DNA from: Arthrobacter woluwensis
GTDB lineage: Bacteria > Actinomycetota > Actinomycetes > Actinomycetales > Micrococcaceae
Length of the DNA stretch: 64,000 nt
Reading direction: 5' to 3'
Assembly (NCBI RefSeq): GCF_030816155.1
Contig: NZ_JAUSXR010000001.1
Span: 806,001 to 870,000 of the forward strand
The notes beneath the pieces are model-generated. The model searched no databases. It saw only the letters and a program-made list of their open reading frames with translations, and had not been told where the DNA came from. The position numbers and the translations under genes were made by a program. Positions 1 through 64,000 of the stretch are shown here, one piece after another. The stretch's first letter is position 1. Every line of letters begins with the position of its first letter.

Positions 1-298
1 TCGGCTCGTCGAAGGAGACCCGCACATGTGATTGGGCGGCCAGGTTGTAGACCTCGTCCGGCTGGATCTGTGCCAGCAGCGTGACGAGCCGCGCGCCGTC
101 GTCCATGTCCCCGTAGTGGAGGAACAGGCGCGCATCGCTCTCGTGGGGATCCACGTAGAGGTGGTCGATACGGGCCGTGTTGAACGCGGAACTGCGGCGG
201 ATGAGACCGTGGACCTCGTAGCCCTTGAGTAGTAGTAGTTCGGCCAGGTAAGACCCGTCCTGGCCCGTGATTCCAGCGATGAATGCACGTCTCGCCAT
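1..298 (-). CDS. gmd: GDP-mannose 4,6-dehydratase, N-terminal part (cut by window edge)
   Basis: This minus-strand gene begins at ATG 298 and runs off the left edge, so only about 99 residues are visible. The peptide starts [20 protein letters not shown], with the Rossmann G-x-x-G-x-x-G dinucleotide-binding loop typical of GDP-mannose 4,6-dehydratases, followed by [12 protein letters not shown] and the conserved NLAAQSHV segment. The family converts GDP-mannose to GDP-4-keto-6-deoxymannose, a precursor of GDP-fucose or GDP-rhamnose used in surface glycans. An AAGGAG ribosome-binding site precedes the start at normal spacing. The catalytic Tyr-x3-Lys lies outside the window. Assignment to gmd rather than another extended SDR rests on the [11 protein letters not shown] and LIRRSS motifs. 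Confidence 0.9.
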
Positions 299-482
299 GT
301 CCCTGCTCCTTAGCGATTCCTGCTGATGTCTGCACGCTACGGGGCGCCGTGGCGCCAGGCCCGAGTAGGGACTACGCAATTCGGGGTGCCGGGTACTTAG
401 GTAGTCCTGGGAGGCGCCCCGGGCCCGGGTGGTGCGAGAATAGACCAGGCAAATGTTTCCTAAATAAGGCGGAGGTGGGAAC

Positions 483-1769
483 GTGAACAACGGCGTCCCT
501 CTGACTGATGTGGAAGTCCTCCGGATCCGGAACGACTTCCCGCTCCTGGCGCATCCGGTGAACGGGCGGGAGCTCGTCTACCTCGACTCGGGGGCCACGA
601 GCCAGAACCCCCTGAGCGTGCTGGAAGCCGAGCAGGAGTTCTACGAACAGCGGAACTCCGCCGTGCACCGCGGCGCTCACACCCTGGCGGCCCATGCCAC
701 GCTGGCCTTCGAGGACGCCCGCGCCACGGTGGCGGAGTTCGTCGGGGCCCGCGAGGAGGAGATCGTCTGGACCTCCAACGCCACCGCCGGCCTCAACCTC
801 CTCGCCTACGCCTTCTCCAATGCGAGCGTGGGGGAGGTGGCCCCCGAGGCCCGCCGCTTCGCGCTCGGTCCCGGGGACGAGATCGTCGTCACCGAGATGG
901 AACACCACGCCAATCTGGTGCCGTGGCAGGAGCTCTGCCGCCGGACCGGCGCCACCCTCCGGTACATCCCGCTCACCGACGAGGGCACGCTGGACCTGGA
1001 CGAGGCCGCCCGCGTGATCAACGCCAGGACCCGCGTCCTCGCGTTCACCCACGTCTCGAACGTCCTCGGCACCATCAACCCGGTGGCGCAGCTCGTGGGC
1101 CTGGCCCGCGCGGTGGGCGCCCTGGTGGTCCTGGACGCCTGTCAGTCCGCGCCGCACCTGCCGCTCGACATGAAGGCCCTCGACGTGGACTTCGCCGTCT
1201 TCTCCGGCCACAAGATGCTCGGCCCCACCGGCATCGGCGCCCTCTACGGCCGTCAGGAACTCCTGGACGCCCTGCCGCCCGTGACGACCGGCGGATCGAT
1301 GATCACCACCGTGACCATGGAGCACTCGGGGTACCTCCCGGCTCCGCAGCGTTTCGAGGCGGGCACCCAGCCGGTCTCGCAGGCCATCGCGATGGCCGCG
1401 GCCGCGCGGTATCTGATGGAGACGGGGATGGACCGCGTCCATGCGCGGGAGGAGGTCCTCGCGCAGCGCATGCTCGAGGGTCTGACCCGCATCCCCGGCG
1501 TCCGCACGCTCGGCCCGGCCGCCGGCGTCGAGCGCGCCGCCCTGGTCTCGTTCGACGTGGAGGGCGTGCACGCGCACGACGTCGGCCAGTACCTGGACGC
1601 CCAGGGCATCGCCGTCCGCGTGGGTCACCACTGCGCGCAGCCCCTGCACCGGCGCTACGGCCTTTCGGCGTCGACCCGCGCCAGCGCCTACCTGTACACC
1701 ACCGAGGGCGAGGTGGATGCCTTCCTCGAGGGCGTCGCCGGTGTCCGCGGCTTCTTCGGAGTGAAGTGA
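483..1769 (+). CDS. sufS: Cysteine desulfurase SufS
   Basis: This 428-aa PLP enzyme removes sulfur from cysteine as a persulfide for Fe-S cluster assembly. Visible hallmarks are [12 protein letters not shown] near residue 140, the PLP-binding lysine in [11 protein letters not shown] near residue 240, and the catalytic cysteine in [16 protein letters not shown] near residue 380, the SufS (group II) arrangement. The start is GTG at 483, preceded by GGAGGTGGGAAC. The stop overlaps the sufU start (TGATG), so the two are translationally coupled. The length is normal for SufS. The pair stands alone here, without sufBCD nearby. The annotation is secure; the sulfur acceptor being SufU is inferred from adjacency. 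Confidence 0.95.
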
Positions 1770-2257
1770 TGAGTTCTCTCGAATCGCTGTACCAGCAGAC
1801 CATCCTGGAACACGCCAAGGCCCGTCACGGCGCGAGCCTGAGCGAGGTCGCCGCCTGTGAGACGTCCTGGCCCGCGGGCACCGGTCAGTGCCACCAGCTG
1901 AACCCGGTGTGCGGCGACGAGATCACGCTGCGTCTCTCGGTCAGCGGCGCCGAGGGTGAGCGCCGCATCGAATCCCTCGAATGGCTCGGCAACGGCTGCT
2001 CCATCTCGATGGCGTCCGCCTCGATGCTGACCGATCTGGCCGGCGAGGTCTCCTCGGTGGACGAGCTCGCCACACTGATCGAGGAGTTCCGCACGGTGCT
2101 GCGGTCCCGCGGCACCGTGGAGGGCGATCCCGAAGAACTGGGGGATGCCGCCGCGCTCTCCGGCGTCTCGAAGTTCCCGGCCCGCGTCAAGTGCGCCATG
2201 CTCGCCTGGGTGGCGGCGGAGGACGCGCTGCGTCAGGCCGTGTCCACCGCGGCCTGA
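1769..2257 (+). CDS. sufU: Fe-S cluster assembly sulfur-transfer protein SufU
   Basis: This 162-aa protein has the zinc-ligand pattern of SufU: a cysteine in LNPVCGDEITL, another in GNGCSISMASASM and a third in ARVKCAMLAW, plus the conserved aspartate after the first cysteine. SufU accepts persulfide sulfur from SufS through its zinc site in Gram-positive bacteria. The 18-21 residue insertion between the second and third cysteines (SRGTVEGDPEELGD region) that distinguishes SufU from IscU is present. Its ATG overlaps the sufS stop. A strong hairpin follows 33 bp after the stop. Confidence 0.93.
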   Translation: MSSLESLYQQTILEHAKARHGASLSEVAACETSWPAGTGQCHQLNPVCGDEITLRLSVSGAEGERRIESLEWLGNGCSISMASASMLTDLAGEVSSVDELATLIEEFRTVLRSRGTVEGDPEELGDAAALSGVSKFPARVKCAMLAWVAAEDALRQAVSTAA

Positions 2258-2290
2258 CGCGCCCCGCGCCCCGTCCCTCTCGGGCCCTCT

Positions 2291-2322
2291 CCCGCAGGCG
2301 GGCTTCTCAGCCCGCCTGCGGG
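2291..2322. terminator. Hairpin terminator between convergent sufU and nhaA
   Basis: A perfect 14-bp stem (CCCGCAGGCGGGCT paired with its complement) closes a 4-nt TCTC loop. It sits between convergent genes and overlaps the last codon and stop of nhaA. There is no T-run on either side, as is common in high-GC actinobacteria. It could serve both strands. Confidence 0.7.
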
Positions 2323-3575
2323 CGGCGGCGCTCCTTCACCCGGCGGTGGTGCCGGTTCCGGAGCCGGAGCACGACGGCGCCGAGCACCGCGGCGATCACC
2401 GAGGCGGCCAGGATGGCCACCTTGGCGTGCTCGCCATGCGCTGATCCCTCGCCGCCGTGGCCTCCGCCGAAGGAGAGATCCGCGACGAGCAGGGACACCG
2501 TGAAGCCGACCCCGGTCAGCAGGGCCACCCCCACCATGTCGAGCCAGCGCACCGACTTGTCCAGTGCCACGCCGGGCAGCCGCGTCAGGGCGAAGGACGT
2601 CCCGAGCACGCCCACGAACTTGCCCACGACGAGCGCCAGCACGATCCCCACCGCGACGCTGTCCGTGGCGGCCGACCGCACGCCGTCGAACCCTCCGAGC
2701 GCCACTCCCGCGGCGAAGAACGCGAACAGCGGCACGGCGAAGCCGGCGCTGAAGGGCCTCAGGCCATGCTCGAGCCGGTCGGCGAGACCGTTCGCCGGGG
2801 CTTCCGCCGCCGAGCGCCCCAGAGGGATGGTGAAGGCCAGCAGCACTCCGGCCACCGTGGCGTGGACGCCGGAGGAGTGCACGAGCACCCAGGTGAGCAG
2901 AGCGAGGGGGAGCAGCGTCCACCAGCGCGCCCAGCGTCCGCCGGCCACCCGCCCGAGCGCCGCGAAGGCCGCGAGGGGGAGCAGGGCCGCCAGGAGGTAG
3001 CCGATCTGGAGGGCGCCGCCATAGAAGAGGGCGATGATGACGATCGCGATCAGGTCGTCCACCACCGCGAGCGTCAGGAGGAACGTCCGCAGCGCCGCGG
3101 GCAGATGCGAGCCGACCACGCCGAGCACGGCCAGGGCGAAGGCGATGTCCGTGGCCGTCGGGATGGCCCAGCCGGCCAGGCCCTCCGGGTTCCCGGCGTT
3201 CACCAGCGCATACACCAGGGCCGGGACTACGACGCCGCCCGCGGCTGCGGCGACCGGCACCAGGGCCTTGCGCGGATCGCTCAGCTCACCCTGCAGGAGC
3301 TCGCGTTTCAGTTCCAGCCCGGCCAGGAAGAAGAACACCGCGAGGAGGCCGTCGGCCGCCCAGGTGCCGAAGCTCAGATTCAGGTGCAGGCTCTCGGGCC
3401 CGACCCGGATGTCCCGCAGCGCGAAATAGGAGGCGCCCCAGGGGGAGTTGGCCCAGAGCAGGGCGATCACGGTGGCGGCGAGGAGCAGGAAACCGCCGGT
3501 GGTCTCGTTGCGGAGCAGGCGCGTCACGCGCAGGCGCTCCGGGATCAGGCGGCGGGTGGTGGATGTCTGGTGCAT
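2307..3575 (-). CDS. nhaA: Na+/H+ antiporter NhaA
   Basis: This 422-aa polytopic membrane protein carries the NhaA ion-binding signature: adjacent aspartates in [17 protein letters not shown] (equivalent to E. coli D163/D164), an upstream aspartate in [14 protein letters not shown] (equivalent to D133), and a lysine in [10 protein letters not shown] in the tenth-helix region. NhaA exchanges Na+ or Li+ for external protons and controls pH and sodium balance. The N-terminal half keeps the [20 protein letters not shown] segment. The C-terminus has a His/Gly-rich stretch ([15 protein letters not shown]) and a basic tail that could modulate pH response, although that is inference. It appears monocistronic on the minus strand. 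Confidence 0.95.
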
Positions 3576-3707
3576 GAGTTCCTGAGGGGTCGTCGGTTCC
3601 TGACCACTGCCGCACGTCCGGGGTCGTCCCGGGGAGGCAGTGGGCCGACCAGACTTCCCGGCACACCAGAGTCCATTTTACCGCAGACGCGGCGCCGGTC
3701 GGCCCGC

Positions 3708-4361
3708 TCAGCCGTCCTCGGCGGTGACGGTGAACGCCGACGCGCCTTCGCCGTCGAGCTCTCCGGGCCGGACGGGGCGCCCGGACACGGCGAGCAGAAG
3801 TGCCAGTGTGCCGCCCCGCACCACCGGGGCGGCGTTCACCGCGGGCTTCGACGGCTTCCAGCGGAAGTCCGTGTCCGTCGCCTCGAGGATCACGCCCGCG
3901 GCCCGCTCCTTGCCGCCGCCGAAGTCCTCAGACGTCGCCAGCTGGTGCTTCAAGGCGTCGAGGAGGGGCTCCACCGGATAGTTCCGGCGGAGCCCGAGCG
4001 GGCGGCGGATGTCCTCGCCGTGGACGAACGCCTCCACGAGGCGCGTGACCAGGGGCGCGGGAGCGCTACTGGTGCGGCCGCTCACGCTCCGGAGATTCTG
4101 CAGCGTCTCCCGGGGGTCCTCGCGGCGTTCGCGGGCGACGCCGTGGGCGTTCAGGGCGTCGAAGTCGAAACGGGCCTTGAGCAGTTCCCGAGCGAAGCCG
4201 GCCCACGTGGTCCTGGCATCGTTCACCAGATGGGCCACCACGTCGTGGACCGTCCATCCCGGGCAGAGTGAGGGGGTGTCCCAGGCATCGGGTTCCAGCT
4301 CCGCGAGATCGGCCGCGAGTGCGCGGCGCTCCTCGTGGACGACGTGCCAGATCTCCTTCAT
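3708..4361 (-). CDS. Maleylpyruvate isomerase/mycothiol-type DinB-fold protein
   Basis: The likely start is ATG 4361 (MKEIWHVVHEERRALAADLAEL), preceded by GGAAGGG, giving 217 aa; the frame stays open further upstream but without family similarity. LCPGWTVHDVVAHLV is the hallmark of the actinobacterial maleylpyruvate isomerase N-terminal (DinB-like) family, whose first metal-ligand histidine is the one in DVVAHL. VEAFVHGEDIRRPLG supplies the second histidine, in HGEDIRR. Family members are metal-dependent and often use mycothiol in isomerisation or detoxification. The substrate is unknown. It is divergent from the ABC-F gene. Confidence 0.8.
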   Translation of the reverse strand: MKEIWHVVHEERRALAADLAELEPDAWDTPSLCPGWTVHDVVAHLVNDARTTWAGFARELLKARFDFDALNAHGVARERREDPRETLQNLRSVSGRTSSAPAPLVTRLVEAFVHGEDIRRPLGLRRNYPVEPLLDALKHQLATSEDFGGGKERAAGVILEATDTDFRWKPSKPAVNAAPVVRGGTLALLLAVSGRPVRPGELDGEGASAFTVTAEDG

Positions 4362-4724
4362 CGCGGCCCTTCCGGTGGTCGGCGGATCGTGCTCTGATGT
4401 GCCGGGAATGCCGCTCCGATGCGCCGTCCCCCTTGCCGCCGACCCTAGCAGTGAGCCGTCCCGTACGGGAGGGGGAGAGGTGGGCCACCGAAAGCCTGAT
4501 ACTCTGAAAGGGTGAAGAACTGACGCAGCCTGCTGACAGCTGGCCACTTTGCCCGTTGTCCCGCTGACATCCTGTGCCGATGATTCCCGCGCCTGCCGCC
4601 CTCCGGACGTTAACGGAGGATGCACTCGGCGATCGCGCGGTGGCTGCGTCTCACCTCCCCTTCCCAGGTTTTCCTGCCGGCCCTTGCTCCAGGGCCGCCG
4701 TCCGTGGCGTTCTCCGTCCGCCGG
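4362..4724. other. Divergent intergenic region between DinB-fold gene and ABC-F leader
   Basis: About 430 bp separate the two divergent starts; this is the part upstream of the leader hairpin. A small frame (ATG 4574 to stop 4807) runs through it and overlaps the ABC-F start out of frame, so a translated leader peptide is possible. No confident -35/-10 pair was identified for either direction. Promoters for both genes must lie here. Confidence 0.4.
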
Positions 4725-4789
4725 CCGTCAGGATGTCCCGGTTTGTGAAGCGTGGCATGGCCGGCGGGACTTTCGTTCTGACGGAAGGA
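4725..4789 (+). promoter_or_regulatory. Leader hairpin abutting the ABC-F Shine-Dalgarno
   Basis: Two nested stems can form: CCGTCAG (4725-4731) with CTGACGG (4778-4784), and GTCCCG (4735-4740) with CGGGAC (4765-4770). The outer 3' arm shares its final GG with the Shine-Dalgarno GGAAGGA (4783-4789), just before ATG 4795. A leader reading frame crosses the whole hairpin and ends at TGA 4805-4807 inside the ABC-F gene. Many antibiotic-resistance ABC-F genes are induced through leader attenuation or RBS release. That role here is inference. Confidence 0.5.
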
Positions 4790-4794
4790 CTCTC

Positions 4795-6633
4795 ATGCAT
4801 ACCGTGACTCTTCAACATCTGGCGCTGGACGGCATCTCCCAGCGCTACGCCGGACGCCGTGTCCTCAGCGACATCACCTTCGCCGTCTCTCCGGGACAGC
4901 GGGTGGGTCTGATCGGGGAGAACGGTTCCGGCAAATCCACCGTGCTGCGCATCGCCGCCGGTGCCCAGCGCCCGGATGCGGGACTGGTGCTCCGGCCGGA
5001 ACGCCTGGGGTACTTCGCCCAGGAACTCGACGCCCCTCCCGGCAGCACTGCCGGCGAGGTGCTGGACCGTGCCCAGCGCCCGGCCCTCGACGCGCTCGCC
5101 GCGCTGGAGAGCCAGGACGTGGAAGCCTACGGGCAGGCCTTGGACGACGCCGAACGGCTGGGCGCCTGGAGCGCTCAGGCGCGGCGTGGGGAAGTCCTCG
5201 CCGGGCTGGGACTCTCCGGCCTCGACGAACGGACGCCCGTTGAACGGCTGTCCGGTGGGCAGCGTTCCCGGCTGGCGCTTGCGGCGCTCCTCCTGGAGGA
5301 GCCCGACGCGCTGCTGCTGGACGAGCCCAGCAATCATCTGGACGACGCCGCCGTGGCGTATCTGGAATCCGCCTTGCGCGACTGGAAGGGCCCCGTGCTC
5401 TTCGCCAGTCATGACCGCACCTTCCTGGACCGGGTGGCCACACGAATCGTGGACCTGGACCCCTTGCCGGTGCCGGCCGTGGTGCTGGCCGACGCCGCCT
5501 CTCCGGACGCTTCGGCGCCGGAGGGGGCCGCGGATGCCGCTGGTGCGGAGCCGGGCGACACGACCTCCGACAGCGGCAGCGGGCTGGGGGTCCGCCACTT
5601 CGGTGGGGACTACAGCAGCGCTCTCCGCGCGCGTCGGGACCTCATGCGGCAGTGGCGCGACCGCTACGCCGCGGAACAGGCCGAACTGCTCGCCCTGCGG
5701 CACGAGATCGAGGTGGGTTCCCGCAACGTCAACCGCCGGAATGAGCCGAGGACCGAGGCCAGGGCCTCTCTGAAGTTCTACACGGACAAAGATGCGAAGG
5801 TCACGGCACGCCGGGCGCGCAATGCGAGGGTCCGCCTCGAGACGGTGGAGAGCAGCCGGGTCCGGCGCCCCCCGGAGCCTCTGCGCTTCGCCGGCTTCGA
5901 CCCTGCCTCCACGGCGCTGCCGCACGCGACAACGACGGCGGACCCGACGACGGCGGACCCGACGGCGGCGGCCGGGCCGGCGGCGGCCGGGCCGGCGGCG
6001 GCGGCCGGGCCGGCGGCGGCCGGGCCGGCGGCGGCCGGGGCTGCGGAGCGGGGTGCGGCAGCCGCCGAGGCGGTGCTCCGCGCTCACCGCGTGTCGGTCC
6101 CCGGCCGTCTGGATCCCGTGTCCTTCGGGCTCGCCCCACAGGGCAGACTGCTCCTGACAGGTGCCAACGGCAGCGGGAAGTCGACGCTGCTCCAGGCCTT
6201 GGCGGGGCGGGTCGAGCACGAGGGGGAGATCCTCCGGGCCGAGGATGCCACCGTGGGCTATCTGGCCCAGGACACCGTGTTCGAGGACCCCGGCCAGAGC
6301 GCCGCTGCCTGGTACGCGCGTGCCGTGGGCTTCGAACGGGCCGACAGCACGCCGCTCGCGACCCTCGGGCTGCTTCCCGAGCGGGACACCGGCCGGGCTC
6401 TCGGCGAGCTCAGCATCGGGCAGCAGCGGCGCGTGGCGCTCGCGGCTCTCGTGGCGGACCCACCACGGGTGCTCCTCCTGGACGAGCCCAGCAACCACCT
6501 GTCGCTGGCACTGGTCGAGGAACTCGAGGAGGCGCTGGAGTCCTTCGCCGGGGCCGTCGTGATCGCGACCCACGACCGCTGGCTGCGCACGCGCTGGCGG
6601 GAGCGGAACGTCCCGGAGATCAGCCTCGGCTGA
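4795..6633 (+). CDS. ABC-F family ATPase (putative antibiotic-resistance ribosomal protection protein)
   Basis: The chosen start is ATG 4795 (MHTVTLQHLALDG), preceded by GGAAGGA, giving 612 aa. It has two ABC domains and no membrane segments: Walker A GENGSGKST near residue 40 and GANGSGKST near residue 460, signatures LSGGQRSR and the variant LSIGQQRR, and two Walker B copies of LLLDEPSNHL. ABC-F proteins act on the ribosomal E site; antibiotic-resistance members displace macrolides, lincosamides or pleuromutilins. A resistance role is suggested by the leader and overall type, but housekeeping EttA-like function is not excluded. Two low-complexity insertions flank the interdomain linker, one of them a perfect Ala-Gly-Pro repeat. 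Confidence 0.85.
   Translation: MHTVTLQHLALDGISQRYAGRRVLSDITFAVSPGQRVGLIGENGSGKSTVLRIAAGAQRPDAGLVLRPERLGYFAQELDAPPGSTAGEVLDRAQRPALDALAALESQDVEAYGQALDDAERLGAWSAQARRGEVLAGLGLSGLDERTPVERLSGGQRSRLALAALLLEEPDALLLDEPSNHLDDAAVAYLESALRDWKGPVLFASHDRTFLDRVATRIVDLDPLPVPAVVLADAASPDASAPEGAADAAGAEPGDTTSDSGSGLGVRHFGGDYSSALRARRDLMRQWRDRYAAEQAELLALRHEIEVGSRNVNRRNEPRTEARASLKFYTDKDAKVTARRARNARVRLETVESSRVRRPPEPLRFAGFDPASTALPHATTTADPTTADPTAAAGPAAAGPAAAAGPAAAGPAAAGAAERGAAAAEAVLRAHRVSVPGRLDPVSFGLAPQGRLLLTGANGSGKSTLLQALAGRVEHEGEILRAEDATVGYLAQDTVFEDPGQSAAAWYARAVGFERADSTPLATLGLLPERDTGRALGELSIGQQRRVALAALVADPPRVLLLDEPSNHLSLALVEELEEALESFAGAVVIATHDRWLRTRWRERNVPEISLG
5932..6041 (+). repeat. GC-rich tandem repeat inside ABC-F gene (AAAGP units)
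   Basis: Within the ABC-F gene, after the interdomain linker and before the second ABC domain, the DNA repeats a roughly 15-bp unit rich in gcggcggccgggccg. It encodes about five Ala-Ala-Ala-Gly-Pro type units preceded by two copies of TTADP. Units differ by whole codons (AAAGP versus AAAAGP), consistent with in-frame expansion by slippage. Confidence 0.8.
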
Positions 6634-6643
6634 GCCGGCATCA

Positions 6644-6718
6644 CCGCTGAAACAGTGAGTTCCCGCCGAAACAGTGCGTTAAACACACGGTTTCGACGGG
6701 AACTCACTGTTTCAGCGG
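6644..6718. repeat. Long palindromic intergenic repeat (REP-like), possible bidirectional terminator
   Basis: Two perfect 22-bp inverted arms (6644-6665 and 6697-6718; left arm begins CCGCTGAAACAGTGAG) enclose a 31-nt loop. The loop carries a third partial copy of the same unit: GAAACAGTGAGTT in the arm, GAAACAGTGCGTT in the loop. The element sits between the convergent ABC-F and DUF2505 genes. The mosaic of repeated units suggests a genome-wide intergenic repeat rather than a simple terminator. Confidence 0.75.
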
Positions 6719-6779
6719 AAGGAGGCCGGAAACCTCAGGCGCGAAACCTCAGGCCGCGAACCTCAGCGCTGCCCGGGAA

Positions 6780-7277
6780 TCAGTGGCTTTCGAGCCAGGA
6801 CTGGGCCTGCTGAGCCTGCAGGTTGAGGGCCTTGCCGACCAGGGGCTCGGCCGCCCCGGCGATCTTGCCGCCCAGGAACGGGATGGAGGAGGTCACTTCA
6901 CCCTCGACGTCGATCCGGGTCTGACCGTCCACCGGCACGAGCTTCTGCAGCGCGGACGCGCTCACGGGTGCGCCACTGATCGAGATCTGGATGTCGGCCT
7001 GGCGGCTTCCGTCCTCCAGGGGAGCGGTCCACGACTCACGCTGCGTCACGGTGAGGGCCTCGCCCACCACCTTGCGGGCGATCTCGGGAAGGCGCGTGGT
7101 CGGGACGGTGCGCACCACGGTGGCCGTGAAGGCGGCGGCCGTGTCGCCCTCGATGGTGAAATCCTCCAGGGTGCCGCCCACGAGTTCGCTCACGTGGCGG
7201 ACGAAGTTCTCGTCGACCAGAACGGCCGCCACCTCCGGCAGTCCGAAGGGCACGGTGGTCGAAGCGTTCAGGGCCAT
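6780..7277 (-). CDS. DUF2505 domain-containing protein
   Basis: This 165-aa protein starts at ATG 7277 (MALNASTTVPFGLPEVAAVLVDENF), with GGAGG upstream; an alternative in-frame start 27 bp further upstream lacks a better site. The pattern of an N-terminal strand, LVDENFVRHVSELVGG, then RTVPTTRLPEIARKVVGEALTVTQRESW matches actinobacterial DUF2505 proteins, which are predicted to share the START/polyketide-cyclase helix-grip fold and may bind a hydrophobic ligand. No catalytic residues or signal peptide are visible. Function is unknown. Confidence 0.75.
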   Translation of the reverse strand: MALNASTTVPFGLPEVAAVLVDENFVRHVSELVGGTLEDFTIEGDTAAAFTATVVRTVPTTRLPEIARKVVGEALTVTQRESWTAPLEDGSRQADIQISISGAPVSASALQKLVPVDGQTRIDVEGEVTSSIPFLGGKIAGAAEPLVGKALNLQAQQAQSWLESH

Positions 7278-7346
7278 GGATCCTCCAAGGTAGGGTGCGC
7301 CCACGCGGTGTGCGGGGCCTCCACCATGGTAGGCGGGATCCTGTGA

Positions 7347-8333
<987 letters not shown>

Positions 8334-8353
8334 TCGGCAGCGGCTCTCCGGCA

Positions 8354-8407
8354 CAGGATCCCTCCCGGCCCGCCCCTCGCAAGAGATAGGGGCCGGGAGG
8401 GATCCTG
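8354..8407 (+). terminator. Strong hairpin terminator after rpf
   Basis: An 18-bp perfect stem (8354-8371 with 8390-8407; left arm CAGGATCCCTCCCGGCCC) lies 20 bp after the rpf stop with an 18-nt loop. It is followed by GCGTTG rather than a pure T-run. Confidence 0.8.
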
Positions 8408-8425
8408 CGTTGCGGATTACACTGG

Positions 8426-8459
8426 AAACACCCGGTACTTTCCCAAGTCCCGGGTGTTT
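8426..8459 (+). terminator. Second hairpin upstream of mfd
   Basis: AAACACCCGG (8426-8435) pairs perfectly with CCGGGTGTTT (8450-8459), followed by GTGTTG. It is either a second rpf terminator or a leader hairpin in the mfd 5' region. The mfd start is 66 bp further on. Confidence 0.5.
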
Positions 8460-8524
8460 GTGTTGCCCGGTGTGCTCCGAGGCGACGCCCCTTCACCGAG
8501 CCCGCCAGGAAAGCAGCAGCCCGC

Positions 8525-11500
8525 ATGAGTCCTCGCACCGCATCCGCCACGTCCTCTCAGAACCCCGCCGTGTTCCAGGCACAGCTCGCGGGCATCCGCA
8601 CCGTCCTGGCCGAAGACCCGGCCTTCGGGAACCTGCGGGTGTCCGCGGCCCAGGGCACCCGGCGCAGCGACGACTTCCACCTGGGCGCGCCGAGCGGCCT
8701 CAACCCCGTGGTCATCGCCGAGCTGGTGGACGGGCTCAAGGAGCTGGACTCCGAGCGGCCCGACGCCGGCGCCGGGAGCTCGGTGGGCACGGCGCCCGCC
8801 GTCGTGCTCGCCGTGACGGCGACGGGGCGTGAGGCGGAAGACCTGGCGGCCGCCCTGCGCGCCTATCTTCCCGAGGACGAGGTGGCCGAGTTCCCCAGCT
8901 GGGAGACGCTGCCTCATGAGCGGCTCTCGCCCCGTTCCGACACGGTCGGGCGCCGCCTGACCGTGCTGCGCCGCCTGGCCCACCCGGAGGCGTTCGCCAC
9001 TCCGCTGCGCGTCGTCGTGGCGCCCGTGCGCGCCGTCGTCCAGCCGGTCGTGGCCGGTCTCGGCGACCTGGAGCCGGTCACGGTGCGGGTCGGCGCGGAG
9101 GTGCCGTTCGAGGACCTCGTCCGCCGGCTCGCCGCCGCGGCGTACGCGCGGGTGGACATGGTGACGCACCGCGGCGAGTTCGCCGTCCGTGGCGGCATCC
9201 TGGACGTCTTCCCGCCCACCGAGAACCACCCCATCCGCATCGAGTTCTTCGGCGACGAGGTGGAGCAGATGCGTTACTTCGCCGTCGCCGACCAGCGCTC
9301 CCTCTCCGTGGGTGACGGTGTGGTCCACCCGGAGGTCCTGTGGGCTCCGCCGTGCCGCGAACTGCTCATCACGCCGTCCGTCATGTCCCGCGCCGCGAAG
9401 CTGCAGAAGAGCATGCCCGGCGCCGCGGACATGCTGGAGAAGATCGCGGGCGGGATCACGGTGGAGGGCATGGAGTCCCTGGCGCCCGTGCTGGTCGACT
9501 CCATGGTGCCGTTCGTCTCGTCCCTGCCCGAGGGCTCGATCGCATTCATGATCGAACCGGAGAAGGTCCGCCTGCGCGCCCACGACCTCATCGCGACCAA
9601 CGAGGAATTCCTCGCGGCCGCGTGGTCCACCGCCTCGGACGGCGGCGCCGCCCCGCTCGATCTCGGCCTGGACCCGGAGGCCCTCCTGCACGAGGCCAGC
9701 TTCCGCACGCTCGCCGACACCCGGACCGACGCGCAGTCGGCGGGCGTCTCCTGGTGGGACGTCTCCACCCTGGGCGTGGACGAGGAACTGGGGCACGACG
9801 TCGACGTGCTGGCATTGCGGGCCAGGGAACCGCGTGGATACCGCGGCGACGTGGGGGAGATGCTGGAGTTCATCTCCTCCCGCATCAAGGACTCCTGGCG
9901 GCTCGTCGTCGTCACGGACGGCCCGGGCCCGGCGCAGCGCCTCGCCGAGCTGTTCCACGACGCCGACGTGCCCTGTGCCCGGGTGGACCGGCTGGCGGAC
10001 GCGCCGGCTCCCGGCATCATCGAGATCACGACGGCGGAGGCCGGCCACGGCTTCGTGCTGGACGGGCTGAAGTTCGGCGTCCTCACCGAGGCCGATCTGC
10101 TCGGCCGTTCGAGCGCCCGCGGCGGCACCAAGGACATGCGGAAGATGCCGTCCCGGCGCCGCAACGCCGTCGACCCGCTGTCCCTGCACGCCGGCGACTT
10201 CGTCGTGCACGAACAGCACGGCATCGGCCGGTTCGTGGAGCTGGTGCAGCGGAAGACCGCGGGCTCGGACGGGGTGCGCGAGTACCTGGTCCTGGAGTAC
10301 GCGCCGTCCAAGCGGGGCGCCCCGGGGGACCGCCTCTTCGTCCCCACCGATCAGCTGGACCAGGTCACCCGTTACGTCGGCGGCGACACCCCGGCGCTCA
10401 GCAAGATGGGCGGCTCCGACTGGGCCTCCACCAAGTCCAAGGCCCGCCGGGCGGTCAAGGAGATCGCCGGGGAGCTCATCCGGCTGTACTCGGCTCGCAT
10501 GGCGTCCAAGGGTCACGCCTTCGGGCAGGACACCCCCTGGCAGCGCGAGCTGGAACAGGCGTTCCCGTATGTCGAGACGCCGGATCAGCTGACCACCATC
10601 AACGAGGTCAAGGCGGACATGGAGAAGGAGATCCCCATGGACCGCCTCGTCTCCGGCGACGTCGGCTACGGCAAGACCGAGATCGCGGTTCGCGCCGCGT
10701 TCAAGGCCATCCAGGACGGCAAGCAGGTGGCCGTCCTGGTGCCCACCACGCTCCTCGCCCAGCAGCACCACGAGACTTTCAGCGAGCGGTTCTCCGGGTT
10801 CCCGGTCCGGGTCCGAGCCCTGTCCCGGTTCCAGACCGCCAAGGAGTCCAAGGAGACGCTCGCGGGGGTCAAGGACGGCAGCGTCGATCTCGTGATCGGC
10901 ACGCATCGCTTGCTGTCCAAGGAGATCGAGTTCAAGGACCTGGGCCTCGTCATCATCGACGAGGAACAGCGCTTCGGCGTCGAGCACAAGGAAGCGCTCA
11001 AGAAAATGCGAACCAACGTGGACGTGCTGGCCATGTCCGCCACCCCGATCCCGCGCACTCTCGAGATGTCCCTCACCGGCATCCGGGAGACCTCCACACT
11101 GGCCACGCCGCCGGAGGAGCGTCACCCCGTGCTGACCTATGTGGGCCCGTACACGGACAAGCAGGTCTCCGCCGCGGTCCGCCGTGAGCTCATGCGCGAG
11201 GGCCAGGTGTTCTTCGTGCACAACCGGGTGTCCTCGATCGACCGGGTGGCCGCGTCCATCCGCGAGCTGGTCCCGGAGGCGCGTGTCGAAGTGGCCCACG
11301 GACAGATGACCGAGGCCCGCCTGGAACAGATCATCGTGGACTTCTGGGAGAAGCGGTTCGACGTGCTGGTGTGCACCACCATCATCGAGACCGGCCTGGA
11401 CATCTCCAACGCCAACACCCTGATCGTGGACGGCGCCAACAACTACGGTCTCTCCCAGCTGCACCAGCTCCGGGGCCGCGTGGGCCGTGGCCGGGAGCGG

Positions 11501-12211
11501 GCCTACGCCTACTTCCTGTACCCCTCGGAGAAGCCGCTGGGCGAGGTGGCCCTGGAACGTCTCAAGGCCGTCGCCGCGCACAACGAGCTCGGCGCCGGCA
11601 TGCAGCTCGCCATGAAGGACCTGGAGATCCGCGGAGCGGGCAACCTTCTGGGCGGTGAGCAGTCGGGCCACATCCAGGGGGTGGGCTTCGACCTCTACAT
11701 CCGCCTGGTTGGCGAGGCCGTCGCGGAGTACCGCGGGGAGAAGGAGGAATCGGCGGCGGAGATGAAGATCGAACTGCCGATCAACGCCCACCTGCCGCAC
11801 GACTACGTGCCGGGGGAGCGCCTGCGCCTCGAGGCCTACCGCAAGCTTGCTGCGGCCCACACGGAAGCCGCCATCGACGAGGTGCGCGATGAACTGGTGG
11901 ACCGCTACGGCGAGCCGCCCGCCCCCGTGGTCAACCTCCTGGACGTGGCGCGCTTCCGGGTGGCCGCCCGCGCGGTCGGCCTGACCGACGTCGCGGTCCA
12001 GGGCAACTTCATCAAGTTCGCCCCGGCGGCGCTGCCGGAGTCCAAGACCATGCGCCTGAGCCGCATGTACCCAGGCTCCCAGATCAAGCCGGCGCTCAAC
12101 GCGGTGCTGATCCCGAAGCCGAAGACGGCGCGGGTCGGGGGACGCGATCTCGCCGACGCGCAGGTCCTCGAGTGGGCGCGCAACGTGCTCGCGGCGATCT
12201 TCGAGGACTAG
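8525..12211 (+). CDS. mfd: Transcription-repair coupling factor Mfd
   Basis: This full-length 1228-aa translocase displaces stalled RNA polymerase at DNA lesions and recruits UvrA. The N-terminal UvrB-like module includes SWETLPHERLSPRSDTVGRRL. The RNA-polymerase-interacting CarD-like domain follows LHAGDFVVHEQHGIGRFVEL near residue 555. The SF2 motor has Walker A SGDVGYGKTEIAVRAAF near residue 710, the DEEQ box in VIIDEEQRFGVEHKE near residue 820, MSATPIPRTLEMS, and ENTGLDI-type motif VI equivalents in IIETGLDISNANTLI and QLRGRVGRG. The C-terminal TRCF domain is complete. The start at ATG 8525 has a weak AGGAAAG ribosome-binding site. Confidence 0.97.
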   Translation: MSPRTASATSSQNPAVFQAQLAGIRTVLAEDPAFGNLRVSAAQGTRRSDDFHLGAPSGLNPVVIAELVDGLKELDSERPDAGAGSSVGTAPAVVLAVTATGREAEDLAAALRAYLPEDEVAEFPSWETLPHERLSPRSDTVGRRLTVLRRLAHPEAFATPLRVVVAPVRAVVQPVVAGLGDLEPVTVRVGAEVPFEDLVRRLAAAAYARVDMVTHRGEFAVRGGILDVFPPTENHPIRIEFFGDEVEQMRYFAVADQRSLSVGDGVVHPEVLWAPPCRELLITPSVMSRAAKLQKSMPGAADMLEKIAGGITVEGMESLAPVLVDSMVPFVSSLPEGSIAFMIEPEKVRLRAHDLIATNEEFLAAAWSTASDGGAAPLDLGLDPEALLHEASFRTLADTRTDAQSAGVSWWDVSTLGVDEELGHDVDVLALRAREPRGYRGDVGEMLEFISSRIKDSWRLVVVTDGPGPAQRLAELFHDADVPCARVDRLADAPAPGIIEITTAEAGHGFVLDGLKFGVLTEADLLGRSSARGGTKDMRKMPSRRRNAVDPLSLHAGDFVVHEQHGIGRFVELVQRKTAGSDGVREYLVLEYAPSKRGAPGDRLFVPTDQLDQVTRYVGGDTPALSKMGGSDWASTKSKARRAVKEIAGELIRLYSARMASKGHAFGQDTPWQRELEQAFPYVETPDQLTTINEVKADMEKEIPMDRLVSGDVGYGKTEIAVRAAFKAIQDGKQVAVLVPTTLLAQQHHETFSERFSGFPVRVRALSRFQTAKESKETLAGVKDGSVDLVIGTHRLLSKEIEFKDLGLVIIDEEQRFGVEHKEALKKMRTNVDVLAMSATPIPRTLEMSLTGIRETSTLATPPEERHPVLTYVGPYTDKQVSAAVRRELMREGQVFFVHNRVSSIDRVAASIRELVPEARVEVAHGQMTEARLEQIIVDFWEKRFDVLVCTTIIETGLDISNANTLIVDGANNYGLSQLHQLRGRVGRGRERAYAYFLYPSEKPLGEVALERLKAVAAHNELGAGMQLAMKDLEIRGAGNLLGGEQSGHIQGVGFDLYIRLVGEAVAEYRGEKEESAAEMKIELPINAHLPHDYVPGERLRLEAYRKLAAAHTEAAIDEVRDELVDRYGEPPAPVVNLLDVARFRVAARAVGLTDVAVQGNFIKFAPAALPESKTMRLSRMYPGSQIKPALNAVLIPKPKTARVGGRDLADAQVLEWARNVLAAIFED

Positions 12212-12240
12212 GCAGTCAGAACGACAAAGGCCCTTAAACG

Positions 12241-12276
12241 ACGAAGGCCCCGGAGGAGAACCTCCGGGGCCTTCGT
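12241..12276. terminator. Terminator between convergent mfd and small membrane gene
   Basis: A 16-bp perfect stem, ACGAAGGCCCCGGAGG and its complement, with an AGAA loop lies 29 bp after the mfd stop and 14 bp before the end of the convergent small gene. It probably terminates both transcripts. Confidence 0.85.
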
Positions 12277-12290
12277 GCTGCTGAAACGCG

Positions 12291-12527
12291 TTACTTGGCG
12301 TCCTGCTTGGCGCGCTCGAGCTCGGCGAGCGTGTCGGAACGGCCGAGGACGTGCTGCGGGATGGCGAAGGCCAGCGCGAACAGGATCAGGGTCACGGCGG
12401 CCGGCCAGGTGTTCTCCAGGCTCAGGAAGGACAGCGAGTAGACAGCCCCGGCGAACAGCGCGAAGCAGATGATGAACAGCACCAGGGACTGGACGGTGTT
12501 GTTCTCTTTGCCGATCGGACGGGACAT
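12291..12527 (-). CDS. Small two-helix membrane protein, unknown function
   Basis: This 78-aa protein starts at ATG 12527 with GGGAG upstream. Two hydrophobic segments (about residues 13-34, SLVLFIICFALFAGAVYSL, and 41-60, TWPAAVTLILFALAFAIPQ) are followed by a polar charged C-terminus (TLAELERAKQDAK). It is not recognised as a named family. It lies 108 bp downstream of deoC on the same strand and may have its own promoter. Codon use resembles the neighbours, so it is likely a real gene. Confidence 0.7.
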   Translation of the reverse strand: MSRPIGKENNTVQSLVLFIICFALFAGAVYSLSFLSLENTWPAAVTLILFALAFAIPQHVLGRSDTLAELERAKQDAK

Positions 12528-12635
12528 GGTCTCCCAACTTTCTTTCTCGTGACGTCCGCTGGGACGTCTTCAGTCTTCCGCAGGGCGGCCCGGACGGGGC
12601 TCGCTCTCGGGTCCCCGCGAGGGAACCCCGGGTTC

Positions 12636-13310
12636 TCAGTAGTCGCTCTGACCCTGTTCGCCCTTGACGATGGCGATGCCGGAGCTCGCGCCGATGCGGG
12701 TGGCACCAGCAGCAATCATAGCCTGTGCATCCTCCAGGCTCCGCACTCCGCCGGACGCCTTGACGCCCAGATCGGGGCCCACGGTGGCACGCATGAGCTT
12801 CACGTCCTCCACGGTCGCCCCGCCGCCGTTGAAGCCGGTGGAGGTCTTGACGAAGTCCGCGCCCGCCTCGACGGACGCCTGGCAGGCGAGGACCTTCTGC
12901 TCATCCGTGAGCAGCGCGGTCTCGATGATGACCTTCAGGATCGCCTCGCCGTCGTGCACCGCTGCGGCGACGGCGGCGATGTCCTCCACGAGCGCGTCCT
13001 TGTCATCCGCGCGGGCGGAGGCGATGTTGATGACCATGTCGATTTCGGCGGCGCCGTCCTCCACGGCCCCGCGAGCCTCGAAGACCTTCACATCGGTCGG
13101 AGTGGCGCCCAGCGGGAAGCCCACCACGGCGCAGCACAGCACCTGGCTGCCCTTGAGCGCCTGGACGGCGGTCTTCACCCAGACCGGGTTCACGCACACG
13201 GACTTGAAACCGTACTCGACGGCCTCGGCGCAGAGGCGCTGCACGTCCTCGCGGCTCGCGTCCGGCTTGAGGAGGGTGTGGTCGATGTAAGAGGCGATGT
13301 TCGTGCTCAT
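12636..13310 (-). CDS. deoC: Deoxyribose-phosphate aldolase
   Basis: The 224-aa enzyme starts at ATG 13310 ([14 protein letters not shown]), with AAGGAAG upstream; an in-frame upstream start exists but is less likely. It is a TIM-barrel class I aldolase cleaving 2-deoxyribose-5-phosphate to acetaldehyde and glyceraldehyde-3-phosphate. Visible motifs are [41 protein letters not shown], the Schiff-base lysine in FVKTSTGF and the second lysine in GVKASGGVR. With the upstream phosphosugar mutase and punA it completes a purine (deoxy)nucleoside salvage and catabolism route. Confidence 0.95.
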
Positions 13311-13405
13311 GGTCTTCCTTTGCATGCCTGATGTCGTGGCGCGGGCCGAGGGGTGGTGGCGCGCCGGGTGTGTGCGGTGATCCCCCAGAATCTCATGCCG
13401 GGCGC

Positions 13406-15175
13406 TCAGACGCCCAGCGCGGACCTCATGCCGTCCAGCACGGCGTCCAGCCGGCGTCGGGCCTCCTGCTTGGCCGCGGGCAGTGCGTCAGCGCCGTCGA
13501 CCGGCACGACCACTTCGAGGTAGCACTTGAGTTTCGGCTCGGTGCCACTGGGCCGCACGATCACCTGCGTGTCGTCCTCGCTGAGGTACTTGAGCCCGTT
13601 GGTGCCGGGAAGCTCCTCCGTGCCCTGCGACAGGTCCTGCGCGACGACGACGGCGGAGTCCGCCAGCGCCGCCGGGGGAGTCGCGCGGAGGGTCGCCATC
13701 ATGGTGTCCAGCAGGCTGAGATCGGCCACCCGGACGCTCAGCTGATCGCTCGCATGGAGGCCGTGCTCGAGGGCCAGCGCGTCGAGGAGGCCGAAGAGCG
13801 AGGTGTCGTGGGCCTTGGCGTGGGCGGCGAGCTCCGCGATCAGCAGGGCGGCGGAGATCCCGTCCTTGTCACGGGCCAGCTCCGGCGCCACGCAGTACCC
13901 GAGGGCCTCCTCGTAGCCGTAGACGAGGCCCGGCACGCGGGAGATCCACTTGAACCCGGTGAGGGTCTCGCGGTGCTCATAGCCGGCGGCGGCCGCGATG
14001 CGGGAGAGCAGCCGGGAGGACACGATCGAATTCGCGAAGACGCCCTCGGTCCGGCCCGCGAGGCGGTCGGCCATGTGGGCCCCCAGCAGGGCGCCCACCT
14101 CGTCGCCGCGCAGCATCCGCCACGCGCCCCGGCCGCCGTCGGCGTCCGGGTCGAAGGCGGCCACGGCGGCACGGTCGGCGTCGGGGTCGTTGGCCAGGAC
14201 CACGTCCGCGCCGGTCTCCTCGGCGAGGGCCAGGGCCAGGTCGAGCGCACCGGGCTCCTCCGGATTGGGGAAGCTCACGGTGGGGAAGTCGGGATCGGGC
14301 TGCGCCTGCTCGGCGACCTGCGTCACCGAGGTGAATCCGGCCTCGCGCAGCACCGCCTCGGTGGTCCGCCCGCCGACGCCGTGCATCGGGGTGAGGACGA
14401 TGTCCAGGTCCCGCTCCGGGAACCGCTCGGGCAGGGCCAACGCGACCACGGCCGCGCGGTAGTCGTCCTCGATGGTCGCCGGGAGGATCTCCCAGCCGGA
14501 CGCTGCCAGAACGATCGACTCGGACGGCCCGACGGCGGCGATCGCCGCCGCGATCCGCGCGTCGTACGGCTCCACGATCTGCGAGCCGCGGGCGCCCTCG
14601 GGCACGGCGCGCCCGCCGAGGTACACCTTGTAGCCGTTGTCCTGCGGCGGGTTGTGGCTGGCCGTGACCATGACACCGCCGTCGGCGTCCAGGGCCCGCA
14701 CCGCGTAAGCGAGCAAGGGGGTGGGCAGCGCGGACGGCATGAGGAAGACCTGCAGGCCCGCGGCCGTGAACACGGCCGCGGAGTCCCGTGCGAAGACGTC
14801 CGAGTTGTGGCGGGCGTCGAAGCCGACCACGACGCGCGGCGCACGGGCCTCGCCGTCGACTCCCAGGGCGTCGTTGAGGAAGGCCGCGAAACCGGCCGCG
14901 GCGCGGCGCACCACCACGCGGTTCATCCGCATCGGACCCGGGCCCAGCGCGGCGCGGAGACCGGCCGTGCCGAACTGGAGGGTCCCGGAGAACGCGTCCT
15001 CCAGCTCGGCCGTCGCCGTGGCGGAGCCGCGCTCCGCGTCGTCCACGAGGGCGAGCAGCTGCGCCGCGGTGGCGCTGTCAGGGTCGGTGGCCGCCCACTC
15101 CCGGGCCCGCTGCGCGAGGCCGGCGGGCAGGGGAGCGGAGGCGGCGTCGTCGTGCGCCGTGCTGTGCGGGGCCAT
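13406..15175 (-). CDS. Phospho-sugar mutase (phosphoglucomutase/phosphomannomutase family; possible phosphopentomutase)
   Basis: This 589-aa alpha-D-phosphohexomutase family enzyme shows the phosphoserine loop [18 protein letters not shown] near residue 175, the metal-binding DPDADR near residue 350, the sugar-specificity loop around EALGYCV, and the C-terminal phosphate-binding [15 protein letters not shown]. It starts at GTG/ATG 15175, only 3 bp after punA. Between punA and deoC it most likely interconverts ribose-1-phosphate and ribose-5-phosphate, as PGM2-like phosphopentomutases do, although glucose or mannose phosphates are possible substrates. The nucleoside role comes from context. 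Confidence 0.88.
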
Positions 15176-15178
15176 GGC

Positions 15179-15998
15179 TCAGAGCTTGCCGATGATCTGG
15201 GCGAGCAGGGCGGAGATGCGCGGGCCGGCGGCCTGTCCGGCCTCCAGGACCTCGGCGTGGCTGAGCGGCTCGGGGCTGATGCCCGCGGCGAGGTTCGTCA
15301 CGAGGGAGATGCCGAAGACCTCCATGCCGGCCTGACGGCCCGCGATGGCCTCCAGGGCGGTGGACATGCCGACGAGGCTCGCACCGATGATCTTGGCCAT
15401 CTGGACTTCGGCCGGGGTCTCGTAGTGCGGGCCGGTGAACTGTGCGTAGACGCCCTCCTCCAGGGTGGGGTCCACTTCGCGGGCCAGGCCGCGGGATGCG
15501 GGAGGAGTACAGGTCCGTGAGGTCGACGAAGGTGGCGCCTTCGAGCGGGGAGGCCGCCGTGAGGTTGATGTGGTCGCTGATCAGCACGGGGGTGCCGGGC
15601 TTCCAGTTCTCGTTCAGGCCACCGCAGCCGTTGGTCAGCACGAGGGTCTTGCAGCCGGCGGCCGCAGCGGTGCGGACGCCGTGCGCGACGGCGCGGACGC
15701 CCTTGCGCTCGTAGAAGTGCGTGCGGGCGCCGAGGACCAGGGCGCGCTTGCCGTCCGACGTGAGGACCGAACGGATGGTGCCGGTGTGGCCGACCACCGC
15801 CGGGGCGTGGAAGCCGGGCACGGTCGCGGCGTCCAGGGTGTGGGTCGTCTCGCCGATGAGGTCGGCGGCGCCGCCCCAGCCGGAGCCCAGCACCAGGGCG
15901 ACGTCGTGCTCTTCGACCCCGGTTTCGCGGGCGATGTGCTCAGCGGCGAGCTTCGCGGCCTCGAAGGGATCCATCGTGTTCAAGTCCAAGGTAGTCAC
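15179..15998 (-). pseudogene. punA: Purine-nucleoside phosphorylase, frameshifted by one extra base
   Basis: The reading frame from GTG 15998 (TTLDLNTMDPFEAAKLAAEH) runs through VALVLGSGWGGAADLIGE and GARTHFYERKG to [11 protein letters not shown], then slips out of frame. The rest of the enzyme ([29 protein letters not shown] to the stop at 15179) continues in another frame. Removing one G from the GGG at 15493-15495 restores [13 protein letters not shown] and a 272-aa protein of normal length. The enzyme cleaves purine nucleosides with phosphate to base and ribose-1-phosphate. Neighbours are the mutase and deoC. Sequencing error is at least as likely as true inactivation. Confidence 0.88.
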
Positions 15999-16152
15999 GG
16001 GAAAACCGTACTCGCAGGGCCGTGCTCTTGCCCAGCACGGGCTCCCGCGGGCATCGCCGCCTCCGTGGGATGCGTCACTTTCGGCCCGGTGACCGCTTCG
16101 TGACGGGTCCTCGGCTGGCAGTGGGGCAGTGCATGGGACAGAATTGTCCTTT

Positions 16153-17574
16153 GTGAGCACGCATCCTGATTTCGCCGCGCCCCGTATCGCCGTCCTCGGA
16201 GGTGGTCCCGGTGGTTACGAGGCCGCCGCGGTCGCCGCATCCCTGGGCGCGAAGGTCACCGTCATCGAGCGCAACGGCCTGGGAGGCGCCGCGGTCCTGA
16301 CCGACGTCGTGCCCTCCAAGACCCTGATCGCCACCGCCGACCTCATGGCGCGCGTCTCGGAGGCCCACTCCCTGGGTGTCCGTTTCGAGGTGGACTCCGG
16401 CGCGCCGACCATGGTGGCCGACCTGGAGCACATCGACCGCCGTGTCATGGAGCTGGCCCAGGAGCAGTCGGATGACATCCGCCGCAGCCTTGAGGAGGCC
16501 GGCGTGAAGGTGCTGATCGGCGACGGCGTGCTGCAGGACGACCGCACCATCAAGGTCACCACCAAGTCGGGCTCGGTGCGCACGGTCGACGCGGACGCCA
16601 TCATCCTGGCCGTCGGCGCGCATCCCCGCGAGCTGCCGAGCGCCAAGCCGGACGGCGAGCGGATCCTGAACTGGACCCAGCTCTACAACCTGACCACGCT
16701 GCCTGAGGAACTGATCGTGGTCGGTTCCGGCGTGACCGGCGCCGAGTTCGCCTCCGCGTACAACGGCCTGGGCTCGAAGGTCACGCTGATCTCCAGCCGC
16801 GACCAGGTCCTCCCGGGTGAGGACAGCGACGCCGCCGACGTGCTGGAAGAGGTCTTCGAGCGCCGCGGCGTCCGCGTCCTGTCCCGCTCGCGTGCCGAGA
16901 AGGTGGAGCGCACCGAGGACGGCGTGCTCGTCACCCTCGGCGACGGCAGCACCATCACGGGCACCCACTGCCTCATGTGCGTGGGCTCGATCCCGAACAC
17001 CGAAGGCATCGGCCTGGAGAACGCCGGAGTGGCGCTGACCGACTCGGGTCACATCAAGGTCGACGGCGTCTCCCGCACCACGGCCCACAACGTTTATGCG
17101 GCGGGCGACTGCACCGGGGTGTTCGCCCTGGCGTCCGTGGCCGCCATGCAGGGCCGCATCGCGGTGGCCCACATCATGGGCGACGGCGTCCGCCCCCTCA
17201 AGCTCAACGAGGTGGCCTCCAACATCTTCACCTCGCCGGAGATCGCCTCGGTGGGCGTCTCCGAAAAGGACCTCTCCACGGGCCGCTACCAGGGCGACGT
17301 CGTCATGCTGCCGCTCAAGGCCAATCCGCGCGCCAAGATGCGCAACTCCAAGGACGGCTTCGTCAAGATCATCTCCCGCAAGGGCTCGGGCACCGTGATC
17401 GGCGGCGTCGTGGTGGGTCCGAACGCGTCGGAGCTGATCTTCCCGATCGCCCTCGCCGTGGCGAAGAAACTGCACGTGGACGACGTCGCGAGCACCTTCA
17501 CGGTCTTCCCGTCGCTGACCGGTTCCATCGCGGAGGCGGCGCGCCGCCTGCACGTGCACCACTACGACGGCTAG
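16153..17574 (+). CDS. LpdA-like NAD(P)H quinone reductase (flavoprotein disulfide reductase family)
   Basis: This is a FAD/NAD(P)H two-dinucleotide-fold protein of about 473 aa. IAVLGGGPGGYEAAAVAASLGA binds FAD, ELIVVGSGVTGAEFASAYNGLG binds NAD(P), and HNVYAAGDCTG closes the FAD site. The redox CxxxxC of dihydrolipoamide dehydrogenases is replaced by GLGGAAVLTDVVPSK and the C-terminal His-Glu pair is absent (TVFPSLTGSIAEAARR). This is the pattern of mycobacterial LpdA (Rv3303c), a quinone reductase rather than a lipoamide enzyme. The start is taken as GTG 16153 (STHPDFAAPRIAVLGGG); ATG 16129 is in frame. CAGAAT just upstream could be a -10 for a near-leaderless message. Confidence 0.87.
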   Translation: MSTHPDFAAPRIAVLGGGPGGYEAAAVAASLGAKVTVIERNGLGGAAVLTDVVPSKTLIATADLMARVSEAHSLGVRFEVDSGAPTMVADLEHIDRRVMELAQEQSDDIRRSLEEAGVKVLIGDGVLQDDRTIKVTTKSGSVRTVDADAIILAVGAHPRELPSAKPDGERILNWTQLYNLTTLPEELIVVGSGVTGAEFASAYNGLGSKVTLISSRDQVLPGEDSDAADVLEEVFERRGVRVLSRSRAEKVERTEDGVLVTLGDGSTITGTHCLMCVGSIPNTEGIGLENAGVALTDSGHIKVDGVSRTTAHNVYAAGDCTGVFALASVAAMQGRIAVAHIMGDGVRPLKLNEVASNIFTSPEIASVGVSEKDLSTGRYQGDVVMLPLKANPRAKMRNSKDGFVKIISRKGSGTVIGGVVVGPNASELIFPIALAVAKKLHVDDVASTFTVFPSLTGSIAEAARRLHVHHYDG

Positions 17575-17580
17575 TCGCCT

Positions 17581-18075
17581 TTACGCCGTCTGCTGCGTCC
17601 AGGACGACGACGGCGGGCTGAGCCAGTAGGCGGATCCGTCGGGCTTCCGGCGGAGGATGTCCAGGTCCACGGCGTGGCGGCGGAAGAACGCGACGTCCTC
17701 GACCAGGACGGACAGCCGTTCGTTGACCTGGGCTTCAGAAAGCACCTCCCCGTCCCGGACGCAGCGCGTGACCACCGCATGGACGAGGCCGTTCACGCTG
17801 CCCGGCGCCCGGCCCGCCAGCGCGATCCTCGGGGTGGCGAGCAGGGTGTCGAGCTGCGCTGCCGGGTCCAGAGCCGTGAGGGCCTGCCCCAGGACGTCCG
17901 GCGCGAGTCTGAGCCCGCCGTCGTCGGCGACAGCCAGTCCGCTCTGCACGAGGTTCCCGGCGAGGCGTTCTTCGGCGTCGACGGTTTCTCCGGCGGCCAG
18001 ACGGCTGACCAGGGGAGCGGACTTCGGCGACCGCAGGAGACTGAGGAGCACCCGGACGGAACTGAGAGCAGACAT
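17581..18075 (-). CDS. DUF2087-type regulatory-like protein
   Basis: The likely start is ATG 18075 (MSALSSVRVLLSLLRSPKS), giving 164 aa; the open frame extends upstream to 18198 without support. The C-terminal FFRRHAVDLDILRRKPDGSAYWL resembles the DUF2087 domain, often fused to small winged-helix regulators. The N-terminal half has helical segments (VRVLLSLLRSPKSAPLVSRLAAGETVDAEERLA with Leu-Ala spacing) compatible with a winged helix. It converges with the LpdA-like gene across a 6-bp gap. A DNA-binding role is only a suggestion. Confidence 0.65.
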   Translation of the reverse strand: MSALSSVRVLLSLLRSPKSAPLVSRLAAGETVDAEERLAGNLVQSGLAVADDGGLRLAPDVLGQALTALDPAAQLDTLLATPRIALAGRAPGSVNGLVHAVVTRCVRDGEVLSEAQVNERLSVLVEDVAFFRRHAVDLDILRRKPDGSAYWLSPPSSSWTQQTA

Positions 18076-18196
18076 GCCCGCCACTCTAGTGGGGGCCCGG
18101 GCGCTCTTCCAGGCTGGTCGAACGGCCTTTTCCTGGGATACTGGTTCAGCCGACCGCCGAGGGAAATGGGGGACGGGCCGCCTGCTCGTCAGCGTC

Positions 18197-18505
18197 ATGA
18201 ACCAACCATCTGAGCTGAATCCGAACTACTGGGACATGGGTCTCGCGTCGATTCCCTGTGTCGTCATCGCGGCGGCCATCCTGGCGGTTTTCCTTCTTGC
18301 ACTTATCGACCGTCACCTGCCTCTGCGGTCTCGTCTGCTGTGGGCTTCATTGATCCTTGCGGTCCCGCTGATCGGAGCGACGCTGTACGCCGTGCTGCGA
18401 ACGCGGGCACGGTCGGCGAAGGGGACGGCGTGGGTTAGGAACCCCGTTCGCTCGTCCGGCGACCGGCCACACGACCCCTCGAAAATCGTCGGAGGGCGAG
18501 CGTAG
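18197..18505 (+). CDS. Small membrane protein with PLDc_N-like two-helix domain
   Basis: The 102-aa frame from ATG 18197 (MNQPSELNPNYWDMG) contains two hydrophobic helices, about residues 20-40 (CVVIAAAILAVFLLALID) and 47-66 (LLWASLILAVPLIGATLYAVL). Their spacing and the LIGATLYAVLR ending resemble the N-terminal membrane domain of cardiolipin synthases (PLDc_N). No phospholipase HKD motif is present, so it is a stand-alone domain. It lies 9 bp before the hydrolase gene and may be co-transcribed. The ribosome-binding site is weak. Confidence 0.6.
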   Translation: MNQPSELNPNYWDMGLASIPCVVIAAAILAVFLLALIDRHLPLRSRLLWASLILAVPLIGATLYAVLRTRARSAKGTAWVRNPVRSSGDRPHDPSKIVGGRA

Positions 18506-18514
18506 GCTGACCCC

Positions 18515-19210
18515 ATGGATCTCCTCCTCGTACCCGGTCTCTGGCTCGACGCGTCCTCCTGGGATGAGGTGACCCCGGGGCTCATCGCCGCCGGGCACCG
18601 TCCGCATCCCCTCACTCTCCCCGGTGTCGGCGCGCCGGCCGCGGAGTCGTCCTCCCTCACCATCGACGACTGGGTCGCGGCGACCGTCACGCAGATCGAC
18701 GCGCTGGACGGGCCCGTGGTCCTCGTCGGCCACAGCGGCGGAGGCAACGTCGTGTGGGGCGCCGCGGATGCGCGTCCGGACAAGGTCTCGCGCGTGATCC
18801 TCGTCGACACCGCCGTGCCGCCGCCCGGCGCCATGATCTCGGAATTCGACGTGGTGGACGGGGTGATCCCGTTCCCGGGCTGGGACTTCTTCGACGAGGA
18901 AGAGGTGTACGACCTCACCCCGGAGGTGCGGGAACGTGCCGCGAACGCCACCTTCAGCGTTCCGGCACAGGTGCCCACGGGGCCCATCTCCCTGACGGAC
19001 GAGCGACGGTACGACGTGCCGGTGACCGTCCTCTCGGGCGGCATGGACGAGGAGCAGTTCCGCGCGGCGCTGGCCCAGTGGGGTGCGTTCGCGGACGAGG
19101 CGGCGGCCGTGAAATCGCTCGACGTCGTGACCATCGGCTCGGGTCACTGGCCTCAGTTCTCCGTCCCTGAGCGGCTCGCCGGCCTCATCGCGGAGGCTGC
19201 GTCCCGCTGA
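18515..19210 (+). CDS. Alpha/beta fold hydrolase
   Basis: This 231-aa single-domain hydrolase starts at ATG 18515 (MDLLLVPGLWLDASSW). The nucleophile elbow GHSGGGN, near residue 72, gives the catalytic serine, and GSGHWPQFSVPERL supplies the catalytic histidine near residue 210; the acid is probably in the VLSGGMDEEQF segment. There is no signal peptide. LVPGLWLDASSWDEV resembles the oxyanion-hole strand seen in esterase-like members of the family. The substrate cannot be deduced. It follows the PLDc_N-like gene by 9 bp. Confidence 0.85.
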   Translation: MDLLLVPGLWLDASSWDEVTPGLIAAGHRPHPLTLPGVGAPAAESSSLTIDDWVAATVTQIDALDGPVVLVGHSGGGNVVWGAADARPDKVSRVILVDTAVPPPGAMISEFDVVDGVIPFPGWDFFDEEEVYDLTPEVRERAANATFSVPAQVPTGPISLTDERRYDVPVTVLSGGMDEEQFRAALAQWGAFADEAAAVKSLDVVTIGSGHWPQFSVPERLAGLIAEAASR

Positions 19211-19289
19211 CGCTCCAGCCCGCTGACATCCTGCCTGGCCAGGCGGCCGGGTGGCCCATTCTGAAAGGGTCCGTGCGAGTCATTCCACA

Positions 19290-19311
19290 TACTGGACACG
19301 GTTGTCCAGTA
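19290..19311. promoter_or_regulatory. Perfect palindromic operator upstream of MHS transporter
   Basis: Two 9-bp arms, TACTGGACA (19290-19298) and TGTCCAGTA (19303-19311), flank a 4-bp spacer. The site lies 88 bp upstream of the transporter start. A TAAGAT at 19328-19333 could be the -10 element, which would place the operator over or next to the -35 region and suggest repression by a dimeric GntR-, IclR- or MarR-type regulator. No such regulator is encoded in this window. Confidence 0.6.
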
Positions 19312-19398
19312 GATGGACCCTGGTGGTTAAGATGAACGCCGTCTCATAGCATGGCGGCCGCTTCAGGGGGCGGGCCGCCCGGAAGGAAAGCCGGACCC

Positions 19399-20820
19399 AT
19401 GTCATCCACTCCAGCCACACCGGCTGCCCCGGGAACCCCGGGGGCACCCGTGGCGGCGCCAGCCGCCAACACGCGAGGACGCGTGATCTTCGCCAGCCTC
19501 ATCGGCACCACGATCGAGTTCTACGACTTCTACGCGTACGCCACGGCGTCCGTACTCGTGTTCCCGCGGCTCTTCTTCCCGAACGCCACGGACATCAACG
19601 CGATCCTGAGCGCCTTCGCCATCTTCGGCGTGGCGTTCGTCGCCCGCCCCATCGGCTCCATCCTGTTCGGTCACTTCGGTGACAAGCTGGGCCGCAAGGG
19701 AACCCTGGTGGCTTCGCTGCTGACCATGGGCATCGCGACCTTCCTCATCGGGTTCCTCCCGCCGGCCGCGGGCGGCTGGGTCGTCCTGGCCCCGCTGGCG
19801 CTCGTGGTCCTCCGGTTCGCGCAGGGCATCGCCCTCGGCGGCGAGTGGTCCGGCGCCGCGCTGCTGGCCACTGAGAACGCTCCGGCGGGCAAGCGCGCCA
19901 TCTGGGGCACATTCCCGCAGCTGGGCGCTCCCATCGGCTTCATCCTCTCGAACCTGATCTTCGTCGCCCTCCAGACGTGGCTGACCCCACAGCAGTTCCT
20001 GGACTGGGGCTGGCGTGTGCCGTTCATCCTGTCCGCCGTGATCGTGGCCGTCGGCCTGTACGTCCGCCTCAAGCTCGAGGAGTCGCTGTCCTTCCAGAAG
20101 GTCATCGCCGAGGACAAGGTCGCCAGTGTCCCGCTGGCCGTCACCTTCCGGTTCCACTGGCGTCAGGTCCTGGCCGGCACGTTCATCATGCTGGCCACCT
20201 ACGTGCTCTTCTACCTCATGACGAGCTTCACACTTACCTACGGCACCGCTGCCGACACCGCCGCCAAGGCCGAAGCCGCCGCGAAGAAGGCCGGGAAGGC
20301 CTTCGATCCCGCCGCCTTCGTCCCGGGTCTCGGCGTCGACAAGACGCTCTTCCAGTGGATGCTCATCCTCGGTGTGGTGTTCTTCGGCATCTTCACCGTG
20401 GTGTCCGGCCCGCTGGCCGAGAAGTATGGCCGCCGGAAGTTCCTGATCTGGGTCACTGCCGGGATCTTCGTCTTCGGCTGCGCCTGGACGCTCATGTTCG
20501 GCCCCGGCCCGGGCGCCGCGATGGTCGGTCTGATTATCGGCTTCACGCTGATGGGTCTCACCTTCGGGCCGATGGCGGCCTATCTGCCGGAACTGTTCCC
20601 CGCGAACGTCCGCTATACCGGTTCGGCCGTGGCGTACAACCTCTCCAGCGTGATCGGCGCCGCCCCCGCGTCCTTCGTGGCGATCGCCCTCTGGCAGGCC
20701 GGCCACGGCAGCACGTGGATGGTCGGCGTCTACCTGGCGCTGGCCGCCGTCCTGACGCTGGTGGCCCTGTTCCTCACCCGTGAGACGGCGGACGTGGACT
20801 ACGAGAACAACGTCGCCTGA
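19399..20820 (+). CDS. MFS transporter, metabolite:H+ symporter (MHS) family
   Basis: The 473-aa protein starts at ATG 19399 after a GGAAGGAAAG ribosome-binding site; an Ala/Pro-rich N-terminus of about 30 residues precedes the first helix. MHS hallmarks are TIEFYDFYAYATAS in helix 1, the loop motif GHFGDKLGRKGTLV, and RFAQGIALGGEWSGAALLATEN. Twelve hydrophobic segments are visible with a central insertion rich in Ala and Lys (TAAKAEAAAKKAGKAF). Relatives import organic acids, betaines, shikimate or citrate with protons; the substrate here is unknown. A palindromic operator lies upstream and a terminator downstream. Confidence 0.9.
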   Translation: MSSTPATPAAPGTPGAPVAAPAANTRGRVIFASLIGTTIEFYDFYAYATASVLVFPRLFFPNATDINAILSAFAIFGVAFVARPIGSILFGHFGDKLGRKGTLVASLLTMGIATFLIGFLPPAAGGWVVLAPLALVVLRFAQGIALGGEWSGAALLATENAPAGKRAIWGTFPQLGAPIGFILSNLIFVALQTWLTPQQFLDWGWRVPFILSAVIVAVGLYVRLKLEESLSFQKVIAEDKVASVPLAVTFRFHWRQVLAGTFIMLATYVLFYLMTSFTLTYGTAADTAAKAEAAAKKAGKAFDPAAFVPGLGVDKTLFQWMLILGVVFFGIFTVVSGPLAEKYGRRKFLIWVTAGIFVFGCAWTLMFGPGPGAAMVGLIIGFTLMGLTFGPMAAYLPELFPANVRYTGSAVAYNLSSVIGAAPASFVAIALWQAGHGSTWMVGVYLALAAVLTLVALFLTRETADVDYENNVA

Positions 20821-20852
20821 GTCCGTCGGACGGATTCGTCTCCAGCAGCGCG

Positions 20853-20888
20853 GACGGCCCGGCACCCCTGGTGGGGGGCCGGGCCGTC
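20853..20888 (+). terminator. Terminator after MHS transporter
   Basis: GACGGCCCGGC (20853-20863) pairs with GCCGGGCCGTC (20878-20888), extended inward by CCCC/GGGG pairs. The hairpin starts 33 bp after the transporter stop. Confidence 0.75.
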
Positions 20889-21003
20889 GGCGTTCCTGGG
20901 AACGGCCCCGGGTTCGCGTCGGTACCATGGGACGGTCACTCGGGATCGGCCGGGCGGGACTCCTGGGGCGGGGAGACCGCCGTCATCAGGAAGGTTCCGC
21001 ATC

Positions 21004-21870
21004 ATGCCACCCTTGAGCGCTCTCGCCACCAGCTGGACCGCCGACATCCCCGCATTGCTGCTCGCCGCCGTCGTCGTGGCGCTGTATGTCCGGGGCGTCC
21101 GGAAGGCCTCTCGCTGGCCCGTCAGGCGGACCCTGGGCTTCCTGCTGGGCATCCTGCTCTTCCTTTACCTGTCCTGCGGCTTCCCGGGCGTCTACGGCGC
21201 CTCCTTGCGGTGGGTCTTCACCGTCAAGGTGGCGGGGTACGTCTTCGTCGTGCCGCTGCTGCTCGCCGCGGGCCGCCCCCTCGCGCTCGCGCGGGAGACT
21301 CTCGGCCTGAACGGACGACGCCGCGTGGACGCCTTCATGGCCAGCCGGCCAGTCCGCGTCCTCTCCCACCCGGTGGTCTCGCCGCTGCTGAGCCTGGCGG
21401 TCTTCGCGTCCTTCCTGACGCCCATCCTGTACCTGCTCCGGACCGATCCGCTGGCCGGGGCGCTGACCGTGCTCCTGGCCCCCGCCCTCGGCCTGCTCCT
21501 GGTCCTGCCCGCGGTCGAAGGGGAGGAACGCCCCGCGAGCAGCGCCGTGATGGTGGTGGGGTTCATCTACGTCTTCATCGAACTGCTGGCCGACGCCGTG
21601 CCGGGGATCCTCCTCCGGCTGTCGGGCACCGTGCTGGACGGGTTCGCCGGACCCGTGCCCGGCGCGCTGGGCTGGTTCCCGGGGGCTTTGCGGGATCAGC
21701 AGCTCGCCGGAGACCTTCTGTGGTTCGTGGCCGAAGTGGTGGACCTGCCGTTGATCATCCTCATGATGATGCGGTTCCAGCGCAGCGACAAGGCCGACGC
21801 GCAAGCCATCGACGACCTCAGTGACGACGAGCTGGCGGAGCTGAACCGGCGCCACCTGAACCGTTCCTGA
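21004..21870 (+). CDS. CtaG-like cytochrome c oxidase assembly family membrane protein
   Basis: This 288-aa polytopic protein starts at ATG 21004. About seven hydrophobic segments are visible, with the family-like stretches FLYLSCGFPGVYGASLRWVFTVKV, GYVFVVPLLLAAGRPL, ASRPVRVLSHPVVSPLLSLAVFA and VVDLPLIILMMMRF. This matches the actinobacterial caa3-type CtaG/YtwF-like family annotated as cytochrome c oxidase assembly proteins; actual copper-insertion function is not demonstrated for most members. The N-terminal region lacks the Cu-binding Cys motif of true CtaG/Cox11. The charged C-terminus (DDLSDDELAELNRRHLN) is cytoplasmic by prediction. Confidence 0.75.
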   Translation: MPPLSALATSWTADIPALLLAAVVVALYVRGVRKASRWPVRRTLGFLLGILLFLYLSCGFPGVYGASLRWVFTVKVAGYVFVVPLLLAAGRPLALARETLGLNGRRRVDAFMASRPVRVLSHPVVSPLLSLAVFASFLTPILYLLRTDPLAGALTVLLAPALGLLLVLPAVEGEERPASSAVMVVGFIYVFIELLADAVPGILLRLSGTVLDGFAGPVPGALGWFPGALRDQQLAGDLLWFVAEVVDLPLIILMMMRFQRSDKADAQAIDDLSDDELAELNRRHLNRS

Positions 21871-21888
21871 ACGCGCACACGCCCGGAA

Positions 21889-21933
21889 ACGCCGACGGCG
21901 CGGCGCCCCGTGAGGGTGCCGCGCCGTCGGCGT
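21889..21933. terminator. Terminator between convergent CtaG-like and carboxylase genes
   Basis: ACGCCGACGGCGCGGC (21889-21904) pairs perfectly with 21918-21933 around a 13-nt loop. It lies between convergent genes, 13 bp before the carboxylase stop, and probably serves both. Confidence 0.8.
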
Positions 21934-21945
21934 CAGAACAGGTAG

Positions 21946-23718
21946 TCAGTCCGCGATCGTGGCGAGCACGGCACCCGCGGTGACGGTCTCGCCCGGCTGA
22001 GCGGTCAGTCCGGTCACGGTGCCGGCCTTGTGCGCCGTCAGCGGCTGCTCCATCTTCATGGCTTCCAGGACCACGATCAGATCACCCTCGGCCACCACGT
22101 CACCGTCGGCCACGGCCACCTTCACGATGGTGCCCTGCATGGGGGAGGTCAGGTCGTCGCCGCTCGCGGCGGCGCCGGCAGCCCCGCCCCGGCCGGCCTT
22201 CTTCGGCTTGCGGGCCTTCGCGGCCTTCGCCGGACCGGCCGCCACCGAGGCGAACGACGCGGGGAGGCTGACCTCGAGGCGCTTGCCACCGACCTCCACC
22301 ACGACGTTCTGGCGCGGTTCGGCGTCGTCCGCGGCGCCGGGGACGCCCGCGAACGGAGGAATGGTGTTGTCGAAGGCCGTCTCGATCCAGCGCGTGTGCA
22401 CCTGGAACGGGCCTTCCTCCGGGGCGAAGGCCGGGTCGGAGACCACGGCCCGGTGGAACGGCGTCACGGTCGGCATACCGGTGATCTCGAGCTCGGCCAG
22501 GGCGCGGCGCGAGCGCTCGAGCGCCTGCTTGCGGCTGGACCCGGTCACGATCAGCTTGGCCAGCATGGAGTCGAAGTTGCCGCTGATGACTTCGCCGGCC
22601 TGGATGCCGGAGTCGACGCGCACGCCGGGTCCGCTGGGGAAGCTGATGGTCTCCACGGTGCCGGGCGCCGGCATGAAGTTGCGTCCGGCGTCCTCGCCGT
22701 TGATGCGGAACTCGAAGGAGTGCCCGCGGATCTCGGGATCGTCGTAGCCCAGTTCCTCACCGCGGGCCAGACGGAACTGCTCGCGGACCAAGTCGAGGCC
22801 GGAGACCTCTTCGGAGACGCAGTGCTCCACCTGGAGGCGGGTGTTGACCTCGAGGAAGCTGATGGTGCCGTCCTGGCCGACCAGGAACTCGCAGGTGCCG
22901 GCGCCGAGGTAGCCGGCCTCCTTGAGGATGGCCTTGGAGGACTCGTAGAGGCTGCGGTTCTGCTCCTCGGTGAGGAACGGCGCCGGAGCCTCTTCGACCA
23001 GTTTCTGGTTGCGGCGCTGGAGCGAGCAGTCGCGGGTGGACACCACGACGACGTTGCCGTGGGCGTCCGCGAGGCACTGGGTCTCCACGTGGCGGGGGGA
23101 GTCGAGGAACTTCTCGACGAGGCACTCGCCGCGGCCGAACGCCGTCACGGCCTCGCGCACGGCGGATTCGTAGAGCTCCGGGATCTCCTCGAGCGTGCGG
23201 GCGACCTTCAGGCCGCGTCCGCCACCGCCGAAGACGGCCTTGATGGCCACGGGGAGCCCGAATTCCTGCGCGAAGGCGATGATCTCGTCGGCGTCCTTGA
23301 CCGGGTCCTTGAGGCCCGGGGCGAGCGGTGCTCCGGCGGCGAGGGCGATGTGCTTGGCCTTCGCCTTGTCACCCAGGGCGTCGATGGCCTCGGGGGAGGG
23401 ACCGATCCAGGTCAGGCCCGCGTCGATCACGCGCTGGGCGAATTCGGCGTTCTCGGCGAGGAAGCCGTAGCCGGGGTGCACCGCGTCGGCGCCGGACTGG
23501 CGGGCCACGTCGAGGAGCTTGTCGATGACCAGGTACGACTCGGCGGCGGTGTTGCCACCCAGGGCGTACGCCTCGTCCGCGAGCTTGACGTGCAGGGCGT
23601 CGCGATCCGGGTCGGCGTAGACCGCCACGGACTGGATGCCTTCGTCACGGGCGGCTCGGATGACGCGCACTGCGATCTCGCCGCGATTGGCGATCAGCAC
23701 CTTGCTCAACTGGGTCAT
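21946..23718 (-). CDS. Acyl-CoA (acetyl/propionyl) carboxylase alpha chain: biotin carboxylase plus BCCP
   Basis: The start chosen is ATG 23718 ([18 protein letters not shown]), preceded by GAGGAG at good spacing, giving 590 aa. Biotin carboxylase occupies about residues 1-450: [15 protein letters not shown], the ATP-grasp glycine loop [13 protein letters not shown], the catalytic segment [12 protein letters not shown]. An Ala/Lys-rich hinge leads to the biotinyl domain with the biotinylated lysine in EAMKMEQPL near residue 558. It carboxylates biotin for transfer to acetyl- or propionyl-CoA. The beta (31920-33503) and epsilon (31660-31911) subunits lie 8 kb away under a matching operator, and birA nearby can biotinylate it. 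Confidence 0.95.
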
Positions 23719-23810
23719 GGCAGGGAACTCCTCGAAATTGTCAATTGACATCGACCTTAGTACCTCTTGGCGGGTTCCGCCGAGATTACTGACGATTTCC
23801 GCGCGTAGAG

Positions 23811-23847
23811 CCGTGGGTCTTTGTAGGAGTCCTACAAAGACCCACGG
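23811..23847. promoter_or_regulatory. Near-perfect 37-bp palindrome containing TGTAGG-N3-CCTACA operator
   Basis: Arms 23811-23828 and 23830-23847 are perfectly complementary around a single central base. The core TGTAGG (23822-23827), AGT, CCTACA (23831-23836) recurs with identical arms and spacer length at 33612-33626 upstream of the carboxylase beta subunit. It lies 104 bp upstream of the carboxylase alpha start and 14 bp after the maf stop, so it could also terminate maf. A lipid-synthesis regulator (FasR-like) is a candidate binder, by inference. Confidence 0.65.
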
Positions 23848-23860
23848 AGGGGACGAAGGA

Positions 23861-24559
23861 TTAGACCCAGAACTCCGTGATGCCCGTGCCCTGCTCGGAC
23901 AGCAGCGCCCGAAGCGTGGAGACCGAAAGGCCCACCACCGCGTGCGGGTCGCCCGTGACCGATTCGATGAACGCCCCGCCGATGCCGTCGATCGTGAAGG
24001 AGCCGGCGCAGTGCAGGGGCTCGCCGGTGGCCACGTAGGCCCGGATCTCCGCGGGATCGATCTCGGCGAACCGCACCGTGGCGCTGGACAGCCTGCCCAG
24101 CCCGGACTGAGGCGCGTCCGCGCCTGCCGCAGCGGTCGACGACGGCGCGTGGCCGGCGTCGTCGTGCGCGGCCCCGGGTGCCGGGGACTCCGCCGTGGCC
24201 GGGGCGATCAGCCAGTGCCCGGTGTGCAGCACGCCTTCGCGGCCGCTCATCCGGGAGATGCGCTCGATGGCGACCTCGGGTTCGTAGGGCTTGCCGTGGG
24301 CCTCGCCGTCGAACTCGAAGACGGAATCGCAGCCCAGCACATAGGCGTCCCGCGCCTCGGGGAGCGCCGCGACGGCCTCCGCCTTGGCGCGGGCCAGCAG
24401 CAGGGCGGTCTCCGCCGGAGTGGGATCGCCGGCCGCCGCGGCGACGGCGTCCTCATCCACGGCGGAGACGATCACGTCAAACCGCAGACCGGCCTCGGTG
24501 AGGAGCTTGGCCCGGGCCGGTGACTGCGACGCGAGGATGAGGCGGGGCGAGCCGCTCAC
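23861..24559 (-). CDS. maf: Maf-like nucleoside triphosphate pyrophosphatase
   Basis: The 232-aa protein starts at GTG 24559, overlapping the ybjQ stop by 4 bp. Maf signatures are [24 protein letters not shown] at the N-terminus, [18 protein letters not shown] (catalytic Asp region), and the C-terminal [28 protein letters not shown]. Maf proteins hydrolyse noncanonical or canonical NTPs to NMPs and pyrophosphate. It carries a central Ala/Pro/Gly-rich insertion (about residues 122-152) absent from shorter homologues. The operon context with ybjQ gives no clear partner. Confidence 0.92.
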
Positions 24560-24966
24560 AGCTGGGTGTTGCCGGGCTGATCGTTCGGCTGCTGGCCTTG
24601 CTGCGTGAGGTAGACCGACTGACCGGTGGCGCCTTCCTCACCCTCCTTGAGGGGGATGATGTAGACGGCGGTGCCGTAGGCGCAGACCTCGGTCCAGTTG
24701 CCGCCCATCTCGGAGGTGTCGAAGCGCATGGCCACGATCGCGTTGGCGCCGCGCTGCTGGGCCTCGTTGACCATACGGCCCATGACCTCCTGGCGGCTTT
24801 CGTAGAGGGCCTTGGTCATCTCAGGCAGCTCGCCGCCGCCGAGGGAACGGAAGCCGGCGAGCATCTGGGACCCGATGTCGCGGGAGCGGACGGTCAGGCC
24901 CATCACTTCGCCGAAGACGGCGTCGATGCGGTGCCCGGGGACTTCATTCGTGGTGACGATCAGCAT
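24556..24966 (-). CDS. YbjQ family protein
   Basis: This 136-aa protein starts at ATG 24966 (MLIVTTNEVPGHRIDAVFGEVMGLTVRSRDIG). The pattern V-x-G-h-x-V-x-G followed by RGANAIVAMRFDTSEMG and VCAYGTAVYI matches the YbjQ/UPF0145 family of small homo-oligomeric proteins sometimes called heavy-metal binding, although no metal role is established. The C-terminal 25 residues are Gln/Gly-rich and probably disordered. Its stop overlaps the maf start, so the two are coupled. Confidence 0.88.
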   Translation of the reverse strand: MLIVTTNEVPGHRIDAVFGEVMGLTVRSRDIGSQMLAGFRSLGGGELPEMTKALYESRQEVMGRMVNEAQQRGANAIVAMRFDTSEMGGNWTEVCAYGTAVYIIPLKEGEEGATGQSVYLTQQGQQPNDQPGNTQL

Positions 24967-25004
24967 GCCTAGAGCCTAATACGGGATCGCCGTTCGCGAG
25001 AGAG

Positions 25005-25045
25005 CAGTTGGCGCCCCTTCCCAGGACGGGAAGAGGCGCCAACTG
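25005..25045. repeat. Intergenic inverted repeat upstream of ybjQ
   Basis: CAGTTGGCGCC (25005-25015) and GGCGCCAACTG (25035-25045) form an 11-bp stem, extended inward by TTCCC/GGGAA pairing. TCGCGA lies on both outer flanks. It sits between the symporter stop and the ybjQ start, both minus strand, so it may terminate the symporter transcript or be a repeat element. Confidence 0.55.
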
Positions 25046-25094
25046 TCACTTCGCGAGCACGGAGGCTCCGCGGCGGGGGAGACCCGGAGTGGGA

Positions 25095-26498
25095 TCAGCG
25101 ATCCGCGCCCACCAGTTCCTTCTCGGAACCCTCCTCGACGTCCTCGGGGACGTCGTCGGAGAAGGCCACACCCTGACGCGGCGCGTTGTAGAGGTCAAGG
25201 TCAAGGATGCCCTGGCGCTTGGCCACCAGAGTGGGGACCAGTGCCTGACCCGCGACGTTGACCGCGGTGCGGCCCATGTCCAGGATCGGGTCGATGGCCA
25301 GCAGGAGGCCGACGCCGGCCAGCGGCAGACCCAGCGTGGAGAGGGTCAGCGTCAGCATGACCACGGCGCCGGTGGTGCCGGCGGTGGCCGCGGAACCCAG
25401 GACCGAGACCAGGACGATCAGCAGGTACTGGCCGAAGTCCAGGTTGATGCCGAAGAACTGGGCCACGAAGATCGCGGCGATGGCCGGGTAGATCGCGGCG
25501 CAGCCGTCCATCTTGGTGGTCGAGCCGAGCGGCACGGCGAAGGAGGCGTAGCCGCTGGGGACGCCCAAGTTGCGCTCGGTCACGCGCTGCGTCAGCGGCA
25601 TGGTGCCCACGGACGAACGGGAGACGAAGGCCAGCTGGACGGCCGGCCACACGCCGGAGAAGTACTGCTTGATGGACAGGCCGTGGCTGCGGACCAGGAT
25701 CGGGTAGACCACGAACAGCACGAGGGCCAGGCCGACGTAGATCGCCACGGTGAACTTGCCGAGCGCGCCGATGGTGTCCCAGCCGTAGCTGGCGACCGCG
25801 TTGCCGATCAGGCCGATGGTGCCGATCGGGGCGACGCGGATGATCCACCAGAGGACCTTCTGGATGACGGCCAGGGCGGAGGCGTTGAGGTCCAGGAACT
25901 TGTCGGCCTTCTTGCCGGTCTTGAGGGCGGCCACGCCCACGGCGATCGCGAGGACCAGGATCTGCAGGACGTTGAAGTTCACGCTCGTGGAGGCCACGCC
26001 ATCGGTGATCTTGGTGCTGACCTCGAGGCCGAGGATGTTGCGGGGGATGAGGCCCTGGAGGAAGGCCCACCAGCTGCCGGCGCTGCCGGAGTACTTGGCG
26101 CCTTCTTCACTGATGCCCGTGCCGGCGCCCGGCTGGAACAGGATGCCCAGACCGATGCCGATCAGCACGGCGATCAGGGCCGTGATGGCGAACCACAGGA
26201 GGGTGTTCCAGGCCAGTTTGGCGGCGTTGGTGACGGCGCGCAGATTGGCGATCGAGCTCACGACGGCCGTGAAGATGAGGGGGACCACGGCGGTCTTCAG
26301 CAGCGCGACGTAGCTGGAGCCGATGGTCTGGAGGGTGATGGTCAGGCCGTTCGGGTCATTCTTCGTGCCCCCGAGGTTCCTGGCCACCAGGCCGAGGACG
26401 ACGCCGAGCACCAGTGCGGCGATGATCTGGACGCCGAAGTTGCCGGCCCAGCGGGGCAGGCGGCTCGGTGCCTTGGGTGCGTTGGTCTCTGTACTCAC
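25095..26498 (-). CDS. Dicarboxylate/amino acid:cation symporter (DAACS family)
   Basis: The 467-aa polytopic protein starts at GTG 26498. DAACS signatures are the first re-entrant loop AFVSRSSVGTMPLTQRV, the seventh-helix segment PLGSTTKMDGCAAIYPA, the second re-entrant loop GTTGAVVMLTL and DMGRTAVNVAGQALVP. The SRSSVGTMP and GCAAIYPA variants are closer to the cystine transporter TcyP/YdjN type than to GltP or DctA, so L-cystine uptake is one possibility. The C-terminus is acidic and cytoplasmic. An inverted repeat, GTAACA (26521-26526) and TGTTAC (26550-26555), lies just upstream of the start and may be an operator. Confidence 0.9.
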   Translation of the reverse strand: MSTETNAPKAPSRLPRWAGNFGVQIIAALVLGVVLGLVARNLGGTKNDPNGLTITLQTIGSSYVALLKTAVVPLIFTAVVSSIANLRAVTNAAKLAWNTLLWFAITALIAVLIGIGLGILFQPGAGTGISEEGAKYSGSAGSWWAFLQGLIPRNILGLEVSTKITDGVASTSVNFNVLQILVLAIAVGVAALKTGKKADKFLDLNASALAVIQKVLWWIIRVAPIGTIGLIGNAVASYGWDTIGALGKFTVAIYVGLALVLFVVYPILVRSHGLSIKQYFSGVWPAVQLAFVSRSSVGTMPLTQRVTERNLGVPSGYASFAVPLGSTTKMDGCAAIYPAIAAIFVAQFFGINLDFGQYLLIVLVSVLGSAATAGTTGAVVMLTLTLSTLGLPLAGVGLLLAIDPILDMGRTAVNVAGQALVPTLVAKRQGILDLDLYNAPRQGVAFSDDVPEDVEEGSEKELVGADR

Positions 26499-26608
26499 CC
26501 ACAGGACAATAGAAATCCGCGTAACAATATTCCACTTTGCGTTGAGCAGTGTTACTTTTCCGCCGGATTTCTGAGAGATTCCTCAAATCCGGGAATATCC
26601 GGCGGGAA

Positions 26609-26653
26609 CGACGACGGCGGGCGGCGCCCTTCCGGGGCCGCCCGCCGTCGTCG
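26609..26653 (-). terminator. Terminator after DUF885 gene
   Basis: CGACGACGGCGGGCGGC (26609-26625) pairs perfectly with 26637-26653 around an 11-nt loop. It lies 10 bp past the DUF885 stop and upstream of the symporter promoter region. Confidence 0.8.
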
Positions 26654-26662
26654 TCAGAAGGG

Positions 26663-28345
26663 TCAGCCGAGCAGCGCCGTGCGCAGCACGTCCAGTCCGA
26701 CGGAGCCGACGTTCAGAGCCTTGGAATGGAACGCCTTCACGTCGAAGGACTCGCCCTCCCGCTCCTGGAGTTCCTCGCGGATCTGCTCCCAGAGGCGCTG
26801 GCCGATCTTGTAGCTGGGCGCCTGTCCGGGCCACCCCAGGTACCGGGTGAACTCGAACTGCAGCTGACCTTCGCTGATGGGCAGGTTGGCGCGCAGGAAC
26901 TCGTAACCCTTCCCCGCCGTCCAGGGACCGCTGCCCCAGCGCTCCGGCATGTCCAGTTCGAGGTGCACGCCGATGTCGAAGACCACGCGGGCGGCCCGCA
27001 TGCGCTGCATGTCGAGCATGCCCATGAGGTCGCCCGGGTCGGACAGGAAGCCGAGTTCGTGCATGAGCTTCTCCGCGTACAGCGCCCAGCCCTCGCCGTG
27101 GCCGGACACCCAGCAGATGTTGCGGCGCCAGTCGTTCAGGAGCTCCTTGCGGTACACGGCCGTGGCGACCTGCAGATGATGTCCCGGGACGCCCTCGTGG
27201 TAGACCGTGGTGGTCTCGGCCCAAGTCGTGAACTCGTCCTCTCCCGGCGGGACGGACCACCACATGCGGCCGGGGCGCGAGAAGTCGTCGCTGGGGCCGG
27301 TGTAGTAGATGCCGCCGTCCTGGGTGGGGGCGATCATGCATTCGAGGGTCTTCATGGGGCCGGGGATGTCGAAGTGTGTTCCGGCGAGGGCGGCGACCGC
27401 CTCGTCGGAGAGCTTCTGCATCCAGGCGCGCAGGGCGTCCGTGCCCTGGAGCTGGCGGGAGGCGTCCGCGTTGAGGATCTCCTTGGCCTCCTCGACGGTG
27501 GCCCCGGGCTTGATCTGCTGCGCCACCTTCTCCTGCTCGGCGATCAGGCGGTCCAGTTCGGCCACGCCCCACGCGTAGCTCTCCTCCAGATCGATCGTGG
27601 CGCCCAGGAAGGTGCGGCTGGCCAGGGCGTAGCGCTGGCGGCCCACGGCGTCCTTCTCCGGTGCGGCGGGAAGCAGCTCCTCGCGGAGGAAGTCGATCAG
27701 GGTGCCGTAGGCCTCCCGCGCGCGGCGCACGCCGTCGTCGAGCGTGGCCTGGAGCTCCTGCGGCAGGGGACCCGACGACGTCGCGGCCTCCCGCGCGAGC
27801 TTGGCGAAGAAGCCGTCTTCCGCGGCGTAGCCGGTGGCCTGGTCGATCACGATCTTCACCTGGCGCGCGGCGGACACGAGGTCCTGGGCCTGGGCGGTGC
27901 GCAGGGACTCGATGTACCCCTCGATGCCGGCCGGGACGTTGTGGGCGCGGCCCGCGATGTGGGTCCAGTGCTCCTCGGTGTCCGTGGGCATGAGGTCGAA
28001 GATGGCGCGGATGTCCTGTGCGGGGGAGGCGATGTTGTTCAGCTCCGCCAGGGTCCAGCCGCTCGCGTGGCGTTCGACCGCGAGGCCCAGGCGTTCGCGC
28101 ATGGCGTCCAGGGTCACGCGGTCCACGTCGTCGACGGGCTCCAGCTCGTCGAGCGCGGCGAGGGTCTCCTGGTCCAGGCGGGTGAACGCCTCCAGGCCGG
28201 CGGGGGAGAAGTCGGGGTACTCGCTCTCATGCCCCGGCAGTCCCAGACTCGTCGCCAGAGCGGGGTCGAGTTCCAGGAGACGTGCGGTGTAGCTGTCGGC
28301 GAGTCGGTCGATGGCCGTCTTGGCGCGGGTGGTGGTCTCAGTCAC
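26663..28345 (-). CDS. DUF885 family metallopeptidase-like protein
   Basis: This 560-aa cytoplasmic protein starts at GTG 28345 (TETTTRAKTAIDRLAD). The zinc motif HEGVPGHHLQ near residue 380 and the downstream GHGEGWALYAE motif near residue 415 are characteristic of DUF885, a family related to M32/M3-like thermophilic-type peptidases. No signal peptide is visible, so an intracellular carboxypeptidase or oligopeptidase is the best guess. Other conserved stretches are DIPGPMKTLECMIAP and RANLPISEGQLQFEFTRYLGWPGQAPSYKIGQ. It is monocistronic with its own terminator. Confidence 0.88.
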   Translation of the reverse strand: MTETTTRAKTAIDRLADSYTARLLELDPALATSLGLPGHESEYPDFSPAGLEAFTRLDQETLAALDELEPVDDVDRVTLDAMRERLGLAVERHASGWTLAELNNIASPAQDIRAIFDLMPTDTEEHWTHIAGRAHNVPAGIEGYIESLRTAQAQDLVSAARQVKIVIDQATGYAAEDGFFAKLAREAATSSGPLPQELQATLDDGVRRAREAYGTLIDFLREELLPAAPEKDAVGRQRYALASRTFLGATIDLEESYAWGVAELDRLIAEQEKVAQQIKPGATVEEAKEILNADASRQLQGTDALRAWMQKLSDEAVAALAGTHFDIPGPMKTLECMIAPTQDGGIYYTGPSDDFSRPGRMWWSVPPGEDEFTTWAETTTVYHEGVPGHHLQVATAVYRKELLNDWRRNICWVSGHGEGWALYAEKLMHELGFLSDPGDLMGMLDMQRMRAARVVFDIGVHLELDMPERWGSGPWTAGKGYEFLRANLPISEGQLQFEFTRYLGWPGQAPSYKIGQRLWEQIREELQEREGESFDVKAFHSKALNVGSVGLDVLRTALLG

Positions 28346-28473
28346 AGTCCTAGCCTAGGCATTTTTTGAAAGGAATGCTTGAAAAAATTGAGTGCGGGCG
28401 GCCAGCCTAGGGGCCCGATAGTTGCATTTGCGACCCTCGTAGCGCCGAATATCCGCAAAGGCGAAAATATGGC

Positions 28474-28479
28474 TATGCT
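28474..28479 (+). promoter_or_regulatory. Candidate -10 of the molybdate operon (leaderless transcript)
   Basis: TATGCT ends 6 bp before ATG 28486. Transcription starting about 7 bp downstream of it would begin at or near the start codon, and there is no Shine-Dalgarno, so a leaderless mRNA is likely. No clear -35 is seen. An AT-rich imperfect inverted repeat (ATATCCGC near 28450, GCGAAAATAT near 28461) overlaps the expected -35 and could bind the HTH-TOBE protein. Confidence 0.45.
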
Positions 28480-28485
28480 CGCACC

Positions 28486-28884
28486 ATGAGTGGAATCCGG
28501 ATCAAGGATGCCGCCGCGTTCCTGGGAGTCAGTGATGACACCGTGCGCCGGTGGCTCAACAGCGGCCTCCTGAAGGTGGAGCGCGGCGGGGGAGTGACCG
28601 AGGTGGACGCCCTGTCCCTGGCCGCGCTGGCGCGGGAGCAGGCGGCGCAGCCCGCCGATCCGACGAAGGTGGGACGTTCGGCCCGCAACCGGATGGTCGG
28701 CCTGGTCACCCGCGTCGTCTCGGACACGGTCATGTCCCAGGTGGAGATGCAGTGCGGACCGCACCGGATCGTGTCCCTCATGAGCACGGAAGCCGTCGAG
28801 GAACTCGGCATCCGTGAAGGAAAACTCGCCGTGGCGGTCGTCAAGGCGACGAATGTGATCGTGGAGGTCCCCGATGAAGCATAA
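28486..28884 (+). CDS. HTH-TOBE molybdate-responsive regulator/molbindin
   Basis: The 132-aa protein has an N-terminal helix-turn-helix of MerR/excisionase type (IKDAAAFLGVSDDTVRRWLNSGLLK) and a C-terminal TOBE domain (ARNRMVGLVTRVVSDTVMSQVEMQCGPHRIVSLMSTEAVEELGIREGKLAVAVVKATNVIVEV in the expected order) that binds molybdate or tungstate. It overlaps the modA start by 11 bp, heading the mod operon, so it probably senses molybdate and regulates its own operon. The start at ATG 28486 has no ribosome-binding site but sits at the predicted transcription start. Confidence 0.88.
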   Translation: MSGIRIKDAAAFLGVSDDTVRRWLNSGLLKVERGGGVTEVDALSLAALAREQAAQPADPTKVGRSARNRMVGLVTRVVSDTVMSQVEMQCGPHRIVSLMSTEAVEELGIREGKLAVAVVKATNVIVEVPDEA

Positions 28885-29686
28885 GGCCCGTTCCCGGCCG
28901 TCAATCGGCACGGCCGCCGTCGCTCTCGTGGCGGCGTCCCTCGTCCTGACCGCATGCTCCGGCGCCGCCGGAAGCACGGCCTCCGGAAGTGCTCCCGCGC
29001 AGGACACCGGCAAGAAGACGGTCGTGGTCTTCGCCGCGGCCTCTCTCAAGTCCAGCTTCACCACCCTTGCGGAGAAGCTGCACGACGAACACCCTGAGCT
29101 GGACCTCAAGTTCAACTTCGCCGGGTCCCAGGACCTCGTGGCGCAGATCAAGGCGGGCGCCAAGGCCGATGTGGTCGCCACCGCCGACCTGGCGACCATG
29201 GGCAAGCTGCAGGACGCCGGTTCGCTCGACGGCGCGGCACGGAACTTCGCCAGCAACACCCTCACCATCGCCGTGCCGCCGAGCAATCCCGCGAACATCT
29301 CCGCCCTCGCCGACCTGGCCAGGCCCGGGGTCAAGACGGTGCTGTGCGCGGTGCAGGTCCCGTGCGGCGCGGCCAGCCACAAGGTGGAGAAGGCGGCCGG
29401 TCTCGACCTCAAACCGGTCAGCGAGGAGCTCGCCGTCACCGATGTGCTCGGCAAGGTCTCCTCCGGCGAGGCCGACGCAGGGCTCGTCTACCGCACCGAT
29501 GTCCAGGGCTCGAAGGGCGCTGTGAAGGCCATCGACTTCCCGCAGAGCAGCGCCGCCGTCAACACCTACGCGGTGGCGCTCGTCAACGGCGGTCCCGACA
29601 GCGACGGCGGCAAGACCTTCCTGGCCGCTCTCACCGGGGATCCGGGACGGAAAGTCCTGGCCGACGCCGGGTTCGGCAAGCCGTGA
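28874..29686 (+). CDS. modA: Molybdate ABC transporter substrate-binding lipoprotein
   Basis: The 270-aa protein starts at ATG 28874 with a lipoprotein signal peptide ending in the lipobox LTACSG (lipidated Cys near residue 28), followed by a Ser/Gly-rich tether. ModA motifs are [46 protein letters not shown], and [12 protein letters not shown]. It captures molybdate outside the membrane and delivers it to ModBC. The stop overlaps the modB start (GTGA). The length is typical. Confidence 0.95.
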
Positions 29687-30552
29687 GTGCCCCGGGTGGC
29701 GAGTCCACCCGGGCTGCACGGAGCAGGGCCGCGGGTGACGGGAGCCGCCGTGACGGCGCTCGCCTGAATGGCGTGCCCGGCTGGATGCTGCTGGCGGCAG
29801 TGATCGGGCTCGCCTTCATCCTGGTGCCGCCCCTGGCCATGGCGCTCAAGGTCGACTGGGCGCACTTCCTCCCGCTGGTCACGAGCCAGGCCGCTCTGGA
29901 CGCCTTGTCCCTCAGCCTCCGCACCGCCTGCCTGAGCACGGCGCTCTGCATCGTGCTCGGCGTGCCGCTGGCGGCAGTCCTGTCGCGGGCACGGTTCCCG
30001 GGCAGGCGGGTGCTGAGGTCGTTGGTGCTCCTGCCGTTGGTGATCCCGCCGGTCGTGGGAGGTCTGGCACTGCTGTACGCCTTCGGCCGCTTCGGTCTCC
30101 TGGGGCCGCCCCTTCGCGCCGTCGGAGTGGAGCTGTCCTTCAGCACGGCCGCCGTCGTGCTGGCGCAGGCTTTCGTCTCCCTGCCGTATCTGGTGCTCAG
30201 CATGGAGGGTGCGCTGTCCAGTGGCGACGTGCGCTACGAGACCGTGGCCGCGACCCTGGGGTCCAGCCCCGCCGCCACCTGGTGGAGGGTGACGCTGCCC
30301 CTGGCCCTGCCGGGTCTGCTCTCCGGCGCGGTCCTGGCGTTCGCGCGGTGCCTGGGGGAGTTCGGCGCCACGCTGACCTTCGCGGGCAATCTGCAAGGAG
30401 TGACCCGGACGCTTCCCCTGGAGATCTACCTCGCCCGCGAGAGCGATCCCGACGCGGCCGCCGCGCTCGCCCTCCTGCTCGTGGCGGTGGCGGTGCTCGT
30501 GGTCGGCCTGGCCCACGGGCCCTGGGTCCGGCGCAAGGCCGGTGTGCGATGA
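29683..30552 (+). CDS. modB: Molybdate ABC transporter permease
   Basis: The start is GTG 29683, overlapping the modA stop by 4 bp, giving 289 aa. An N-terminal cytoplasmic extension of about 35 residues precedes the first helix ([22 protein letters not shown]). The binding-protein-dependent transport loop is [28 protein letters not shown] (EAA motif), and [14 protein letters not shown] is typical of ModB/CysT permeases. It forms the homodimeric membrane channel for molybdate with ModC. The stop overlaps the modC start (ATGA). Confidence 0.93.
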
Positions 30553-31637
30553 GCGCCGGCCACCCCGTCGCGGCCGCCGTGGAGCCCGCTTTCCTGGATG
30601 CCGCGTTTCTGGATGCCGACGTCCGCGTGCCCCCACGGGGCCTCGATCTCCGGCTGGGCCTGGGGGAAGGCGACACCCTGGCGATCATGGGTCCCAACGG
30701 CGCCGGCAAGTCCTCCTTCGCGGCAGCCGTGACGGGCACCCTTCCGGCATCCCGGCGACAGGCCGAGGGCCGGATCGTCCTGGGCGGACGGACCTTGCTG
30801 GACAGCGGCCGGGGCATCGACGTTCCCGCGCACCGGCGATCGGTGGCGCTCATGGCCCAGGCCCCGATGCTCTTTCCGCATCTCGACGCCCTGGACAACG
30901 TCGCGTTCGGCCCTCGGAGCCGGGGCGCGTCCAGAACCCAGGCCCGGAAGGAGGCACTCGGCTGGCTGGAGCAGGTCGGGGGACGGGAGTTCGCCGGCGA
31001 GAGACCCTGGCAGATCTCCGGAGGGCAGGCGCAGACCGTCGCACTGGCCCGCGCGCTCGCCACCCGGCCCCGGCTGCTCCTCCTGGACGAACCTCTCAAC
31101 GCTCTCGATGTGACGGCCTCGACCCGGATGCGCGGCATCCTCAAGGAACTGCTGGCCGGTCAGAGCGCCATCCTCATCACCCACGAGATCCTCGACGCCC
31201 TCACCCTCGCCAGCCACACGGCGATCCTGCACGACGGGCGCGTGGTGGCCTCCGGGCCGACGCGTGAGCTGTTCACCCGCCCGCCGAACGTCTTCGCCGC
31301 GAAGCTGGCCGGGCTCAACCTGATCCGCGCCGGAGCTGACGCGCTCGCGTTCCGGGCCGCCGACGTCGTCGTGTCCGCGCGGGAACCCGGCCTCGGCGCC
31401 GAGGGGAGCGGCCTGCCCTCAGGGGCCCAGCACTTCCCGGTCACCGCGCAGGCGCTGGAACCCCGCGGGGAGACCGTGCTGTTGCGCGCCGAGGGAGCGG
31501 CCGGAGAGACTTCCGGACATGAGGTGAGTGCTGAGGCGGATGTCAGCCTCGTGGCCGTCATGGATGCCAGCCCGGGCTCGCCGCTCTGGTTCAGCGTGCC
31601 TGAAGCGGCGCTGCGGCGGTACCGCCCGGCGTCCTGA
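30549..31637 (+). CDS. modC: Molybdate ABC transporter ATP-binding protein
   Basis: The 362-aa ATPase starts at ATG 30549. It has Walker [12 protein letters not shown], the Q-loop region [23 protein letters not shown], signature [16 protein letters not shown], Walker [14 protein letters not shown] and the switch histidine in [11 protein letters not shown]. Residues about 260-362 form a C-terminal regulatory region of TOBE character. It powers molybdate import through ModB. The gene ends 22 bp from the convergent carboxylase epsilon gene, and no terminator was recognised there. Confidence 0.94.
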
Positions 31638-31659
31638 CCGCGGGCTCTGCCTGTGAGAC

Positions 31660-31911
31660 TCAGCCCCGGGACCTCCGCCAGGAGCCCGGTCCGGCCTTGA
31701 GCGGCACGTTGAACTGGGCGCGGCGGTGCCAGAAGCGCTCGGAGTGCCGCGTAGGGCTCGCGGTCTCCTGCTGCTGACCCGCAGCGAGAGCGCTCACGAC
31801 GGCGGTCAGCGCGGCGAGCTCTTCGGGCGTGGGGTTGCCCCGGGTGACGGTGAGGAACGGCTGGGCGTTCTCCGCGTCACCCTGGGGCGCGTCTGCGGTG
31901 GTGGTGGCCAT
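31660..31911 (-). CDS. Acyl-CoA carboxylase epsilon subunit (AccE-like)
   Basis: This 83-aa protein contains FLTVTRGNPTPEELAALTAVVSALAAG, the hallmark of the small actinobacterial acyl-CoA carboxylase epsilon subunit, followed by a basic Trp-containing tail (FWHRRAQFNVPLKAGPGSWRRS). The subunit stabilises the alpha-beta carboxylase complex. The gene follows the beta-subunit gene by 8 bp on the same strand, which supports the assignment. Confidence 0.9.
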   Translation of the reverse strand: MATTTADAPQGDAENAQPFLTVTRGNPTPEELAALTAVVSALAAGQQQETASPTRHSERFWHRRAQFNVPLKAGPGSWRRSRG

Positions 31912-31919
31912 GATCGTCC

Positions 31920-33503
31920 TTAGAGCGGGATGTTGCCGTGCTTCTTGGCGGGCAGGCCGGCACGCTTGTCCCGCAGGGCCCGGAGACCACGGATGAGCTG
32001 GGTGCGGGTCTCGCTCGGGGCGATGACCGCGTCGATGTAGCCGAGCTCGGCCGCCTGGTACGGGTTGAGGAGCTCGTCCTCGTACTGCCGGATCAGTTCC
32101 GCGCGGCGGGCCTCGACGTCGCCGCCCTCGGCCTCTACCGCCGCGAGATCGCGGCGGTAGAGGATGTTGACCGCGCCCTGGGCGCCCATGACGCCGATCT
32201 GAGCGGTGGGCCAGGCGAGGTTGAGGTCCGCGCCGAGCTTCTTGGAGCCCATCACGATGTACGCGCCGCCGTAGGCCTTGCGGGTGATGACGGTGAGCTT
32301 CGGCACGGTGGCCTCGGCGTAGGCGTACAGCAGCTTCGCGCCGCGGCGGATGATGCCCTGGAACTCCTGGTCCTTGCCGGGCAGGAAGCCGGGCACGTCC
32401 ACCAGGGTCACGATCGGGATGTTGAACGCGTCGCAGTGCCGCACGAAGCGGGCGGCCTTCTCGGAGGCGGCGATGTCCAGGGTGCCGGCGAACTGCATGG
32501 GCTGGTTGGCCACGATGCCGACCGTGTGGCCCTCGATCCGGGCGTATCCGATCATGACGTTCGGGGCGTAGAGCGCCTGCATCTCGAGGAAGTTGCCGTC
32601 ATCCACCACGTTCTCGATCACGCGGCGCATGTCGTAGGGGTGGTTCGCGGAGTCCGGGATGAGGGTGTCCAGGGCGAGGTCGTCCTCGTCCACCTCGAGC
32701 TCCTGGCCGTGCTCCAGGATGGGGGCCTCGGCGAGGTTGTTGCTCGGCAGGAAGTCGAGCAGCTCGCGGACGAACTCGATCGCATCCGCCTCGTCACTCG
32801 CCAGATAGGTGGAGGTGCCGGTGGTGGCGTTGTGCTGACGCGCGCCGCCCAGGGTCTCCATGTCCACGTCCTCACCCGTGACCGTCTTGATGACGTCCGG
32901 CCCGGTGATGAACATGTGGCTGGTCTTGTCCACCATGACCACGTAGTCGGTCAGGGCGGGGGAGTAGGCGGCGCCACCGGCGCACGGGCCCATGATGAGC
33001 GAGATCTGGGGCACGACGCCGGACGCGTGCACGTTGTTGCGGAAGATGTCCGCGAACATCGCCAGGGAGGCCACGCCTTCCTGGATGCGGGCGCCACCGC
33101 CGTCGTTGATCCCGATCACGGGGCAGCCGTTGCGCAGGGCGAACTCCTGCACCTTGACGATCTTCTCGCCATTCACCTGGCTCAGGGAGCCGCCGTAGAC
33201 GCTGAAGTCCTGGCTGTAGAGGGCCACGAGGCGGCCGTCGACGGTGGCGTAACCGGACACCACGCCGTCGCCGAGAGGCTTCTTCTTCTCCATGCCGAAC
33301 GCGGTGGAGCGGTGCGTGGCGAGGGCGTCGAACTCGACGAAGGACCCTTCGTCCACGAGCAGGTCGATGCGCTCACGGGCGGTGTTCTTGCCGCGTGCGT
33401 GCTGCTTCTCGACGGCCTCCTGGCCGGACGGGACCAGGGCCTGAGCCTGACGGTCCCGGAAGTCGGCGATCTTCCCCGCGGTGGTGGCAAGGTCGTGGCT
33501 CAT
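31920..33503 (-). CDS. Acyl-CoA (propionyl/acetyl) carboxylase beta chain, carboxyltransferase
   Basis: The start is ATG 33503 ([19 protein letters not shown]), with GTGAGG upstream, giving 527 aa; the open frame upstream is not coding. Carboxyltransferase motifs are [22 protein letters not shown], the oxyanion-hole glycines in [18 protein letters not shown] and [20 protein letters not shown], and a C-terminal pair in [15 protein letters not shown] and [14 protein letters not shown]. It transfers CO2 from biotin to acetyl- or propionyl-CoA. It pairs with the epsilon gene downstream, and with the distant alpha chain by shared operator. Confidence 0.95.
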
Positions 33504-33611
33504 GGTCCTCACTTCCGGTCCGGCACAGTCCTGTGCCGCTGGCGTACGTGTTGCTTGTGCACATTCGACAAGCCTGACAGCCAGTCTAGCCAGGGGTCCG
33601 GCGCTGATCGC

Positions 33612-33626
33612 TGTAGGAACCCTACA
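33612..33626. promoter_or_regulatory. TGTAGG-N3-CCTACA operator upstream of carboxylase beta gene
   Basis: TGTAGG (33612-33617), AAC, CCTACA (33621-33626) has the same arms and spacer length as the site at 23822-23836. It lies 109 bp upstream of the carboxylase beta start. On the minus strand TAGACT (33588-33583) could be the -10, which would put the operator next to the -35. It also lies 129 bp upstream of divergent birA. Confidence 0.65.
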
Positions 33627-33754
33627 AAGTCCCGTGTCCAGGCATGGACTGCTGCGAGAGCGTCGCCGAGACCGCTCCACATACTAGCGCCCAGTCCGCT
33701 CCCCGGCTCTCGCTTCGCTCGGCGGGGGACCCCTCGCGTACTAGGCTGGAGAGC

Positions 33755-34676
33755 ATGGACGCAGAGGATTCGCAGCAGGTGGAGGGCCGTGAGCCGTTCG
33801 ACGCGGGCATGCTCCGCCACGGCCTGGTCCAGGCACTCGGGCTCGCCCGGCTGGATCATGTGGACACCACCGGATCCACCAACGCCGACCTGCTCGCCGC
33901 CCTGGGATCCGAGGACGGCCGGGGCCGCACCGAGTTCCCGGACCTCAGCGTCCTGATCGCCGATCACCAGAGCACCGGACGGGGCCGCCTCGACCGTCAT
34001 TGGGAAGCCCCGCCTCGGGCGGCGCTGGCCCTCTCGATCGTCCTCCGGCCGGTCAATGCGCAGGGCCGGCCTCTGCCGACCGACTCGTACTCCTGGTTCT
34101 CCCTGCTCGCCGCCGAGGCCTGGTGCCTGGCGCTCGAGGACATCTGCGGCGTCCATGCGGGGGTGAAGTGGCCCAACGATCTCCTCCTCGGTGAGCGCAA
34201 GCTCGCCGGCATCCTCGCTCAGCTGCACTTCCCGGCGGACGGCCAGCCGCCCGTCGTCGTGCTCGGGACCGGGGTGAACGTCAGCCTGACGGCGGAGGAG
34301 CTGCCGGTGCCCACCGCCACCTCCCTTCTGCTGGCCGGGGCGCGGCCCCTCGACAGGACCGCCCTGGTGGCGGCTTATCTGCGCCGCTTCGTCCAGCTCT
34401 ACCGCCACTACTGCAACTCCGACGGCGACCCCGACGCCGGTCTGGCCGGCGGAGCCTCGCTGCACCACCGCCTGACCCAGTCCACCGTGACGCCTCGGCC
34501 GGACTGTGAAGGCGTACCTCCCGGGAGACCGCGAGGTCATCGGGCGTGCGGAACGCCTCGATCACCACGGCTCCCTGGTGCTGCTCACCGAGGACGGCCT
34601 GGAGCACACGGTCACGGCGGGGGACGTCGTGCACCTGCGCCTGCACGGACCCGACGGCGCCGGCGGCTATGCGTAA
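33755..34676 (+). pseudogene. birA: Biotin-[acetyl-CoA-carboxylase] ligase, frameshifted near the 3' end
   Basis: The frame from ATG 33755 encodes the catalytic core: LDHVDTTGSTNADLL, the biotin loop ADHQSTGRGRLDRHWEAPPR, GVKWPNDLLLGERKLAGILAQ, and GTGVNVSLTAEELP. After HHRLTQSTVT the frame slips; the remaining C-terminal domain (LGRTVKAYLPGDREVIGRAERLDHHG to VVHLRLHGPDGAGGYA) continues one base later to TAA 34676. Removing one C at 34493-34494 restores a 306-aa BirA. No N-terminal HTH is present, so it is a class I ligase without repressor function. Because BirA is normally essential, sequencing error is likely. The stop overlaps the PH-domain gene. Confidence 0.88.
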
Positions 34677-35259
34677 GGCCCTGCTTCCGGGGGAACAGCT
34701 CATCTGCACCACCCGGCCCCAGGCCCGCAGTCTGATCTGGCCCGTCAGCGCGGGGATCTTGGCTCTCGCGGCGGCGTCCTTCGCCGCGGCCTGGGTGGGC
34801 CGGGGCAATCTGAACCGTCTCCTGCCGTGGCTGCCACAGGGATCGGTGCCGTACCTGACGCTGGCGTGCGTGATCCTCGGCGTGGCCGTGCTGCTGCTCT
34901 TCACCCTGCCGCGGGTGATCGCCTGGAACAGCACCCGGTACGTGCTCACGAGCCAGCGGATCATGATCGTCAACGGCGTGCTCGCCAAGGTCACCCGGCA
35001 GTACCTGCTGGCGAGCGTCCAAGGCGTCCAGACGCGCCAGGAACTTCTCCAGCGGCCTCTGCGTTCGGGGACTATAACCTTGGAACTGCGGCATGGCGGA
35101 TTCGGGGTGCTGAGTGACGTCCCGGAGGTGGAGACCTTCCGGTCCTTCATCCAGGACGCGCTGGATGACCTCCCGGACGGGGTCATCTATCCGGACGACA
35201 CGATCGACGATTTCCACGACCCCGCATTGCCCTGGGAACTGAGAGAAGGTGAAGAGTGA
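34669..35259 (+). CDS. Bacterial PH-domain (DUF304/bPH2) membrane protein
   Basis: The start is ATG 34669 (MRKALLPGEQLICTTRPQAR), overlapping the end of birA, giving 196 aa. Two hydrophobic helices (about residues 23-42 and 60-82) precede the PH-like domain: STRYVLTSQRIMIVNGVLAKVTRQYLLASVQGVQTRQELLQRPLRSGTITLEL in the usual arrangement, ending DVPEVETFRSFIQDAL. Such proteins are membrane-anchored and of unknown biochemical role. The stop overlaps the cyclase start (GTGA), so birA, this gene and the cyclase form a coupled run. Confidence 0.85.
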   Translation: MRKALLPGEQLICTTRPQARSLIWPVSAGILALAAASFAAAWVGRGNLNRLLPWLPQGSVPYLTLACVILGVAVLLLFTLPRVIAWNSTRYVLTSQRIMIVNGVLAKVTRQYLLASVQGVQTRQELLQRPLRSGTITLELRHGGFGVLSDVPEVETFRSFIQDALDDLPDGVIYPDDTIDDFHDPALPWELREGEE

Positions 35260-36395
35260 GCGAGGAGACCTCCGGACAGGCCGCCCCCGCCGTCGACCCG
35301 CACGAGACGGACTCCGACGCACACACCCCCGTGGTGCCCGTGCCCACCACCTCCCTTCCCCAGGTCGGCTCGGTCCGCGAACTGCAGCGCCGGCTGCTCG
35401 GCGGTGACCGGACCCTCCGCCGTCGCGAAGTGGCCTCCGGCGTGGGCGTCTCGCTGCACTCGGCGCGCAAGATCTGGCGTGCTCTCGGTTTCCCGAACTG
35501 GGGGGACCAGGACGTCGCCTTCACCGAATCGGACCAGCAGGCGCTGGAGACGATCGTCGGCCTGGTGCGGGAAGGGCTCCTCACCGAGGAGACCGCGATC
35601 TCGATCGCCCGCTCCATCGGCCAGATGACGGACCGCATGGTGGTCTGGCAGGTCGAGGCCCTGGTCGAGGACCTCATGGCCAATCAGGGCATTCCGGACG
35701 CCGAGGCGCGGCAGAACATCGTGGAGGTGCTACCCGCCCTGATCGACCCGCTCGAGCAGGTGCTCCGGTACTCCTGGCGCCGTCAGCTCAACGCCGCGGT
35801 CCAGCGGCTCTCCGTCCGCGCCGCGTCCGGCCTCGAGGCGAGCGAGGAGGGGCGCGAAGGCGACGAGGACGACGCTCCGCTGCCGCTGGCACGCGCCGTG
35901 GGATTCGCCGATCTGGTCTCCTACACGAGCCTGTCCCGCCGGATGAACGAGCGCACGCTCGCGCAGCTGGTCCAGCGGTTCGAGAACAAGTGCGCCGAGA
36001 TCATCTCCGTGGGCGGTGGCCGTCTGGTGAAGACGATCGGCGATGAAGTGCTGTACGTCGCGGAGACACCGACCGCGGGCGCCGAGATCTCCCTGGCGCT
36101 CTCCCAGGCCTTCGAAGACGATGAGATCCTGCCGAAAACCAGGGTGGCCCTGGTCTGGGGACGCATCCTGTCCCGCATGGGTGACATCTACGGACCCACC
36201 GTCAATCTGGCCGCGCGCCTCACCGCGCTCGCCGAACCGGGGACGGTGCTGATCGACTCCCTGACGGCGAGTGTGCTGGCGGGGGATGAGCGGTACATCC
36301 TGACCCCGCAGGAGCCGGAGAACGTGCGCGGATTCGGCGAGATCTCTCCGGTCCTGCTGGAACGTGGAGCCGGTCTCGGGCTCGTGGTGGACTGA
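35256..36395 (+). CDS. Class III adenylate/guanylate cyclase with N-terminal regulatory domain
   Basis: The 379-aa soluble protein starts at GTG 35256. After a disordered 35 residues, about residues 40-180 form an all-helical regulatory domain with an HTH-like start (RREVASGVGVSLHSARKIWRALG), resembling the pH-responsive domain of mycobacterial Rv1264. The catalytic domain (about 205-370) has the first metal Asp in VGFADLVSYTSLS, the second in KTIGDEVLYVAE, and the substrate/transition-state residues in GDIYGPTVNLAARLTALAEPG. It makes cAMP by family inference. As a neighbour of the giant surface operon it may feed a second messenger to it, which is speculative. Confidence 0.9.
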   Translation: MSEETSGQAAPAVDPHETDSDAHTPVVPVPTTSLPQVGSVRELQRRLLGGDRTLRRREVASGVGVSLHSARKIWRALGFPNWGDQDVAFTESDQQALETIVGLVREGLLTEETAISIARSIGQMTDRMVVWQVEALVEDLMANQGIPDAEARQNIVEVLPALIDPLEQVLRYSWRRQLNAAVQRLSVRAASGLEASEEGREGDEDDAPLPLARAVGFADLVSYTSLSRRMNERTLAQLVQRFENKCAEIISVGGGRLVKTIGDEVLYVAETPTAGAEISLALSQAFEDDEILPKTRVALVWGRILSRMGDIYGPTVNLAARLTALAEPGTVLIDSLTASVLAGDERYILTPQEPENVRGFGEISPVLLERGAGLGLVVD

Positions 36396-36406
36396 GCCTC
36401 CCGCAA

Positions 36407-36435
36407 TTATTCATTCGATGTTACTTTTGAGTTGG
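36407..36435 (+). promoter_or_regulatory. Regulatory motif copy 1 upstream of giant surface gene 1
   Basis: A TTATTCA...CGA.GTTACTTTTGAGT..GG motif lies 91 bp upstream of the giant gene start and recurs at 42814-42842 upstream of giant gene 2, with 24 of 29 positions identical in otherwise unrelated intergenic DNA. TTGAGT in the motif could be a -35, with AAACTC 17 bp downstream as a poor -10. This indicates a common promoter or activator site. Confidence 0.55.
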
Positions 36436-36525
36436 ATCACCGGCGTGAAAAACTCAGGGGACAGGAACGTCCGGGTGGGGGTGGCCCTCCCGCCGCATTC
36501 TCCTGCATGACTTCGAAGGATTGAC

Positions 36526-39500
36526 GTGAGCCCTGACGGAACGAGCCCCGACGGAATCAGCCCCGGCGCCAGAATCCCCAGCGGGAAGCGCCGGCGCTTC
36601 AGGCTCGGCCGGACCGGCCGTCGCGTGCTGGGGGTCACCTCGGTGACCGTCGTCTCGCTCTCCCTTGCCGCTGCGGCGATCGCGTACCCCGGCTTCAAGA
36701 CCGCGGATGTGGACCTCAACGACGGCGGCGTCTGGGTGACCTCGAACGCCCGCAATGCGGTGGGCCGGCTGAACTACGCCTCCCGTGTGCTGGATGGCGC
36801 CGTCACCCCGGCCAGCAACTCCTTCGACATCCTCCAGTCGCGCCAGAACGTCCTGGTGCAGGACGGCCAAGGATCGGCACTGGGCCAGGTCAACCCCGCC
36901 ACGGTGCGCCTGACCGGGGATCAGAAGCTCGCGGCCTCCTCCACCTCCTCGATCGGCGGGGACGTCATCGCGGTCGCGGACCCGTCCAAGGGCAAGGTCT
37001 GGGCCATGAAGGCGGATGCCCTGAGCGGGTACTCGCCGGATTCGGCGGAGCCTTCGGTGGTGGGCAGCGCCGGAATCCGCGCCGCGGTGAGCTCGGACGG
37101 CCACGTCTCCGTGGTGGACCCCGAGAAGGGCGCCGTCACACAGTTCTCCCTCGACGGGTCCGGCACGGTGACCGATCGCTCCAGCAGGGACTGGTCCGAT
37201 CTCAAGGGAGCGGGCGACATCCAGCTGGCGGTGCTCGGGCAGAAGACCGTGGTCCTCGATCCCGCCAAGGGCAAGCTCTTCCTCCCGGACGGCCGCAGCG
37301 TGACCGTCCAGGACGCCCGGAACGCGCGACTGCAGCAGAGCGGTCCGGACGCCGACCAGGTGGCGGTGGCCACCCCGACGGCGCTGATCGTCCAGCCGCT
37401 CGACGGCGGCAAGGCCACGGTGGTGGACGCCGGCGGAACCGGCGTGGCCGCGGCGCCGGTACAGCAAGGCGGCTGTATTTACAGTGCGTGGAGCGGCAGC
37501 AACCGCTATGTGCGCAAGTGCGCCAACCCGGCCGATGACCAGCAGCGCGACGTCCCGCAGGCGAGCGCGTCGCCGTCGTTCGTGTTCCGCGTCAACCGCG
37601 ATCTGGTGGTCCTCAACGACATCAACGCCGGCAACGTCTGGCTGGTGAACCAGAACATGCTCCTGGTCAACAACTGGGACGACGTGATCCCGCCCAAGAA
37701 CACCTCGCAGGACGCGGACAAGGACTCCGCGGACGAGGTGCAGCAGACCACACTGCCGGACCGGAGCAAACCCAACACCCCGCCGGTCGCGAAACCGGAC
37801 AGTTACGGCGTGCGCGCCGGCCGGACCACCATCCTGAGCGTTCTGGACAACGACTCCGACGCCGACGGCGATGTGCTCAGGGTGCGGGCGGAGAACCAGC
37901 CCTCGATCGGCCGGGTCGAGAGCATTTACGGCGGCACCGGGTTCCAGGTCTCCGTGCCGGCGGACAAACACGGCAGCGCCGAGTTCAAATACATGGCGGA
38001 CGACGGCCGGAACGGCCAGGCGGCGGCCCAGGTGACCCTGGACGTCATCCCGCCGGAGGTCAACCGCAAACCTCAGCTCAAACCGGGACGCATCCCCACC
38101 CTGATACTCCAGCAGGGCAAGCAGCTCGTGCAGAACGTCCTGCCGGACTTCATGGACCCGGACGGGGACGACATGTTCCTCACCGGCGCCACCAGCAGCA
38201 ACGCCGGCGACGTCGTGCGCACCCGCCCGGATGGTCAGCTGACCCTGCAGGACGCGGGCTCCGTCCCCGGCAAGCGCACCCTGACGCTGCGGATCTCCGA
38301 CGGCCGGGACACCGCGGAGATCCGCGTGACGGCCGACGTCCGCCCGCCGAGCGCCCTCGCGCCGCTCGCCAACGCGGACTCGGTCATCGTGCCCGCGGGA
38401 CAGAAGATCACCGTGGCGCCGCTGAAGAACGACGTCGACCCGCTCGGGGGTTCCCTCCGGCTCGCCCGCGTGGCGCCGGACGCTCTGTCGACGGCCGTGA
38501 TCGGCGCCGACCAGCAGACGTTCCAGTTCAGCTCCACTCTGGTCGGCACCCACTACGTCACCTACACCGTGACGAACGGCCCGGCCGCCGCCCAGCAGCT
38601 CGTGCGCGTGGACGTGGTGCCGTCGAACGCGGACGGCCCGCCCATCGCGGTCCGTGACGTCGCCCAGCTGCCCAGCGGTGGCAGCACCCTGGTGGACGTC
38701 CTCGGCAATGACTTCGACCCCGCCGGCGGCGTGCTGGTGGTGCAGTCCGTGACGCTGCCGAACGGGGCGCCCGTCAGCGTCTCGGTCCTGGACCACAGCG
38801 TGGTCCGGGTGACGGATCTGCACGCCCAGGGCACCGTGACGCTCAAATACTCCATCTCCAACGGGAAGGCCTCGGCCACCGGGGAGATCGCCGTGGTCGT
38901 GATCCCTTCGCCGTCCAAGCTGCCGGCTCCGCAGGCCAAAGACGATGAGGCCAACGTCCGCGTGGGTGACGTGGTCACGATCCCGGTCCTGGCCAACGAC
39001 GTGGACCCTAACGGCGGCAAGCTCACGCTCGACCCGAAGCTGGCCGAAGTGCCGGACACCGCCGACGGGCGGATCTTCACCTCCGGGAACACCATCCGGT
39101 TCCTCGCGGGTCCGACGCCCAAGACCGTCTACGCGACCTACAAGGTGCTGAACGAGTCCGGCCAGGCCGACTCGGCCCAGCTCACCATCCGCATCAAGGC
39201 CCGCGACGACGAACGCAACGCACGTCCGGAGCCCAAGAACGTCACGGCACGGGTTCTGGCGGGCATGAAGATCAAGATCGCCATCCCTCTGGACGGCATC
39301 GACCCGGACGGCGACTCGGTGGAACTGGTGGGCGTGGACAAGGCCCCCGCCCTGGGCACCGCCGTCGTGGGGGAGGGCGTCATCGAGTACATCGCCGGTG
39401 CCGCCTCCGCGGGGACGGACACGTTCACGTACCGGGTGCGGGACCGTATCGGAGCGGAGAACACCGGCACCGTGATCGTGGGCGTCGCGCCGGCGGCCAC

Positions 39501-42500
39501 GGTCAACCAGAAACCGCTGGCCGTGGATGACTTCGCCGAGGTCAAGCCGGGCCGCCGGATCGCGGTGGACGCCCTGGCGAACGACTCCGATCCCGACGGG
39601 GATCCGATCGCGCTCGTCAAGGACCGCTTCGAGAGCGAGTCCGGCCTCAACGCCTCCGCCACCGAGAACGGCCGGGTCCTGCTGACCGCGCCGGGCACGG
39701 AAGGCACCCACAACATCCGCTACTCGATCGTCGATGACAAGGGCGCCCAGGCGAGCGCCGTCGTCGTGCTCAAGGTCAATCCGCGGGCGGTGCCCAAGGC
39801 GCCCATCGCCAACGACGATCACGTGACCCTCGCCGAAACCCTCGGCAAGACGGCGGTGGACATCCCCGTGCTGAAGAACGACTCGGACCCCGATGGGGTG
39901 ACCGAGGACCTGAAGATCACGTTCCCGGACGGCAACCCGAACGCCTCCCTGGCGCCGGACGGCAAGGTCCGCGTGAAGCTGGCGGAGAACGCGCAGCTCA
40001 TCCCGTATACCGTCACGGACCTGGACGGGCTCACGGCCACCGCGATCATGCACGTGCCGGGCCAGGGCAAGATGCCGCCGGCGCTGAAGAACGGCCAAGT
40101 GGTCGAGGTGACAGCAGGTCAGAGCGTCGACCTCAAGCTGTCCGACTACGTGGCGGTGCGGTCCGGCCGGACGCCTCGCATCACCGTGGCGGAGAAGGTC
40201 AGGGTCCTGGGCGCCTCGGCGGACAAGGTCGTGGGGTCCGACGGCGCCACCCTCCATTACGCGGCGCTGAAGGACTTCGTCGGTCCCGGTTCGGTGACGT
40301 TCGAGGTGACCGACGGTAACGGCCCGGATGACGCCGACGGCCTCAAGTCCACGCTGACGATCCTCACGAAGGTCAAACCGGATCCCAACGCCAATCATCC
40401 GCCGACCTTCCTGGGAAGCCCCCTGGATGTGCCGGACGGGGAGACCGTCACCTTGGATCTCGGACGCCTGGCGAAGGACGTCGACCAGGGGGACCAGGAG
40501 AAGCTGCGCTTCGCCCTGGAGGGCACGCCCTCGGGCGAGCGCTTCGGCATCGCCCTCGAAGGATCCCAGCTCAAGGTGACCGGAAAGGCCGGAACCGCGG
40601 CCGGCGCCCGCCAGGTGGTGGGTGTCACGGTGACCGATGGTCGGTCCGATCCGGTCCGCGCCGAGATCTCGCTGCAGGCCGTCGCTTCCACGCGCCCGCT
40701 TCCCGTGGCCAATGACGATGTGGTGGACAAGGCCGACGCCGGGAAACCGGTCACGGTCAAGGTCACCGAGAATGACGTCAACCCGTTCCCCGGAAGCCCT
40801 CTGAAGGTGGTCGACGCCGAGGTGGAGACCGGCAGCGCGAGCGGCGCGCCCGTCATCAACGGGGAGTCGCTCACGGTGACCCCGTCGGCCGACTACCGGG
40901 GCGTGCTCGTGGTGCGGTACTCCCTGGAGGACAAGACCCAGGATCCGTCGCGCCGCGCGACGGGCCGCGTGAAGATCACCGTGCGTGCCGCGCCGGACGC
41001 GCCGTCCGCGCCGACCGCCACCGATGTGCGGAACAAGACGGCCGTGCTTCACTGGTCGCCGCCGTCGGACAACGGCGCGCCCATCACGAAGTACACGGTG
41101 CGCTCCAGCAGCGGCTTCACCCAGGACTGCACCACCACCACGTGCACGCTGACGGGTCTCACCAACAACGTGCCGTACCGCTTCACCGTGATCGCCACGA
41201 ATGAGGTGGGTGATTCGAAGCCGTCGGCCGAGTCCAACGAGGTGCGCCCGGATGTGAAGCCGAATCAGCCGGACGCGCCGACGGTCAAGGCCGGCAACCA
41301 GGACATGGCGATCTCCTGGGCCCCTGCCAAGACCGAGGGGTCGCCGGTGGAGAGCTACAACCTGGAGATCTCGCCGCCGCCCGCCAACGGCGTCGGCACC
41401 AAGACCGGCGTCACCGGCCTCAAGTACACCTGGACCGGGCTGACCAACGGCACCGAATACCGGGTCCGTGTGCAGGCCGTGAACAAGGCTCCGACCCCGT
41501 CCGACTGGAGTTCGTACTCGGCGTCCGATCACCCGGCCGCGCCGCCGGCACAGCCGGCGGCGCCCACCACGCGGGTGCTCTCTGCCGTGGGCACCACGAA
41601 CCAGGTCGCCGTGGACTGGGTCGCCCCGGATCCGCACGGCGACCCCGTGAAGAACTACTTCGTGACCCGCCACGGCGGTGGCCAGGCTGATCTGACCAAG
41701 ACGGTGTCCGGGAGCGCGCTCAGCACGGAGTTCCAGGTCTCGAATCAGGAGGCCGACTACACCTTCACCGTGCAGGCGGAGAACAAGGCCGGCAAGAGCC
41801 CCGTCTCGGCCCCCAGCGCTCCGCGCCGGGCCGCGGGTAAGCTCGGTGCGCCCCAGAACGTGCGGGCCACGCCCGCGAACACCGGGGGCAACGGGCACCA
41901 GCTCCAGGTCAGCTTCACTCCGCTGGACCAGGCGGGCCGTAACGGCTCGACCGTCTCCGAGGTGAGCTACCAGTACATCGTGACGTCCGGCTCCTACCGG
42001 GACAGCGGGCCCATCCCCGCCGGCGGCGGGACCATCGGCGGCATTCCGAATGGGGCCTCCGCCGCGGTCACCGTCAGGGCGGACTCGACGGTGGCCCAGA
42101 GCTCGGACGCCAGCGAGGCCGCCTCTGCCAAGCCGTACGGTGCCCCCGGCACGCCGAGCGCGAACGGCCAGGACGGGGGAGACAACGACACCTCCGTGGT
42201 GTTCACCTGGAACTCCCCCTCCTCCGGCACGAACGACGTGGCTCAGACGAAGATCAACATCAACGGCGGTGGCTGGGAAGTGGTCGCCGCCAGCGGGAGG
42301 CGCAGCTACAACACGGGCGCGTACAGCAAGACCGTCAGCATCCAGGTGCAGACCGTCAACTCGATCGGTCAGCCGGGGTCGATCGGGTCGGCGAACGCCA
42401 CGTCAGGGCGTAAGCGTCCGACGCAGTGGACGATGGCGATCGACACCACCACTCACACCCGGAGCTGCAGTTATGTCCTGAACGGCATCGACTGGTCTGA

Positions 42501-42750
42501 TGCGACTCACACCTGTGACGGCGCCGGCGGCTTCGACTCCCCGTGGTTCAAGGCCGGTGAGACCTTCATCGCCAAGTGCTACGTGGACTTCGAATACCGC
42601 TACAAGGCCGACGGCGGCGGAACCGGATCCAAGGGTGTGACCTCGTGGTACCGGGTCGAGCCGGGGTCGTCCCGGAACGTCGGCCGGTACGTCCCGTGGG
42701 GCGACACGAACTTCGGACCTCCCGGGCCCCAGGGCGTCCCGCCCTGCTAG
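36526..42750 (+). CDS. Giant Ig-like/fibronectin type III surface protein 1
   Basis: The 2074-aa protein starts at GTG 36526 with AAGGA upstream. Residues 1-33 are basic and Ser/Pro/Gly-rich; 34-53 are a signal or anchor helix ending AAAAIAYPG. Residues about 60-400 resemble a propeller-like domain (repeated [25 protein letters not shown]). About eleven cadherin/Ig-like repeats follow (419-1485; [17 protein letters not shown] motifs), then four to five fibronectin type III repeats (1489-1900) and a Cys-containing tip ending GPPGPQGVPPC. No LPXTG or C-terminal helix is present. It is the fn3 component of a PFNA-like cluster, probably an extracellular fibre or adhesin. Ligand unknown. Confidence 0.9.
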   Translation: MSPDGTSPDGISPGARIPSGKRRRFRLGRTGRRVLGVTSVTVVSLSLAAAAIAYPGFKTADVDLNDGGVWVTSNARNAVGRLNYASRVLDGAVTPASNSFDILQSRQNVLVQDGQGSALGQVNPATVRLTGDQKLAASSTSSIGGDVIAVADPSKGKVWAMKADALSGYSPDSAEPSVVGSAGIRAAVSSDGHVSVVDPEKGAVTQFSLDGSGTVTDRSSRDWSDLKGAGDIQLAVLGQKTVVLDPAKGKLFLPDGRSVTVQDARNARLQQSGPDADQVAVATPTALIVQPLDGGKATVVDAGGTGVAAAPVQQGGCIYSAWSGSNRYVRKCANPADDQQRDVPQASASPSFVFRVNRDLVVLNDINAGNVWLVNQNMLLVNNWDDVIPPKNTSQDADKDSADEVQQTTLPDRSKPNTPPVAKPDSYGVRAGRTTILSVLDNDSDADGDVLRVRAENQPSIGRVESIYGGTGFQVSVPADKHGSAEFKYMADDGRNGQAAAQVTLDVIPPEVNRKPQLKPGRIPTLILQQGKQLVQNVLPDFMDPDGDDMFLTGATSSNAGDVVRTRPDGQLTLQDAGSVPGKRTLTLRISDGRDTAEIRVTADVRPPSALAPLANADSVIVPAGQKITVAPLKNDVDPLGGSLRLARVAPDALSTAVIGADQQTFQFSSTLVGTHYVTYTVTNGPAAAQQLVRVDVVPSNADGPPIAVRDVAQLPSGGSTLVDVLGNDFDPAGGVLVVQSVTLPNGAPVSVSVLDHSVVRVTDLHAQGTVTLKYSISNGKASATGEIAVVVIPSPSKLPAPQAKDDEANVRVGDVVTIPVLANDVDPNGGKLTLDPKLAEVPDTADGRIFTSGNTIRFLAGPTPKTVYATYKVLNESGQADSAQLTIRIKARDDERNARPEPKNVTARVLAGMKIKIAIPLDGIDPDGDSVELVGVDKAPALGTAVVGEGVIEYIAGAASAGTDTFTYRVRDRIGAENTGTVIVGVAPAATVNQKPLAVDDFAEVKPGRRIAVDALANDSDPDGDPIALVKDRFESESGLNASATENGRVLLTAPGTEGTHNIRYSIVDDKGAQASAVVVLKVNPRAVPKAPIANDDHVTLAETLGKTAVDIPVLKNDSDPDGVTEDLKITFPDGNPNASLAPDGKVRVKLAENAQLIPYTVTDLDGLTATAIMHVPGQGKMPPALKNGQVVEVTAGQSVDLKLSDYVAVRSGRTPRITVAEKVRVLGASADKVVGSDGATLHYAALKDFVGPGSVTFEVTDGNGPDDADGLKSTLTILTKVKPDPNANHPPTFLGSPLDVPDGETVTLDLGRLAKDVDQGDQEKLRFALEGTPSGERFGIALEGSQLKVTGKAGTAAGARQVVGVTVTDGRSDPVRAEISLQAVASTRPLPVANDDVVDKADAGKPVTVKVTENDVNPFPGSPLKVVDAEVETGSASGAPVINGESLTVTPSADYRGVLVVRYSLEDKTQDPSRRATGRVKITVRAAPDAPSAPTATDVRNKTAVLHWSPPSDNGAPITKYTVRSSSGFTQDCTTTTCTLTGLTNNVPYRFTVIATNEVGDSKPSAESNEVRPDVKPNQPDAPTVKAGNQDMAISWAPAKTEGSPVESYNLEISPPPANGVGTKTGVTGLKYTWTGLTNGTEYRVRVQAVNKAPTPSDWSSYSASDHPAAPPAQPAAPTTRVLSAVGTTNQVAVDWVAPDPHGDPVKNYFVTRHGGGQADLTKTVSGSALSTEFQVSNQEADYTFTVQAENKAGKSPVSAPSAPRRAAGKLGAPQNVRATPANTGGNGHQLQVSFTPLDQAGRNGSTVSEVSYQYIVTSGSYRDSGPIPAGGGTIGGIPNGASAAVTVRADSTVAQSSDASEAASAKPYGAPGTPSANGQDGGDNDTSVVFTWNSPSSGTNDVAQTKININGGGWEVVAASGRRSYNTGAYSKTVSIQVQTVNSIGQPGSIGSANATSGRKRPTQWTMAIDTTTHTRSCSYVLNGIDWSDATHTCDGAGGFDSPWFKAGETFIAKCYVDFEYRYKADGGGTGSKGVTSWYRVEPGSSRNVGRYVPWGDTNFGPPGPQGVPPC

Positions 42751-42766
42751 CCGTTCTGCCCTGACC

Positions 42767-42806
42767 AAGCGTCAGCCATGGGGAGCAGTCCCCATGGCTG
42801 ACGCTT
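42767..42806 (+). terminator. Terminator between the two giant genes
   Basis: An 18-bp perfect stem (left arm AAGCGTCAGCCATGGGGA, 42767-42784; right arm 42789-42806) with a GCAG loop starts 16 bp after the giant gene 1 stop. It separates the two giant genes transcriptionally, consistent with a separate promoter motif immediately downstream. Confidence 0.85.
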
Positions 42807-42813
42807 GCGCCGG

Positions 42814-42842
42814 TTATTCACCCGAAGTTACTTTTGAGTCGG
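42814..42842 (+). promoter_or_regulatory. Regulatory motif copy 2 upstream of giant surface gene 2
   Basis: This is the second copy of the motif at 36407-36435, sharing TTATTCA, CGA, GTTACTTTTGAGT and GG at identical spacing. It lies just after the terminator and 102 bp upstream of the giant gene 2 start (91 bp for copy 1). A weak AACACT lies 16 bp past TTGAGT. Confidence 0.55.
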
Positions 42843-42944
42843 CGTGTTCACATGGAACACTCATAGCGGTGTCACAGGCGGCGGGGGCGCGTCACGGGTC
42901 GCCGCCCATCAGCACCGGCAGAGAGTAAGCGGAGGATCAGGATC

Positions 42945-45900
42945 GTGAGCCCAGGCGGCAGAATCCCCAGGATCGGCAGGAAAGGGCGCCGTGTCATCGC
43001 GGTGACCTCCGTGACGGCGGTGTCGCTCTCTCTGGCTGCTGCCGCGATCGCGTACCCCGGCTTCAAGACCGCGGATGTGGACCTCAACGACGGCGGCGTC
43101 TGGGTGACCTCGAACGCCCGCAATGCGGTGGGCCGGCTGAACTATGCCTCCCGCGTGCTTGACGGCGCTGTCACACCTGCGAGCAACAGATTCGACATCC
43201 AGCAGAACGCCGGTCGCATCCTGGTCCAGGACGGCGCCGGGAGCAGCCTGAACACGGTGGACCCCTCAATCGTCCGCCTCGGGCCCGACTACAAGCTGCC
43301 GCCCACCACCTCTGTGTCCCTGGGAGGCCAGACGGTCGCCCTGACCGAGGTATCCAGCGGCAAGGTCTGGGTGACGACCCCGGACGAACTCTCCGGTTTC
43401 AACCCGGAGAACACCCCCGTGACTCTTCAGGGCGCCAATGGGCAGAACACAGTGACCGGCCTGGACGGGACCGTCCACAGTCTCAACCGTTCCAAGGGTG
43501 AGCTGACGGAGCTGCGGCAGGCCACCGAAGGGGGCGGCGTCGATCGTCAGACCCGGACGGTGAACGCGCTCAAGGACACGGGCGACCTTCAGCTCACCAC
43601 GGTGGGGAGCACCGTCGTCGCGTTCGAAGCCACGAGCGGCCGCGTGATCCGTGAAGACGGCTCCAGCATCACCATCCCGGACTCCCGCGACGCGAAACTG
43701 CAGCAGCCCAGCGCCGGGGGAGACGCCGTCATGCTCTCGACCGGCACCGCGCTCTGGAAGGTGCCGCTCTCCGGTGGCGAGGCCACCAAGACCGCGGTGG
43801 ACGGCTCGGGCGATCCGGCGGCGCCGGTCCAGCTGAACGGCTGCACCTACGCGGCGTGGGCGGGCATCAACAAGTACCTGCGCAAATGCGGCAATCCCGC
43901 CGATGACAAGAAGCAGGACATCCCGCAGGCCAGCAAGAGCCCGCAGTACGTGTTCCGCGTCAACCGGGACAACGTGGTCCTCAATGACGTGAACTCGGGC
44001 GTCGTCTGGCTGGTCAACCAGGACATGCTGCTCGTGGACAACTGGGACGAGGTCATCCCGCCCAAGAACCACAACTCGAATCAGGACGACAACTCCTCGG
44101 ACACCACGGCCCGGAACGTCCTCCCGGACCGCACCAAGCCGAACAGGCCGCCCCAGGCCAAGCCGGACACCTTCGGCGTGCGGCCCGGGCAGACGACCAT
44201 CCTCCCGGTGCTGGAGAACGACTCGGACCCCGACGGCGATGTCCTCACCGCCGCCGTCGACGGCAGCGGGCCGAAGACGGGATCCGTCGAGACGATCTAC
44301 GGTGGCACGGCCTTCCAGATCGCGGTGCCCGCGACCGCCACCCCCGGCACCGAGACCTTCCGCTACACCGCCGACGACGGCCGGAGCGGGTCGAACTCCG
44401 CCGACGTGACGCTGCGGGTGGTGGGTCCGAAGGAGAACACGGCGCCGCGGCAGAAACCCGACCGCAGAACCACGCTGGTGGTGGAGAACGGCAAGCAGGT
44501 CAGTCAGAATGTGCTACTGGACTGGATGGACCCGGACGGCGATGAGCTGGTGCTCATGGACGCCAAGGCCGAGAACCCCCAGGACCAGGTGAAGGTGCGC
44601 CGCGACGGCCTGCTCACGTTCCAGGACGCCGGCACGGGTCCGGGCCGCAAGACCGTCACCATCACCGTGTGGGACGGCCGGGAGAGCACGACCGGCCGCG
44701 TCACGGTGGACGTCAGGCCGAACGGCGCGCTGGTGCCCCAGGTCAACGCGGACCACGTGAACGCGGTGGCCGGTCAGCCGACCACCATCTCCCCGCTGAA
44801 GAACGACGTCGATCCCAACGGCGGCAACCTCCGCCTGGCCAGCGTCGACGCCCAGGGCAAGGCTCAGCTGGGCCCTGTCACGGATGCGGGCACCTTCACC
44901 TTCCTGGCGAGGTCGTCCGGCACTTACTACGTCAGCTACGTCGTCAGCAACGGCCCTCAGAGCAATGTGGGACTGATCCGCGTCGACGTGGTGTCCGGCC
45001 GCGAGGAGGGCGCGCCCTCCGCCGTGCACGACGTCGCGCTCCTGCCCACGGGTGGCCAGGCGCTCGTGGCCCCGCTGGACAACGACGACGACCCCGCCGG
45101 GGGAGTCCTGGTGCTGCAGTCGATCACGGTCGACCCCGATTCCGGCGTCTCCGCGACGATCCTCAACCACGAGATCCTGCGGATCACCGACGTCCGGGGC
45201 GCCAACGCCCCGAGCACCATCCGGTACACCATCTCCAACGGCAGCAAATCGGCCACCGGCACCATCTCGGTGATCCCCGTGCCCGCGCCGGCCGTCATTC
45301 AGGCGCCCGAGCCGAAGCCGGACGAGGTCAACGTCCGCGTGAACGATGTGGTGACCATCCCCGTCCTGGCCAATGACACGCACCCGCAGGGCGAGGAGCT
45401 CAGCGTCGATCAGAAGCTGACCGAGATGCCCGAGGCCGCGGACGGCAAGGCCTGGGTCTCCGAGAAGTCGGTGCGCTTCCTGGCCGGCCCCGCCCCGAAG
45501 ACCGTGCGCGTCGTCTACAACGCCGTGGATCCGCAGGGCCAGAAGAGCGCGGCGCCGGTGACCATCCACATCCTGCCCATCGAGGGCCGGGAGAACTCCC
45601 GGCCCCAGGCCAAGAGCGTGACCAGCCGGGTCATCGCGGGCGGCACGGTGCGCATCGCGATCCCCATGGACGCGGTGGACCCCGACGGCGACTCGGTGCA
45701 GCTGGTGGGCGTGGAGAGCGCCCCGAAGAAGGGCACGGTCCAGCTCGGCAGCAACTACATCGACTACACGGCGGCCACTGACGCCTTCGGCACGGACACG
45801 TTCCAGTACCGGATCCAGGACCGGCAGGGCGCCGTCGCGACGGCCCTCGTGACCGTCGGCGTGGCACCGCTGCCCGAAGTCAACCAGAGCCCGTCCGCTG

Positions 45901-48900
45901 TGGACGACGCGGTCACGGTCCGACCCGGCCGCGAGGTCGCCGTCGCGGCCCTGGCCAACGACTCGGACCCGGACGGCGACACCATCGGCATCCTCAAGGA
46001 CCGGCTCGACGCCAACCCCGCGCTGAAGGCCTCCGTGAGCGACACGAGCCACCGCATCCTCGCCACCGCTCCGCAGGAGGAGGGGACCGCCAGCCTGCGG
46101 TACACGATCGCTGACTCCCGCGGCGCGACGGCGGACGCCTCCGTGCGGATCATCGCGCGCAAGGACGTGCCCCTCAAGGCCCCCATCGCGCGGGATGACC
46201 GCGTCACCCAGGCGCAGACCCTGGGCAAGACGAGCGTCGATGTGCCCGTGCTCGAGAACGACGAGGACCCCGACGGCGTGGGGGAGAAGCTCAAGATCTC
46301 CAGCGAGAACCCCAACGCGCGCCCGAACGGCAAGGGCGGCCTCGTGGTCAACCTGACCAAGGACGCGCAGCTCGTGCCGTACACCGTCGAGGACGTGGAC
46401 GGTCTCAAGGCCACGGCCATCGTCTGGGTGCCCGGCGTCGGGGAGCAGATCCCCGTCCTCGCCAAGGACGATGTGCTCGAGGTCAAGGCCGGCAGCAGCC
46501 TGGACTACCAGCTCAAGGAGTGGGTGAAGGTCCGTGACGGCCGCACCCCGCGGATCACCCAGGTGGACCGCGTCACCATGATCGGCGCCGGCGTCCAGGA
46601 CGCCGTGCGCGACAACGGCGGCGCCCTGCGCTACACGGCGAACCGGGACTACGTAGGCCCCGGCTCACTGAGCTTCGAGGTCACCGACGGCGACGGCCCG
46701 GACGACGCCAAGGGCCTGAAGGCCACCCTGACCATCCGCACCAAGGTCCTCGCCGACCCCGACCGCAATCACCCACCGCGCTTCCTCGGCAGCACCGTGG
46801 AGGTCGCGGAGGACGGCGGCGCGACAGTCGACCTGTCGAAGCTGGCCAGCGACCCGGACAGCCGGGACCAGCTGCGCTTCTCCGTGGAGGGCGACGCACC
46901 CACCGGCTTCCAGGCCGGCGTCGACGGCGCGACCCTGAAGACCTCGCTCAAGGGCGACACCAAGCCGGGAACGCGCGGCGTCCTGCGGCTGAAGGCCGAC
47001 GACGGGCGGGGCGGCACCGCCGTCGCGACGTTCACCCTCGTGGCCAAGGCCTCGGTCCGCCCGCTTCCGGTGGCGAACGATGACACGGTGGCGAACGCGG
47101 ACGCGGGCAAGCCCCGCTCGGTCCCGGTGCTGGCGAACGACGTCAACCCGTACCCGGAGACGCCGCTGAAGATCAGCACCGCCGTCGTGGAGACGGGCAA
47201 CGGCACGGCGCTCGTGCAGGGTGACCAAGTGCAGGTGACCCCGGCACAGAACTTCAGCGGCACCATGGTGGTGGCGTACACGGTCCGGGACAAGAAGGAC
47301 GACCCGAGCCGCACGGCCACGGCCCGCATCCGGCTGACCGTCCGGGACAAGCCGGATGTCCCCGGCACCCCGAGCGCCAGCAATGTCGGGGACCGGACCG
47401 CGCTGCTGACGTGGCGGCCGCCGGCGGACCGGGGTGCTCCCATCGAGCACTACACGGTCAAGGGCGAGGGTGGTTTCACCCAGCAGTGCCCGGCGAACAG
47501 TTGCACCCTGAACGGCCTGACCAACAATGTGAAGTACCACTTCACCGTGACGGCCACCAACGCGGTAGGCGAATCGCAGGCGTCGGCGCCGTCGGCGGAG
47601 GTGCGTCCGGACACCCGTCCCGAGCAGCCGAACCCGCCGACCACGAAGTTCGGCGACAAACAGATCTCCGTGGCCTGGCAGCCGGCCGTGACCAAGGGGT
47701 CGCCGGTCAGTTCTTACGAGCTCGAGATCTCCCCGCCCGCTCCGGACGGGGTGTCCAGCAAGCCGGGTCTGAAGGGCACCAGCACCGTCTGGACCGGCCT
47801 GAAGAACGGCGTCGCCTACAAGTTCCGGGTGCGGGCCTCCAATCAGGCTCCTGAGCCCAGCGAGTTCAGCGCCTACTCCACGGCTGAGACGCCCGCGGGC
47901 GTTCCCGCCCAGCCACTGGCACCCCGCGCGAGCTCTACGGACTCCGTGGGCACCCAGAGCCAGCTGAGCGTCGAATGGACCGCTCCGGATCCGAACGGCG
48001 CCGCCATCACCGCCTACACCCTCACCACCTATCAGGGTGGCGCCGTGGTGAAGACGCTCAGCGTGCCCGGCAACCAGACGAGCGCGAACGTCACCATGCA
48101 GAACTCCGAGGCGGACTACAGCTTCACGGTCAGCGCCACGAACAAGGCCGGCAAGGGAAGCACAAGCCCGCAGTCCAATGCCGTCCGCGCCGCCGGCAAG
48201 CCGGGAATGGTCACGAACGGCTCGGTGACCGCTCCGGGCAACGGGGATGACCTCAAGGTGACCTTCAGCCCGCTGACGCCTGCCGCCCGCAACGGCTCGA
48301 CCTCGTCCGAGATCAGCTACGAGTGGCGGACCGCTTACGGCAGTGGGCCCATTCCTGCGGGTGGCGGCGTCATCCGTGGTCAGCCGGCGGGCAAGGACGT
48401 GACGGTGAACATCATCGCGCACTCCACGAAGAGCGCCATCGCGGGTGACGCCCAGAACGTCGGGCACGCCGTGCCGTATGGCCCTCCGGGGCAGCCCAAC
48501 GTCAACGGCGGCACTTCAGCCAAGGGTGACTCCTGGGTCCACTGGACGTGGAGCACCCCGGCCAATAACGGCCGCGCCATCAACCGCTTCGAAGTGCGGG
48601 TGAACGGCGGCGCCTGGACCAGCGTGGGTATGAACACCAGTTACAAGGTGAACACCGGCGGCTGGGACAAGCAGCGGACCTTGGACGTCCTCGCCTGCAA
48701 CGGCACGGACGGCAACAATGACTGCGGAAAGTGGGGAAGCGCCACGTCGACCTCCGGCGCCGATCCCACCCCGCCGCCGCAGAACAAGGTCTCCGTCACC
48801 GCCTCGTCCGTGAACAGCTGCACGGAGGCGACCGGCGGCCAGAATGGACGCACCGGGTACAGCGCCGGACCGCCCAAGTCCTGCTACGGCCGTGCCAGCG

Positions 48901-49076
48901 GTGGCGGCACCGATGCCCCGTGGCCGTGGCTGCACACCGGCAATGACGTCCCCGTGGACCGCTGTGGCAGCCCCTTCGGCGGCTCCGGCTGGTACCACAT
49001 TTCCGGTGGCAGCTACGCAGACCGCTGGGTCCGTGCCGACACCGTACGTGTGGTGTCCGGAAACGTGCGTTGCTAG
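42945..49076 (+). CDS. Giant Ig-like/fibronectin type III surface protein 2 (paralogue)
   Basis: The 2043-aa protein starts at GTG 42945 with GGAGG upstream and shares the whole plan of protein 1: short basic N-terminus, signal/anchor helix ([20 protein letters not shown]), propeller-like region to about 390, Ig/cadherin-like repeats (about 400-1465), fibronectin type III repeats (1468-1930). Its C-terminal tip (about 1949-2043) is different from that of protein 1, with Cys-rich [17 protein letters not shown] and an SH3-like [20 protein letters not shown], ending in a terminal Cys. Sequence identity with protein 1 drops through the body, but a 101-bp stretch near the start is identical. The next gene is moxR, 94 bp on. 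Confidence 0.9.
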
Positions 49077-49170
49077 TCTCGGTGCACCCGGAGCGCACCG
49101 TCCATCCGGAAAGCGTCCAGGCCCGCTACACTCCCCAACAGATTCACTCGACACAAAGGAACACAGCATC

Positions 49171-50136
<966 letters not shown>

Positions 50137-50197
50137 CCCTCCGCCGTTCCCACGGCCACGACATGACCGCCCCTACGGAGTTGAAGGCACACCACAG

Positions 50198-51811
50198 ATG
50201 AGCGAGAACGCCCCCACATCGCGGCGCGCAGCGCGGGAGGCCCGGCGCGCCCAGGATCAGGGCGCACCGCCGCCCCCGGGGGACGACCGAACCATTCGGA
50301 GGCCCGCGGCCGGCCCGCCGCCGCAGCCTTCCGCCCCGCCGGCACAGGCTCCCGGAGCACCGGCGCAGGCTTCTGGAAAACCGGCACAGGCCGGCGGATC
50401 CGGGCCGTCGCCGTCGCGCCCGCCACGCGGCGCCCGGCGCCCGGGGAAAGCCGCTCGCGCAGGCAAGGCCTCCGGCGCTGCGAAAGCCACGCGCCCGAAC
50501 CGGCCTGCGGGCAAGGACACCACCGCCGACGCGTTGGCCGGGCTCCGCACCGTCACCGCCCGTCCCGTGTCCGTCCTCCGGCAGGCCTGGAGGGTGATCG
50601 TGGATGTCTGCGGTCCCGTGGTCGGCCGGGTCCGTGATGTCCTGGTCCGCCGGGTGGGTCCCGTGGTCTCCGTCATCACGCCCCTGGGCTGGGCCTGCCT
50701 GGCGCTCGTCGTGTGCATGGCGTGGTTCGCGATCTCCTTCGGCTGGCAGGAGGCCGCCGCGCTCGGGCTCCTCCTGGGCGTGCTGCTCGTGGCGAGCTGT
50801 GCGTTCATCGTCGGCCGGTCCTCCTACCAGGTGACGCTCGATCTGACCCGGACGCGCGTGGCGGTAGGGGACAACGCCGTGGGCGGCATCTCCGTGATCA
50901 ACACGGCTCCGCGGCCGGTCATGCATTCCACCCTCGAACTTCCCGTGGGCCGTGCGGTGGCCAGTTTCCCGATCCCGCGGCTCCGTCCCCAGGAACTGCA
51001 CGAGGATCTGTTCAGCATCCCCACGAACCGCCGCCAGGTGATCATGGTGGGCCCTGCCGTCTCCGTCCGGGCGGACCCGTTCCACCTCCTCAAGCGCCAG
51101 ATCCGCTGGACCGACCCGGTGGAGCTCTTCGTGCACCCGCGCACGGTGGCCCTGGGCAGCCCGGCAGCCGGCTTCATCCGGGACCTGGAGGGCATGACCA
51201 CCAAGGAGCTCTCCAACACGGACGTGTCCTTCCACGCTCTGCGGGAGTACGCGCCGGGCGATGACCGCCGCCACATCCACTGGAAGACCGTGGCCCGCCT
51301 GGGAACCCTCATGGTCCGCCAGTTCGAGGAGACCCGCCGCGCCCACCTGGCGATCGCGCTCTCCGTCAATCTCGACGAATACGACACGGAGCTCGAATTC
51401 GAACTCGCCATCTCCGTGGCTTGCTCTGTGGGCCGGCAGGCGCTCGTGGAACAGCGTGAACTGGACATCCTCACCCAGCGCGGGCCGCTCCGCTGTGCCA
51501 CTGGGCGGACCATGCTGGACGACGCGACCCGGCTCCAGAGCATGACCGGCCGCCGGGACGCCGTGGAACTCGCCCGCCGGCTCGCCGACCGGGTGCCGAA
51601 CGCGTCGGTGGTCTTCTTCGTGGTCGGCAGCCACGTGACCCCGGCTCAGCTGCGCTCCTGCGCGGCGTCCGTCCTGCCCGGGGTCCGCGCCATGGCGATC
51701 CGCATCCAGCCCGGGGCCGCGCCGGCCCGGGCCACCATCGCCGATCTGACCGTGCTCACCCTGGGCGGTCTCGACGATCTGGCTCTCGTTCTGCGAAAGG
51801 CGGTCGCATGA
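50198..51811 (+). CDS. DUF58 domain-containing membrane protein
   Basis: The 537-aa protein starts at ATG 50198. The first 120 residues are a disordered Ala/Pro/Arg-rich segment. Two helices (about 163-207, GWACLALVVCMAWFAISF and GLLLGVLLVASCAFIVG) anchor it. The DUF58 core carries REYAPGDDRRHIHWKTVARLGTLMVRQFEE near residue 348, followed by a vWA-like fold (HLAIALSVNLDEYDTELEFE). DUF58 proteins pair with MoxR ATPases. Its stop overlaps the transglutaminase start by 4 bp. The length of the disordered head is greater than in typical homologues. Confidence 0.9.
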   Translation: MSENAPTSRRAAREARRAQDQGAPPPPGDDRTIRRPAAGPPPQPSAPPAQAPGAPAQASGKPAQAGGSGPSPSRPPRGARRPGKAARAGKASGAAKATRPNRPAGKDTTADALAGLRTVTARPVSVLRQAWRVIVDVCGPVVGRVRDVLVRRVGPVVSVITPLGWACLALVVCMAWFAISFGWQEAAALGLLLGVLLVASCAFIVGRSSYQVTLDLTRTRVAVGDNAVGGISVINTAPRPVMHSTLELPVGRAVASFPIPRLRPQELHEDLFSIPTNRRQVIMVGPAVSVRADPFHLLKRQIRWTDPVELFVHPRTVALGSPAAGFIRDLEGMTTKELSNTDVSFHALREYAPGDDRRHIHWKTVARLGTLMVRQFEETRRAHLAIALSVNLDEYDTELEFELAISVACSVGRQALVEQRELDILTQRGPLRCATGRTMLDDATRLQSMTGRRDAVELARRLADRVPNASVVFFVVGSHVTPAQLRSCAASVLPGVRAMAIRIQPGAAPARATIADLTVLTLGGLDDLALVLRKAVA

Positions 51812-54207
51812 GCACCGCGTCCACCACTCGCATCCTCGGCCGGCAGGGGCTCCCCTCCTGGCAGGACCTCGTCGACGCGGCGGCCCTGTTCCTGCTGCTG
51901 GGGCTCGGAGTCCTGGGTCTGCACCTCAGCTACGGCGGAGACCCCCGGTACCTCGTGGCCGGCCTGGGCGGTGTCGTGCTCGGTCTCGGCGTCGCGGCCC
52001 TGAGCCATCGCCTGAAGATGGGTCTGCTGGCGACGGCGGGCTCCGGCGTCCTGGTGTACTTCCTCTTCGGCAGCGCCCTCGCCAACCCCACGCAGGCCCT
52101 GTTCGGCGTGCTGCCGAGCCTGGATTCCCTGCGCACGCTCCTACTCGGCATCGTGTTCTCGTGGAAGGACATGCTGACCGTCGGCGTCCCGGTCGGTGTG
52201 GCCGACGACATGCTGGTGGTCCCGTTCCTCGCCGGGCTCCTCTGCGCCCTGGCGGCCGGTCTGCTGACCTGGCGTCTCCGCAGCGCGCTCTGGCCGCTGC
52301 TGCCGGTCCTCGCGCTCTTCGTGGTCGGCGTGGCCTTCAGCACCAGTGCGAGCTTCCTGACCGTGCCGCGCGGCGTCGCACTCGGCGTCGGGGCCCTCGT
52401 CTGGGCCTCCTGGCGCCGGTCCCGGCTGCGCAGTGTGGAGGCGCGGATCGTCGCGAAGGGCGCCGAGCACGACGCCGGCGCCGTGCGCCGGGCGCGATTC
52501 AACCGTCTGGCGCTGGGCGCCGCAGTGGTGGCCGGCGCCGTGGTCGTGACGGCTCTGGCGTCCCCGGCCGTGACGGCGACCACCGAGCGGAAGGTGCTGC
52601 GCGACGTCGTGGTCCCGCCGTTCGACCCGCGCAACTACATCACGCCGCTGGCGAGCTTCCGCACCATGGTCAAGGACCAGAAGGACAAGACGCTCTTCGA
52701 GGTCAAGGGCCTGCCCAAGGACGGCCGGGTGCGGCTCGCCGCCCTGGACAGCTACAACGGCACCGTCTACAACGTGGACCCGAACGGCACCGGCAACTTC
52801 AGCAAGGTCGGTGACGCCCGTGCGCTGAACCCGCAGGCGCCCACCGGCGACGGCACCTCCGACTACACGATCGATGTGACGGTCGGGGAGTACCAGGGGT
52901 ACTTCGTGCCGGGTGGCACCCGGACGGTCGGGTTCGATTTCCCGGTCTCGAGCGCGGCAGGCAGTGGCCTGTACTTCAACTCCGGCTCTGACACTGCGAT
53001 CAGCACGCTCGGCCTGGGCAAGGGGGACCATTACACCGTGCAGGTGCAGGTCCCTCCCACGCTCAGCCACGGCCAGCTGACGCAGTACCGCGTGGCGGCG
53101 GACACGCTGCCGAGGCCTCAGGGGGTCCCGCCGGCGCTCGCGCAGAAGGCGGACCAGATCGCCGGGGACGCGCCCACGGACATCGACCGGGTGCGTCAGA
53201 TCGAGGCGTACTTCCGGACCAAGGGAGCGTTCAGCAATGGGCTCGTCACGGAGGGCCAGGTCCCCAGCCTGTCCGGTCATGGGGCGGCCCGCCTGACGAC
53301 GCTCTTCACGGCCAAGCAGATGCTGGGCGACGACGAGCAGTACGCTTCCGCGATGGCGCTGATCTGCCGTCAGCTGGGTCTCCCCGCCCGCGTGGTGATG
53401 GGTTTCTACCCTGACCCCAAGAGCCCGCAGAACGGCGGAGGGGACATCCAGATCAAGGGCAAGGACGTGCACGCCTGGGTCGAGGTGAACTTCGACCGCG
53501 CCGGCTGGATCCCCTTCGACCCGACGCCGCCGAAGGACAACGTCCCGATCCCGCCGGACCCGGAGAAGAACTCCAAGCCGAAGCCGCAGGTGCTGCAGCC
53601 GCCGCCCCCGCCGCAGGAGCCGGCCGAACTGCCGCCGGACTCCCAGCCCGAAGCCGCGGACGCTGATCAGAAGAAGAACGATTTCTGGTCCGTCCTCGGC
53701 CCGATCCTCGCCACGATCGGCCTCGCGGCCATCCCGGTGCTGATCCTCGCGCTGCCCCTGGTGGTGATCGCCGTGCTCAAGAGCCGCCGGCGCAAGAAGC
53801 GGGCCCTCGAGGGGCCGCCGGCCCAGCGGTTCTCGGGTGGCTGGAGCGAAGTGGTCAGCCTGGCCACGGATCTCGGCGCGCCAGTCGATCCGAAGGCCAC
53901 GCGCCGCGAGACCTCCTCCCTGGTGGGCGAGTCGTTCCCGACCGCGGCCCCCGGGACGGTGCTGCTGGCTCAGCGCGCGGACGCCGCCGTGTTCGGCGCC
54001 GGGGAACCGGCCGAAGAGGAAGTGCGGGCGTACTGGGAGAATGTGGACCAGTCCCTGACGAGCATGACCGAGGGGATGGGCTTCTGGCGCCGCCAGCGGG
54101 CCAGGTTCTCACCTCGCTCACTGCTGGTGGAAGCACGCACGGTCCTGGAATCCGGCCCTCGGGGCCTCCTGGAGAAGGTACGACGCAGTAAAGGAGAAGG
54201 GCAATGA
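51808..54207 (+). CDS. TgpA-like transglutaminase-fold membrane protein with degenerate catalytic Cys
   Basis: The 799-aa protein starts at ATG 51808. Several helices occupy about residues 18-230; the extracytoplasmic transglutaminase domain lies about 440-590; a last helix (about 626-650) is followed by a basic cytoplasmic tail. The catalytic motif, normally G-[YFW]-C-E-Q-F-A, reads GDDEQYASAMALICRQLGLPARVV, with Asp509 where Cys is expected, while H555 (KDVHAWVEV) and D571 (IPFDPTPP) are kept. The protein is therefore likely a pseudo-enzyme that binds rather than crosslinks, or uses another chemistry. In PFNA-like clusters this gene is called tgm. Overlaps couple it with both neighbours. 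Confidence 0.9.
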   Translation: MSTASTTRILGRQGLPSWQDLVDAAALFLLLGLGVLGLHLSYGGDPRYLVAGLGGVVLGLGVAALSHRLKMGLLATAGSGVLVYFLFGSALANPTQALFGVLPSLDSLRTLLLGIVFSWKDMLTVGVPVGVADDMLVVPFLAGLLCALAAGLLTWRLRSALWPLLPVLALFVVGVAFSTSASFLTVPRGVALGVGALVWASWRRSRLRSVEARIVAKGAEHDAGAVRRARFNRLALGAAVVAGAVVVTALASPAVTATTERKVLRDVVVPPFDPRNYITPLASFRTMVKDQKDKTLFEVKGLPKDGRVRLAALDSYNGTVYNVDPNGTGNFSKVGDARALNPQAPTGDGTSDYTIDVTVGEYQGYFVPGGTRTVGFDFPVSSAAGSGLYFNSGSDTAISTLGLGKGDHYTVQVQVPPTLSHGQLTQYRVAADTLPRPQGVPPALAQKADQIAGDAPTDIDRVRQIEAYFRTKGAFSNGLVTEGQVPSLSGHGAARLTTLFTAKQMLGDDEQYASAMALICRQLGLPARVVMGFYPDPKSPQNGGGDIQIKGKDVHAWVEVNFDRAGWIPFDPTPPKDNVPIPPDPEKNSKPKPQVLQPPPPPQEPAELPPDSQPEAADADQKKNDFWSVLGPILATIGLAAIPVLILALPLVVIAVLKSRRRKKRALEGPPAQRFSGGWSEVVSLATDLGAPVDPKATRRETSSLVGESFPTAAPGTVLLAQRADAAVFGAGEPAEEEVRAYWENVDQSLTSMTEGMGFWRRQRARFSPRSLLVEARTVLESGPRGLLEKVRRSKGEGQ

Positions 54208-55757
54208 GCATCAATGTTGAACGCTGCCCCCAGTGTCAGCAACAGCTCACCCCCGGAGCGGGGTTCTGCCTCGCCTGCGGCACGTCCCTGAGCAACCGGG
54301 CGGCGCTGAGGAACGGCGTGCAGCACCCTCAGCAGCCGGGTGGCGCCCCGCAGGGCGGACCGTGGCAGTCCTCGAGCCCGGGGATCGTCGCCCAGCATCC
54401 TGACCAGCTGCCGGCCACGCAGCCGGTGGTCCGCGCGGGTGCGGCGAAGCGGCTCTTCTCCAAGCTGATCGACCTGGCGGTTCCGGGCATCATCGCGGGC
54501 GTCCTGCTCTCGGTGGGCACGGCCGCACTGCTGAAGAACGGCCTGGCCGGCTCCACCAATCTCGGGCCGAGCCAGGAGGACGTGATTTTCGCCGTCATCA
54601 TGTCCGGCCTCGCGGTGCTGATCTGGCTGGCGTATGTGGTGACCATGTGGATCATGGAGGCCCGGAGCGGCAACTCGCTCGGCAACGCGATCTTCGGGAT
54701 CCGCACCACCGAGCTCGAGGGTTACGCCCCGGGCGCGGGAGCGGTGTTCCTGCGGTGGCTCGTGCTGCTGGCGCCCAATATCCTGTTCGCCTTGGTGGGC
54801 GGCATCATGTCGTTCTTCGCACCGGCCGGCGTGGTGCAGATCGTCGGGGGGATCGGCTCGATCGTGTCCTTCGTCTGGCTGATCGTGGCGGGTGTGTCCA
54901 ACGCCTGGGATCCGAACGAGCGCAAGCAGGGCTGGCATGACAAGGTCGCCCGTACGCTGGTCTTCGACGTCCGCGCCGGACGGAACCCCGTGACCACCGA
55001 GGGCATCGCGGGAACGCACAGCTACCCGACGCTCGACCTCCCGGCGGTCCGCCCCGTGGTGTCCCCGCTGGCCGCGCACGGCCAGGCACAGCAGACCCCT
55101 CAGCAGACGCAGCAGCAGCCGGCACAGCAGCAGGCGGTCACACCCGTCGTCGTTCCTCAGCCTGGTCCGGCCGCCCCGCAGCAGCAGGGCCGCCAGGTCC
55201 CGCCGGTGCCGCAGGCTCCGTTCCCGCTCCAGTTCGGGGAACCGGCTCAGCCCCAGCAGCCCGACCCCCAGCAGTACGGACAGCAGCAGTACGGTCAGCC
55301 CCAGCAGTACGGCCAGCCTGCGCCGTTCGCCCCGCCGCAGCAGCAGTTCGCCCCTCCGGCGGCGCCCGCCGACCACGGGGAGACGATGCTCCGCGCCCAC
55401 CTGCCGTCCGGCGCCGCGGGCCAGCAGGATTCCCTGGTCCTTCTGCTCGACGACGGCGCGCGGGTGCCGCTCGAGGAGGGCGTCCTGATCGGCCGCAACC
55501 CCACCGCCCGGGCCGGGGAGGAGCGTCTGCGTCTGCTGGCACTCGACGACGTGGGCCGCTCCATCTCGAAGACCCATCTCTTGGTGGTCCCGGCCTCGGG
55601 CGGCGCCTGGGTCACGGACCGTCAGTCGACCAACGGCAGCGGTGAGATGCTGGCCGACGGCACCCTGGTCCGCCTCGTCGCGGGGGAGGCACGTTTCGTC
55701 CGTCCCGGGTCAACTGTGAAATTCGGGGACCGGACTTTTAAGCTGAGCACACCATGA
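54204..55757 (+). CDS. Zinc-ribbon, RDD, FHA multidomain membrane protein
   Basis: The 517-aa protein starts at ATG 54204 with AAAGGAG upstream. Residues 8-25 form a zinc ribbon (C8-x2-C11, C22-x2-C25). An RDD-family membrane domain (about 85-260; AKRLFSKLIDLAVPG, NSLGNAIFGIRTTE) has three to four helices. A Gln/Pro-rich linker (about 295-385) follows. T394 sits in DHGETMLRAHLPSG, a candidate phospho-site just before the C-terminal FHA domain (about 405-515; IGRNP, RSISKTHLLV, STNGSGEM). The FHA would read phospho-threonine made by the kinase encoded downstream. Stop overlaps the PP2C start. Confidence 0.88.
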   Translation: MSINVERCPQCQQQLTPGAGFCLACGTSLSNRAALRNGVQHPQQPGGAPQGGPWQSSSPGIVAQHPDQLPATQPVVRAGAAKRLFSKLIDLAVPGIIAGVLLSVGTAALLKNGLAGSTNLGPSQEDVIFAVIMSGLAVLIWLAYVVTMWIMEARSGNSLGNAIFGIRTTELEGYAPGAGAVFLRWLVLLAPNILFALVGGIMSFFAPAGVVQIVGGIGSIVSFVWLIVAGVSNAWDPNERKQGWHDKVARTLVFDVRAGRNPVTTEGIAGTHSYPTLDLPAVRPVVSPLAAHGQAQQTPQQTQQQPAQQQAVTPVVVPQPGPAAPQQQGRQVPPVPQAPFPLQFGEPAQPQQPDPQQYGQQQYGQPQQYGQPAPFAPPQQQFAPPAAPADHGETMLRAHLPSGAAGQQDSLVLLLDDGARVPLEEGVLIGRNPTARAGEERLRLLALDDVGRSISKTHLLVVPASGGAWVTDRQSTNGSGEMLADGTLVRLVAGEARFVRPGSTVKFGDRTFKLSTP

Positions 55758-56644
55758 TCTCTGAAGTCCCCTCTGATTTCGCCTCGGCCCACGACGCCGG
55801 GCCCCTCACCCTCACCGCCGGCTTCGGCACGGACCGGGGTCTCCGCCGCGAGCTGAACGAGGATTCGCTCATCGCGCAAGACCCTGTCTACGCCGTGGCG
55901 GACGGCATGGGCGGGCATGAAGCGGGGGAGATCGCCAGCGGCATCTGCGTCCGCACACTCGCCCAGCGTCTGGCCACTCCGGAAGGCAACCGCGATGTGG
56001 ACGTGACCCGTCTGCAGGAGGCCCTTCAGGAAGCCGATCTGGCGATCCGCCAGCAGGGTTCCGGCCGCGCCGGAACCACGCTGAGCGGCGTCGCGGTGGT
56101 GGAACAGAACCAGAAGCCGTACTGGCTGGTCTTCAACGTCGGGGACGCCCGCACGTACCGGCTCAGCCGGGGCACGTTCGAGCGCGTGACGGTGGACCAT
56201 TCCGAGGTCCAGGAACTGATCGACAACGGATCCATCTCCGCCACGCAGGCCCTGCGGCATCCTCGCCGGCACGTGGTGACCCGCGCGCTCGGCAGCGGCG
56301 ACGGTGGCGCACCGGATTACTGGCTCCTGCCGATCGAGGACGGCGACCGGGTCATGGTGTGTTCGGACGGGCTGACCGGTGAGGTCTCCGACGAGTTCAT
56401 CCGGCGCGTCCTGCAGAGCACCTTCGACCCGCAGGAAGCCGCGGACGCCTTGATCCAGGCCGCGCTCCGCAACGGCGGCCGCGACAATGTCAGCGTGGTG
56501 GTGGTCGATGCCTTCGCCCACGACGGCGAGCTGACCACCTCTCCCCGCATCGACGCGGAGACCGAGGACACTTTGCCGCGGGAGCTCCTGGCGCTCCGCG
56601 AGGAGAGCGCCGCGCCCGCCGCGGCGTCAGGGGAGGAAGAATGA
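55754..56644 (+). CDS. PP2C-type serine/threonine phosphatase
   Basis: The 296-aa enzyme starts at ATG 55754. PP2C motifs are DRGLRRELNEDSLIAQ, YAVADGMGGHEAGEIAS (metal-binding Asp-Gly), RAGTTLSGVAVVEQ, FNVGDARTYRLSRGTF, VMVCSDGLTGEVSDEF, and GGRDNVSVVVVD. It removes phosphate from the kinase and its FHA-bound targets, so phosphatase and kinase act as an antagonistic pair, as with PrpC/PstP systems. It is cytoplasmic: no helix or signal is visible. Start and stop overlap with both neighbours. The acidic C-terminus resembles a flexible tail. Confidence 0.94.
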   Translation: MISEVPSDFASAHDAGPLTLTAGFGTDRGLRRELNEDSLIAQDPVYAVADGMGGHEAGEIASGICVRTLAQRLATPEGNRDVDVTRLQEALQEADLAIRQQGSGRAGTTLSGVAVVEQNQKPYWLVFNVGDARTYRLSRGTFERVTVDHSEVQELIDNGSISATQALRHPRRHVVTRALGSGDGGAPDYWLLPIEDGDRVMVCSDGLTGEVSDEFIRRVLQSTFDPQEAADALIQAALRNGGRDNVSVVVVDAFAHDGELTTSPRIDAETEDTLPRELLALREESAAPAAASGEEE

Positions 56645-58590
56645 ACACCAATCATTACCGGCAGGGGTCGTGGCTCTACGTCCTGCGCAACGGGATCGCG
56701 GTGGTGGTGTCCCCGGACGCCGGCACCGAGAGGATCCTGCAGCTCTGGGAGCTTCTGGGCCGCAACCCGTCCGTGGATCAGCTGCTGAACGAGGTCACCC
56801 GCTCGTTCGGCACCTCCGTCACGGGCCTTCCTGATTTCGCCGTGGTCGACCACCGGGACTCCCTGAGGGTGTTCCTCCGGGGTGATCTCCACGTCCGGAC
56901 CCTCGACGGCAGCGGCACCGAGGTGCACGGGCGCGGGGTGACCACCTGGAACGAGCGCACCCTGCCCTCCAGCGAGACCTTCGAGATCCGTGCCGGTGAG
57001 TCCGCGGACGGGGACGATGATCCGTGGATGCCGCTCGACGCGGGCGTCGTGACGGCGTCCGTGCTGGTGGTCGGCGAGCTTCCGGTCGCCGAAGAGCCGG
57101 GCGACGGCTCCGGCGAGGACGCCGCGTCGGATCTTCCCGCGACGGCTCACGAGGACACGGTGGACGCGCCGCTCTTCGCCGCACCGTCCATGCCGCAGCC
57201 GGCCCCCTCTTGGGACCCCTCCTCGGACGAGGACGACGACGAACCCTCCTTCAGCCTCGACGGCCAGACGGACAGCCTGGCCACCGAGCTTCTGGGGGCG
57301 CGGGCGGCACGCGAGGACTCGGGCGCGGGAGACTCCGTGGACGCCGAGGCCGACCAGGACGCGTCGGATGACGAGCCCGGGGACGAGCCCGGCCAGGGCG
57401 ACGGCGCCCCAGTAGACGGGGCCCCGGCGGATGGGGTCCCAGCGGATGGCGCGGTCGTTGCCGCGGACGAGGAAGCTCAGGCGTCGGGCGATGGGGAATC
57501 GGGCGAGGACCCCGCGGCCGTCTCCGGGCAGCATTCCGGCGACGTTCCGGCGCACCACCATGATGCCGACGCGCCCAACGACCTCACCACCACCTACGAC
57601 CACCTCTGGGATCAGTTCCTGTCGACGCCGGACGCCGCTGAGACGCCGGACGCCGCAGGGACCTCAGGGGGCACAGAAGCGTCAGACGGCATGAAGACTC
57701 CTGACACCCCGGCGGACTCGAACGGAACGGGTACCGGCACCAGCGCGTCCACCCAGGACGGCCACGGCGCAGGCCAGGAGCCGGCGCCGGCCGTGACCCC
57801 GGAGCCTTCCTCCGGACCGGCCGGCCACGACGAGTCCCAGAACACCCTGCTGCCGTCCGCGGAGGCCGAGGAATCCCTCATCGACGAGGTGCCCTGGGCA
57901 CGTTCCGGAGGCTCGGCCCCCGTCGTGGCGCCGGCTCCGGTGTCAGCCCCGGCGCAGTCTCCCGGCGGAGCGTCCACGCCGCCGCCATTGCCGCCCACGC
58001 CGCCGTCGTTCCCTCCGGGCGCGTCGCACGGTGACGATCCGGATCACGACGGGCACACGGTGTTCCGCAGCGAACTTCCCGCGGGCGTTCCTCAGACCGC
58101 CCCGCAGGCGCCCCCGGCGGCACCCGCCAACGGCCCCCGGGTCCTGGCGCGGATGTGCCTCCAGGGTCATGCCAACCCGCCCACCCGGACGCACTGCATG
58201 ATCTGCGAGGAGCAGATCGCCGGTGACGCCGCGAGCGTTCCGCGTCCTCCGCTCGGCCGGCTGCGCCTGCCCAGCGGCGAGACCGTGGTGCTGGACCGCA
58301 ACGTGATCCTGGGCCGCCAGCCGTCCGTCTCCCGGGTCTCCGGCGGGGACATGCCCCACCTCGTGCAGGTGGACAGCCCCAAGAGGGACATCTCCCGTTC
58401 GCACGCAGAGGTCCGGCTGGAAGGCTGGAACGTGGTGCTGTGCGATCTGAACTCGAGCAACGGCACGGTGCTGCTGCGGGACGGACAGTCCCCGCGCCGT
58501 CTCGGCCAGGCGGAGACGGCGCTCGTGCTGAGCGGCGACGTCGCCGAGCTCGGCGACCAGGTCTACATCGTCTTCGAGGATCTCCCGTGA
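56641..58590 (+). CDS. Acidic-linker protein with zinc knuckle and C-terminal FHA domain
   Basis: The 649-aa protein starts at ATG 56641. Residues 1-135 form an uncharacterised folded N-terminal domain (YVLRNGIAVVVSPDAGTERILQLW). About 135-470 is a highly acidic, Ala/Pro/Gly-rich disordered linker. T473 lies in DGHTVFRSELPAG, similar to the motif in the RDD-FHA protein. A zinc knuckle (C506-x3-H510-x8-C519-x2-C522) and an FHA domain follow (about 535-645; ILGRQPSVS, RDISRSHAEVRLEG, NSSNGTVLL). It is probably an adaptor that binds phosphorylated partners. Stop overlaps the kinase start. No enzyme activity is apparent. Confidence 0.85.
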   Translation: MNTNHYRQGSWLYVLRNGIAVVVSPDAGTERILQLWELLGRNPSVDQLLNEVTRSFGTSVTGLPDFAVVDHRDSLRVFLRGDLHVRTLDGSGTEVHGRGVTTWNERTLPSSETFEIRAGESADGDDDPWMPLDAGVVTASVLVVGELPVAEEPGDGSGEDAASDLPATAHEDTVDAPLFAAPSMPQPAPSWDPSSDEDDDEPSFSLDGQTDSLATELLGARAAREDSGAGDSVDAEADQDASDDEPGDEPGQGDGAPVDGAPADGVPADGAVVAADEEAQASGDGESGEDPAAVSGQHSGDVPAHHHDADAPNDLTTTYDHLWDQFLSTPDAAETPDAAGTSGGTEASDGMKTPDTPADSNGTGTGTSASTQDGHGAGQEPAPAVTPEPSSGPAGHDESQNTLLPSAEAEESLIDEVPWARSGGSAPVVAPAPVSAPAQSPGGASTPPPLPPTPPSFPPGASHGDDPDHDGHTVFRSELPAGVPQTAPQAPPAAPANGPRVLARMCLQGHANPPTRTHCMICEEQIAGDAASVPRPPLGRLRLPSGETVVLDRNVILGRQPSVSRVSGGDMPHLVQVDSPKRDISRSHAEVRLEGWNVVLCDLNSSNGTVLLRDGQSPRRLGQAETALVLSGDVAELGDQVYIVFEDLP

Positions 58591-60440
58591 GCCGTAAACG
58601 CCCCGCCGCCCCGCCGCCCCGGATCGACGGGTTCAACTACGTCCGGGTCCTCGGATCCGGTGGCTTCGCCGACGTCTACCTGTACCAGCAGGACAGGCCG
58701 CGCCGGCAGGTGGCCGTCAAGGTCCTCCACGCCGGTCTGAAGACCGAAGGCGCCCGGCGCGCCTTCGAGTCCGAGGCCAACCTGATGGCACAGCTGTCCA
58801 CGCACCCGTACATCGTCACGATCTACGAAGCGGACATCACGCCGGACGGGCATTCCTACCTGGCCATGGAGTACTGCTCCCGGCCGAGCCTGGACCTCCG
58901 CTACCGGAAGGAGCGCTTCCGCCTGCAGGAGGCTCTCGCCATCGGCATCCAGGTGGCCTCGGCCGTGGAGACGGCCCACCGGGCCGGCATCGCCCACCGG
59001 GACATCAAGCCTGCGAACATCCTGGTCACGGACTACAACCGTCCTGCCCTCACCGACTTCGGCATCTCCGGCATCATCGGCGGGGATCCGGAGGATGACG
59101 GCAACGACGGCGCCATGTCCGTGCCGTGGTCGCCGCCGGAGAGCTTCGCGTCCAGCTCCACCGACGGGGTGCTCGTGGACGTGTGGGCTCTCGGCGCCAC
59201 CGTGTACACCCTCCTGGCGGGGCATTCACCGTTCGCCGTCCCCGGCGCCGACAACTCCAACGCGGAGATGATCAACCGGATCAGCAACACGCCCCTGCCG
59301 CGGCTGGGACGTGCCGATGTGCCGGAGGCGCTGCAACTGGCGCTCGCGACGGCCATGGCGAAGAACCCGGCCGCCCGGTACCCCTCGGCGTACGCCTTCG
59401 GCCTGGCGCTGCAACGTATCCAGGCCGAACTGAGCCTGTCCGTCACCGCGTTCGAGGTGATGGGCGATCCCATCCAGGACGACTCCCACTCTGACGAGGA
59501 GGTCGAGGCGACCCGGCTCCGCGGGATCTCCGTGATCGATCCGGACAGCTCCAGTGGCAGGACGGGCAGCACGGGCACCTCCGGGGACGGGACGGCGCCG
59601 AACCGGACCACCCCGAACTACACGGCGCCGAACCAGACGCTGCCCGAAGATCCCACCATGATGCGGTCCACGGGCACCGTCCCCGGCACGTCCGGCGGTC
59701 CGGCGGGGCAGGGCGGCGCCGCCCAGGGAAGTGCTCCCTACGGTTACCACGGGGCCACACCTGCGGCGCCTTCGGGTGGCACGGCGGGTCCGGCGGGCCC
59801 GGCGGCCTGGGAGCGGACCCGCGAGGACGACGCCACGAGCGCCACCTTGCTCCGCGGCATGCAGGGGTCGGGGACCACCGGCCAGCAGCACACCGGCCAG
59901 CTGAACACCGGCGGGCAGGACACCGGCCAGCAGTGGACCGGTTCACCGCAGCCGCAGGACGCAGGCCAGGGCGGCAGCCGCACCAAGCTGTGGATCAGCG
60001 TGGTGGCGGGCGCGCTCCTGCTGGGGCTCGCCGTCGTGCTCGTCGTGGTGCTGAACCAGGGCGGGAACCAGCCGCGCGTGCGGTCGACCGATGGCGCGAG
60101 TCCGTCCAACAGCTCCGGGCTGTCCGGAGCGTCGACGGCCAAGCCGGTGGATCCGCTGGGCGACGGCACGGTGGCCGATGTGCGGAACCTCAGCGGCAGT
60201 CCGGACGGCTCGGGAAAGCTGTTCTTCTCCTGGACGAACCCGGACCCTCGGGAAGGCGACACCTACCAGTGGCGCACCATCTCGGCCACGAAACAGGGGC
60301 CGTGGCAGAAGGCCGGGCAGAACAACGTCCGGGTGAAGCCGGTCGCTGGTCAGCCGACGTGTATCCAGGTTCAGGTGGTCCGCAAGGACGGAACAGCCTC
60401 CACCGGGGATTCCGACTCGGCGAAGGTCTGTGTCCCCTGA
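58587..60440 (+). CDS. Transmembrane serine/threonine protein kinase with extracellular Fn3-like domain
   Basis: The start is GTG 58587, overlapping the previous stop, giving 617 aa. The kinase domain (about 15-285) has the glycine loop LGSGGFADVYLY, ATP lysine K45 (VAVKVLH), catalytic loop HRDIKPANILV with D139, DFG with D157, and APE-like PPESF. A long Thr/Gln/Gly-rich juxtamembrane linker contains three T-x-(L/M)-R sites: T309 (EATRLRG), T357 (DPTMMRS), T420 (SATLLRG). One helix lies near 467-489, then an extracellular segment with a Cys pair resembling a fibronectin type III fold. It equates to Pkb2 of Bifidobacterium PFNA clusters. Confidence 0.92.
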   Translation: MSRKRPAAPPPRIDGFNYVRVLGSGGFADVYLYQQDRPRRQVAVKVLHAGLKTEGARRAFESEANLMAQLSTHPYIVTIYEADITPDGHSYLAMEYCSRPSLDLRYRKERFRLQEALAIGIQVASAVETAHRAGIAHRDIKPANILVTDYNRPALTDFGISGIIGGDPEDDGNDGAMSVPWSPPESFASSSTDGVLVDVWALGATVYTLLAGHSPFAVPGADNSNAEMINRISNTPLPRLGRADVPEALQLALATAMAKNPAARYPSAYAFGLALQRIQAELSLSVTAFEVMGDPIQDDSHSDEEVEATRLRGISVIDPDSSSGRTGSTGTSGDGTAPNRTTPNYTAPNQTLPEDPTMMRSTGTVPGTSGGPAGQGGAAQGSAPYGYHGATPAAPSGGTAGPAGPAAWERTREDDATSATLLRGMQGSGTTGQQHTGQLNTGGQDTGQQWTGSPQPQDAGQGGSRTKLWISVVAGALLLGLAVVLVVVLNQGGNQPRVRSTDGASPSNSSGLSGASTAKPVDPLGDGTVADVRNLSGSPDGSGKLFFSWTNPDPREGDTYQWRTISATKQGPWQKAGQNNVRVKPVAGQPTCIQVQVVRKDGTASTGDSDSAKVCVP

Positions 60441-60505
60441 GCGGGGCGGGAATGCGAGGCCGGAGTGTACGTGCAGCGGGGGACTGAAAGCGTGAGGAGT
60501 ACAGG

Positions 60506-61234
60506 ATGATCGAGCCAGGGCAGGAACCCGTGAGGGAACTCTCCATCGATTACTGCGGGGAGTGGTTCGAACCGGTTCCGGAGGAGGTGTTCGTGATCGG
60601 GCGCGAGGGTGATCTCGCGATCGACGACAACCCCTACCTGCACCGCCGTTTTCTGGAAGTGGCACGCTACGACGGGATCTGGTGGCTCAGCAACGTGGGC
60701 TCCATGATCTCGGCGACCATCGCGGACGGGTCGGGCGGCATGCAGGCCTGGCTCGCGCCCGGAGCACGGATCCCGCTGGTGTTCGGCCTGACCACGGTCG
60801 TCTTCACCGCCGGTCCCACGACCTATGAGTTCTCCGTGCATCAGAACAGCCCTGCCTTCCGGCATCAGGCCAAGGATCCGGAGGCCGACGGCGAGACCAC
60901 GATCGGCCCGGTGGTGTTCACCGACTCCCAGAAGGCCATCATCGTCGCGCTCGCCGAGCCGATGCTGCGCCGTGAGGGCACCGGTTTCAGCGCCATCCCC
61001 AGCTCGGCCGAAGCCGCCCGCCGGCTCGGATGGGCCCTCACGCGCTTCAACCGCAAGCTCGACAACGTGTGCGACAAGCTGGACCGTGTGGGCGTCGCCG
61101 GTCTGCGGGGCGGCGGCGGCAAGCTCGCCATGAACCGCCGCGCCCGCCTCGTGGAGCACGCGGTCACCTCGCACCTGGTGACCGCCGCGGACCTGCCCCT
61201 GCTCGAACAGATGAAAGGTGAGGCCGGCGAGTGA
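60506..61234 (+). CDS. FHA-like plus helical C-terminal domain protein, novel combination
   Basis: The 242-aa protein starts at ATG 60506 with GAGGAG upstream. The first 110 residues resemble an FHA domain (FVIGREGDLAIDDNPYLHRRFLEV, then WWLSNVGSMISATI) although the Ser-x-x-His pair is altered to Leu-His-Arg. The C-terminal half (about 140-240) is helical and winged-helix-like: KAIIVALAEPMLRREGTG, SSAEAARRLGWALTRFNRKLDNVCDKLDRVGV. It may bind phosphorylated partners and possibly DNA. Its stop overlaps the EssC-like start, and a 65-bp gap separates it from the kinase. Not matched to a named family. Confidence 0.75.
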   Translation: MIEPGQEPVRELSIDYCGEWFEPVPEEVFVIGREGDLAIDDNPYLHRRFLEVARYDGIWWLSNVGSMISATIADGSGGMQAWLAPGARIPLVFGLTTVVFTAGPTTYEFSVHQNSPAFRHQAKDPEADGETTIGPVVFTDSQKAIIVALAEPMLRREGTGFSAIPSSAEAARRLGWALTRFNRKLDNVCDKLDRVGVAGLRGGGGKLAMNRRARLVEHAVTSHLVTAADLPLLEQMKGEAGE

Positions 61235-64000
61235 AACTCCGCCTGACACTCCGACGCGGAGACCTCGACAGCAAGGACCTGGCCGTCACCGTCGACGGCA
61301 GCGCGACCGTCTCGGACATCGCCCGGGAACTCTGGCTCGCCGACCCTGACCGGCCCAACCCCGCCGACCCCGGGCGGATGAGTCTGCTGGTCGAGGAGTC
61401 CTATGTGGGCGGCGCCATGCGGGGGCAGCTCCTGGACCCGGACGCCAAGCTCCTCGAGTCGGGGCTGAGGCCCGGCTCCGCCGTCTCGATCGCCCCGGTC
61501 AGCCAGGCCTTCGCGACCCATCAGCAGGCCGGCGGCCCCGCCGTCGCGACGTTGCGGGTGCTGGCCGGGCCCGACGCCGGACGGGAGTTCCCGCTGCCCT
61601 CCGGCACCAGCTACATCGGCCGCGGACGTGACAGCGACATCCGCCTGAGCGACCCGCTGACCTCCAAGCGCCACGCCCGCATCCTGGTGGGCGAGACCGT
61701 GGAAGTGGTGGACACCAACTCCGCCAACGGCCTGCTCATGGACGGGCTGCCCGTCACGCGCGCCGTCCTGGGGTCTTCGGACACGATCACGCTCGGTGAC
61801 ACCACCATCTCCATCATCACGGTGCAGCGGAACCAGGCGGCCGTCGCCACGCAGCCCATGGTGGACTTCAACCGTTCCCCGCGCGTCGTGGCGCGCTTCC
61901 CCGTGCGGAAGAAGGTTCCGCCCAAGGGTCCGCAGCCGCGGGAGAAGGAACCGTTCCCCATCCTGATGATGATGCTGCCGCTGTTCATGGGCGCGGCGCT
62001 GTTCGCCATCACCCAGAACATCACGAGCGTGGTCTTCATGGCGCTCATGCCGCTCTTCGCCATCGGGCACTGGTGGGAGCAGAAGCGGCATTCCGGAAAG
62101 CGCTTCAAGGAACAGCTGCGGCAGTTCCGCGAAGGCATGGACCAGTTCCGCTCGGAGATGACGGAACTGCAGAAGGTGGAGCGCTCGGTCCGCCTGCAGG
62201 AGACGCCCTCCGTCGCGGACACGGTGGACGCGATCTACCGGCTGGGCCCGCTGCTCTGGACGCACCGCACCGAGCACCGCGGCTTCCTCTCCCTGCGCCT
62301 GGGGCTGGGCACGGCGCCGTCGCGCGTCGAGATCGAGGAGCCTCAGGACCGGGACACCGAGGCGGTCTACGCGCGGGAGATCCAGGAGGCGATCGCGTAC
62401 TACTCCACGATCGACGGCGTCCCGCTCGTCTCCCAGCTCCGGCACTCCGGCTCGTTCGGCGTGGCCGGTGAGCGCCATGTGATGGACGACGTCCGCCCGC
62501 GGCCTGGTCGTCCAGCTGGTGGGCCTGCATTCGCCCGCCGAAGTCGTGATCGCCGCGATGACCTCGACGCGGTCGAAGGACCGCTGGGCGTGGCTCAAGT
62601 GGCTGCCGCACGTGGGTTCGGGTCACAGCCCGCTCCCGGGTGATCATCTCGCCGCCGGTCAGGCCGCCGGAACCGCTCTCCTGGAGCGTCTGGAGGCCCT
62701 GGTGGACGAGCGGGCCGCGAGCCGCAAGGAGCCGGTCCCGTCACCGCGCGGCGAGCTCAAGGACGATCTGGTCGATCCGCCGGCCCCCGTGGTCCCGGAG
62801 GTCCTGGTGGTCGTCGAAGACGACGCCCCCGTGGACCGCGGCCGTCTGACCCGTCTGGTGGAGCGCGGCGCCGACACCGGCGTGCACATCATGTGGCTCG
62901 CCGCGGACGTGCAGTCGCTGCCCGCGGCCTGCCGCGACTTCATGGTGGTCGACGGCGGCCAGGGAGCCACCACCGGCCAGGTCCGGCTGGGGCGGCACAG
63001 CTACCCCGTGAGCTGCGAGAGCGTCGATGAGGAGCTGGCGACCCAGCTGGCCCGCATGCTGACGTCCGTCGTCGACGTCGGGCGGCCGCTTGAAGACGAC
63101 TCGAACCTGCCCCGCAGCGTGAGTTTCGTGAACCTCCTCGGCCGCGAGCTGCTGGATTCCGCGAACGCCGTGGGGGAGCGGTGGAAGGAGAACAACTCCA
63201 TCCACAGGACCGCGATCCCCAACCGCAAGGACAACGGAACACTGCGCGCGCTGGTGGGCTCCACCGGTTCCGAGCCGATGTTCCTGGACCTGAAGAACGA
63301 GGGCCCGCACGCCCTGGTCGGCGGCACCACGGGCGCCGGCAAGTCCGAGTTCCTGCAGTCCTGGATCATGGGCATGGCCTCCGCTTACAGCCCTGACCGC
63401 CTCAGTTTCCTGCTGGTGGACTACAAGGGCGGCAGCGCGTTCGCCGACTGTGTCCAGCTGCCTCACACCGTCGGCCTGGTCACCGACCTCTCGCCGCACC
63501 TGGTGCGTCGGGCCCTGACCTCGCTCCGGGCCGAACTGCATTACCGTGAGCATCTGCTGAACCGGAAGAAGGCCAAGGATCTCCTGGCCATGCAGCGCGA
63601 GGCCGACCCGGACGCGCCGCCGTATCTGGTCATCATCGTGGACGAGTTCGCGGCCCTGGCCAATGAGATGCCGGAGTTCGTGGACGGCGTCGTGGACGTC
63701 GCCGCGCGTGGCCGTTCGCTCGGCGTGCACCTGATCCTGGCCACGCAGCAGCCGTCCGGCGTGATCCGCGGCAGCCTGCGTGCCAACACCAACCTCCGCG
63801 TCGCGCTGCGCATGGCGGATGAGGACGACGCCACGGACGTGATCGGCACGCCGCTGGCGGCGTACTTCGACCCCGCGATCCCGGGCCGTGCCGCCGCCAA
63901 GACCGGTCCCGGCCGACTCCAGAGCTTCCAGACCGGCTACGCCGGCGGCTGGACCACGGAACGTCCGCCGCGTCCGCAGATCGACATCGTCGAGATGAAC
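61231..64000 (+). pseudogene. EssC/EccC-like FHA and FtsK/SpoIIIE ATPase (frameshifted; cut by window edge)
   Basis: The frame starts at GTG 61231. Residues 1-95 form a ubiquitin/FHA-like head; an FHA domain follows (about 108-205; SYIGRGRDSDIRLSDPLTSKRHARIL); two helices near 245-290 (FPILMMMLPLFMGAALFAI, VFMALMPLFAIGHWW); then the FtsK/SpoIIIE region. An extra C at 62493-62494 shifts the frame; removing it restores VMDDVARGLVVQLVGLHSP and an open frame to the edge. Walker A GGTTGAGKSEF and Walker B LVIIVDEFAAL lie in the first ATPase domain. Domain order matches type VII ATPase EssC. Sequencing error is the likely cause of the shift. WXG100 substrates would be expected downstream. Confidence 0.85.

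Follow-up and report, generated by a model that had tools for sequence, protein, structure and literature searches.

A kinase-phosphatase-FHA operon adjoining a type VII-like motor in Arthrobacter woluwensis: a candidate variant secretion machine

Genes of the locus and their known counterparts

The window (the whole 64,000-nucleotide stretch of Arthrobacter woluwensis DNA that was analysed) carries, from position 36526 onward, a run of genes on one strand that begins with two giant Ig/Fn3 proteins and ends in an FHA-FtsK ATPase, referred to below as the motor:

36526..42750, +: giant 1, Ig/Fn3 protein of 2074 aa (ORF and domain matches)
42945..49076, +: giant 2, Ig/Fn3 protein of 2043 aa, paralogue of giant 1
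49171..50136, +: MoxR-type AAA ATPase (PF07726, 1.1e-62), its start placed at the ATG behind AAAGGA
50198..51811, +: DUF58 protein (PF01882, 1.3e-8)
51808..54207, +: TgpA-type membrane transglutaminase-fold protein (PF01841, 9.5e-22; PF11992, 1.1e-16)
54204..55757, +: zinc ribbon-RDD membrane protein with C-terminal FHA-like motifs (PF06271, 5.9e-16; FHA by motif only)
55754..56644, +: PP2C phosphatase (PF13672, 3.4e-11)
56641..58590, +: FHA protein (PF00498, 5.9e-7)
58587..60440, +: Ser/Thr kinase (PF00069, 3.3e-40)
60506..61234, +: FHA-helical protein, with a predicted beta-rich N-terminal half and a conserved helical C-terminal half
61231..61536, +: ubiquitin-like domain at the ATPase N-terminus, by sequence comparison
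61231..62643, +: FHA-FtsK ATPase, N-terminal piece (ubiquitin-like, FHA, membrane segments); the frame departs before the ORF ends
62519..64000, continuing to 65671 past the window, +: FHA-FtsK ATPase, C-terminal piece (three P-loop domains)

An earlier note on this DNA had read the run as an operon, and the reading is sound: ORFs and domains are confirmed, and a locus comparison finds the same gene content and order, from a cyclase gene through ligA, in the same-genus genome G001. Two others of the genus, G002 and G003, agree over the stretch from TgpA to ligA, which is the extent of those two sequences compared. Because the three genomes agree in gene content and order over the compared stretches, the operon is more than a chance arrangement. 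The 4-bp overlaps claimed for nearly every junction are found at six of the ten; the other four are gaps (194 bp between the giants, 94 between giant 2 and MoxR, 61 between MoxR and DUF58, 65 between the kinase and the FHA-helical gene).

Giant 1 is laid out as a basic N-terminal tail, one hydrophobic segment, an unnamed region of ~350 aa, Big_9 Ig-like stretches and fn3 repeats; the Big_9 stretches number 9 in giant 1 and 10 in giant 2, the fn3 repeats 3 in each. The two giants are 51% identical overall and 90% identical within the first 100 alignment columns. The kinase has a single hydrophobic segment around residue 466 and a short outer part at its C-terminus. The FHA-helical protein has a structure model of modest confidence (pLDDT 73, pTM 0.49); its domain has no solved relatives with E < 0.4, and a weak Fis-type HTH match appears in 2 of 19 family members.

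The likeness to the PFNA cluster of bifidobacteria that had been drawn for this run stands for gene content and fails for gene order. Kinase, Fn3 giant, MoxR, DUF58, transglutaminase-fold protein, PP2C and FHA protein are all represented, and the core genes (kinase, fn3, MoxR, DUF58, transglutaminase-fold) lie together on one strand. The bifidobacterial order, as given in the available text of PMC8430577, is pkb2, fn3, aaa-atp, duf58, tgm, to which some species add prpC and fha. Here the giants, MoxR, DUF58 and TgpA keep that order, but the kinase lies downstream instead; the giants come first, and there are two of them; RDD-FHA and FHA-helical genes and an attached motor are extra.

A second likeness is to T7SSd (TsdA, TsdC, TsdD, TsdH and TsdI), to the extent that the available text of PMC11217815 describes it: an FHA-bearing FtsK-type ATPase, a membrane Ser/Thr kinase, a very large Ig-like protein and a WXG100-type protein (here in trans), all in Actinomycetota. 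The TsdC-type ATPase (N-terminal FHA, FtsK-type NTPase domains) is present, though its frame is split in this assembly, and so is a TsdD-type Ser/Thr kinase with its membrane helix; a TsdA-type WXG100 gene is not seen at this locus but stands at 17 of 23 related loci. For TsdH, a short single-helix protein, no candidate is noticed in the operon. TsdI is a large Ig-like protein with an N-terminal Sec signal and a C-terminal membrane helix; the giants, its candidate counterparts, are Ig-like with an N-terminal hydrophobic segment and by hydropathy have no C-terminal membrane helix. Beyond T7SSd, the operon adds MoxR, DUF58, TgpA, RDD-FHA, PP2C, FHA and FHA-helical genes.

With T7SSa (EccB, EccC, EccD, EccE) the motor shares EccC-type NTPase domains and a ubiquitin-like domain, in T7SSa fused to EccD; YukD (PF08817), the domain as it occurs in EccD, has 0 matches in this genome or in G001-G003, and the motor, unlike T7SSa, has an FHA domain. 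With T7SSb (EssC, EsaA, EsaB and others) it shares an FHA-bearing ATPase, and of the type VII models EssC scores best on it. The score nevertheless lies far below the curated EssC cut-off (443.8 bits for the C-terminal piece against 778.4, a value exceeded in none of 99 genomes), and the ubiquitin-like EsaB/YukD of T7SSb is a separate protein. In a motor tree the PFNA-linked motors group by themselves in a clade of 32 rows (support 100), next to the one that holds the Bombiscardovia (T7SSd-order) motor; T7SSa EccC is a separate clade, and the tree is without T7SSb or T7SSe rows, such motors not having been identified among the 60 listed of 651 plasmid records.

The best reading of these comparisons is that the operon is a variant type VII (T7SSd-like) secretion machine of Actinomycetota, with the PFNA block as its phospho-regulated regulatory and envelope module, and we lean modestly toward it. 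What would be new is this variant: a T7SSd-like machine with a PFNA block attached.

Block and motor in related genomes

Is the motor a working partner of the block or "merely" its neighbour? The two sit side by side at 23 of the 34 fetched loci and are linked in 28 of 80 named loci, and their adjacency recurs outside the class (G302, with nearby halves in G229). A WXG gene follows the ATPase within 4 kb in 17 of the 23 joined loci. EccC/EccD adjoin the block in 5 of the 8 fetched block loci that are without this ATPase; two different motor types thus adjoin the block across loci. With the FHA-helical gene as a marker for the block, and bearing in mind for all such counts that related genomes are not independent, a type VII motor is found in 39 of 41 genomes with the marker and in 17 of the 58 others (by genus, 27/29 versus 13/32); among genomes without this ATPase type, scored by YukD, the figures are 14/16 versus 7/48. 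WXG-family proteins occur in 21 of the 23 genomes whose motor hit is strong and in 7 of 76 others. The association of FtsK-type gene and cluster is accordingly conserved across relatives, and the type VII link that had been surmised is borne out by block-ATPase linkage, by WXG genes behind the ATPase, by WXG co-occurrence and by EccC/EccD beside the block.

The association has its exceptions. Since the block is not nearby at 11 of 34 motor loci and ten genomes have a motor hit with no FHA-helical marker, the motor can do without block or marker; in G089 the two lie far apart. Two genomes (G062, G078) have the marker without a motor, and G007, G020 and G036 have the block without an adjoining one. 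Over the stretch seen, the Bifidobacteriaceae T7SSd loci L194, G690 and G523 lack MoxR, DUF58 and TgpA.

Block loci without an adjoining motor, and motor loci without the block, favor the strongest of the alternatives: that PFNA works independently, for surface sensing or adhesion as has been proposed in bifidobacteria, and often has the type VII motor as a neighbour with no functional tie to it. The literature, in the available text of PMC8430577, does read PFNA as a sensing or adhesion device, with a kinase and with an FN3 protein that binds TNF-alpha. Against this, the block marker predicts a type VII motor even where this ATPase type is missing, and two different motor types adjoin the block; we think this explanation unlikely, though it deserves to be taken seriously.

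The earlier note also called for a search for type VII genes downstream of position 64000. None is seen between the ATPase and ligA, which is a statement about this locus only: a WXG HMM has no match in the stretch behind the ATPase, where the next genes are a SUFU-domain ORF and ligA. The genome has eight WXG-family matches, none of them at the locus and four of them in long frames. (In this genus, WXG100-like proteins are encoded elsewhere in the genome, away from the motor. The one strong PF06013 match in this genome, at 513750-514001, was considered as a specific partner and rejected: PF06013 is found in 97 of 99 genomes, including 41 of the 43 that lack both a YukD and a motor match.)

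Motor, giants and cargo

The earlier note took the cluster, motor included, for a machine that would export or assemble giant surface proteins, possibly along a type VII-like route. Giants and motor do share one operon, and the large Ig-like TsdI is a core T7SSd part in the available text of PMC11217815. The giants, however, begin like Sec clients, with a basic tail and a single N-terminal hydrophobic segment (17 of 18 loci have such a segment, signal- or anchor-like, on the giant examined, and the 18th is cut by a contig end); loci whose motor lies elsewhere have giants too (G007, G020); and other candidate cargo, with WXG-type N-termini, is present in the genome. Because of the Sec-like N-termini, a type VII route is unsupported for the giants and quite improbable; the WXG-family proteins are the likelier cargo.

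Nor is the ATPase a single frame here. It is split over two ORFs in different frames: 61231-62643 corresponds to EssC profile positions 5-220 and 62519-65671 to positions 234-1294. Might the motor be a pseudogene of a system degenerating in this strain, with the broken frame and the WXG gene not seen at the locus as its symptoms? We doubt it strongly. The frame is open, at 1482 residues, in G001, G002 and G003, and groEL and typA are likewise split in this assembly, so an assembly error is the likelier cause. Moreover, the C-terminal piece is 99.3% identical to its G001 counterpart, lack of an adjacent WXG gene is common to the open-frame genomes of the genus, and eight WXG-family matches persist. 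(Completeness, at 95 versus 99, 93 and 99 for the genus relatives, does not decide the pseudogene question.)

In intact relatives the motor is one polypeptide that combines ubiquitin-like and FHA domains with membrane segments and three P-loop domains of the FtsK type. The FHA domain carries a phosphothreonine-binding motif (GR..S.RH at all but one of 21 loci, S[AST][NH]G at all 21). That an FtsK-type protein here moves DNA or serves envelope growth, in a PknB-like growth module beside ligA, is very improbable: the FtsK_SpoIIIE domains and the frequent adjacency of ligA (13 of 34 fetched loci) fit it, but the EssC and EccC models (443.8 and 275 bits) far outscore the FtsK model (57.8 bits), and both the ubiquitin-like head and the WXG neighbours are features typical of type VII systems.

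On profile comparison, that head is a ubiquitin-like domain. Pfam has no match on the window's own N-terminal domain and, on 30 members, single weak matches (UBX, YukD, Ub-Mut7C, TmoB and unrelated ones). The paper defining T7SSd (Garrett, Higginson and Palmer 2024; PMC11217815) reports, in its available part, having found no ubiquitin-like protein in T7SSd; here the domain is present and fused to the motor. Bifidobacteriaceae motors likely have it too: a single Bombiscardovia N-terminal domain matches profile A1 with a probability of 4%, while five relatives pooled match it with 93.4% (E 2.4e-7), against 0.3% for a control WXG profile. The same five alone reach a ubiquitin-like chain in the PDB at E 0.046 only; A4 matches A1 with 99.2%, a non-independent comparison (five rows in common).

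A possible mode of action

How might such a machine be controlled? The membrane kinase would read the cell envelope and phosphorylate threonines on a partner; the motor and the FHA proteins would dock on these phosphothreonines through their FHA domains, PP2C would reset the phosphothreonines, and docking and reset would switch channel assembly or activity. MoxR, DUF58 and TgpA could form a module for assembly or maturation. The giants would exit by Sec, stay anchored at their N-termini and form an outer, wall-spanning part; the cargo would be WXG-family proteins, among them the long fused ones, rather than the giants. For the FHA-helical protein a role as DNA-binding regulator is conceivable, a guess drawn from its modest structure model.

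The analysis suggests that the operon, until now understood as a device for sensing the host, belongs to a secretion machine. One can go further: PFNA across Actinomycetota would be a phospho-regulated type VII assembly and envelope module able to serve two motor types; the motor branch that includes T7SSd would carry its "missing" ubiquitin-like component N-terminally; and the FN3 giants of bifidobacteria, described as cytokine-binding proteins, would make up outer parts of a secretion machine or be descended from one. We offer this extension tentatively, as on balance somewhat doubtful. None of the papers searched mentions "PFNA" and "type VII secretion" together. If true, it would join two gene clusters treated apart in that literature, give PFNA a testable job, account for the apparent lack of a ubiquitin-like component in T7SSd, and offer soil bacteria for testing phospho-control of a type VII motor. 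Exchange of motors beside one regulatory block would then be a natural experiment on interchangeable parts.

The operon and its surroundings

The A. woluwensis genome is one contig of 3508095 bases, and the window (806001-870000) ends inside the operon; reading was extended past that end. From 36526, on the plus strand, the genes encode two giant Ig/Fn3 proteins, MoxR, DUF58, a TgpA-type transglutaminase, a zinc ribbon-RDD-FHA protein, PP2C, an FHA protein, a kinase, an FHA-helical protein and an EssC/EccC-like ATPase ("the motor"; the genes ahead of it are "the block"). Kinase and phosphatase motifs were found, and the ATPase has three P-loops. By content, the earlier note's likening of the operon to PFNA is right; the PFNA cluster is known from bifidobacteria, where it has been proposed to act in host signaling (available text of PMC8430577). 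The gene content as noted also stands, but 4-bp overlaps occur at 6 of 10 junctions rather than at "nearly every" one, and the ATPase is not one frame. The neighbors are:

upstream of the operon: biotin/lipoate-ligase-type gene
upstream of the operon: PH-domain gene
35256-36395: adenylate/guanylate-cyclase-type gene, directly upstream of giant 1; present also in G001, a same-genus genome
66403-67017 (L003:6404-7018, past the window end): SUFU-domain ORF, between the ATPase and ligA
downstream of the ATPase, beyond the SUFU-domain ORF: ligA

The first ATPase frame covers EssC profile positions 5-220 and the second 234-1294; the frame is open (1482 residues) in three same-genus genomes, and the split is read as a probable sequencing or assembly error. 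Outside the window, the same assembly also breaks groEL (L004:10300-12148) and typA (L005:10300-13400) into two frames each, which points to indel errors.

Linkage of the block to type VII motors

Synteny of the FtsK-type gene with the cluster is conserved in relatives: block genes adjoin the ATPase in 23 of the 34 loci read around it (the A. woluwensis locus counted in) and are not nearby in 11. Past the window end, where the earlier note proposed to look for type VII genes, the SUFU-domain ORF (without a BLAST match at any of the 33 other loci) and ligA come next; a WXG-type protein follows the ATPase within 4 kb in 17 of the 23 block-ATPase loci. The six lacking one comprise the four genomes of the A. 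woluwensis genus and two from a single other genus. The joint cluster extends beyond the class (G302; G229, with its halves on opposite strands), and MoxR, DUF58 or TgpA lies within the 10-kb flank in 28 of 80 named loci, including Arthrobacter, Sinomonas, Cellulosimicrobium, Microbacterium, Nocardioides, Dactylosporangium and Actinospica.

In the motor tree one clade of 32 rows, A. woluwensis included, has support 100 and stands apart from EccC and from the Bombiscardovia clade. Most of its rows have an adjoining block (the block core was not seen beside G089, G408 and L185); G042 and G096 have the block and motors outside the clade. NZ_AP024648.1, an Arthrobacter record of 1.35 Mb classed with plasmids, encodes a full-length motor relative at 1114117-1118566 (69.6% identical, query coverage 100%).

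The FHA-helical protein, present in 41 of 99 genomes, is a marker of the block. A type VII motor match (motor-type ATPase or YukD/EccD) accompanies it in 39/41 genomes, vs. 17/58 without it (by genus, 27/29 vs. 13/32), and among genomes lacking the motor-type ATPase YukD occurs in 14/16 with the marker vs. 7/48 without; these counts treat related genomes as independent and denote association only, not exact probabilities. Block loci were read in eight of the 14 marker genomes having YukD only. Five of them (G021, G031, G034, G047, G059) carry EccC and EccD no more than ~10 kb from the block, in four cases between it and ligA, and the fifth locus runs into a contig end; G007, G020 and G036 have the block next to ligA and their YukD match elsewhere. 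Among eight ORFs from the G034 stretch, Pfam identified no Ecc part beyond those named. G062 and G078 have the marker without a motor match; in G089 block and motor are far apart. Among the entries listed in a search of largely open-access papers, none links PFNA to type VII secretion or reports a ubiquitin-like domain fused to the motor.

A ubiquitin-like head on the ATPase

About 96 N-terminal residues of the ATPase stand before its FHA domain; the window's own domain matched no Pfam family. The PDB chains that best match a profile of 30 such domains are ubiquitin-like (redesigned ubiquitin, 2.6e-6; ISG15, 1.5e-4), and the same holds for a second profile of 15 domains, five of them common to the first (7.9e-7). 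The AlphaFold model (pLDDT 79, pTM 0.70) predicts the order strand, strand, helix, strand, strand, short helix, strand, which is that of ubiquitin. The domain profile matches 36 of 99 genomes, in 35 of them inside the frame of a motor-type ATPase; the remaining match (E 6.8e-4) falls on YukD in an EccD-type protein. Across the phylum it matches 27/396 genomes. Among 80 named ATPases an HMM found the domain in 69; two of the other 11 start inside the protein, and nine have a similar-looking stretch ahead of the FHA region.

T7SSd is one of the closest known systems. Its defining paper reports that no ubiquitin-like orthologue was found, either at the T7SSd loci or in the rest of the genomes concerned (PMC11217815). 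In Bombiscardovia coagulans, locus L194 follows the gene order of T7SSd: WXG, kinase, short protein, a protein of 1758 residues, ATPase. Its motor belongs to a clade separate from the PFNA-linked one, and no block was found within the stretches read at Bifidobacteriaceae T7SSd loci. When five relatives are pooled, the L194 N-terminal stretch matches the domain profile at 93.4% probability, E 2.4e-7 (control, 0.3%), but by itself at only 4%; searched against the PDB, this pool of five gives no confident ubiquitin match (E 0.046). Consequently, a fused ubiquitin-like domain is well supported in the PFNA-linked motor branch and likely, though not proven, in the T7SSd motors of Bifidobacteriaceae. 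A 2006 survey of prokaryotic ubiquitin-like proteins describes fusions of actinobacterial YukD with a membrane domain of 12 helices and, in its available text, mentions no fusion to the ATPase (PMC1779556).

Candidate cargo and a possible mechanism

The earlier note's type VII reading is right in direction, the block-motor linkage being conserved, but its proposal of the giants as cargo is probably wrong. In 17 of 18 loci (the remaining one is cut) the giants carry a basic tail and, near the N-terminus, a hydrophobic segment, and hydropathy reveals no C-terminal hydrophobic segment; the simplest reading is therefore that they would be exported by Sec. Identity between the two giants (36526-49076) falls from 90% in the first 100 alignment columns to 38% in the following 100, which would fit N-termini homogenized by conversion; related genomes encode one or two giants.

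WXG proteins encoded elsewhere look like better candidates. A profile built from 13 WXG proteins encoded behind the motor in other genera matches 28/99 genomes: 21/23 with a strong motor match (E below 1e-20) vs. 7/76 others (3/76 minus four weak matches), or, by genus and strong matches only, 13/15 vs. 3/46. Three of the eight A. woluwensis matches lie near 3.116-3.121 Mb, where the frames span 113-213 residues; of the other five, one has a frame of 207 residues and four have frames of 482-598. Pfam on five such loci placed one long protein above cut-off for a PGAP1-like alpha/beta domain and gave one weak alpha/beta-hydrolase match. These WXG-family proteins look like type VII cargo. Three are long proteins with a WXG-family N-terminus, two of them with alpha/beta-hydrolase-type matches:

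L166:4387-6341
L168:4136-6555
L005:8123-10268

Each has a small gene after or alongside it, which could be a partner or immunity gene. A PF06013 WXG100 gene lies beside a histidine kinase at 513750-514001 (L004:13720-14010). Since PF06013 matches occur in 97/99 genomes, including 41/43 with neither YukD nor a motor match, such proteins may also function independently of known motors.

The motor's FHA domain has the motif GR..S.RH in 20 of 21 loci, and the kinase has one membrane segment. Because kinase, PP2C, FHA proteins and this motif occur together, a phospho-switch acting through them is likely; one was likewise suggested for TsdC, the T7SSd ATPase (available text of PMC11217815). According to the same text, the ubiquitin-like domain in EccC-EccD contacts the first nucleotide-binding domain, so that fusing such a domain to the motor would fix that contact.
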